33,611 nucleotides of DNA from contig QHNR01000007.1 in NCBI GenBank assembly GCA_003218475.1, positions 1 to 33,611 of the forward strand. The letters are read 5' to 3'. A program made the position numbers and the translations under genes. Below are positions 1 through 33,611 of this stretch, one piece after another (position 1 is the stretch's first letter; every line of letters begins with the position of its first letter). The DNA comes from Verrucomicrobiota bacterium. Lineage in GTDB: Bacteria; Verrucomicrobiota; Verrucomicrobiia; Chthoniobacterales; UBA10450. Below the pieces are notes generated by a model, which was given only the letters and a program-made list of their open reading frames with translations, did not search any database and was not told the DNA's origin.

Positions 1-1
1 A

Positions 2-1342
2 GTGGAAATGAATCGGGCAGCGAAACGTCGCCACCGTCTTTCCTACGAAGGGAGAATTAGCTGGCTCACGCTTGCTGCAGTCGCTCCTGCAACTGTTGTT
101 GCTCTCGCTCTCCTCTGGTTTGGCGACTACAGCGCAAAGCTTCAGTGGACGCTAACGATCGTCATCGTTGCCTGCTTTGCCGTGTTTATCTCCTCCACGC
201 GCGAACACATGGTTCGTCCACTGCAAACGATGTCCAACCTGCTGGCTGCGCTCCGGGAGGGCGATTATTCAATCCGTGCACGCGGCGCTCGCGCAGGCAG
301 CGCACTGGGGGAAGTCCTCATCGAAATTAATTCACTGGGCGAAACGTTGCGCCAGCAGCGCCTCGGCGCGTTCGAAGCGACTGCGCTCCTGCGCACGATC
401 ATGAGTGAAATTGACGTCGCAATTTTTACGTTTGACCCCGAGCGACGTCTGCGCCTTGTCAATCGCGCTGGCGAAGCGTTGCTGGCGCAACCGATGGACA
501 AGCTGTTGAGCAGAACGGCGGAGGAACTCGGGCTTGGCCGTTGCTTTGATGCGGACCAGGACGAACCGCTAACATTGAATTTTCCCGGGGCATCAGGTCG
601 ATGGGGCATTCGCCGAAGCACTTTTCGCGAACAAGGTTTGCCGCACGAATTGCTCGTGTTAACGGATCTCAGCCGCACATTGCGTGAAGAGGAACGTCGG
701 GCCTGGCAACGCCTCGTGCGAGTGCTCGGTCACGAGATGAACAATTCGCTGGCGCCCATCAAATCGCTTGCCGCCAGTTTGGAATCGCTGCTGCGACGCG
801 AGCCCCTTCCACCGGATTGGAAAGACGATGCCGGTGCGGGATTAAACTCCATTGCTTCTCGAGCCGATTCGCTGAGCCGTTTCATGCAGGCTTACACACG
901 CTTAACAAAGCTTCCGCCGCCGCAAAAACAAGACGTCGATCTTGTAAGTCTCGTGCAGCGAGTCGTGGATTTGGAGCCCAGGCTCAAGGTGCAAGTTGTG
1001 TCAGGTCCAAAAACCATGATTCGTGCCGATGCGGCGCAGATTGAACAGGCCTTAATTAATCTGGTGCACAACGCTGTAGATGCGGCACTTGAAACTCACG
1101 GAAACGTCGCCATCGGGTGGCGCGATAAAGAAAGTTGCATTGAGATCTTTGTCCAAGATGAGGGACAAGGCATTATGAATCCGGCAAATCTTTTCGTGCC
1201 GTTTTTCACCACAAAGCCCGAGGGTTCGGGGATCGGTCTGCCACTGAGCCGTCAGATTGCCGAAGCTCACGGCGGATCGTTGGTCCTCATGAACCGAGAG
1301 AACGGCAAGGGCGCAACAGCATTGCTGCGCCTGCCGCGATGA
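2..1342 (+). CDS. NtrY-like membrane sensor histidine kinase
   Basis: Inner-membrane two-component sensor kinase. It has two membrane segments near residues 22-42 and 48-64 and a HAMP-like linker at about 66-120. A PAS-like domain at about 125-230 follows, then the kinase core. The H-box is VLGHEMNNSLAPIKSL with the phospho-acceptor at His244, the N-box is NLVHNAVDAA with Asn357, the G1 box is DEGQGI at 386-391, and FFTTKPEGSGIGL carries the G2 glycines at 408-412. The HEMNNSLAPI form of the H-box is typical of NtrY/NtrB-type kinases that phosphorylate NtrC-class sigma-54 activators. This agrees with the sigma-54 promoter 187 bp downstream. The regulator gene is not in the window and is presumably to the left. 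The start is uncertain: GTG at 2 or ATG at 8, and the window edge could hide an earlier start. The signal it senses cannot be read from the sequence. Confidence 0.88.
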   Translation: MEMNRAAKRRHRLSYEGRISWLTLAAVAPATVVALALLWFGDYSAKLQWTLTIVIVACFAVFISSTREHMVRPLQTMSNLLAALREGDYSIRARGARAGSALGEVLIEINSLGETLRQQRLGAFEATALLRTIMSEIDVAIFTFDPERRLRLVNRAGEALLAQPMDKLLSRTAEELGLGRCFDADQDEPLTLNFPGASGRWGIRRSTFREQGLPHELLVLTDLSRTLREEERRAWQRLVRVLGHEMNNSLAPIKSLAASLESLLRREPLPPDWKDDAGAGLNSIASRADSLSRFMQAYTRLTKLPPPQKQDVDLVSLVQRVVDLEPRLKVQVVSGPKTMIRADAAQIEQALINLVHNAVDAALETHGNVAIGWRDKESCIEIFVQDEGQGIMNPANLFVPFFTTKPEGSGIGLPLSRQIAEAHGGSLVLMNRENGKGATALLRLPR

Positions 1343-1410
1343 TTTGGAGTGCGGCGATCCGGCAGCTGCCGGACTGCTTTTAAAGCGCGGACATGTCCGC
1401 GCACTCCAAA
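1343..1410. repeat. Palindromic repeat element: two facing TTTGGAGTGCG hairpin units
   Basis: The element starts at the first base after the kinase stop. TTTGGAGTGCG (1343-1353) is perfectly inverted as CGCACTCCAAA (1400-1410). Each arm carries its own inner palindrome: TCCGGCAGCTGCCGGA at 1358-1373 and GCGCGGACATGTCCGCGC at 1385-1402. The centre is GCTTTTAAAGC (1376-1386). The layout is end-box, variable hairpin, CTTT, then the mirror image. The same architecture recurs at 23115-23245. It resembles a REP/MITE-type non-autonomous repeat. Termination after the kinase gene, or a regulatory role for the operon downstream, cannot be excluded. Confidence 0.75.
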
Positions 1411-1438
1411 TTGCGTCCCGAACTTGGGACGGTGCAAT
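1410..1438. repeat. GTCCC/GGGAC hairpin attached to the repeat element
   Basis: GTCCC at 1415-1419 pairs with GGGAC at 1426-1430 over a 6-nt loop, and an outer ATTGC (1410-1414) pairs with GCAAT (1434-1438). A GTCCCGC/GCGGGAC hairpin lies in the same position next to the repeat copy at 23115-23151, so this hairpin appears to be part of the composite element. There is no T-run after it, so it does not look like an intrinsic terminator. Confidence 0.55.
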
Positions 1439-1483
1439 CCCACAAACGGAGCGGTTTGTAATCTTATCGAGCCAGACGGTCAC

Positions 1484-1518
1484 TCACTAATCACTAATCA
1501 CCAATCACTTATCACTTT
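1484..1518. repeat. Heptamer tandem repeat, five units
   Basis: Five consecutive 7-bp units: TCACTAA, TCACTAA, TCACCAA, TCACTTA, TCACTTT. The array ends 10 bp upstream of the sigma-54 promoter, so changes in its length would alter the spacing between the promoter and any upstream activator site. Arrays with the same period but different units lie at 3186-3212 and 31461-31495. Confidence 0.8.
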
Positions 1519-1528
1519 CCGACATTGG

Positions 1529-1545
1529 TTGGCACGGACATTGCA
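1529..1545 (+). promoter_or_regulatory. Sigma-54 (RpoN) -24/-12 promoter
   Basis: TTGGCACGGACATTGCA matches the YTGGCACGRNNNTTGCW consensus at every defined position, with the -24 GG at 1531-1532, the -12 GC at 1543-1544 and correct spacing. It lies 28 bp upstream of the small ORF at 1574 and heads the adaptor-ATPase-permease series. An NtrY-type kinase is encoded just upstream, and NtrC-class activators are what such promoters need. Transcription would be expected to start about 12 bp after the -12 element, near 1556. The site itself is read directly; the regulatory link is inference. Confidence 0.85.
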
Positions 1546-1573
1546 TTAACAGCGGCCAACAAAGGATAAAGAC

Positions 1574-1852
1574 ATGAAGCCAATCACTCTAACAGCTCGT
1601 AATCGCCGGACCTTTCCACTGGTTGAATGCAATTATCAGCCGATGAGGCTCAACGGATATCAGGGACGATGCGCAAGAATCGAGGCGCCATCTTTTCGAA
1701 ATATTAGCCGTCAATATTTTCAAAAAGAGGCGCGACCCGATTTCATCGGCGAAGCATTGCTCTTCGCGATCATGATCGTTTTGGCCGCAGCGCCATTGCT
1801 CAGCACGGCATCTGCCTTCAGCGAATTCTGCCGAGCGATCGCTCCGCTTTGA
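1574..1852 (+). CDS. Small single-span membrane protein, unknown function
   Basis: A 92-residue ORF and the first gene after the sigma-54 promoter. AAAGGA at about 1560-1565 is a reasonable ribosome-binding site before the ATG. The first 55 residues are basic and soluble with no recognised motif. A hydrophobic stretch (ALLFAIMIVLAAAPLLSTAS) spans about residues 62-81, followed by a short tail containing one cysteine. It ends 6 bp before the GTG assigned to the adaptor gene, which suggests translational coupling. It could be a small accessory subunit of the transporter, or a leader ORF that sets translation of the adaptor. I do not recognise a family; I have only a loose impression of similar small ORFs beside such operons. 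Confidence 0.55.
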   Translation: MKPITLTARNRRTFPLVECNYQPMRLNGYQGRCARIEAPSFRNISRQYFQKEARPDFIGEALLFAIMIVLAAAPLLSTASAFSEFCRAIAPL

Positions 1853-1858
1853 TCAGCC

Positions 1859-3184
1859 GTGATACCGCAGCGAAAAACAAAAGAAGAAACGATTGTGCGG
1901 CCAGCCGGATTCGCGCCGAGTCTTTCCTCGATGGACGTGCCGCGCAAAGGCGTTGCGGCGAAAAAACGCAAGCGCCGCATCATGATCACTGCTGCCTCCG
2001 TCCTCGGGTTGATTCTGGCGACGGTTGCAATCTCGCGGTTGAAGCCAGCAGTGCCAAGCGTGGATCGCTCGACGGTCTGGATCGACACGGTTAAACGCGG
2101 CCCAATGGTCCGCCAGGTGCGCGGTTTAGGGACACTTGTGCCGGAAGACATCCGTTGGATTCCGGCAAACACAGAAGGTCGCGTCGACAAAATAAATATC
2201 TGGCCGGGAACAAAAGTTGAACCAGGCGACGTTATATTAGAGTTGAGCAGCCCCGAACTGGAGCAGAGCGCACACGAGGCCGAATCCAAGGCGAAAGGCG
2301 CCGAGGCCGATCTCGCGACGTCCCGCGCAACATTGCAACGTGAGCTTCTCGATCAGGAATCCAAAAGTGCGGCCGCGCATTCCGCATCTGAGCAGGCGAA
2401 AATGGAGCGGCAAACCAATGACCAGCTGGCGAAGAACGGGCTCGTCGCCGATCTCGTTTACAAAACTTCGAAAATCAAAGAAGAAGAATGTCAGAAGAGC
2501 GACGAGATCGAGCAAAAGCGCTTGGCGTTCGCTCACGATTCGATCGAGCCGCAGTTGGCCGCGAAGCAGGCGGCAGTCGATCAAGCGAATCAGCTCGCAA
2601 AATTGAAGTTTGATCAAGTTGAAGCACTGCATGTACGCGCCGGCATGTCGGGCGTGTTGCAACAATTGCCCGTGCAAATCGGGCAGCGATTGAAGGTGGG
2701 AGATAACCTCGCGCGGGTTGCGGATCCGACAAAACTGAAAGCCCAGGTCAAGATTGCCGAGACCCAGGCCAAGGACATTCAGATAGGTCAGAAAGCGATC
2801 ATCGACACCCGCAACGGTGTCGCGAACGGTCATGTCACGCGGGTGGATCCCGCAGTGGAGCAGGGGACAGTAAATGTCGAAGTCGCCTTTGATGAGCCGT
2901 TGCCGAAAGGCGCCCGGCCCGATCTCAGCGTTGACGGAACAATCGAGCTCGAACACCTCGACGACGTCATTTACGTGGGCCGCCCTGCGTTCGGGCAGGA
3001 GAACAACACAGTCGGGATGTTCAAGCTCGTCAACGGCACGTCCGAGGCCGCCCGCACGCCGGTGAAACTCGGCAAGAGCTCCGTGAATACCATTCAGATC
3101 TTAGATGGGCTCCAACCAGGAGATCAGGTCATCCTTTCTGATACCAGTGCGTGGGACGCTCACGACAGAATTCGACTGAACTAA
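1859..3184 (+). CDS. HlyD/MacA-family periplasmic adaptor subunit
   Basis: Membrane-fusion (adaptor) protein that would join the inner-membrane ABC permeases to an outer-membrane channel. There is a basic N-terminus, a membrane anchor at about residues 42-60 (IMITAASVLGLILATVAI), a first lipoyl half-motif near 95-125 (PANTEGRVDKINIWPGTKVE), and a long charged alpha-helical hairpin at about 130-260. The second lipoyl half follows (MSGVLQQLPVQIGQRLKVGD), then beta-barrel and membrane-proximal domains to residue 441. The start is ambiguous: GTG at 1859 gives 441 residues, while ATG at 1931 (MDVPRKGVAAKKRKRR) would give 417 and puts the basic stretch directly ahead of the anchor, as is usual. Neither has a strong ribosome-binding site. 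It is the only adaptor for seven intact permeases in this locus. Confidence 0.9.
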   Translation: MIPQRKTKEETIVRPAGFAPSLSSMDVPRKGVAAKKRKRRIMITAASVLGLILATVAISRLKPAVPSVDRSTVWIDTVKRGPMVRQVRGLGTLVPEDIRWIPANTEGRVDKINIWPGTKVEPGDVILELSSPELEQSAHEAESKAKGAEADLATSRATLQRELLDQESKSAAAHSASEQAKMERQTNDQLAKNGLVADLVYKTSKIKEEECQKSDEIEQKRLAFAHDSIEPQLAAKQAAVDQANQLAKLKFDQVEALHVRAGMSGVLQQLPVQIGQRLKVGDNLARVADPTKLKAQVKIAETQAKDIQIGQKAIIDTRNGVANGHVTRVDPAVEQGTVNVEVAFDEPLPKGARPDLSVDGTIELEHLDDVIYVGRPAFGQENNTVGMFKLVNGTSEAARTPVKLGKSSVNTIQILDGLQPGDQVILSDTSAWDAHDRIRLN

Positions 3185-3185
3185 G

Positions 3186-3214
3186 TTCTGATTTCTGAAT
3201 CTGATTTCTGATTT
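3186..3214. repeat. Degenerate heptamer repeat (TTCTGAT units)
   Basis: The adaptor-ATPase spacer begins with TTCTGAT, TTCTGAA, TCTGAT (one base short) and TTCTGAT, a period of about 7 bp. A two-unit version, TTTCTGA then TTCCTGA, sits in the other long spacer at 13927-13940. It has no coding or promoter content that I can see. Confidence 0.6.
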
Positions 3215-3240
3215 GAAACAATCAAAGCAATAAGAACAAC

Positions 3241-3984
3241 ATGAAATCGACTGAACTAACTGCAGAGGAATCGACCAACGAATTCGCCGGTAACGGCGCA
3301 ACGCCATTGATCCGCCTCGAAGGCGTCACCAAAGTGTTTCTCACTGACGAAGTAGAAACGCACGCGCTTTCTGGGATTCATCTCGATATTCGCGAGGGTG
3401 AATACATTTCGATCGCAGGACCGTCTGGTTGCGGCAAGACCACGCTGCTGTCGATTCTTGGATTGCTCGATACGCCTTCAGGGGGCAGCTATGCGCTCAA
3501 GGGTAACGAGGTCGCGAATCTTTCGTTCGCTGAGCGCGCGCGCGTCCGCAACCGCGAGATCGGTTTCATTTTCCAAAGTTTCAATTTAATCGGCGATCTC
3601 AGTGTTTTTGAGAATGTTGAATTGCCGCTGACCTATCGCGGCATGAGCGCCGGTGACCGCAAAGCGCTTGTCACCGAGGCTCTGGAGCGCGTGGGCATGG
3701 CGCATCGGGCAAAACATCTGCCCAGTCAACTCTCAGGTGGCCAACAGCAGCGTGTCGCAGTCGCGCGTGCGCTTGCCGGTAGACCTGCGATTCTACTGGC
3801 GGACGAGCCGACTGGAAACCTTGACTCGCGCAATGGCGAAGCGGTCATGAGTCTGCTCAGAGAACTGCATCAGGGAGGCGCTACGATCTGCATGGTCACG
3901 CATGACGAGCGTTTCGCGCAGCACGCAGACCGAACAGTGCATTTATTCGACGGTCGCGTTGTTGAAGATCGAATGGCGGCATAG
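3241..3984 (+). CDS. MacB/LolD-type ABC transporter ATPase (first, canonical)
   Basis: Cytoplasmic ATP-hydrolysing subunit for the permeases that follow. Walker A is GPSGCGKTT at residues 60-68, the signature is LSGGQQQR beginning at 164, and Walker B is LLADEPT with Asp188 and Glu189. The D-loop is GNLDS and the switch histidine is in VTHDERF. All catalytic motifs are intact. At 247 residues it fits the LolD/MacB-NBD/FtsE class, which acts as a mechanotransmitter with MacB-fold permeases. An N-terminal extension of about 20 residues precedes the domain. The ATG at 3241 follows a 56-bp spacer carrying a heptamer repeat. The stop is 11 bp before the first permease, consistent with co-transcription. 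Confidence 0.93.
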
Positions 3985-3995
3985 GGACACCAAAA

Positions 3996-6584
3996 ATGGT
4001 TCAAGACCTTAGATTTGCTGTTCGACAGTTATTTAAGGCACCAGGTTTCACGATTGCGGCGGTCACGGTGCTGGCACTCGGCATTGGCGTGAACACGGCC
4101 GTGTTCAGCCTGGTGAACACGCTTTTCTTTGCCTCACCTGCTTATGGCAAGCCGCACGAGGTGGTGCAGCTCTTTTCCCAAGACAAGAAGAACCCTAAAA
4201 AATTTCGCGGGTTTTCTTATCCGACTTTTCTCGATATCCGCAAACAGAACACGGTTTTCAGCGACGCAATGAGTTTCAATCTCTCGTTGATCGGTATCGG
4301 CCAGAAAGGCGATACACGACGCGCGTTCGCCGCAATCGTCAGTTCGAACTATTTCTCCGTCCTCGGAGTCCCGCTAGCGCGAGGCCGCGCATTTCTGCCA
4401 GAAGAGGAAACTCCCGGCCGCAACGCCCGGGTTGCGACCGTCAGTTACCGTTATTGGCAGAAGCAGGATCTTGATCCAAGAGTGATCGGCTCGCAGGTGC
4501 TTATCAACGGCCGGTCGTTCACGATCGTCGGAATCACGCCGAAGCGATTCACTGGCACGATGCAAATTTTGTCGCCGGAGGTTTGGCTACCGATGAGTGT
4601 CTACGATCAAGTAGCGAACAATTTTGAGCCGCAGAACAAGACTGCGATTGGCGATCGCACAGGAACGCAGTTGCGCATTATCGGGCGACTTAAACCTGGG
4701 ATAACCGCCGCCGCGGCCAAGCCCGCGCTCGAAGGACTCGCAGCCAATTTGGAAAAAGCGTACCCGGTCGAGCAAAAGGACCAAACGTTCACGGTAAGGT
4801 CAGTGCCAACTAACACGGTTAGCAACAACCCGGCTGCTGACAGCGGGCTGAATGCGATCGCGCCGTTGCTGCTCGGGATGGCGGTGGTGGTGCTGCTGGT
4901 GGCATGCCTTAACCTCGCAAACATGCTGCTTGCCCGCGGCACAGCGCGACGCAAGGAAATCGCGATCCGTCTTGCGCTCGGCGGCAACCGTTGGCGCATC
5001 GTGCGCCAGCTTCTCACAGAAGGCTTTGTGCTGGCGGTGCTCGGCGGCGCGGGTGGACTCATTCTTGGACTCTGGTCGTCCGATTTGCTGGTTGGTTCGA
5101 TGCGAAAACTGATGCCGCTCGACATTGTCTGGTTGACCGGACCGAGCCCCACAATTTTGGCGGCGACGTTTGGATTTTGCCTGCTTGGCACGCTCATGTT
5201 TGCACTCGGGCCGGCCTTGAAAATCTCGCGCACTACGATGATGACCGATCTAAAGGAACATCCTGGCGAAGATGTGGTACGCCGTCGCTGGAAATTTCTA
5301 CCGCGCAACCCGCTCGTCGTTGTGCAAATCGCGTTCTCGCTCGCCCTCCTGACAGCGGCAGCTTTGTTCATTCGCGGCGCAGGTAAAGCTGCCTCTGTCG
5401 ACACGGGTTTAAAACCGGGCGCAAGCTACCTGCTCGAAGTGGACGCGAGCCTGGCTGGTTACGACTCGAAACGCGCGCAGGAACTTTATCGCAACTTGAA
5501 CCAAAGACTGGCGGCGCTACCAGGCGTCGAGCACGCGAGTATATCTTCAATAATTCCGTTCGGGATGTTTGAGCTAACCAGAAAAGTCCAACGTGCCGGT
5601 CTTCATCCCGGTCCAGACGCCAAGCCGACGACCGCCGCAGATGGCCTTGCCTTCGAGACGGCCTGGAACAGCGTCGGGGCGGATTATTTTTCGACCGTTG
5701 GATTGCCAGTGATTCGAGGTCGCGTGTTTACCGAAGCAGAGGCGACCCAGCCCGGTCCCAAGGTCGCGATTATTGACGAAGTTCTCGCAAAGAAGCTCTG
5801 GCCGGAGGGTGATGCGCTTGGACAACGCATTCAATACGCGGCCGAAAATGCGCCGTCGGCTCAGGGCAGCGGAAGTGCCCACGCTGGAAGAAGCGCCGAT
5901 TTAAGTGAAGATGAGAAGCAGGCTGAGACGATTGAAATAGTCGGCATCGTGCCGGCAACGCGCCACGCGCTTTTTGAAAAAGAACCGGTTGGCGGAATTT
6001 ACCTGCCGTTCGCGCGCGGATTCCAAAGCGACGTTTCTTTCTTCGTTCGGTTCCATTCGCTCGCTCCCGGAAACGAAGCCATCACGGCCGATTTACTACG
6101 ACGCACCGTACGCGATGTCGATGCTTCGATCCCGGTCATTTCTTTGCGAACATTTGCTCAGCATCTTGATTCGAACCTCGATCTCTGGCTGGTTCGCGCC
6201 GGCGCGGCCTTGTTTTCGATTTTTGGGGGACTTGCCCTCGGTCTTGCCATTGTTGGTCTGTACGGAGTCAAAGCCTATTCGGTCGCACGACGAACCCGTG
6301 AGATTGGGATCCGCATGGCGCTTGGCGCAAAGCCGACTGCAGTCTTGAGATTGATCATGGGCGAAGGCTTACTCATGCTTCTTAGCGGCATCGCGCTAGG
6401 TCTTCTTCTCGCTGCCGCGACCGGAAAAATACTCAGCGGAATCTTGTACGAGGTTGGCGCGTTCGATCCAATCGCCTTCACCGCAGCGCCGACGTTGCTT
6501 GCCATCGCCGCCCTCATCGCGACCTGGCTGCCGGCACGTCGCGCAGCCGCGTTAAATCCGGTCGAAGCGCTCCGGTACGAATAG
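3996..6584 (+). CDS. ADOP/MacB-like ABC permease 1 (with periplasmic insertion)
   Basis: Inner-membrane permease of the duplicated MacB type: helix 1 at about 17-44, a periplasmic MacB core domain, an FtsX helix block at about 285-420, then the same pattern again with a helix at about 440-465, a second periplasmic domain, and a final FtsX block at about 730-862. The start MVQDLRFAVRQL and the end LPARRAAALNPVEALRYE are the conserved family ends. At 862 residues it is about 45-56 longer than its six intact paralogues here. Much of the excess is a hydrophilic, low-complexity insertion at about 613-646 (rich in A, S, G, E, D) in the second periplasmic domain. It probably pairs with the ATPase just upstream. 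The substrate is unknown; MacB relatives handle lipoproteins, peptides, toxins or macrolides. Confidence 0.92.
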   Translation: MVQDLRFAVRQLFKAPGFTIAAVTVLALGIGVNTAVFSLVNTLFFASPAYGKPHEVVQLFSQDKKNPKKFRGFSYPTFLDIRKQNTVFSDAMSFNLSLIGIGQKGDTRRAFAAIVSSNYFSVLGVPLARGRAFLPEEETPGRNARVATVSYRYWQKQDLDPRVIGSQVLINGRSFTIVGITPKRFTGTMQILSPEVWLPMSVYDQVANNFEPQNKTAIGDRTGTQLRIIGRLKPGITAAAAKPALEGLAANLEKAYPVEQKDQTFTVRSVPTNTVSNNPAADSGLNAIAPLLLGMAVVVLLVACLNLANMLLARGTARRKEIAIRLALGGNRWRIVRQLLTEGFVLAVLGGAGGLILGLWSSDLLVGSMRKLMPLDIVWLTGPSPTILAATFGFCLLGTLMFALGPALKISRTTMMTDLKEHPGEDVVRRRWKFLPRNPLVVVQIAFSLALLTAAALFIRGAGKAASVDTGLKPGASYLLEVDASLAGYDSKRAQELYRNLNQRLAALPGVEHASISSIIPFGMFELTRKVQRAGLHPGPDAKPTTAADGLAFETAWNSVGADYFSTVGLPVIRGRVFTEAEATQPGPKVAIIDEVLAKKLWPEGDALGQRIQYAAENAPSAQGSGSAHAGRSADLSEDEKQAETIEIVGIVPATRHALFEKEPVGGIYLPFARGFQSDVSFFVRFHSLAPGNEAITADLLRRTVRDVDASIPVISLRTFAQHLDSNLDLWLVRAGAALFSIFGGLALGLAIVGLYGVKAYSVARRTREIGIRMALGAKPTAVLRLIMGEGLLMLLSGIALGLLLAAATGKILSGILYEVGAFDPIAFTAAPTLLAIAALIATWLPARRAAALNPVEALRYE

Positions 6585-6591
6585 ACCAACA

Positions 6592-9045
6592 ATGCAAACG
6601 CTTTGGCAGGATCTCCGTTACGGCGTGCGGATGTTGCTTAAGCAGCCGGGCTTCAGCCTCACTTGCATCGCGGCGCTGGCCCTCAGCATCGGTGCAAACA
6701 CTGCGATCTTCAGCGCTGCCAACGCACTTCTGCTTCGGCCGTTACCAGTTGAGGACATCGATCGCGTAGTTGTCCCGGTCACGTTACGGGAAGGGTTTGA
6801 TCCTTTCGGATCCCCGTTCTTAGAGTACGCCGCATATCGGGACCGGGCTCATTGTTTCGCCAGCAGCGGTGTCGCGACGGCACGTTCCTTCAATTTAACC
6901 GGCCAAGGTGAGGCGGAACGTGTCCGGGGCGCCACCGTGACGGCCAATTACCTGTCGACGTTGGGCACAAAACCGGTGCTCGGTCGGACATTTTCAGCTG
7001 ATGACGATCGACCAGGTGGATCGCCAGTGGCGTTGATAAGCTATGGGCTTTGGCAGAAGCATTTTGGTGGCAACGGCGACGTCATCAGTCAATCACTCAA
7101 TCTCGACGGACGAAATTACAACATCATAGGCGTAATGCCTCCGGGGTTCGATCTCCCTGGCATCGCCGATGTTTGGGTCCCGTTGCAAACGGACATCGAC
7201 AGTTTGCCTTTGACCGAGCGCGCAGCGACGAACAATACGATTGTCGCGCGGCTACGGCCGGGCGTCAGTTTGGGACAGGCGGATGCAGAACTAAAAGCGA
7301 TCGCGCACCAACTCGAACAAGAGTATCCCGATTTTCGCCGCGGGTGGACGGTGAAAGTACTCTCGCTTCGTCAGGATTTGCTGGGCGATTTGGAAGGTCG
7401 AGTGCACAACGCGTTGTTCGCGCTCATGGCCGGGGTCGCATTTCTTTTGCTGATTTGTTGCGCAAACATAGCCAATCTGCAATTGGCTCGTGGAGTCGCG
7501 CGCGAACGAGAACTCGTACTGCGACGCGCGCTTGGCGCGGGGCGTTGGCGCATTGCCAGACAACTTCTCACCGAGAACATACTTTTGGCGGTGATCGGTG
7601 GGACGGCCGGTCTGCTTCTCGCGTACTGGCTGCTTCCGATTCTCGTAGCCCTGAATCCGATTCAAGGAATTTCGCTGGCTGCCTTTTTCCACAATTTTTC
7701 AATCGACCAGCGGGTTTTGGTCTTTGCTTTGTGTGTCAGCGTTCTTACGGGCATCGCCTTTGGGTTGCTGCCGGCCCTTAAAGGCGCTGGTGCGCATGAG
7801 CTGATGCCGCGAATCAAGCAGGGTGATCAACGCAGTGGCGGCGACGTTGCCGGCCGCCGGTGGTTAAAGGGATTGATCGTGGCTGAGATCGCGATCGCGT
7901 TGACGCTTCTGGTTTGCGGTGGGTTGATGGTGCAAAGCTTTCAGCGACTGCAACACGTAGCTCTCGGCTTCAGTCCCGACAATCTCCTGACGATGAAGAT
8001 GGTGTTGCCGCTCTCGAGATATTCGGAATATCGCCAGCGCATCGCGTTTGCGGATGAGGTGGTTGAACGGACTCGGAATCTAGCCGGCGTCGTTTCTGCC
8101 GGAATGACGACAAACATTCCGCTCGAGCGCGAGACGGCTTACGACGCAATCTTCGATGTTGAAGGGCGGCCATCTGCAAACCCGAACGACGTGCCAATCA
8201 CAGCGCACCGGATCGTTAGTCCGGGCTATTTGGAAACGATGGGCGTTACATTGATCAGGGGCCGATTAATCAACAAAAGCGATCGTGCCGACAGTTTGCC
8301 TGTTGTTGTTGTCAGCGACGAGTTCGCGCGACAGGGTTGGCCGGGAGAAGACGCAATCGGCAAACGGGTTCGTCGCATTCGCGCCGGACAGATCTTTCCA
8401 TGGATGACCGTCATCGGCGTGGTCAAAGACGTGAAGGAGGATCTCTTCAATTACCGGATCAATCGCCCGGTCTGGTATGTCCCTTACGCGCAGGTGGAAA
8501 ACAATTTCCCGCTCAACCTCGTCGTGCGGACACGCATCGATCCAAAGTCGCTCACCGCCGCCTTGCGTGATGTCGTCCGTACAGCCGATCCGGACCAACC
8601 CGTCTCAAACATCATGACAATGAACACGATTCTAAACAGCGTGCTCGTGACCGAGCGTTTCGGTGCGGTTTTGATGGGAACGCTGGCGCTTTCGGGCCTG
8701 ATGCTCGCATCTATTGGGCTCTACGGTGTGATGGCCTATGCGGTGAAACAGCGAACAGGAGAGATTGGGTTGCGGATTGCGCTGGGCGCGCAGCGGAAGC
8801 ATGTCCTTGCTCTGTTCATCGGAGAGGGTATGAAGCTGACCTTCTTGGGCGTGATCATTGGATTGATCGCGGCCTGGGCCGCAACACGGCTCTTGGTTAG
8901 CTTGCTTTTCGGCCTGGGCGCAACAGACACCGCCACCTTCTGCGCCATCACTCTGCTTCTTGCTCTAACCGGATTGATTGCCTGTTATTTTCCTGCACGC
9001 CGTGCGCTGAGTGTCGATCCAGTAATCGCGCTACGCGCCGAATAG
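6592..9045 (+). CDS. ADOP/MacB-like ABC permease 2
   Basis: An 817-residue duplicated permease. It begins MQTLWQDLRYGVRMLLKQPGF and ends YFPARRALSVDPVIALRAE. Helix 1 is at about 18-44, the first FtsX block starts near 274 (ALFALMAGVAFLLLICCANIANL), the second half begins near 424, and the last FtsX block starts near 690. The cytoplasmic loop RTGEIGLRIALGAQRKHVL is of the type that contacts the ATPase in this fold. It starts 7 bp after permease 1 and ends 8 bp before permease 3, so translation is probably coupled. It is clearly divergent from permeases 1, 3 and 4, so this is an old duplication rather than a recent one. Confidence 0.92.
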   Translation: MQTLWQDLRYGVRMLLKQPGFSLTCIAALALSIGANTAIFSAANALLLRPLPVEDIDRVVVPVTLREGFDPFGSPFLEYAAYRDRAHCFASSGVATARSFNLTGQGEAERVRGATVTANYLSTLGTKPVLGRTFSADDDRPGGSPVALISYGLWQKHFGGNGDVISQSLNLDGRNYNIIGVMPPGFDLPGIADVWVPLQTDIDSLPLTERAATNNTIVARLRPGVSLGQADAELKAIAHQLEQEYPDFRRGWTVKVLSLRQDLLGDLEGRVHNALFALMAGVAFLLLICCANIANLQLARGVARERELVLRRALGAGRWRIARQLLTENILLAVIGGTAGLLLAYWLLPILVALNPIQGISLAAFFHNFSIDQRVLVFALCVSVLTGIAFGLLPALKGAGAHELMPRIKQGDQRSGGDVAGRRWLKGLIVAEIAIALTLLVCGGLMVQSFQRLQHVALGFSPDNLLTMKMVLPLSRYSEYRQRIAFADEVVERTRNLAGVVSAGMTTNIPLERETAYDAIFDVEGRPSANPNDVPITAHRIVSPGYLETMGVTLIRGRLINKSDRADSLPVVVVSDEFARQGWPGEDAIGKRVRRIRAGQIFPWMTVIGVVKDVKEDLFNYRINRPVWYVPYAQVENNFPLNLVVRTRIDPKSLTAALRDVVRTADPDQPVSNIMTMNTILNSVLVTERFGAVLMGTLALSGLMLASIGLYGVMAYAVKQRTGEIGLRIALGAQRKHVLALFIGEGMKLTFLGVIIGLIAAWAATRLLVSLLFGLGATDTATFCAITLLLALTGLIACYFPARRALSVDPVIALRAE

Positions 9046-9053
9046 CCAACTTA

Positions 9054-11498
9054 ATGCAAACGTTTTTTCAAGACCTGCGTTTCGGCTTCCGAATGCTTCG
9101 GCGTAGTCCCGGTTTTTCCATTCTGGCGATTCTTTGTTTGACACTTGGCATTGGCACGAACGCGGCCGTGCTCAGTTGGATCGAAGGCATTCTGATCCGC
9201 CCCTATCCACTGGTACCGCATCAGGCCCGCATGTTTGCGCTTGTCGGCACGACCCGCGGCGTGCCGGGACATAATGGGCTTTCCTTTCCCGACTTCGTCG
9301 ATCTTCAAAAGAATTCCACACTGTTCGAGTCATTCATCGTCGATCGCATTACCGGCACAACTTTGAGCGTCGGCGACCGTGCCGAACGCGCATCGGTGGG
9401 AATAGTGTCGCCGAATTATTTCGATGCACTCGGAGTAAAACCAATCCTCGGTCGCGGATTTAGACCCGAAGAAGGGACTGGACGCAATGGGCATCCCGTC
9501 ACGGTGATCGCTTATCGAACCTGGAAAGGTCGCTACAATTCCGACCCGAACATTATCGGGCGGACGCAATTTATGAACGGCGTTCAGCATATGATCATCG
9601 GCGTCGCGCCGGAAAGATTCCACGGCACGTTCGTGGGGTACTCATTCAGTTTCTGGGTGCCGACTTCAATGCAAGAGACGTTCGACACTACGGGCTACAA
9701 ATTGGAAGATCGAGGCGCGCGCTGGATAGAGGGGTACGCGATTTTGAAACCTGGCGTGTCACGTCAGCAAGCGCAGGCCCAGCTGAATTCAATCTCGCAA
9801 CGCTTGGAAAAAGATTTTCCGGATTCGAATCGCGGCCACGAGAACCAGCTCGTCCCATTGTGGAAAACGCCGTTCAACGGCGCCGGAAACATGACGTCCA
9901 CGCTCGCGATCACGATGGCGGTGGTGTTTTTGGTTTTGCTGATCGCGTGCGCCAATGTCAGTAATCTTTTGCTCGCGCGGTCGCTCTTGCGCCGTCACGA
10001 GATGGCGATGCGCCTCGCGCTCGGCGCCGGCCGACGCCGTCTAGTCAGGCAATTGGTGACCGAAGGTTTGTTGCTTTCGCTGATCGCAGCGGTCGGCGGA
10101 ATTGCAGCCGCATATTGGTGTCGTAATGCACTCGTTCTTGCGTTTCCCCCGCCGTTGCCTGGAACCGTGATCGACTTCCCCGGCCAAATCGATTGGCGCG
10201 TGCTCGCCGCGAGCGCCGGAATTTGCATGGCATCAACCCTGTTATTTGCGCTCGTGCCCGCGATTCGCGCGAGCGATGTCGATCTTTCAAACGCGCTCAA
10301 AGCCGAAGCTGGCGGCGTTCTCGGCGGCAGCAGCCGATCGCGATTGCGTTCTGCGCTCGTACTCGTGCAGGTCTCGCTGAGTTTCATTTTACTCGCCGGC
10401 ACCGGATTGCTTTTGCAAAGCCTGATTAAAATGCGAAGCGCGAGTCCCGGCTTTAACACGAATGTGGTTTCCTCCGTGGTTGATTTGTTTTCGGCCGGCT
10501 ACAAGCTGGACCGCGCCAAGATTTTTCATACCCAGTTGCTGGATCGTGTGCGGACACTGCCTGGCGTTGAATCGGCCGCACTTACGCGTGTGATTCCGTT
10601 TAGTTATAACGTTTTTTCTTCGGCACCCATCGAGGTCGACGGATACCAGCCGCCGCCGAACGAACAACCGACAGTGGAGTATGTGGAAGTCACGGAAGAT
10701 TACTTCACGACGCTTGGAATCCCGATTATTTCCGGCCGCGAGTTTATGCGCACCGACGACGAGAATGTGCCGCCGCTGGCAATTATCAACGAAACGATGG
10801 CCGCGAAATATTGGCCAGGAAAGAATCCGGTGGGCCAACGCCTCAAGGCCAAAGATCGTTGGCTGCAGATCGTCGGGATCGCCAGAAATTCGAACTACCG
10901 CAGCAAAACTGAGACGCCCGTTCCATTCTTTTACGTACCGCTGCGGCAGAATTTTCGCGTGCAAAACACTCTGCTCATTCGGACGCCTGAAACACCAGGC
11001 GCGATGATGAACGCGCTCGCGCGCGAGGTCCACGCGCTCGATCCGAATCTGGCGCCGCTGATCACCGAGCGGCTCCAGGACCAAATTGATGAAATCAGTT
11101 ACAGCCAGCGATTAGCGGTCACGCTCGTTGCGCTTTTCGGCGCGATGGCGCTTTTCCTGGCGGCAATCGGATTGTACGCGGTGATGTCGTACACAGTTTC
11201 GCAAGGCATCCACGAGTTTGGACTCCGGATGGCGCTCGGCGCGGGCACCAAAGATCTTTTGAAATTGGTCATGTCGCGCGGAGTTCGACTGACTGCCACC
11301 GGAATTATGATCGGAGCTGCAGCGGGCATGATGCTCACGCGTTTGATGGGCAGCTTGCTGTACAAAGTGAGTCCGCGCGATCCCCTGGCGTTTGGATTGG
11401 CCTTTCTGGTGATCACGATCGCGTCCCTGGCTGCGTGTTTCTTGCCCGCCTGGCGCGCGACACGGATCGATCCAGTTCGAGCGTTACGGAATGAATAA
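9054..11498 (+). CDS. ADOP/MacB-like ABC permease 3
   Basis: An 814-residue duplicated permease with the two MacB-core plus FtsX halves. The first FtsX block starts near 284 (LAITMAVVFLVLLIACANVSNL), the second half starts near 432 (RSALVLVQVSLSFILLAG), and the final FtsX block starts near 687. The end is FLPAWRATRIDPVRALRNE; the usual LPARRA is LPAWRA here. It has ILSWIEGILIRPYPL where most paralogues read FS(L/I)(I/V)N after helix 1, making it one of the more divergent members. Its stop codon overlaps a possible upstream start of permease 4, which points to tight coupling. Confidence 0.91.
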   Translation: MQTFFQDLRFGFRMLRRSPGFSILAILCLTLGIGTNAAVLSWIEGILIRPYPLVPHQARMFALVGTTRGVPGHNGLSFPDFVDLQKNSTLFESFIVDRITGTTLSVGDRAERASVGIVSPNYFDALGVKPILGRGFRPEEGTGRNGHPVTVIAYRTWKGRYNSDPNIIGRTQFMNGVQHMIIGVAPERFHGTFVGYSFSFWVPTSMQETFDTTGYKLEDRGARWIEGYAILKPGVSRQQAQAQLNSISQRLEKDFPDSNRGHENQLVPLWKTPFNGAGNMTSTLAITMAVVFLVLLIACANVSNLLLARSLLRRHEMAMRLALGAGRRRLVRQLVTEGLLLSLIAAVGGIAAAYWCRNALVLAFPPPLPGTVIDFPGQIDWRVLAASAGICMASTLLFALVPAIRASDVDLSNALKAEAGGVLGGSSRSRLRSALVLVQVSLSFILLAGTGLLLQSLIKMRSASPGFNTNVVSSVVDLFSAGYKLDRAKIFHTQLLDRVRTLPGVESAALTRVIPFSYNVFSSAPIEVDGYQPPPNEQPTVEYVEVTEDYFTTLGIPIISGREFMRTDDENVPPLAIINETMAAKYWPGKNPVGQRLKAKDRWLQIVGIARNSNYRSKTETPVPFFYVPLRQNFRVQNTLLIRTPETPGAMMNALAREVHALDPNLAPLITERLQDQIDEISYSQRLAVTLVALFGAMALFLAAIGLYAVMSYTVSQGIHEFGLRMALGAGTKDLLKLVMSRGVRLTATGIMIGAAAGMMLTRLMGSLLYKVSPRDPLAFGLAFLVITIASLAACFLPAWRATRIDPVRALRNE

Positions 11499-11499
11499 C

Positions 11500-13920
11500 A
11501 TGAATGACTTCCGTTTTGCCGTCAGACAACTCTCAAAGCAGCCTGCCTTTGCCGCCATTGCAGTTATCACTCTCGCGCTCGGAATTGGCGCGAACACGGC
11601 CATCTTTAGCATCGTCAACGCCGTTTTGCTCCGACCATTGCCGTATCCGGACGCCGACCGGATCATGGTGTTGAACGAATCGTCCGGACCCGGGCAGGAT
11701 TATTCAGTTGCTCTGCCCGACTATTTTGACTGGCGAAACGACAACACGGTTTTTGAACATCTCGCCGCGACGCATAAGGAATCGCGGAACCTGAGTGGTA
11801 TTCCTGGTCGCGAACCCGAACGCGTCTCATGCGCTTCAGTCACTCGGAATTTTTTCAACGTCGTCGGGCTGCCGCCGGAGCTTGGCCGAACTTTTAGCGA
11901 GGACGAAGATAAAGTCGGCGCGTCCCCGGTTGTCGTGATTAGCGATCGTCTCTGGCAACGTGCGTTCGATCGCGATCGCGAGGTAATCGGTCGGTCGATC
12001 AATCTGCACGATCAAAATTTCACCGTCGTCGGCGTAATGCCACCGCAGATGATGTCGCCGCAAGACACGGATCTCTGGCTGTCGATGATGCGGCGCAGCA
12101 ACAACCCGGCATGGATGGATCGTTCCCATCACCCAATGATCTACGTCTGGGGCAAGCTCAAGCCCGGCGTGACTGTCGATCAAGCGCGCTCTGAGATGAA
12201 AGCGATCGCCGCTCGTTTGGAGAAAACTTACCCGGACACGAACGGAAAAGAGTACGCGGTGGTCACTCCACTGCTCGAAAATCTCGTGGGCAAATACCGG
12301 ACTAATCTGACTCTGCTCCTCGGTGCGGTGGGATTGGTCTTGCTCATCGCCTGCGCCAATCTTGCCAATTTGTTTGCCGCTCGCGGCGCCGCGCGGGCCA
12401 GGGAATTCGCTGTTCATGCCGCCGTTGGCGCGACGCGCGCACAAATCATTCGCAAGCTTCTGGTCGAAAGTTTTGTGATGGCTATCCTTGGCGGCGCGCT
12501 CGGGTTCTTCATCGCGGTTTGGTTGCGCGACGCCCTGATCGCTCTCGGTCCCGAAGGTGTTTCGCGATTCCAACAAATTTCCTTCGATCTCCCAGTCCTA
12601 GGTTTCACCTTCCTGGCCGCATCGCTGACCACAATTGTCTTTGGATTGTGGCCGGCCTGGCAAACATCACGCGCGGATGTTCAACTCGCGCTCAAAGCAG
12701 GTTCAGCCGGAAGCGGCGATCCGCCATCTGCCCGGCGGTCGCGCGATTGGTTTGTCATCAGCGAGATTGCGTTCACACTGGCATTGCTTGTCGCGGCGGG
12801 CTTAGTCCTCAAAAGTTTTTCGCGTCTCCAATCGCTCTCCTTAGGCTACGAGCCGCGCGCGCTCTTCACTGCGCGCTTCGAATTGCCGTGGCAAAAATAT
12901 AATGACCACGACAAGATCGACACTTTCGTCAAGCCGTTGCTTGATAAAGTGCGCGCGTTCGCAGGTGTGCAAAACGCGGCAGTCAGTTCGAACGGCCCGC
13001 TCATGGGCGGATGGCAGACTGGTTTCTGGCGCGAAGAGAATGGACGGCCGCTGCCTTCGGATATGTTGAATAGCGATCTCGAAGTCATCGGCGGTGATTA
13101 TTTTTCGACCCTTAAGGTGCCACTGTTGCGCGGCCGCACTTTTAACGAGCGGGACACGAAGGACTCGCCGCGGGTCGTGATTATCGATCAGGCGATGGCC
13201 GAACAATATTTTCCCGGCGAAAATCCGATCGGCAAACGGATCGGCGCTGATGTCGGCAACGACCAAGAAGGGTATATGATGCGCGAAATTGTCGGCGTGG
13301 TCGCCCGCATGCGTTTTCACGCGGTCGATGAAATGGCGCCCTTGCCGGTGATTTACTGTCCGTTAGATCAGGCGAAGCGAACGGGCCTCGCTCTTTTCGT
13401 AAGATCGACAATGACCCCTGTGTCACTGGAGCATTCCGTCCGCGATGCGGTTACTTCAATCGATCCTTCGCTGCCGGTTTTTGATGCGCGGCCGATGATA
13501 GATCGTGTCCACGAGACTTGGGGCGCGCAACGTCTGTTAAGTTTTCTCTTTTTAATTTTCGCCGGCCTCGCGTTGTTGCTGGCGACGATCGGTCTCTATG
13601 GTCTGCTTGCCTACACGACGCTGAGGCGCGCTCGTGAAATCGGGATCCGTCTCGCTCTTGGTGCCCGGCCTTCTCAGATTCGCGTGCTCGTTCTTTCACA
13701 CGCGATGCAATTACTTTTGTTCGGCTCCGTAATCGGGCTGATCACGGCATTTGCGGTTTCGCGGGTAATGCAAAGCGTGCTCTTCGAAGTAAAAGCAATT
13801 GATCCGAAAATTTATCTCTGCGTTGGTCTACTTCTTTTTGCCGCGACGCTTCTTGCCTCTTGGATTCCTGCGCGTCGCGCCACACTGGTCGATCCCATTC
13901 AAGCATTACGGTCCGAATGA
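11500..13920 (+). CDS. ADOP/MacB-like ABC permease 4
   Basis: An 806-residue duplicated permease from the ATG at 11500 (MNDFRFAVRQLSKQPAF). An in-frame ATG at 11491 overlaps the previous stop, but 11500 matches the MNDxxFA start of permeases 5, 6 and 7 and leaves room for ACGGAA as a weak ribosome-binding site. FtsX block 1 begins near residue 270, half 2 near 415, and FtsX block 2 near 679 (LLSFLFLIFAGLALLLATIG). The end is WIPARRATLVDPIQALRSE. It is the last permease of the first set; a 97-bp spacer with a short TTTCTGA/TTCCTGA repeat separates it from the second ATPase. Confidence 0.92.
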   Translation: MNDFRFAVRQLSKQPAFAAIAVITLALGIGANTAIFSIVNAVLLRPLPYPDADRIMVLNESSGPGQDYSVALPDYFDWRNDNTVFEHLAATHKESRNLSGIPGREPERVSCASVTRNFFNVVGLPPELGRTFSEDEDKVGASPVVVISDRLWQRAFDRDREVIGRSINLHDQNFTVVGVMPPQMMSPQDTDLWLSMMRRSNNPAWMDRSHHPMIYVWGKLKPGVTVDQARSEMKAIAARLEKTYPDTNGKEYAVVTPLLENLVGKYRTNLTLLLGAVGLVLLIACANLANLFAARGAARAREFAVHAAVGATRAQIIRKLLVESFVMAILGGALGFFIAVWLRDALIALGPEGVSRFQQISFDLPVLGFTFLAASLTTIVFGLWPAWQTSRADVQLALKAGSAGSGDPPSARRSRDWFVISEIAFTLALLVAAGLVLKSFSRLQSLSLGYEPRALFTARFELPWQKYNDHDKIDTFVKPLLDKVRAFAGVQNAAVSSNGPLMGGWQTGFWREENGRPLPSDMLNSDLEVIGGDYFSTLKVPLLRGRTFNERDTKDSPRVVIIDQAMAEQYFPGENPIGKRIGADVGNDQEGYMMREIVGVVARMRFHAVDEMAPLPVIYCPLDQAKRTGLALFVRSTMTPVSLEHSVRDAVTSIDPSLPVFDARPMIDRVHETWGAQRLLSFLFLIFAGLALLLATIGLYGLLAYTTLRRAREIGIRLALGARPSQIRVLVLSHAMQLLLFGSVIGLITAFAVSRVMQSVLFEVKAIDPKIYLCVGLLLFAATLLASWIPARRATLVDPIQALRSE

Positions 13921-14017
13921 GCCGAATTTCTGATTCCTGATTACCCGGTACTTATTTGGAAATTCTATGCTAAACCACCGACTGATCATCGCGCTGAGTC
14001 GCAACGGCTGATTCATC

Positions 14018-14692
14018 ATGATCAAGCTCCGAAATCTCGAACGCAGGTATCCGTTGGCGAAGGAGAAGTTTTTTTACGTCCTGCGTGATATCAACATCGA
14101 CATCCAGGAAGGCGAGTTCATTTCAATCATGGGCCCATCCGGCGCGGGCAAATCCACGCTGTTGCACATTCTCGGAATGCACGACCACGGCTGGCGCGGC
14201 GAATACTTTTTCCGTGAAACTGCGGTGCATCACTTGAAAACGAAGGAACGCGCTACGCTGCGGAACGAGCAGATCGGCTTCGTGTTTCAGCAGTATCATT
14301 TGCTCGATGACCTGACGGTATACGAGAACCTCGACATCCCGTTGTCGTATCGCCGGTACAGCAAAAGCGAGCGCGCCGCGCTGGTGGCCGACACGCTCGA
14401 TCGTTTCCAAATCGTTGGTAAAAAAGATTTATATCCGCGTCAACTGTCAGGGGGGCAACAACAACTGGTCGGTGTTGCGCGCGCAATCATCGCTGAACCA
14501 AAACTTCTACTCGCTGACGAACCCACGGGAAACCTGCACTCCGGTCAGGGCGAAGAAATCATGGAACTATTTCGCAAGCTCAATGACGAAGGCATGACCA
14601 TCATTCAGGTCACGCACTCGGAAAAAAACGCATCGTATGGCAAACGTACTATTCAACTGCGCGACGGCTGGATTACGAAACGAGAGCAATGA
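14018..14692 (+). CDS. ABC transporter ATPase (second) with variant signature and D-loop
   Basis: A 224-residue MacB/LolD-like ATPase and probable partner of the second permease set. Walker A is intact (GPSGAGKST, 39-47), Walker B keeps the catalytic glutamate (LLADE, Glu168), and the switch histidine is His200 in VTHSEK. Two positions differ from ATPase 1. The signature reads LSGGQQQLVGVARA (143-156), with Leu150 where Arg is usual. The D-loop reads GNLHS, with His174 where Asp is usual. The Q-loop region FVFQQYHLLDDLTVYENLDIP is well formed. It is probably still able to hydrolyse ATP. From memory this variant recurs beside ADOP permeases, so it looks like a lineage rather than a mutation; a search would settle that. 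It ends 1 bp before permease 5. Confidence 0.92.
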   Translation: MIKLRNLERRYPLAKEKFFYVLRDINIDIQEGEFISIMGPSGAGKSTLLHILGMHDHGWRGEYFFRETAVHHLKTKERATLRNEQIGFVFQQYHLLDDLTVYENLDIPLSYRRYSKSERAALVADTLDRFQIVGKKDLYPRQLSGGQQQLVGVARAIIAEPKLLLADEPTGNLHSGQGEEIMELFRKLNDEGMTIIQVTHSEKNASYGKRTIQLRDGWITKREQ

Positions 14693-14693
14693 C

Positions 14694-17114
14694 ATGAACG
14701 ATCTCAAATTCGCTCTTCGCCAACTTCGCAAGTCACCGGCTTTTACTTTAATTGCGGTCCTGACACTCGCGCTCGGGATTGGATTAAACACTGCCATTTT
14801 CAGTCTCATCAACGACCTGTTTCTGCGCGGACTGCCGTTCAAGGAGCCGCAGCGACTCGTGCACATGTATTCGAACGCGCGCGAACGCAACCTGCTCGAG
14901 CTCGCGATCTCCGTGCCGCGCTTTGAGCATTATCGCGATAGTCAGACGATCTTCGACGGCTTCGGCGCGGAAAACGTCTCCGCATTCAGGCTCACCGGGC
15001 TCGGCGATGCGGTGCAGGTCCTCGGCGGGCAGGTGACGTCGAACTATTTCGATGTGCTCGGCGTCCGACCGATTCGCGGTCGCAACTTTTTGCCGGAGGA
15101 AGAAAAAACCGCCGATGTGGCGATGGTGACGGAGAACTTCTGGCGCAAACGCCTCGGCGGCGATCCGAATGCAATCGGCCGCGGCATCACGCTGAACGGT
15201 ATGCCACACACGATTGTTGGCGTCTTGCCGAACCTGCCGTTCTCGTGGGTCGGGCCTGGGGCGGAAGTATGGACGACGAAGCCGTTCGAGATCGCCGGAA
15301 TTTCATACGAGCGCATCATGCGTGGCTCGGGTGTTCTACGCGTTGTCGGACGGCTGAAACCGGGAATGACATTGGAGCAGGCGCGCGCTGCGTTGCCGCC
15401 GCTCGAGCAAAGCTACCGCGCCCGATATCCGGACAAGATCGACAGCTCATCGGTGATGACGCTGAAAACATTAGCAGAGGACACGACCGGAAATCTGCGG
15501 CCGGCGTTTGTGATATTGCTCACCGCGGTCGGGTTTGTGCTGCTGATCGCATGCAGCAATGTTGCGAACCTGTTGCTCGTCAGGTTCAGCGGACGGCGGC
15601 GCGAAATCGCGTTACGCATGGCGATTGGTGCCTCGCGTCGCGGCGTTGTGCGGCTCTTCATTTTCGAGAGCTTGCTCGTAAGCGTCATTGCTGGGATCGC
15701 GGGTGCGTTGCTCGCCTGGTACGTCGTTCCGATCGTGCCGAAAATGGCGTCGAACTTTCTGCCGTTCGATCCCGATACGCGCGTCGAGCTTTCGTTAGGC
15801 GTGCTCGGCTTCACGATCGTGATGTCGATCCTCACCGGCGTCGTGATGGCTATTTATCCGGCGCTGCAAACTTCGCGCGCCGATCTCGTCGGTGCCTTAA
15901 AGGAAGGCGGCCGCGGAACGAGCGGCAGCGCGCAGCAACTGCGCTTCCGCAAATTCTTGATCGGCGCGCAGGTCGCGTTGTCGGTCACGTTGCTCGCGGG
16001 CGCGGCGTTGCTCATCACCAGCTTTGTGCGGCTGAGCCAGCAAAGCATCGGCTATCGCGCCGACAATCTCTGGATTGGCTTCGTGACTTTGCCGCAGGCG
16101 CGCTATCCCGACGACGCTTCGCGAGAACGTTTCGCGGAACAAACTCTGGCAGCGCTGCGCAACGCGCCGGGGATCGAGAGCGCGACCATGTGCGCGGACA
16201 TTCCGCTGATTCCCGCCGGTAGCAGCAACACGCTCTATGCGCGGCCCGAGAGCGAGATTCTGCCGATTGACAAGCGCGCGGCTGCTGCGTTCCACAACGT
16301 CGCGCCTGATTATTTCAAGACCTGGGGCATTCCACTTTTGGCAGGGCGCGATTTCAACGAACACGACGTCGCCGGTGGCCAGAACGTGATCCTGATCAGC
16401 CAGAGCGGCGCGAAGAAGATTTTCGGCAACGAAAGTCCGATCGGCAAAACGCTGCTCGTCGGCAGTGACAGCACGCCAGCGGAGATCGTCGGCATCGTTG
16501 GCGACGTGCGCACGCGCAAGATCGCGGAGCCTGACGATGTAGAACTCTACCGGCCTTGGGCGCAGCAAAGTTTTTCGTTCCTTAGCATCGATGTGCGCAG
16601 CAATCTCAGCGTGGACGCGGTCACGAAGTTGGTGCGCTCCGCGTTGGCGACCGTCGATCCCGGTCTCGCAGTCGCGCTGCCGCAATCGATGAGCGCGATC
16701 GTTGCACAAGCCGTCGGCCAGACGCGGTTGATGATGTGGTTGCTCGGCATTTTCGCGGGCGTTGCGCTGTTGCTCGCGAGCATTGGGATTTACGGCGCCG
16801 TTGCCTACACCGTCGAGCAACGCACCGGCGAGATCGGCGTGCGCATGGCGCTCGGCGCACAAACGCGCGATGTCCTGCAACTCGTCGTGAAACAGGGGAT
16901 GAAGCCGGTCCTGAGCGGCCTGGCGCTCGGCATCATCGCGACATTCGCGCTCGGCCGTTTGATCGCAGCGCAGCTCTATCAAGTTTCGGCGCATGACCCG
17001 GTTCTGCTCGGCGGCGCAACAGTTCTGCTCGCGGCGACCGCACTGATGGCGTGTCTGCTCCCGGCCCGCCGCGCTACACATGTGAATCCGATTCAAGCAC
17101 TACGCACCGAGTGA
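14694..17114 (+). CDS. ADOP/MacB-like ABC permease 5
   Basis: An 806-residue permease from the ATG at 14694 (MNDLKFALRQLRKSPAF). The reading frame is open back to 14637, but that start would lie inside the ATPase gene and add 19 residues that permeases 6 and 7 lack. FtsX block 1 starts near 271 (AFVILLTAVGFVLLIACSNVANL), the second half near 419 (RKFLIGAQVALSVTLLAGAA), and FtsX block 2 near 679. The end is LLPARRATHVNPIQALRTE. It forms a close paralogue group with permeases 6 and 7, sharing LLVRFSGRRREI and VAYTVEQRTGEIGVRMALGA. Permease 7 is the closer match, although 6 lies between them. The gene looks GC-richer by eye than permeases 1-4. Confidence 0.92.
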   Translation: MNDLKFALRQLRKSPAFTLIAVLTLALGIGLNTAIFSLINDLFLRGLPFKEPQRLVHMYSNARERNLLELAISVPRFEHYRDSQTIFDGFGAENVSAFRLTGLGDAVQVLGGQVTSNYFDVLGVRPIRGRNFLPEEEKTADVAMVTENFWRKRLGGDPNAIGRGITLNGMPHTIVGVLPNLPFSWVGPGAEVWTTKPFEIAGISYERIMRGSGVLRVVGRLKPGMTLEQARAALPPLEQSYRARYPDKIDSSSVMTLKTLAEDTTGNLRPAFVILLTAVGFVLLIACSNVANLLLVRFSGRRREIALRMAIGASRRGVVRLFIFESLLVSVIAGIAGALLAWYVVPIVPKMASNFLPFDPDTRVELSLGVLGFTIVMSILTGVVMAIYPALQTSRADLVGALKEGGRGTSGSAQQLRFRKFLIGAQVALSVTLLAGAALLITSFVRLSQQSIGYRADNLWIGFVTLPQARYPDDASRERFAEQTLAALRNAPGIESATMCADIPLIPAGSSNTLYARPESEILPIDKRAAAAFHNVAPDYFKTWGIPLLAGRDFNEHDVAGGQNVILISQSGAKKIFGNESPIGKTLLVGSDSTPAEIVGIVGDVRTRKIAEPDDVELYRPWAQQSFSFLSIDVRSNLSVDAVTKLVRSALATVDPGLAVALPQSMSAIVAQAVGQTRLMMWLLGIFAGVALLLASIGIYGAVAYTVEQRTGEIGVRMALGAQTRDVLQLVVKQGMKPVLSGLALGIIATFALGRLIAAQLYQVSAHDPVLLGGATVLLAATALMACLLPARRATHVNPIQALRTE

Positions 17115-17115
17115 T

Positions 17116-19530
17116 ATGAACGATCTCAAATTCGCTCTTCGCCAGCTCCGCAAATCCCCGGCGTTCACTTCGATCGCGGTGATCACGCTTGCACTCGGTA
17201 TCGGCTTGAACACGGCGATCTTTTCGCTGATCAACGATCTCTTCCTGAAAGGCCTGCCTTTCCAGGAACCGGAGAGGGTCCTGCATATCCTGACCAAGGG
17301 GAAAGACCGGACGGACGAGTTCCAGATGTCGGCGCTGCGATTCATGCTTTATCGGGACGGGCAGACGATTTTCTCGGGGTTCGCGGCGGAGAATCAACAG
17401 GCGGCGACAGTGTCGGGTCTCGGCGATCCGTTGTCGGTGCCGATTTTCAAAGCGACCGCAAACTGGTTCGACGTGCTCGGCGTGCGGCCAATCATGGGAC
17501 GAACCTTTCTGCCGCAGGAAGAAGAAGGCGCGGATGTGGCGATCATCACGGACCGCTTTTGGAAAGCGCGGTTCGCCGGCAGTCAGGACATCATCGGGAA
17601 AACGATCGTGCTCGATGGCGTGGCGCACACGATCGTGGGCGTGATCGCAAAGATGCCAGTCTCGTGGACGGGACCGAACGCGGACGTCTGGACGACGAAG
17701 CCGATGGTCATCCCGGGTTTCTCGTATGAAAAGATGATGCGCGGCTCGGCGTTCCTGCGCGTGATCGGGCGCTTAAAGCCGGGCGTTACACTTGACCAGG
17801 CGAAGGCGGCGCTGGGCACGCTCGAGGACAGTTACCGCTCGCAATTTCCGGAGAGGGGCGACGCGCAAGCGCGCAACATCATTAAGACGCTTCCGGAAGA
17901 TGTGACGGAGAATTTGCGGCCCGGGTTCGCGACTCTGCTAACAGCGGTCGGGTTCGTTTTGCTCATCGCTTGCAGCAACGTGGCGAATCTGCTCCTAGTG
18001 CGGTTCAGCGGACGGCGCCGCGAGATTTCGCTCCGGCTGGCGTTGGGCGCGACGCGCGGCAGCGTCCTGCGACTTTTTGTTTTCGAGAGCGTGCTGATCA
18101 GTCTGCTGGCGGGAATTCTCGGTGCGGCGCTGGCTTGGCAGCTGGTTCCACTTGTGCCGAAGCTGACAGCGAACTTTCTCCCGATCGAACAGGGAAGCGC
18201 GAGTGCGCTCTCCGTGCCGGTGCTCTTGTTCACGATTGGGCTTTCGCTCGTGACGGGATTCGCGATGGGTCTTTATCCGGCGTTGCAAAGCTCACGCGCG
18301 GATATCGTCGATGCGCTCAAGGAAGGCGGCCGCGGCACCCAGGGAAGTGTGCGTCAACAGCAGTTCCGGAAAATTCTGGTGGGCGCGCAGGTGGCGCTCT
18401 CCGTTACGCTGCTCGCGGGCGCGTCGTTGCTCATCACGAGTTTCGTGCGCCTGAGTCAGCAGGATCCCGGGTTCAACACGGACAAACTCTGGATCGGAGT
18501 CACGGTTTTGTCGCAGGCCCAACATCCCGATCAGGCGAGACGGGCGCGTTTCGCCGAGCAATTGCAAACGGCGTTGCGCGCGACTCCGGGATTCGAGGAC
18601 CTGATGTTGAGCAGCAGTTTTCCGCTATTCGGCAACCCGGGCGCGACTCTCTATACACGGCCCGAAGGCAACGTGCCTCCGGTTGCCGAGCGAAAAGGCG
18701 CGCCGTCGAACGACATCATGCCGGGCTGGTTCCGCGCTGCGGGCATTCCGTTGATCGCGGGCCGCGATTTTAACGAACAGGACGTGATGGATCATCCGAA
18801 CGTCATCATCATCAGCAAAGCGGGCGCGAAGACGGTGTTCGGCGACGAGAATCCGATCGGCAAAACGTTGCTGATCACGAACGGCAGCGTGCCGGTCGAG
18901 ATTGTCGGCGTCGTCGGCGATGTGCGCTCGGTGCAATTGAATCACGCGAACAACATGGAATTTTATCGTCCATTCGCCCAGGAGAGTTGGCCGTTCCTCA
19001 AAATCGTGGTGCGCAGTCCGCTTCCGCCGGAAACGATCACGTACTCGATTCAGACCGCGCTGCGCAGCATCGATCCGAGCCTTGCTCTAATCTGGCCGCA
19101 GCCATTCAGCGAAATCATGGCGCAGGCCCTCGGCCAAGCGCGGCTGATGATGTGGTTGCTCGGAATTTTTGCCGGAGTCGCCTTGCTCCTCGCCAGCATC
19201 GGGATTTACGGCGCGGTTGCTTACACGGTCGAGCAACGCACTGGCGAAATCGGAGTTCGCATGGCGCTGGGTGCGCAAACACGCGACGTGTTGCGCCTGG
19301 TTGTGAATCAAGGCATGAAACCCGTCCTCGTCGGGCTTGCGATCGGGATTGCAGCGGCTTTTGCGCTCGGTCGTTTAATTGGTTCGCAGCTTTATCAAGT
19401 TTCGGCGCACGATCCACTGCTGCTCGGCGGCGCAACAGTTCTGCTTATGGCGATCGCACTCATGGCGTGTCTGCTCCCCGCACGCCGTGCCACAAACGTC
19501 GATCCAATTACCGCGCTTCGGTCTGAGTAG
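17116..19530 (+). CDS. ADOP/MacB-like ABC permease 6
   Basis: An 804-residue permease starting MNDLKFALRQLRKSPAF, with the ATG 1 bp after the stop of permease 5. It has the same two-halves layout: FtsX block 1 from about 271, half 2 near 419, FtsX block 2 near 676 (LMMWLLGIFAGVALLLASIG). The end is LLPARRATNVDPITALRSE. It shares its first 17 residues with permease 5 but differs through much of both periplasmic domains, for example TKGKDRTDEFQMSAL where 5 and 7 read SNA followed by a different sequence. That is what would be expected if the periplasmic parts are adapted to different substrates while the membrane and ATPase-contact parts are conserved. Confidence 0.92.
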   Translation: MNDLKFALRQLRKSPAFTSIAVITLALGIGLNTAIFSLINDLFLKGLPFQEPERVLHILTKGKDRTDEFQMSALRFMLYRDGQTIFSGFAAENQQAATVSGLGDPLSVPIFKATANWFDVLGVRPIMGRTFLPQEEEGADVAIITDRFWKARFAGSQDIIGKTIVLDGVAHTIVGVIAKMPVSWTGPNADVWTTKPMVIPGFSYEKMMRGSAFLRVIGRLKPGVTLDQAKAALGTLEDSYRSQFPERGDAQARNIIKTLPEDVTENLRPGFATLLTAVGFVLLIACSNVANLLLVRFSGRRREISLRLALGATRGSVLRLFVFESVLISLLAGILGAALAWQLVPLVPKLTANFLPIEQGSASALSVPVLLFTIGLSLVTGFAMGLYPALQSSRADIVDALKEGGRGTQGSVRQQQFRKILVGAQVALSVTLLAGASLLITSFVRLSQQDPGFNTDKLWIGVTVLSQAQHPDQARRARFAEQLQTALRATPGFEDLMLSSSFPLFGNPGATLYTRPEGNVPPVAERKGAPSNDIMPGWFRAAGIPLIAGRDFNEQDVMDHPNVIIISKAGAKTVFGDENPIGKTLLITNGSVPVEIVGVVGDVRSVQLNHANNMEFYRPFAQESWPFLKIVVRSPLPPETITYSIQTALRSIDPSLALIWPQPFSEIMAQALGQARLMMWLLGIFAGVALLLASIGIYGAVAYTVEQRTGEIGVRMALGAQTRDVLRLVVNQGMKPVLVGLAIGIAAAFALGRLIGSQLYQVSAHDPLLLGGATVLLMAIALMACLLPARRATNVDPITALRSE

Positions 19531-19535
19531 TTTTT

Positions 19536-19744
19536 ATGCAGAACCTTCGTTACGCATTCCCGCGTTCTGGCCAAACAGCCGCTCTTTACCGCGATCGTCA
19601 TTTTGACGTTTGCGCTTGGGATTGGCGCGAATACGGCGGTGTTCAGCGTTCTCAATGCGTGTTGCGGTCGCCTTTGTCGCCTGCCTGGTGCCCGCTCGCC
19701 GCGCCAGCCTGGTCGACCCAATTCAAGCAATAAGCACTGAATGA
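19536..19744 (+). pseudogene. Collapsed ADOP permease relic (ends only)
   Basis: A relic of an eighth permease reduced to its two ends. It starts ATG with MQNLRYAF, then one extra C in the CCC run at 19559-19561 shifts the frame. Beyond it, [15 protein letters not shown] and [16 protein letters not shown] match the first membrane helix of the family. Near 19657-19669 the sequence jumps straight to the family C-terminus in another frame: [17 protein letters not shown] and DPIQAISTE, ending at the TGA of 19742-19744. About 2.2-2.3 kb of the middle is missing. The retained start resembles the MQxL class of permeases 2 and 3 more than its MNDL neighbours. It is not expected to make a functional product. 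Confidence 0.85.
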
Positions 19745-19771
19745 ATTTCGAACCGATAGCCACAGACTCAT

Positions 19772-22192
19772 ATGAACGACATCCGTTTCGCATTTCGTAA
19801 ACTTCGACAATCACCGGCGTTCACCGCGATCGCCGTGCTCACGCTCGCGCTCGGCATCGGGCTGAACACGGCAATCTTCAGCCTGATCAACGATTTATTT
19901 CTGCGCGGCCTGCCATTCAAAGAACCGCGGCGCGTTGTGCATTTCTTTTCCAACGCGCCAGACGGCAAGCTGGTCGACCTTCCCCTGTCGCTACCACGGT
20001 TTCAGCATTATCGCGATGGCCAGACAATTTGTGAGGACCTCGGTGCCGAAAATCTGTTTGCGTTCACGTTGACGGGACTTGGCGACGCTGTGCAACTGTT
20101 CGGTGGCAGAGTGACGTCGAACTATTTCGACGTGCTCGGTGTGCGTCCGATCCGTGGCCGCAACTTTTTGCCTAACGAAGAAGAAGCCGCCGATGTGGCA
20201 ACGGTCACGGAAAATTTCTGGCGGAAACGAATGGGCGGAGACCCGAACGTCATTGGCCGCAGCATCACTCTCGACGGCGTGGCGCACACGATTGTTGGCG
20301 TGTTGCCGAATCTGCCGTTTGCCTGGGTCGGCCCGAACGCCGAGGTCTGGACAACCAAGCCGTACGTGATTCCCGGTTTCACGTACGAGCGAATGATGCG
20401 CGGCACCACCTTTTTGCGCGTCGTAGGCCGGTTGAAACCGCGAATGACCGTAGAACAAGCGCGAGCCGCGTTACCTGCGCTAGGTCAAAGCTATCGCGCC
20501 GAATTTCCGGGTAAGATCGATAGCGCGTTGGTCACAACCCTGAAGACGCTTCCAGAGGATGTGAGCGGAAATTTGCGCCCCGCGTTTGCGACACTGTTCG
20601 CTGCGGTGGCTTTCGTGTTGCTCATCGCCTGCAGTAATGTTGCAAATCTGCTGTTGGTCCGGTTCAGCGGCCGCCGCCGTGAGATCGCGTTGCGAATGGC
20701 GATTGGCGCGTCCCGCACGGGCATCGTCCGGCTGTTCGTATTTGAAAGTTTGCTCGTGAGTTTTCTCGCGGGAATCGTCGGCACCGTGTTGGCCTGGCAA
20801 TTGGTCCCGCTCGTTCCGAAAATGGCCGCGAATTTTTTGCCGTTCGATCCCAACACACGCGTTAACCTCTCTTTTTCGGTACTCGGTTTCACAATTGCAT
20901 TGTCGATTTTGACCGGGCTGTTGATGGGAATCTATCCTGCACTTCAAAGCTCGCACGCCGATCTGGTAGATGGACTTAAGGAAGGCGGCCGCGGAATGAC
21001 CGGCAGCGTGAGGCAACAGCGCTTCCGAAAAATTCTTGTCGGCGCGCAAGTGGCGCTCTCGGTGACGCTACTCGCCGGCGCCGCATTGCTGATCACGAGT
21101 TTCGTGCGTCTCAATCAGCAAAATGTCGGCTACCAGTACAGAAATGTTTGGATTGGCTTCGTCACTTTACCGACAACACAATACTCTGATCTCGGGACGC
21201 GGCAGCGTTTCGTAGAGCATTTGCTCGCCTCGTTGCGAGCGGTTCCAGGTTTTCAAAATGTCGCTGCCAGCGGTGATATTCCGCTGCTGCCCGGCGGCGC
21301 TAACGCGACGCTTTATTCGCGCGCTGATGGCGAGGTGTTGCCGGTGGACAAGCGGGCGACGGCCCCAAGCCACGACGTTTCGCCCGGTTATTTCAAGACC
21401 TGGGGCATTCCTGTTCTGGCAGGACGCGATTTCGATGAGCATGATACCGCGGATCATCAGAACGTCGTTCTCATCAGTCAGTCAGGGGCGAAAAAGGTTT
21501 TCGGCAACGAAAATCCGATCGGCAAAACGCTCTTGGTCACGAGTTCCGGCACACCGTGCGAGATCGTCGGCATCGTCGGCGACGTTCGCTCGCGAAAGGT
21601 CAACGAGCCTGACGATATGGAATTTTATCGGCCCTCGGCGCAGGAGAACTTTCCATTCCCGACGATTGTAGTACGCACCAATTTAAGAGAGGACGCCGTC
21701 ACAAAATTGGTGCGCTCAACGCTGGCGACTGTTGATCCTGGTCTTGCAATCGCGTTGCCACAATCAATGGAAAAGATCATCGCACAAGCCCTCGGCCAGA
21801 CTCGGCTGATGACCTGGCTGCTCGGAATTTTTGCAGCAGTCGCGTTGTTGCTTGCGAGCATCGGAATTTATGGCGCGGTCGCGTACACAGTCGAACAACG
21901 CACTGGCGAAATCGGTGTGCGCATGGCGCTCGGTGCGCAAACGCGAGATGTTCTTCGCCTGGTCATCAACCAGGGCATGAAACCCGTTGTCATTGGACTG
22001 GCGATCGGGATCGGGGCGGCATTAGGGGTAGACCGCTTAATTGCCACCCAACTTTACCAGGTTTCGGAACACAACCCCGCTCTGCTCGGCGGCGTAACTG
22101 TGTTGCTCGCAATGATTGCCCTGATCGCATGCTTGTTGCCGGCGCGACGCGCCACTCACGTTGATCCAATCGAAGCGCTCCGTTACGAATGA
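19772..22192 (+). CDS. ADOP/MacB-like ABC permease 7
   Basis: An 806-residue permease starting MNDIRFAFRKLRQSPAF, 27 bp after the permease relic. It follows permease 5 closely along most of its length, for example VTSNYFDVLGVRPIRGRNFL, FDPxTRV and LATVDPGLA, with the same block positions: FtsX 1 near 271, half 2 near 419, FtsX 2 near 679. The end is LLPARRATHVDPIEALRYE. It is the last gene of the array; the next gene, 124 bp on, is a secreted protein of different type. Many third-position differences from permease 5 show that the similarity is held by selection and is not a fresh copy. Confidence 0.92.
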   Translation: MNDIRFAFRKLRQSPAFTAIAVLTLALGIGLNTAIFSLINDLFLRGLPFKEPRRVVHFFSNAPDGKLVDLPLSLPRFQHYRDGQTICEDLGAENLFAFTLTGLGDAVQLFGGRVTSNYFDVLGVRPIRGRNFLPNEEEAADVATVTENFWRKRMGGDPNVIGRSITLDGVAHTIVGVLPNLPFAWVGPNAEVWTTKPYVIPGFTYERMMRGTTFLRVVGRLKPRMTVEQARAALPALGQSYRAEFPGKIDSALVTTLKTLPEDVSGNLRPAFATLFAAVAFVLLIACSNVANLLLVRFSGRRREIALRMAIGASRTGIVRLFVFESLLVSFLAGIVGTVLAWQLVPLVPKMAANFLPFDPNTRVNLSFSVLGFTIALSILTGLLMGIYPALQSSHADLVDGLKEGGRGMTGSVRQQRFRKILVGAQVALSVTLLAGAALLITSFVRLNQQNVGYQYRNVWIGFVTLPTTQYSDLGTRQRFVEHLLASLRAVPGFQNVAASGDIPLLPGGANATLYSRADGEVLPVDKRATAPSHDVSPGYFKTWGIPVLAGRDFDEHDTADHQNVVLISQSGAKKVFGNENPIGKTLLVTSSGTPCEIVGIVGDVRSRKVNEPDDMEFYRPSAQENFPFPTIVVRTNLREDAVTKLVRSTLATVDPGLAIALPQSMEKIIAQALGQTRLMTWLLGIFAAVALLLASIGIYGAVAYTVEQRTGEIGVRMALGAQTRDVLRLVINQGMKPVVIGLAIGIGAALGVDRLIATQLYQVSEHNPALLGGVTVLLAMIALIACLLPARRATHVDPIEALRYE

Positions 22193-22230
22193 ACTATCCT
22201 GAATCAACATCGCCATACGACAACGCCGCG

Positions 22231-22256
22231 AGCAAAGCGTCCAGAAGAGCTTTGCT
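22231..22256 (+). terminator. Weak stem-loop after the permease array
   Basis: AGCAAAGC at 22231-22238 pairs perfectly with GCTTTGCT at 22249-22256 over a 10-nt loop, 39 bp after the last permease stop. No T-tract follows, so it is not a classical intrinsic terminator. It could stabilise the 3' end of a long transcript or be chance. Confidence 0.25.
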
Positions 22257-22316
22257 TTGCGAATTCCTTTGAATATCGGTGGCGCTGCGGTGTCTGATAT
22301 CGTCTCCTAAGTTCAT

Positions 22317-23066
22317 ATGCATCTGCGTTCCGTAATTTCTCTCGTTTTCGCCGCCGTCATCACGCCAACAATTTTTGCGCAAGACACAAATCAGCCGACT
22401 GTAGACCAACTGGTCGCCAAGAACATCGAAGCCAAGGGCGGCGCGACCGCGCTGCATGATCTCCAATCGCTGCGGCTTACCGGCAAGATGCTGGTGCAGC
22501 AGGGCCAGATCGAATATGCCTATCTGCAAACTAAGAAGCGGCCTGACGAAGTCCGCACCGAGGCTTCTCTTCAGGGAATGACACAGATCCAGGCGTATGA
22601 CGGCAAGGAAGGCTGGAGAGTGTCTCCATTTTTCGGACGTAAAGACCCCGAACGCATGTCCGTCGATGATGTCAAGGCACTGATTGAGAACTCGGAAATC
22701 GATGGACCATTGGTTGATTGGAAGACGAAAGGAAGCAGTGTCGAATACCTCGGAACCGAGGACGTCGAGGGAACACCTGCGCATAAATTAAAAGTGGTGC
22801 GCAAGAATGGGGACGTGAGCTTTGTCTATCTGGATCCTGACCACTTTTTGGAGATTCGTGTCTTGACGCAACGGATGAGACACGGCGCGCACGAAGAGGT
22901 AGAGACAGATCTGGGGGATTACGAAAAAGCGGGGGGCGTATTCATTCCGACGTCAATCGAGGCCGGGCGCAAAGGAGCGCCGGACAAACAAAGAATTATT
23001 ATCGACAAGGTCGAAGCCAACGTGCCCGTCGATGACACGATTTTTCACTTCCCGGCTTCGAAATAA
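22317..23066 (+). CDS. Secreted LolA-like (outer-membrane lipoprotein-sorting type) protein
   Basis: A 249-residue protein with a clear Sec signal peptide (HLRSVISLVFAAVITPTIFA) and probable cleavage before QDTNQPT. The mature part begins with the helix VDQLVAKNIEAKGGATAL, then alternating beta-strands with GKMLVQQGQIEYAYLQ and YDGKEGWRVSPFFG. This matches the LolA/LolB-like fold grouped under COG2834. Later segments (LGTEDVEGTPAHKLKVV, VFIPTSIE) are usual in soil-bacterium members. It probably binds a lipid or lipoprotein in the periplasm. It lies 124 bp after the permease array, so it may or may not belong to that transcript. If it does, a periplasmic lipid carrier beside MacB/LolCDE-fold permeases would be functionally coherent. 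Confidence 0.7.
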   Translation: MHLRSVISLVFAAVITPTIFAQDTNQPTVDQLVAKNIEAKGGATALHDLQSLRLTGKMLVQQGQIEYAYLQTKKRPDEVRTEASLQGMTQIQAYDGKEGWRVSPFFGRKDPERMSVDDVKALIENSEIDGPLVDWKTKGSSVEYLGTEDVEGTPAHKLKVVRKNGDVSFVYLDPDHFLEIRVLTQRMRHGAHEEVETDLGDYEKAGGVFIPTSIEAGRKGAPDKQRIIIDKVEANVPVDDTIFHFPASK

Positions 23067-23114
23067 CTCTTGTGTGACTACAGCGGACACTAAGCAGATG
23101 GGAATACTAAGCAG

Positions 23115-23151
23115 CCGAAAGCGACGCGAGGACGCGTGCGCACTCCCAAAG
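23115..23151 (-). repeat. TTTGGAGTGCG hairpin unit, inverted copy
   Basis: Read on the minus strand this is the same unit as at 23210-23245: end-box (CTTT(G)GGAGTGCG), a central hairpin, then the CGCTTTCGG tail. The two copies face each other across about 58 bp. Where the two copies differ in the hairpin stem, the changes are paired (ACGCG/CGCGT here against ATGCG/CGCAT there), so the fold is kept. Confidence 0.7.
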
Positions 23152-23168
23152 TCCCGCGACTGCGGGAC
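23151..23168. repeat. GTCCCGC/GCGGGAC hairpin beside the repeat unit
   Basis: GTCCCGC (23151-23157) pairs perfectly with GCGGGAC (23162-23168) over a 4-nt GACT loop. The same GTCCC/GGGAC hairpin follows the CGCACTCCAAA end-box at 1415-1430, so the two loci share a composite structure. There is no T-run for termination. Confidence 0.55.
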
Positions 23169-23190
23169 GAAACAGAATTGACGCATCTCT

Positions 23191-26100
23191 ATGGATTTCG
23201 CACGCAGTGCTTTTGGAGTGCGATGCGTCTTCGCATCGCTTTCGGTCCTTTTTCTTCCCGCCGTTCCTTGTCACGCCGAGGAATCGCCATATAACTCGGC
23301 AACGATCTCAGGCCTTGGCACGCGCAACATAGGTTCCGCAACAATGAGCGGACGCATCTCTGCCATCGCCGGTACACGCGAGCCCTCGGGCAAGATCACG
23401 CTCTTTGTCGGTGCGGCCAGCGGCGGTGTTTGGAAATCCGACGACAGCGGGACGAGGTACCGGCCCGTTTTTGACGAGCAGCGTGCGCAATCGATCGGTG
23501 CGATCGCGCTCGATCCGAAGAATTCGAAAAATGTCTGGGTCGGAACTGGTGAATCGTGGACGCGTAACAGCGTTTCGATTGGCGACGGAATTTATAAATC
23601 AACCGATGGGGGTGAAACGTGGACGCGCGCTGGTTTAGAGAAATCCGAGCGTATTGCAAAGATAGCAGTTAGTCCGAGGAGCAGTGATACGGTTTTCGCC
23701 GCGGTCCCCGGCGCGTTGTGGAGCGATTCACCGGATCGCGGTCTCTACAAAACAACTGATGGCGGCAAGACATGGCAGCAAGTTCTGAAAGGACCAAATC
23801 TTTCGACTGGCTGCACCGATATCACGATTGATCCAACCAATCCCAACGTGATGTTCGCAGCCATGTGGGATTTCCGGCGCAAAGGCTGGGAGTACCGCTC
23901 GGGCGGCGAAAGTCCTACCGCGCCGTCGGCTAGTGGATTGTTTCGGTCCACGGACTCCGGCAATACCTGGACGGAGATCACGACTGAGACCAACAAGGGT
24001 TTTCCCAAGAAACCGTATGGCCGCATCGCAGTAGCGATTGCGCCCTCGAACGCCCAGCGTGTTTACGCTTTTGTCGAATCGCCAGAGAGCGCGTTGTTCG
24101 TTTCCGATGACGGCGGGATGACATGGGAGAAGCGTGATAAGAGCCGGTGGATGGTGTGGCGTCCGTTCTACTTCGCGAATCTGATCGTCGATCCAAAAAA
24201 TCCGGACCGCCTCTTCAAGCCGGACGGATCACTGATCGTCAGCGAGGATGGCGGGAAAAGTTTCGCGGTGGTCGGCGGTTTTCAAGGGGCTCACGGCGAC
24301 GCGCACGATGTGTGGATCGATCCCACCAACACGCAGGTAGTATTCGTGGGAGACGATGGCGGAATGTGGTACTCCTACAACGGCGGCAGCAAATGGTGGA
24401 AAGGCGAAAACCTGCCGGTATCGCAGTTTTACCATGTCAGCCTCGACAACAACGACCCGTACCGTGTTTACGGCGGTTTGCAGGACAATAGTTCGTGGGT
24501 AGGCGACTCGCAGTACCCGGGCGGTATCACCAACTCACGTTGGGAAAACATGTTCAATGGCGATGGCTTTTGGATGTTTCCCGATCCGGCTGATCCCGAT
24601 TACATCTATGCCGAGTACCAAGGCGGCGAGATCGGTCGTGTAAATCGTTACACGCACGAAGCTCGCAACATCAAGCCAAGACCAAATTATAAGGAAAAAC
24701 TGCGGTTTAATTGGAACACGCCGATCGCGCTCTCGCCGAATGAGAAGGGGACCATTTACGTCGGTGCGCAATTTCTTTTCCGCTCACGCGATCACGGCCA
24801 GAACTGGGAACGCATTTCGCCAGACCTGACCACGAACGATCCACAAAAACAGAAGCAGGAACAATCCGGCGGCGTGACCGTGGACAATTCGTCGGCGGAA
24901 ATGCACACCACCATTTATTCGATCAGCGAATCGCCTAAGCAGAAGGGGCTGATCTGGGTCGGCACCGACGATGGCAACCTCCAGCTCACGCGCGATGGCG
25001 GCAAGACCTGGACGAATGTAGTCGGCAACATTCCCGGGCTGCCGAAGAATTCGTGGGTCAATTGGGTCCAGGCCAGCAACTTCGATGCGCGCACCGCTTA
25101 CGCCGCATTCGATCGACATACCTTTGGCGACATGTCGCCGTACGTTTTCAAAACGACCGATTACGGCAAAACGTGGACGCCGCTTGTAACCGCGCAGGAT
25201 CCGAAAGCTGTTCGTGGATACGCTCATGTGATCAAGGAAGATTTGGTCAAACCGGATCTGCTGTTTCTCGGAACCGAGTTCGGGCTATGGGTTTCCATTG
25301 ATGGTGGAAAGACCTGGGGGCAATTTAAAGGCAACCACTTTCCTGCGGTTGCCGTGCGCGATCTGGCAATTCATCCACGGGACAATGACCTCGTTCTCGC
25401 GACGCACGGTCGCGGCATCTGGATCATAGACGACATCACGCCACTGCGCGCACTAACGCCCGATTTGTTGAAGCAGGACGTTGCGTTTGTTTCAGCGCGC
25501 CCGGTGCAGCAGCGAATCGAAGGCGCAGGAGGCTGGGCAAATGGCGACGCGGTTTTCGTCGGCGATAATCCGCCTGACGCCGCAGTCATCAATTACTACC
25601 AGCGCGAGCGGCATCTGTTCGGGAAAATGAAACTGGAAATTTTGGATTCTTCCGGACGCGTCATTGATGAATTGCCGGCCAGCAAACGCCCTGGCCTGAA
25701 TCGGGTGACGTGGCCAATGCGCGCAAAGCCGCCGCGTGTGCCTCCGGGGGCGCAGGTTTCATCCGCGGGAACGCGCGGTCCGCGCCTCGTGCCGGGCGTG
25801 TACACTGTGCGCCTCACGAAGCGAGGCAAAGTTTCGGAGACGAAGTTGACATTGGGTCTGGATCGCCGAGCGAAATTCAGCGAAACAGACCGCAAGGCGC
25901 AGTTCGACGCCGCGATGCGAGTCGTCGCGTTGTTCGGCGATGAAAGCGCGCTGATGGATCGGATCCTAGCGTTGCGCAAAGCATTGGCCCAAAGTGGCGC
26001 CGCCTTTCCGGAAAGCGATCCGCTTGGCAAAAACATTTCCGACTTCGACGGCAAGGTTGACGCAGTGCGAAAGAAGATCGTCGCGACAACCGAGGGCGGC

Positions 26101-26418
26101 GCGATTACGGGCGAGGAACGGTTGCGCGAACACACCGACCAGCTTTACGGAGCGATCCTTAGTTATGAGGGGAAACCGGGCGCGTACCAGATCGCCTACA
26201 TCGATGCGCTCAAGCGCGAACTCGATGACGTGACGAAAGAATTCGACCAACTACTCGCGCAAGACCTGCCTGCCTTAAACGAATCGCTCAAAGCCAAAGG
26301 CCAGCAACCAATCGCAGCACCATCACCCAACGTGGGTGCCAATGATGCCACGCATGGCCCAGTCGGCGCGACAGCCACGAGCGCGTTCCTTCCCGCGGAT
26401 TTCCGCATTTCGTACTGA
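23191..26418 (+). CDS. Secreted Asp-box (BNR/sortilin-like) beta-propeller protein
   Basis: A 1075-residue exported protein. Residues 1-29 form a signal peptide (SAFGVRCVFASLSVLFLPAV, cleavage near CHA-EES). Residues of about 30-760 carry ten Asp-box motifs: KSDDSGTRY, KSTDGGETW, KTTDGGKTW, RSTDSGNTW, VSDDGGMTW, VSEDGGKSF, RSRDHGQNW, LTRDGGKTW, KTTDYGKTW and VSIDGGKTW. This is the pattern of WD40/YVTN/BNR-like or VPS10-type propellers. The C-terminal 270 residues hold a beta-rich segment (SSGRVIDELPASKRPGLNRV) and helices. No glycosidase catalytic set is evident, so enzyme function should not be assumed. The signal peptide overlaps the repeat unit at 23210-23245. The ATG has no evident ribosome-binding site. 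Confidence 0.85.
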   Translation: MDFARSAFGVRCVFASLSVLFLPAVPCHAEESPYNSATISGLGTRNIGSATMSGRISAIAGTREPSGKITLFVGAASGGVWKSDDSGTRYRPVFDEQRAQSIGAIALDPKNSKNVWVGTGESWTRNSVSIGDGIYKSTDGGETWTRAGLEKSERIAKIAVSPRSSDTVFAAVPGALWSDSPDRGLYKTTDGGKTWQQVLKGPNLSTGCTDITIDPTNPNVMFAAMWDFRRKGWEYRSGGESPTAPSASGLFRSTDSGNTWTEITTETNKGFPKKPYGRIAVAIAPSNAQRVYAFVESPESALFVSDDGGMTWEKRDKSRWMVWRPFYFANLIVDPKNPDRLFKPDGSLIVSEDGGKSFAVVGGFQGAHGDAHDVWIDPTNTQVVFVGDDGGMWYSYNGGSKWWKGENLPVSQFYHVSLDNNDPYRVYGGLQDNSSWVGDSQYPGGITNSRWENMFNGDGFWMFPDPADPDYIYAEYQGGEIGRVNRYTHEARNIKPRPNYKEKLRFNWNTPIALSPNEKGTIYVGAQFLFRSRDHGQNWERISPDLTTNDPQKQKQEQSGGVTVDNSSAEMHTTIYSISESPKQKGLIWVGTDDGNLQLTRDGGKTWTNVVGNIPGLPKNSWVNWVQASNFDARTAYAAFDRHTFGDMSPYVFKTTDYGKTWTPLVTAQDPKAVRGYAHVIKEDLVKPDLLFLGTEFGLWVSIDGGKTWGQFKGNHFPAVAVRDLAIHPRDNDLVLATHGRGIWIIDDITPLRALTPDLLKQDVAFVSARPVQQRIEGAGGWANGDAVFVGDNPPDAAVINYYQRERHLFGKMKLEILDSSGRVIDELPASKRPGLNRVTWPMRAKPPRVPPGAQVSSAGTRGPRLVPGVYTVRLTKRGKVSETKLTLGLDRRAKFSETDRKAQFDAAMRVVALFGDESALMDRILALRKALAQSGAAFPESDPLGKNISDFDGKVDAVRKKIVATTEGGAITGEERLREHTDQLYGAILSYEGKPGAYQIAYIDALKRELDDVTKEFDQLLAQDLPALNESLKAKGQQPIAAPSPNVGANDATHGPVGATATSAFLPADFRISY
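23210..23245 (+). repeat. TTTGGAGTGCG hairpin unit inside the signal-peptide codons
   Basis: CTTTTGGAGTGCG is followed by a perfect 8-bp stem GCGATGCG-TCTT-CGCATCGC and a TTTCGG tail. It is the inverted partner of 23115-23151 and related to the units at 1343-1410. It encodes AFGVRCVFASLS, the hydrophobic part of the signal peptide of the propeller protein, in frame. Confidence 0.7.
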
Positions 26419-26502
26419 AGCTCTGGCGCCTGGAGCGGTCTAATAGAGCGAATCTTTTGCTCCACGAGCTTCGTTCTGGTAAGCTCGTACACAAGGCTGC
26501 CT

Positions 26503-27381
26503 ATGGTTCAAGACGGCACCGAGCATCGCAAGCTCGCCGCGATCATGTTCACGGACATGGTCGGTTACAGCGCTGTCATGGAGCGCAACGAGGCCCTCGC
26601 ACTTGCGTTACTCGAGGATTACCGCCGACTCCTGCGTTCAATTTTTCCAAAACATCAGGGGTCTGAAATCAAGACGATTGGAGATGGCTTCCTACTCGAA
26701 TTTTCCAGCGCCTTAGCGGCAGTCCAATGCGGAACTGAAATTCAAGAGGGGATCGCAAAGAGAAATTCTGCCAATCCGCAGCAAGGAACATTTCAGGTTC
26801 GGATCGGAATTCATGCGGGCGATGTTGTGCGCCGTGACAACGATGTGATTGGCGACGGTGTCAACATCGCCGCTCGCATCGAACCATTGGCCGGAGCGGG
26901 CGGCATTTGTATTTCCCAGCAGGTATTTGATCAGATCGAGAATCGCGCTGCCCAATCGCTGAAAAGGATGGGGCAGGTGAAACTTAAGAATATGATGCGG
27001 CCTCTGGAGGTTTATTGGGTCGGATACGAGGGCGCAGCGTCGGGTCCACCGGACCTCGTGCGAGCCGATGAATCTTCTTCGGCTCAGAAATCGATTGCCG
27101 TCCTGCCTTTCCTAAACATGAGCTCAGACCCGGAGAACGAGTATCTGAGCGACGGTCTGACAGAAGACCTGATCATGGCATTTTCACAATTGAAGGGGTT
27201 ACGCGTGCCGGCCCGGACTTCAAGCTTCGCGTTCAAGGGGAGAAATGAGGATGTCCGCCGGATTGGCCAGCAACTTAATGTGAAAACGATTTTAGAAGGG
27301 AGTGTGCGCAAAGTTGCCAACCGGCTGCATATAACGGCCCAACTGATCAATGTCCTTAACGGCGATCACCTGTGGTCCTAA
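26503..27381 (+). CDS. Class III adenylate cyclase domain, truncated by an early stop
   Basis: A 292-residue 5' part of a cyclase-TPR gene. The cyclase domain (about 8-170) looks catalytically complete: metal aspartates Asp18 (MFTDMVGYS) and Asp61 (KTIGDGF), Lys57 as the purine-specifying lysine, and GDGVNIAARIE with the Asn-x3-Arg pair. A linker leads to the usual second domain (KSIAVLPFLNMS, LSDGLTEDLI, ILEGSVRK) found in soluble cyclases with C-terminal TPRs. The frame stops at TAA 27379-27381 just after GDHLWS, where relatives continue TFDRE, and that sequence resumes in frame right after the stop. The stop is therefore probably a nonsense mutation or a sequencing error. The cyclase domain could still make cAMP alone. 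Confidence 0.8.
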   Translation: MVQDGTEHRKLAAIMFTDMVGYSAVMERNEALALALLEDYRRLLRSIFPKHQGSEIKTIGDGFLLEFSSALAAVQCGTEIQEGIAKRNSANPQQGTFQVRIGIHAGDVVRRDNDVIGDGVNIAARIEPLAGAGGICISQQVFDQIENRAAQSLKRMGQVKLKNMMRPLEVYWVGYEGAASGPPDLVRADESSSAQKSIAVLPFLNMSSDPENEYLSDGLTEDLIMAFSQLKGLRVPARTSSFAFKGRNEDVRRIGQQLNVKTILEGSVRKVANRLHITAQLINVLNGDHLWS

Positions 27382-27396
27382 ACGTTTGATCGCGAA

Positions 27397-27696
27397 ATGC
27401 AAGAGGTCTTCGCGATTCAGGATGAGATTACGCGCGAAATCGTGGACGCCCTTGAGATGCAACTGGTTGGCGCAGGCGATCAACCGTTGGGGAAACATGG
27501 CACTTACAACCCCGACGCCTATCAACTTTATCTTCAGGCCAGGTATCACTTTAACAAATTCACTGGTGACGGCTTCAAGCGATCCATCGAGTGTTGCAAA
27601 AAAGCCCTCGAAATAGAGCCAAACTACGCGCTCGCTTATGCTGCCTTATCGCTCTCCTTCCAATACGGCTGGTTTTACGGGGCATCTCTCGTTTGA
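27397..27696 (+). pseudogene. Middle fragment of the broken cyclase-TPR gene
   Basis: It continues the same frame after the TAA at 27379. From 27382 the codons read TFDREMQEVFAIQDEITREI, the standard continuation of the family, and the first ATG is at 27397. It includes the start of the TPR region (YNPDAYQLYLQARYHF, CCKKALEIEPNYALAYAALS) and stops at 27694-27696. Near 27670-27690 the coding sequence passes to another frame, so one indel separates it from the 3' part. Confidence 0.7.
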
Positions 27697-28483
27697 AGAG
27701 AAGCTCGCTGCGATCGGTCCTCACGATCTATTCGCAGAAAAGGCAGTAGAACTCGATCCGAACCTGGCCGAAACACAGACCGCCTTGGCGATCGTTAGAT
27801 TTTGGAACCAGAGGGACTGGTCAGTGGCTGAAGAGTGCTTCAAACAAGCCATCAAGCTTAACCCTAACTACATCACCGCTCACGAGCATTATGCTTTGTT
27901 CCTGGCGTGCAGGAGCCGGGTCGACGAAGCGATAACTCAGGCGCGGTGGGCGCTACAGCTTGATCCCCTATCCCCCCTGGACACTTTGCACATAGCAGCA
28001 GCATATTGGTTAATGCACCGGTACGATCTAATGCTCGAACAAGCCCGTAGATTGTTTGATCTGGAGCCAAACTTCTTCGGGACATATTGGATGCTGGGGT
28101 TGGCTCATTGGGCTCAGGGACTGCACGACGCTGCCGTCGCGGAGTTGCGCAAAGCAGTCGTGCTGGGAGGAGGTCCTGTTCCATTGGCCGATCTCGGGTG
28201 CCTGTTGGGCCGGTTGGGTCGGAAGGCGGAAGCTCAACAGGTCCTCGAAGATTTAGGCGAACTCGGAAAGCGGATGTATGTCCAGCCACCTTGTCTGGGC
28301 TTCGTTCATGCAAGTTTGGGCAATCTTGACGAAGCCTTTGGTTGCTTCGCCCGAGGCATGGAACATGAAAACGGTAGCATTGCGTATCTTCGGGAATACT
28401 GCATCTGTGCGGGCTTGGATGAATTGCGTGCTGACCCACGATTACCGGCGTTGCTTAAGGGAATCGGAGTCCGTGAGCGCTAA
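27638..28483 (+). pseudogene. C-terminal TPR fragment of the broken cyclase-TPR gene
   Basis: The frame is open from 27638, but the first dozen codons overlap the middle fragment; true coding in this frame begins about 27672 (HLSFEEKLAAIGPHDLF). Tetratricopeptide units follow: AEKAVELDPNLAETQTALAI, AEECFKQAIKLNPNYITAHE, ITQARWALQLDPLSPLD, ARRLFDLEPNFFGTYWMLGL, VAELRKAVVLGG. It ends naturally at LPALLKGIGVRER. TPRs here would mediate protein contacts of the cyclase. Restoring the frame and the stop would give one protein of about 660 residues. Confidence 0.7.
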
Positions 28484-28622
28484 TATCGACGAACGCTGGC
28501 GTGAACCTGTGTACGGAGGTCTGCCCCGCCGAATCGATGACCTCAGATTGATTACCGACACCGACGGTATCTTCGCTAAAACAAATGGTTCTGCGGAATC
28601 GTGGGAGTTAACCTCTCGCTAA
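28473..28622 (+). other. Short open frame of unknown nature in a decayed interval
   Basis: A GTG-started frame of 49 codons (SANIDERWREPVYGGLPRRI and onward to SWELTSR) that overlaps the end of the TPR fragment. It reads like protein, with no low-complexity content, and may be the C-terminal relic of a lost gene. It is followed at once by the glycosyltransferase relic. I do not recognise it. Confidence 0.25.
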
Positions 28623-28625
28623 AGA

Positions 28626-28703
28626 ATGGAGCGCAAGCCTGCTGTGTTTATTGTTTTTCATCATATCGGCCTTTTACCGTCAAGGTCACTGAACTTTTCC
28701 TGA
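28626..28703 (+). pseudogene. Relic of a glycosyltransferase 5' end
   Basis: ATG at 28626 gives MERKPAVFIVFHHIGLLPS and stops after 25 codons at 28701-28703. It matches the start of the intact glycosyltransferase at 30637 (MEPKPAIAVVFQHIG), including the shared untranslated bases AAAGAATGGAG around the ATG and a later R-x-LN match. Only the first 75 bp or so remain. The relic ends 4 bp before the start of the asparagine synthetase gene. Confidence 0.65.
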
Positions 28704-28707
28704 CGCC

Positions 28708-30609
28708 ATGTGCGGTATCGGCGCAATCGTTTCTCTAAGCGAAGAGCAGGTGCGCGACGGGATGCCGCGAATGATCGCGGCGATGCATCATCGCGGCCCG
28801 GATGGGAGCGGCAGTTTATTGCTGAACGCACCTGAAATTTTCTGCGGGCTGGCCAGCACGCGTCTGGCGATTCTGGATCTCTCACCTGCCGGCGCGCAGC
28901 CGATGATTTGTCCGAAGACTGGCGCTGCCCTTGTTTTCAATGGCGAGATTTTCAACCACGTCGAGTTACGGCGCGAGCTTCTCGATGCGGGAATTGAGTT
29001 CCGAAGCACCAGCGACACCGAGGTCGTGCTGAATGGACTGGTAAGATATGGAACGGCGTTCCTTCCACGACTTAAAGGCATGTTTGCTCTCGCGTTCGTG
29101 GATGGAGAGCGAAAAGCGTTGCTGCTTGCTCGTGATCCGCTGGGAATCAAACCGCTTTACCAGCATTCCAGTCCGGACCTGCTGGTGATCGGCAGTGAGG
29201 TGCGCGCGGTCGTTGCTGGCGCGCGTTTGTCGCGGGAGATCGATCGACAGGGACTTATCTCGTATCTCGCGTACGGCGCAGTGGCCGAGCCGAGGACGAT
29301 CTTCAAGGAAGTTCGCGCGTTCGCGCGCGGCAGTTCCCAGCTTATCCCACTGACGCGACAAAGCCTATCCACTCCACCGCCGCCAAAGCGCTTTTTCAAT
29401 ATGCCGGCAATTCAGGAAATTTCCGAAGCTGAGGCAATCGAACAGGTGCGAGCCACGCTTACGCAGGCGGTCGATCAACATCTCATCAGTGATGTGCCAG
29501 TGGGGATGTTGCTCTCGTCAGGCGTCGACAGCACGATCGTGACGAGCCTGGCGGCGAAAAGCGCGCCTCACATTCGCTCGTTCACAGTCGGGCTCGCCGG
29601 GAACAGCAGCGAATCGGAGAGCGATCTCGCGCAACGCACAGCGGAGAGGCTCGGTTTGCGCCACAGCAATATTGTCATTGGGCCGGACGACGGGCGAGCG
29701 GAAGCCCGGGTCTGGCTGGATTCTTTGGACCAGCCTTCGATTGACGGCTTGAACGTGTTCGTTATCTCGCGGGCCATTCATGCGCAGGGCATCAAGGTTG
29801 CGCTTTCCGGTCAGGGTGGCGACGAGCTTTTTGGCGGTTACCCATCATTTGTCGATGTGGAGCGGATGCGAAGCCTTTACGACAAATTTGGGTTTCTACC
29901 GCGTTTTGTTCGCCGGTCAGGCGTGCAGCTGGCGCTTTTTGCGAAATCGTCCGTCGTCCGTGCAAAAGCAATCGATATCGCCGAATCAAACGGCGACGTT
30001 CGTTCATTGTATCTCCAGAGACGACGCACTCTCTCAAACAAGCAACTGAAAGAGCTCGGAATCAACGGGCCGCTTCCAACCGCCCGAAATTTTCTGCCGC
30101 CGGAATCCGAACCGCCCTTCGAGTTTGAGTCGCTTGCCGTTCCGGAGGCCGTCTCATGGCTTGAAACGCACTATTACCTTGGAAACATGCTGCTTCGCGA
30201 TGGCGATGCGAATAGCATGGCGCATTCGCTGGAATTGCGGATGCCATTTCTGGATACGCGTGTGATCGATATGGCGTTTGCAATTGCCGGGCGCATCCGC
30301 TTTCCCAAGGGAGCGCAGGCTAAGCACCTGTTGCGCGCCACGTTTCCAGAGGCGTTGCCGAAGGAAGTAGCGATCCAGCCAAAAAAAGGCTTCACATTAC
30401 CGATCAATCGTTGGATGACAGACGCGTTGCGGGAGAGATGCGAGGCCGGCCTGGAGTATCTCAGAGGAACTCAATTGCTCAATAACCGTGGAATCAGTAA
30501 GATTTGGTCGCAATTTCTTTTGGAACCGGATTCGTCCGTTTGGAGCCGAGCGTGGGAGTTATGCGTTTTGGGCATATTCACTGAGAACCATTCCATTAGT
30601 GGTGTGTGA
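28708..30609 (+). CDS. asnB: Asparagine synthetase (glutamine-hydrolysing) homologue
   Basis: A 633-residue cytoplasmic amidotransferase. Cys2 after the initiator (MCGIGAIVSL) is the glutaminase nucleophile, with HHRGPDGSG and FNGEIFNH completing the class II glutaminase domain (about 2-200). The synthetase domain (about 235-620) has the ATP-binding SSGVDS loop at 270-275, LSGQGGDELFGGYP, and the C-terminal AKHLLRATF and PKKGFTLPINRWM. The reaction would be aspartate, or another carboxylate, plus glutamine and ATP. Beside two glycosyltransferases, such paralogues often amidate sugars or other surface-polymer precursors rather than supply free asparagine; that is inference. The next gene starts 27 bp later. 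Confidence 0.9.
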   Translation: MCGIGAIVSLSEEQVRDGMPRMIAAMHHRGPDGSGSLLLNAPEIFCGLASTRLAILDLSPAGAQPMICPKTGAALVFNGEIFNHVELRRELLDAGIEFRSTSDTEVVLNGLVRYGTAFLPRLKGMFALAFVDGERKALLLARDPLGIKPLYQHSSPDLLVIGSEVRAVVAGARLSREIDRQGLISYLAYGAVAEPRTIFKEVRAFARGSSQLIPLTRQSLSTPPPPKRFFNMPAIQEISEAEAIEQVRATLTQAVDQHLISDVPVGMLLSSGVDSTIVTSLAAKSAPHIRSFTVGLAGNSSESESDLAQRTAERLGLRHSNIVIGPDDGRAEARVWLDSLDQPSIDGLNVFVISRAIHAQGIKVALSGQGGDELFGGYPSFVDVERMRSLYDKFGFLPRFVRRSGVQLALFAKSSVVRAKAIDIAESNGDVRSLYLQRRRTLSNKQLKELGINGPLPTARNFLPPESEPPFEFESLAVPEAVSWLETHYYLGNMLLRDGDANSMAHSLELRMPFLDTRVIDMAFAIAGRIRFPKGAQAKHLLRATFPEALPKEVAIQPKKGFTLPINRWMTDALRERCEAGLEYLRGTQLLNNRGISKIWSQFLLEPDSSVWSRAWELCVLGIFTENHSISGV

Positions 30610-30636
30610 GGCCGGGAGGTAGCGTCTGGCGAAAGA

Positions 30637-31941
30637 ATGGAGCCGAAGCCTGCCATCGCTGTCGTTTTTCAGCACATCGGCCCGTATCATCATGCCCGGC
30701 TCAACGCTGCAGCAGAGAAATTGCTGGCAACCGGTTTGGAGTGGTCCGCCAGGGAGTATTACCCCTGGGGGGCAGCGGCCTCTCTAGCGCGGTACCACAA
30801 AGTTTCTCTCTTCCCAGAAGCAGGAGACTGTTTCCCGGGAAACGCCCAGCTTCGGCGAGCGTTTTACGCAACGTTGCAACGGGCCAGGCCCGATGTGGTG
30901 GCAGTCAACGGCTGGAACGATTTTGGATCGCTGGCTGCGGCGAACTGTTGCGTGTGCCACGGAATACCCATGGTGGTCATGTCGGAGAGCGCTCGCGGTG
31001 ACGAGCCTCGCACGTGGTGGAAGGAGATGATTAAGCGACGGATTGTTGATCTTTACTCTGCCGCGCTCGTAGGCGGTCAGCGTCACGTTGAGTATCTCGT
31101 TGAACTTGGTATGCCTCGCGATCGAATCTTCACCGGCTACGATGTGGTCGATAACGCTTACTTTGCGCGACGCACTCTCGAGATCCGAAAGTCCCACCTT
31201 CGCCAAGGCTACGGCGGGCAAGCTGCATTCGAAATTCGAAAAAAGTATGGGTTGCCGGAGAATTACTTCCTTGCGTCGGCGCGGTTTATTGAAAAGAAGA
31301 ATCTCCCGAGACTTATCAGAGCCTACGCGGAATATCGGCAGAGATCAGAAGTCATCCGCCTTCGCCAAGGCTACGGCGGACAGAAAGGTCAGACCTCAGC
31401 GGTCAGCGGCGAGAACGCGCCATGGGACCTCGTGCTGTTGGGTGATGGTCCACTTCGGAAAACTCTTAACTCTCAACTCTCAACTCTCAACTTACACCCC
31501 CACGTGCATCTTCCCGGCTTTAAACCATACGACGAGTTACCGGTTTACTATGCGTTGGCGAGCGCGTTCGTCCATGCAAGCACGACTGAGCAATGGGGGC
31601 TGGTTGTGAATGAAGCTCTCGCGTCTGGGTTGCCGGTGATTGTGTCGAGCCGGTGTGGGTGCGTGCCGGAGCTCGTGCAAGACAACGGGTTCACATTTGA
31701 TCCAGTCGATGAACATGAGTTGGCCTCGCGGCTGTCAACCATGGCTTCGTTGTCACACGATGAGCGACAGCGTCTCGGCGATGCGAGCTACCGGATCGCT
31801 ATGAATTTCGCGCCGGAACGTTTCGGCGCGGGCTTGGAACAAGCCGCGCACCTGGCGCTGAGGGACCCAAGCAAGGCCTCGCTGCTCGGCCGTGTGTTGA
31901 TCAGACTGCTCTCGCAAATGCGCGCGCCCCAGCCTCCATGA
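30637..31941 (+). CDS. GT4-family glycosyltransferase with repeat insertions
   Basis: A 434-residue GT-B enzyme that should transfer a sugar from a nucleotide-sugar donor. GGGAGGT at about 30613-30619 lies rather far upstream of the ATG. The N-domain begins MEPKPAIAVVFQHIG. The C-domain has LASARFIEKKNLPRLIRAY, VLLGDGPLRKTL and the donor-site E-x7-E in TTEQWGLVVNEALASGLPV. Three stretches look inserted into loops: HLRQGYGGQAA, VIRLRQGYGGQKG and LNSQLSTLN. All keep the frame and none breaks a core motif, so activity is plausible. The gene overlaps the next by ATGA. A relic of a second copy of its 5' end lies at 28626. Confidence 0.88.
   Translation: MEPKPAIAVVFQHIGPYHHARLNAAAEKLLATGLEWSAREYYPWGAAASLARYHKVSLFPEAGDCFPGNAQLRRAFYATLQRARPDVVAVNGWNDFGSLAAANCCVCHGIPMVVMSESARGDEPRTWWKEMIKRRIVDLYSAALVGGQRHVEYLVELGMPRDRIFTGYDVVDNAYFARRTLEIRKSHLRQGYGGQAAFEIRKKYGLPENYFLASARFIEKKNLPRLIRAYAEYRQRSEVIRLRQGYGGQKGQTSAVSGENAPWDLVLLGDGPLRKTLNSQLSTLNLHPHVHLPGFKPYDELPVYYALASAFVHASTTEQWGLVVNEALASGLPVIVSSRCGCVPELVQDNGFTFDPVDEHELASRLSTMASLSHDERQRLGDASYRIAMNFAPERFGAGLEQAAHLALRDPSKASLLGRVLIRLLSQMRAPQPP
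31198..31217 (+). repeat. CTTCGCCAAGGCTACGG repeat, copy 1 (in frame)
   Basis: A 20-nt core, identical to 31360-31379, that encodes LRQGYGG inside the glycosyltransferase. It is flanked by GAGATCCGAAA before and GAAATTCGAAA after (EIRK on both sides), which may be a duplicated flank. Confidence 0.8.
31360..31379 (+). repeat. CTTCGCCAAGGCTACGG repeat, copy 2 (in frame)
   Basis: An identical 20-nt core in the same reading frame as copy 1, 142 bp after it, encoding LRQGYGG. The bases just outside (CC before, CA after) are partly shared too. Confidence 0.8.
31461..31495 (+). repeat. Heptamer tandem repeat inside a coding region
   Basis: Five 7-bp units: AACTCTT, AACTCTC, AACTCTC, AACTCTC, AACTTAC. 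The array encodes the low-complexity NSQLSTLN segment of the glycosyltransferase. Loss or gain of one unit would shift the frame. Confidence 0.8.
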
Positions 31942-33173
31942 AGATCGGTTTTTTGGTCGGCAGCGTCTCGCGCGAAGCAGGCGGGTTATTTCAAAGCGTG
32001 CGCGGGCTTGCTAAGGCGGTGATGTCGAAGGACACGACGGCGCGCGTGTTCGGCATCAGCGACAAAAAGAGCGCTGTCGATTCACTCGCGTGGCAGCCGC
32101 TTTCTGTTTATACGTTCCAACCACGATTCCGCGCCTGGGGCTACTCAAACCAACTCTTGCCTGCTTTGTTCCGAGCCGATCTCGACATTCTGTCCACCCA
32201 CGGCTTGTGGAAATATTGCTCCGTTGCTTCGCATCAATGGCATCGCCGGACGGGGCGGCCGTACATCGTTCATTCGCACGGCATGTTGGAGCGATGGGCG
32301 TTGCAAAATGCAAAGTGGAAAAAACAAATCGCTGCGCTGCTTTATGAACATACGCATCTGCGCGACGCGGCGTGCCTGCGCGCTTTGTGCGAAGCGGAAG
32401 CGCAATCCATCCGCGCCTACGGAATGCGCAGCCCGATTTGCATCATTCCCAATGGCGTTGATTTGCCAGAGCTGGTCGAGAGTTCAGCGGTGGAAGTAGA
32501 GAGCCCGCTATTTCAAAAATTTGCTCAAGGCCGAAAAGTTCTGCTCTACCTGGGCAGACTTCATCCAAAGAAAAACGTGGCCAGTTTGATTCGCGCTTGG
32601 AAACAAACGCTCAACTCCGATCGTCCGATCAGCGAGAGCTGGGTCCTGGCTATCGTCGGATGGGATCAGGGCGGGTACGACCGAACACTAAAGCAACTCG
32701 CAAATGATCGTGGCCTTTTGTTTGCGGACGTTAGTAGTGACAGGACAGAACTCAGCCGACAGCAGTCGACAGCTCCATCTCTTGCCTTCCTTGGACCGCA
32801 ATTCGGGGCCGAGAAAAATGCATGTTATCGCGCGTGCGACGCATTCAGCTTGCCGTCATTGAGTGAAGGTCTGCCGATGACGGTGCTGGAAGCATGGGCG
32901 TATGGGAAGCCGGTAGTAATGACGCCCGAATGCAATTTGCCCGAAGGCTTCGCTGCCGGAGCTGCGTTACAAATTGGAACCACGCCGGAGGAAATTGCCG
33001 CTGGTCTAAAACAACTGAACGAAATGAGTGACGACGATCGAAGAACAATGGGCGCTCGTGGCCGCAGTCTAGTCGCGACAAAATTTTCATGGCCGCGAAT
33101 TGGTGAACAGATGCGGTTGGTGTACGACTGGGTGCTCGGTGGCGGACCAACACCGCGGACCGTGAGATTGTAG
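31938..33173 (+). CDS. GT4-family glycosyltransferase
   Basis: A 411-residue GT-B enzyme whose ATG overlaps the stop of the preceding transferase, so the two are coupled. The N-terminus MKIGFLVGSVSREAGGLFQSV has the Gly-rich acceptor-side loop. HSHGMLERWALQ and IPNGVDLPELV are typical of the family. The donor domain has YLGRLHPKKNVASLIRAWKQ and the E-x7-E in LSEGLPMTVLEAWAYGKPVV, then TPECNLPEGFAAGAALQIG. It probably acts in the same surface-polysaccharide pathway as the previous two genes. A hydrophilic stretch near residues 265-280 (DVSSDRTELSRQQSTAPS) looks like a tolerated loop expansion. The acceptor and sugar cannot be read from the sequence. Confidence 0.9.
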   Translation: MKIGFLVGSVSREAGGLFQSVRGLAKAVMSKDTTARVFGISDKKSAVDSLAWQPLSVYTFQPRFRAWGYSNQLLPALFRADLDILSTHGLWKYCSVASHQWHRRTGRPYIVHSHGMLERWALQNAKWKKQIAALLYEHTHLRDAACLRALCEAEAQSIRAYGMRSPICIIPNGVDLPELVESSAVEVESPLFQKFAQGRKVLLYLGRLHPKKNVASLIRAWKQTLNSDRPISESWVLAIVGWDQGGYDRTLKQLANDRGLLFADVSSDRTELSRQQSTAPSLAFLGPQFGAEKNACYRACDAFSLPSLSEGLPMTVLEAWAYGKPVVMTPECNLPEGFAAGAALQIGTTPEEIAAGLKQLNEMSDDDRRTMGARGRSLVATKFSWPRIGEQMRLVYDWVLGGGPTPRTVRL

Positions 33174-33270
33174 CATTCTGCAGCACCTTTCGCGGAGCGT
33201 CACTAGCACCGCGCTCTGAGGGTATTTGACGCTTTTCGCTAACGTCGTTTTCTGAGACTCTGGTGCCGTA

Positions 33271-33611
33271 ATGCTGGCAAAAATTTATTCCGCTGCCGTT
33301 TACGGCGTGGATGCATACGAAGTGGAGATCGAAGTAAACGGGGCGGGCGGCGACCCGAACATTGTGATTGTTGGGTTGCCGGATGCAGCGGTGAAGGAAA
33401 GCCGGGATCGTGTCACAACTGCGATCGCAAATAGCGGCTATTATTGGCCACGCGGTCGCACGACGATCAATCTTGCTCCGGCAGACATCAAAAAGGAGGG
33501 CCCGAGTTTCGATTTGCCGATTGCTCTTGGGATGATCGCCGTCACCGAGAACCTGGACAGTTCGCCGTTCGAGAATTTTAGCTTCGTCGGTGAGCTCGCC
33601 TTGGACGGTTC
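33271..33611 (+). CDS. comM: ComM/YifB-family Mg-chelatase-like AAA ATPase, N-terminal part
   Basis: The frame is open from the ATG at 33271 to the window end (113 codons). The N-terminus MLAKIYSAAVYGVDAYEVEI, VGLPDAAVKESRDRV, TINLAPADIKKEGPSFDLPI and ALGMIAV are hallmarks of the ComM/YifB family N-terminal (Lon-substrate-like) domain; the AAA core would lie beyond the edge. ComM is a hexameric helicase that promotes branch migration when transformed DNA is integrated. It is separated from the glycosyltransferases by 97 bp in which I see no convincing promoter, and is presumably an independent housekeeping gene. Confidence 0.9.
   Translation, partial: MLAKIYSAAVYGVDAYEVEIEVNGAGGDPNIVIVGLPDAAVKESRDRVTTAIANSGYYWPRGRTTINLAPADIKKEGPSFDLPIALGMIAVTENLDSSPFENFSFVGELALDG

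Follow-up and report, generated by a model that had tools for sequence, protein, structure and literature searches.

In some soil bacteria, acidobacterial duplicated orphan permeases (ADOPs) make up large sets of paralogues, and in the literature found their power source is open. To our knowledge, the family is described as essentially never adjoining ATPase genes. The locus described here, in which seven ADOPs stand in one row with two separate ABC ATPases behind a single periplasmic adaptor, raises the question of which ATPases drive such permeases and which parts they share. A literature search with thin coverage of subscription journals and bioRxiv found no paper that assigns an ATPase partner to ADOPs or acidobacterial duplicated permeases, which is weak evidence that none has been described. 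A single paper used the phrase "acidobacterial duplicated orphan permease", among the RAST annotation counts of two Dyadobacter genomes (excerpt of PMC11573002).

The window, i.e. the whole stretch of DNA analysed (33,611 nucleotides), comprised positions 1-33,611 of contig QHNR01000007.1, assembly GCA_003218475.1, from a Verrucomicrobiota bacterium (UBA10450), and all features given below lie on its forward strand. The preferred reading, with a probability of roughly 0.6, is a Type VII ABC operon under sigma54 control, where a limited pool of ATPases would drive many permeases differing mainly in their periplasmic heads.

Gene row and predicted promoter

The window opens with a gene for an AtoS/ZraS-like sensor histidine kinase (8..1342) with a HATPase_c domain and a weak PAS match, whose probable start codon was chosen from relatives. 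An NtrC-type partner lies upstream of the kinase in relatives, and in one of them (L018) a regulator with a Sigma54_activat domain adjoins the orthologous kinase. A predicted sigma54 (RpoN) promoter, TGGCACGGACATTGCA (1530..1545), agreed with the consensus TGGCAC-N5-TTGCW without a mismatch and was the sole exact site in the window. Of 80 related regions upstream of the adaptor, 28 also carried an exact site. When up to two mismatches were allowed the pattern was not in excess (21 vs 18), and the exact site and its conservation alone count. No site was found within 700 bp in two loci of the family (L021 and L028), and sigma70-like promoters and terminators showed no excess over shuffles.

The first gene of the operon (1574..1852) encoded an unannotated small protein of 92 aa, with one C-terminal hydrophobic segment, which is a putative membrane protein; no Pfam or NCBIfam family exceeded its cut-off. 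Orthologues were found in 29 of 29 distinct loci examined; this search leans towards success, as it took loci that had a sigma54 match and an adaptor more than 65% identical, and required the motif. In four less closely related loci that have a sigma54 site (L010, L055, L056 and L144), no orthologue could be clearly recognised. The pN/pS was 0.15-0.59 in the twelve closest pairs, with a median of 0.67 over 74 pairs. Then came the HlyD / RND_mfp-type periplasmic adaptor (1859..3184), matched by HlyD_3 and by TIGR01730 (111.6 bits, cut-off 94.9). The initial annotation had counted one HlyD adaptor within 3241-22192; the adaptor is single, but it lies just upstream of that interval.

The row itself (3241-22192) held seven intact permeases, one true remnant and two ATPases according to the ORF list, family scores and tblastn, as the initial annotation had it. 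ATPase A1 (3241..3984), an ABC_tran protein with canonical motifs whose best NCBIfam matches were DarD and LolD below cut-off, was followed after 11 bp by permease P1 (3996..6584, TIGR03434 745 bits), then by P2 (6592..9045, 910 bits), P3 (9054..11498, 857 bits) and P4 (11491..13920, 923 bits). ATPase A2 (14018..14692), also an ABC_tran protein and with a His in the D-loop, ended just 5' of P5 (14694..17114, 853 bits). The ORF of P5 opens at 14637, the TIGR03434 match begins at residue 21 of this long ORF, and the likely start is just past the A2 stop, at 14694. P6 (17116..19530, 846 bits), the remnant (19561..19741) and P7 (19772..22192, 853 bits) completed the row, with short gaps between genes. 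The proposed split of 4 + 4 permeases behind the two ATPases is right if the remnant is counted, and otherwise reads 4 + 3 + remnant. Chance is excluded, given the TIGR03434 family scores and the similar loci in relatives.

The remnant was found by tblastn with the permeases, its pieces being also searched apart. An N-terminal piece (19561-19692) and a C-terminal piece (19661-19741) lay in different frames; the bulk between them was lost, and a few more residues followed the C-terminal motif stretch.

Architecture and divergence of the permeases

P1-P7 all scored above the TIGR03434 cut-off of 622.3 (745-923 bits), and each contained two MacB_PCD and two FtsX stretches, which are the duplicated domains of an ADOP. 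They depart from the family description in having neighbouring ABC ATPase genes, with P1 and P5 directly following A1 and A2. The motif LPA(R/W)RA, earlier given for all copies, was literal in five of the eight and became FPARRA in P2, IPARRA in P4 and VPARRA in the remnant.

The structure model of P4 (pLDDT 90.8) had eight transmembrane (TM) helices and two coupling helices and folded as one unit. The model and Foldseek gave the Type VII ABC layout, with the periplasmic core between TM1 and TM2, the coupling helix between TM2 and TM3, and halves of four TM helices. The closest solved fold was YbbP (9ge6, E 1.2e-20, TM-score 0.44; best full-length Foldseek match), and among PDB sequences the permease profile matched MacB best. 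As modelled, P4 shows a covalent MacB-like dimer, for which permease heterodimers would not be needed.

Pairing of different ADOPs as heterodimers had been suggested in the initial annotation, and it would agree with the encoding of several paralogues together. LolC/LolE and Spr0695-type permeases, which act as dimers, are related fold neighbours here. Each ADOP chain, however, has both MacB_PCD+FtsX halves, and the P4 model is one 8-TM unit with two coupling helices, like the pseudo-symmetric YbbP in the part of PMC12646458 at hand; such pairing is very improbable.

Over 76 ADOPs the mean identity was 28-30% in the periplasmic domains against 56% and 62% in the coupling helices, which bears out the earlier idea that the permeases diversified mainly in their periplasmic domains. 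Between array and orphan ADOPs the coupling helices were still 54% and 60% identical.

Within the row P5-P7 are near relatives (64-74% identical), and the locus might be read as an ordinary MacAB-like efflux locus grown by duplication and decay, with sharing confined to the operon. Birth and death are suggested by the remnant, by the closeness of P5-P7 and by split permease copies in two relatives (L018 and L028), which reflect decay or assembly error; an excerpt of PMC7343977 on a Ca. Udaeobacter MAG also counts MacB and MacA genes under macrolide efflux. Against this, P1-P4 are old paralogues with a mutual identity of 32-38%, the promoter, small protein, adaptor, A1 and A2 were kept across many genera, and the association of A1 with ADOPs reaches genomes whose permeases are placed elsewhere. 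Such an origin is improbable as the whole account of the locus.

ATPases and the proposed sharing of parts

A1 and A2 are old, distinct families. The D-loop residue was His in 98 of 98 A2 sequences and Asp in 87 of 88 A1 sequences (one X), and in A2 the Arg of the signature helix was changed to Leu with the catalytic residues retained. In the window's order, A2 was present once per genome (58/58 genomes), A1 once in 64 of 69 genomes and twice in five, and the adaptor gave one match in 66 of the 70 genomes that have it; three of the four double matches were pieces side by side. ADOP matches (E <= 1e-30) numbered 34-47 in seven of eight genomes searched and nine in the eighth, some of them maybe being non-ADOP relatives. 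Because the adaptor, A1 and A2 are mostly one per genome and ADOPs several to dozens, the permeases probably share one adaptor, as the initial annotation proposed, and probably share a small ATPase pool.

The ATPases followed the ADOPs across genomes, in raw counts with kinship ignored. In the Silvibacterium phylum sample, A1 (at least 387 bits) was found in 56 of 57 ADOP-bearing genomes, the 57th (G219) having a 329-bit relative of A1, and in none of 92 genomes lacking ADOPs. In the window's order A1 was found in 67 of 84 genomes with ADOPs and 2 of 129 without, and A2 in 58/84 and 0/129, respectively. A1 was absent from 17 of these 84 assemblies and both ATPases from nine, many of them being incomplete MAGs. 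Besides the two ADOP-free genomes of the order with A1, two ADOP-free genomes of the phylum sample carried A2. These exceptions were counted against a shared pool. A2 sits mostly in ADOP-rich genomes: at least six ADOP matches were found in 30 of 36 ADOP-bearing genomes with A2 vs 3 of 21 without it in the phylum sample. ADOP numbers in these scans are lower bounds once they reach four per genome (window's order) or six (phylum sample), the most that were scored. From this co-occurrence A1 and A2 are proposed as the ATPase partners of ADOPs.

Around 46 sampled "orphan" ADOPs over 780 aa from three genomes (25, 9 and 12), no A1- or A2-type ATPase was found within about 4 kb on each side, and three of these stretches contained a distant ABC match. 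One genome (G139) carried one A1, one A2 and, in a further row, seven ADOPs in tandem (the seventh truncated where the stretch ends), and no ATPase was found in the 20 kb of this row. These contexts suggest that many of the scattered "orphan" permeases may likewise be driven by A1/A2-type ATPases. At the orphan ADOP (L001) of the window's own genome, 5.4 kb contained no sigma54 site with one mismatch or fewer, which was counted against a shared pool.

The side on which a permease lies relative to A2 was conserved, and this too was counted against a shared pool, as dedicated pairing would predict it. Over 109 permeases the side changed 10 times on the tree against a mean of 36.1 when shuffled. 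With 24 rows added (133 permeases), namely permeases preceding A2 where no A1 was visible in the locus, including the P7 relative of L011, 16 changes were found against 39.9; in both tests 0 of 500 shuffles were as low as observed. Loci with A1 directly beside A2, rows below 700 aa, and L009, L071, L072, L075 and L144 (repeat records of included loci) were left out of both. A first look at relatives had pointed to a fully random permease order, which the side-labelled tree ruled out. Random order without conserved ATPase-permease pairing, the outcome that would have spoken against the initial annotation, is therefore not what relatives show: order within a segment varies and the side of A2 is kept, with exceptions such as P4.

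It is a serious though unlikely alternative that the operon encodes two dedicated pumps, A1 serving the permeases between A1 and A2, A2 the later ones, and the adaptor alone being common. The conserved side argues for it, and relatives of P1, P2 and P3 with a visible 5' ATPase all followed A1 and had no preceding A2 (in 5, 11 and 6 rows, of which some are pieces of one gene and several have A2 beyond the contig end), while relatives of P5-7 lay after A2 in six of seven such rows. Yet P4 relatives were found on both sides of A2, a P7 relative preceded A2 in L011, a P5-like copy directly followed A1 in L019, and the sampled orphan ADOPs belong to no side. The coupling helices did not differ between the sides and, with low entropy making it a weak test, carried the least information on the A1 versus the A2 side (109 rows). 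In this weak test a dedicated docking surface was also rejected, the top side-separating residues lying mostly in the periplasmic domains. Gene order inherited without function would give an equal pattern.

A more speculative and rather doubtful reading joins A1 and A2 as an asymmetric ATPase heterodimer that docks on each ADOP, whose two halves are unlike. Tens of "orphans" per genome would use this one universal motor in trans in Acidobacteriota, Gemmatimonadota and Verrucomicrobiota; A2 would supply its altered D-loop and signature-helix residues to one of two ATP sites, and the 92-aa protein would be an added regulator in the verrucomicrobial form. The invariant His in the 98 A2 sequences was counted for it, as was the finding that 35 of the 38 genomes with A2 in the phylum sample had A1 and the other three a weaker A1-like ATPase. 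A2 is not required, because 21 of the 57 ADOP-bearing genomes have A1 without A2, and therefore at least there A1 must work alone. That A2 always adjoins A1 was ruled out, both lying within about 15 kb in only 19 of 35 genomes of the phylum sample (counted by hand). The ATPase scan of named genomes covered the best 80 of at least 573 loci.

Under the preferred reading of a shared pool, the operon would encode a modular Type VII (MacB/YbbAP-like) ABC system under sigma54 control. Each ADOP would be a covalent pseudo-dimer with eight TM helices, two periplasmic heads and two coupling helices, to which two separate ATPase subunits would be added to form the complete machine. By binding and hydrolysing ATP, these subunits would move the stalks and periplasmic heads, which may force substrates or lipids out of the periplasm or inner membrane and into the common HlyD adaptor. 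One ATPase pool, consisting of the near-constant A1 and, mostly in ADOP-rich genomes, A2, could power permeases in cis and in trans, orphans included, while the permeases would vary mainly in their heads and so probably in substrate. We infer the physical sharing, the transport direction and the substrates. Exit would be through an outer-membrane channel encoded elsewhere. As annotated before, no TolC gene was seen at the locus by Pfam on the main ORFs; outer-membrane efflux (OEP) genes were present on three other contigs of the genome (C152, C103 and C44), and an OEP gene stood beside A2 in two relatives (L142 and L118).

A1, A2 and one conserved sigma54 locus make the ADOP power source testable in cultured acidobacteria, e.g. 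Silvibacterium. If the reading is true, a shared motor with exchangeable heads would be unusually economical for an ABC exporter, and caution would be needed in scoring each such permease as a macrolide resistance pump.

Comparison with named systems

The initial annotation's term "undescribed system" was too strong, because the family of the permeases already has a name and Type VII ABC machines are known. MacAB-TolC shares the MacB_PCD and FtsX domains and a HlyD-type adaptor, but its ATPase is fused to a dimerising permease of four TM helices, whereas here the ATPases are separate and the permease is an 8-TM fused dimer; the adaptor scored 38 bits with the MacA equivalog (cut-off 342). LolCDE is a fold neighbour with the Type VII fold and a separate ATPase, and A1 reached 219.5 bits with LolD, below its cut-off of 307.75. 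LolCDE has a dimer of two different permeases and is not known to use an adaptor or TolC.

In layout the locus is like the darobactin exporter DarBCD, which consists of a permease, a membrane fusion protein and a separate ATPase in the available text of PMC11559228. DarD and DarC were among the best NCBIfam matches here, and the scores lay below the cut-offs for DarD (255 and 233.5 vs 375), DarC (75.6 vs 450) and DarB (at most 38 vs 700). DarBCD has one permease and one ATPase; here there are seven and two.

YbbAP(-TesA) of E. coli is alike in combining a separate ATPase with one pseudo-symmetric permease chain, and gave the best full-length Foldseek match (9ge6). According to the portion of PMC12646458 seen, the YbbA:YbbP:TesA complex is 2:1:1 and YbbP acts as one chain with two ATPases. 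The YbbA scores of A1 (206.8) and A2 (149.1) lay below 336, and the YbbP score was 18 against 999. A linking TM5-6 pair is described in YbbP, which has ten TM helices, and the P4 model has eight without that pair. YbbAP also differs from the present locus, which has an adaptor, sigma54 two-component control, two ATPases and many permeases.

Gene row, promoter and occurrence in relatives

All genes of the row were arranged on one strand in the window, whose genome is a 3.16-Mb draft (83% complete, 195 contigs), in the order histidine kinase, small ORF, HlyD-type adaptor (1859-3184), ATPase A1 (3241-3984), four ADOP permeases (P1-P4), ATPase A2 (14018-14692), two ADOPs, an ADOP remnant (19561-19741) and one more ADOP, the three after A2 being P5-P7. 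The tandem of seven ADOPs and a dead copy, two ATPases and one adaptor, as read in the initial annotation, was present in full. From the small ORF onward, genes overlapped or lay at most 11 bp apart except at three places: 56 bp 5' of A1, 97 bp 5' of A2, and the 241-bp remnant region. Downstream of the array, a sortilin/VPS10-type BNR-repeat protein of 1075 aa (23191-26418) was followed by a guanylate/adenylate cyclase domain protein and a TPR protein. An asparagine synthase-like protein and two GT4-type glycosyltransferases (28708-33173) resemble the opening genes of a surface polysaccharide cluster.

An exact sigma54 promoter element (1530-1545, + strand) was identified between kinase and adaptor, inside the 231 bp separating kinase and small ORF. 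Among 80 adaptor upstream regions, a few of them repeat records, the element was exact in 28 and had one mismatch in 15; the exact ones belonged to the window's order, for the most part to its family, where it lay in most relatives at about -330 to -580 relative to the start of the adaptor gene, and it was missing from two loci of the window's genus. NtrC-type regulators adjoined the kinase in four loci of relatives (L018, L142, L076, L104). The first gene after the promoter, directly 5' of the adaptor, encoded an unannotated small protein of 92 codons (1574-1852, + strand), with the pattern [FY]F-x2-E and a hydrophobic segment at the C-terminus. It was kept in all 29 distinct loci (31 minus two repeat records), which had been selected as having the promoter and a closely related adaptor. 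Its pN/pS was 0.15-0.59 in the twelve closest pairs, with an uncorrected median of 0.67 over 74 pairs, and no fitting family was found in Pfam or NCBIfam.

Of 213 genomes in the window's order, 70 had the adaptor. A conserved gene order had been proposed as a check, and it held in part: kinase, adaptor and A1 recurred around the adaptor and the side of A2 on which permeases lie was conserved, but the permease set varied. A2 adjoined A1, was parted from it by ADOPs, or stood separately; A2-type genes without an adaptor, A1 or ADOP near them in the stretch covered were observed in L101 (10001-10681), L119 (9986-10681) and L076 (10001-10666), the last followed by an NtrC-type regulator and a kinase. 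Split or broken ADOP copies in L018 (3897-6207), L028 (10692-13199) and L012 (206-2527), either decayed or misassembled in MAGs, suggest turnover of array members.

The two ATPases and their co-occurrence with ADOPs

A1 and A2 retained the lysine of Walker A, the glutamate of Walker B and the residues of the Q-loop and H-loop, with H-loop gaps in two A1 rows. In 88 distinct A1 sequences the signature helix carried R and the D-loop D (87, with X in one). A2 had H in the D-loop in 98 of 98 distinct sequences, and L (96) or M (2) in the signature helix. Type VII ATPases were the best PDB relatives of both, and the PDB chains in the five alignments listed carried R and D at these positions. On fetched loci (81 A1, 96 A2 sequences) the two profiles were cleanly apart, scoring at least 382 bits on their own type and at most 259 across. 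Among the best 80 of at least 573 loci, the closest named A2 relative, at 91% identity, was from the soil MAG AV72 'Verrucomicrobia bacterium', and further near matches carried the names Spartobacteria and Chthoniobacterales; the window's genome is accordingly that of a soil verrucomicrobium, probably related to Ca. Udaeobacter. The A2 hosts among these loci comprised MAGs named Acidobacteria, Gemmatimonadetes and Verrucomicrobia and the isolate Silvibacterium bohemicum. In the latter (L142, 7568-15672), adaptor, A1, A2, TolC-type outer-membrane efflux protein (OEP), NtrC-type regulator and kinase stood in a row, and the surrounding 20 kb contained no ADOP; its genome had at least 38 ADOP-profile matches.

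ADOPs (E <= 1e-150) were found in 57 of 149 genomes of the Silvibacterium phylum, sampled at a requested completeness of >=95%. With shared ancestry ignored, A1 at >=387 bits occurred in 56 genomes, all with ADOPs, and A2 in 38, of which 36 had ADOPs and 2 did not; eight further genomes, one with ADOPs, had only weaker A1-like matches (313-338 bits). In the window's order ADOPs (E <= 1e-120) were found in 84 of 213 genomes; with shared ancestry again ignored, A1 occurred in 67 of these 84 plus two others and A2 in 58 and no others. Nine ADOP genomes there had neither ATPase, many MAGs of this sample being incomplete. In two genomes without A2 (G220, G269) an ADOP adjoined A1 in the rows listed, suggesting that A1 can do the work by itself.

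Permease architecture and probable sharing of the ATPases

All seven window permeases passed the TIGR03434 cut-off, with pairwise identities of 32-38% in P1-P4 and 64-74% in P5-P7. The P4 structure predicted from 76 sequences of the window and relatives reached pLDDT 90.8 and pTM 0.85; as read off the model's secondary structure, it comprises two 4-TM halves with a pair of periplasmic domains, and its two coupling helices lie near 303-311 and 714-722. Its top structural neighbour was full-length E. coli YbbP (E 1.2e-20, TM 0.44, rmsd 12.5), probably in a different conformation, followed by MacB, a streptococcal MacB-like permease and LolE. As modelled, a single ADOP is thus the equivalent of a MacB or LolCE dimer, and the heterodimeric permeases initially envisaged do not fit a chain predicted to hold both halves already.

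Eight genomes searched had at least 9 to 47 ADOP-profile matches each (E <= 1e-30). Around a sample of these, 46 ADOPs longer than 780 aa (25 from Silvibacterium, 9 from Bryobacterales F-183, 12 from one Gemmatimonadota genome), no A1/A2-type ATPase was found in stretches of about 4 kb each side; three stretches held a distant ABC match (26-35% identity). In G139, a further seven ADOPs stood in tandem (L187, G139:C18:143000-162900; the seventh is truncated where the stretch ends) with no ATPase beside them in 20 kb, and that genome had one A1 and one A2 in total. The eighth ADOP of the window's own genome (L001/L185, G000:C108) was also an orphan, with about 90 additional N-terminal residues; no sigma54 site with up to one mismatch was found in its 5.4-kb locus.

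Over 76 ADOPs, the coupling helices averaged 56% and 62% identity and the periplasmic domains 30% and 28%, bearing out the expected diversification mainly in the latter; P5-P7 shared an identical second coupling helix, with periplasmic domains at 55-61%. Between array and orphan ADOPs the helices were 54% and 60% identical, vs 56% and 62% among array members. If each ATPase had its dedicated permeases, the side of A2 should matter, and simple interchangeability is indeed opposed by its conservation: on a FastTree tree of 109 permeases, with long branches and unsure details, the side changed 10 times vs 36.1 when shuffled, and 16 vs 39.9 after adding 24 permeases lying before A2 in loci without visible A1. 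None of 500 shuffles was as low in either set; loci with A1 directly adjoining A2 were left out. However, most of the side information was found in the periplasmic domains, and the coupling helices carried the smallest share. Together with the helix conservation, this is read as a single ATPase pool with inherited gene order (probability about 0.6), with dedicated pairs as the less likely but live alternative.

Proposed operation and known systems

In the probable mode of action, the kinase would read an envelope signal and, through an NtrC-type partner and RpoN, switch on the entire row. Two ATPase subunits would dock on each permease at its two coupling helices, and ATP binding and hydrolysis may shift stalks and heads, as in the mechanotransmission described for MacB (PMC5985334). 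The heads could then pass the substrate, differing with the head, to the adaptor and from there to an OEP channel whose gene lies elsewhere in the genome. In this scheme the ATPase sharing, the transport direction and the substrates are inferred.

The papers listed on ADOPs and duplicated permeases gave no ATPase assignment and no partner with a His D-loop, nor, though neither was sought by name, this promoter or small protein. YbbP has been described as a pseudo-symmetric chain that takes two YbbA subunits and has an additional TM pair (PMC12646458); this pair was missing from the ADOP model. The component types of the system are already known, and MacB and MacA genes of a Ca. Udaeobacter MAG have been counted under macrolide efflux (PMC7343977).
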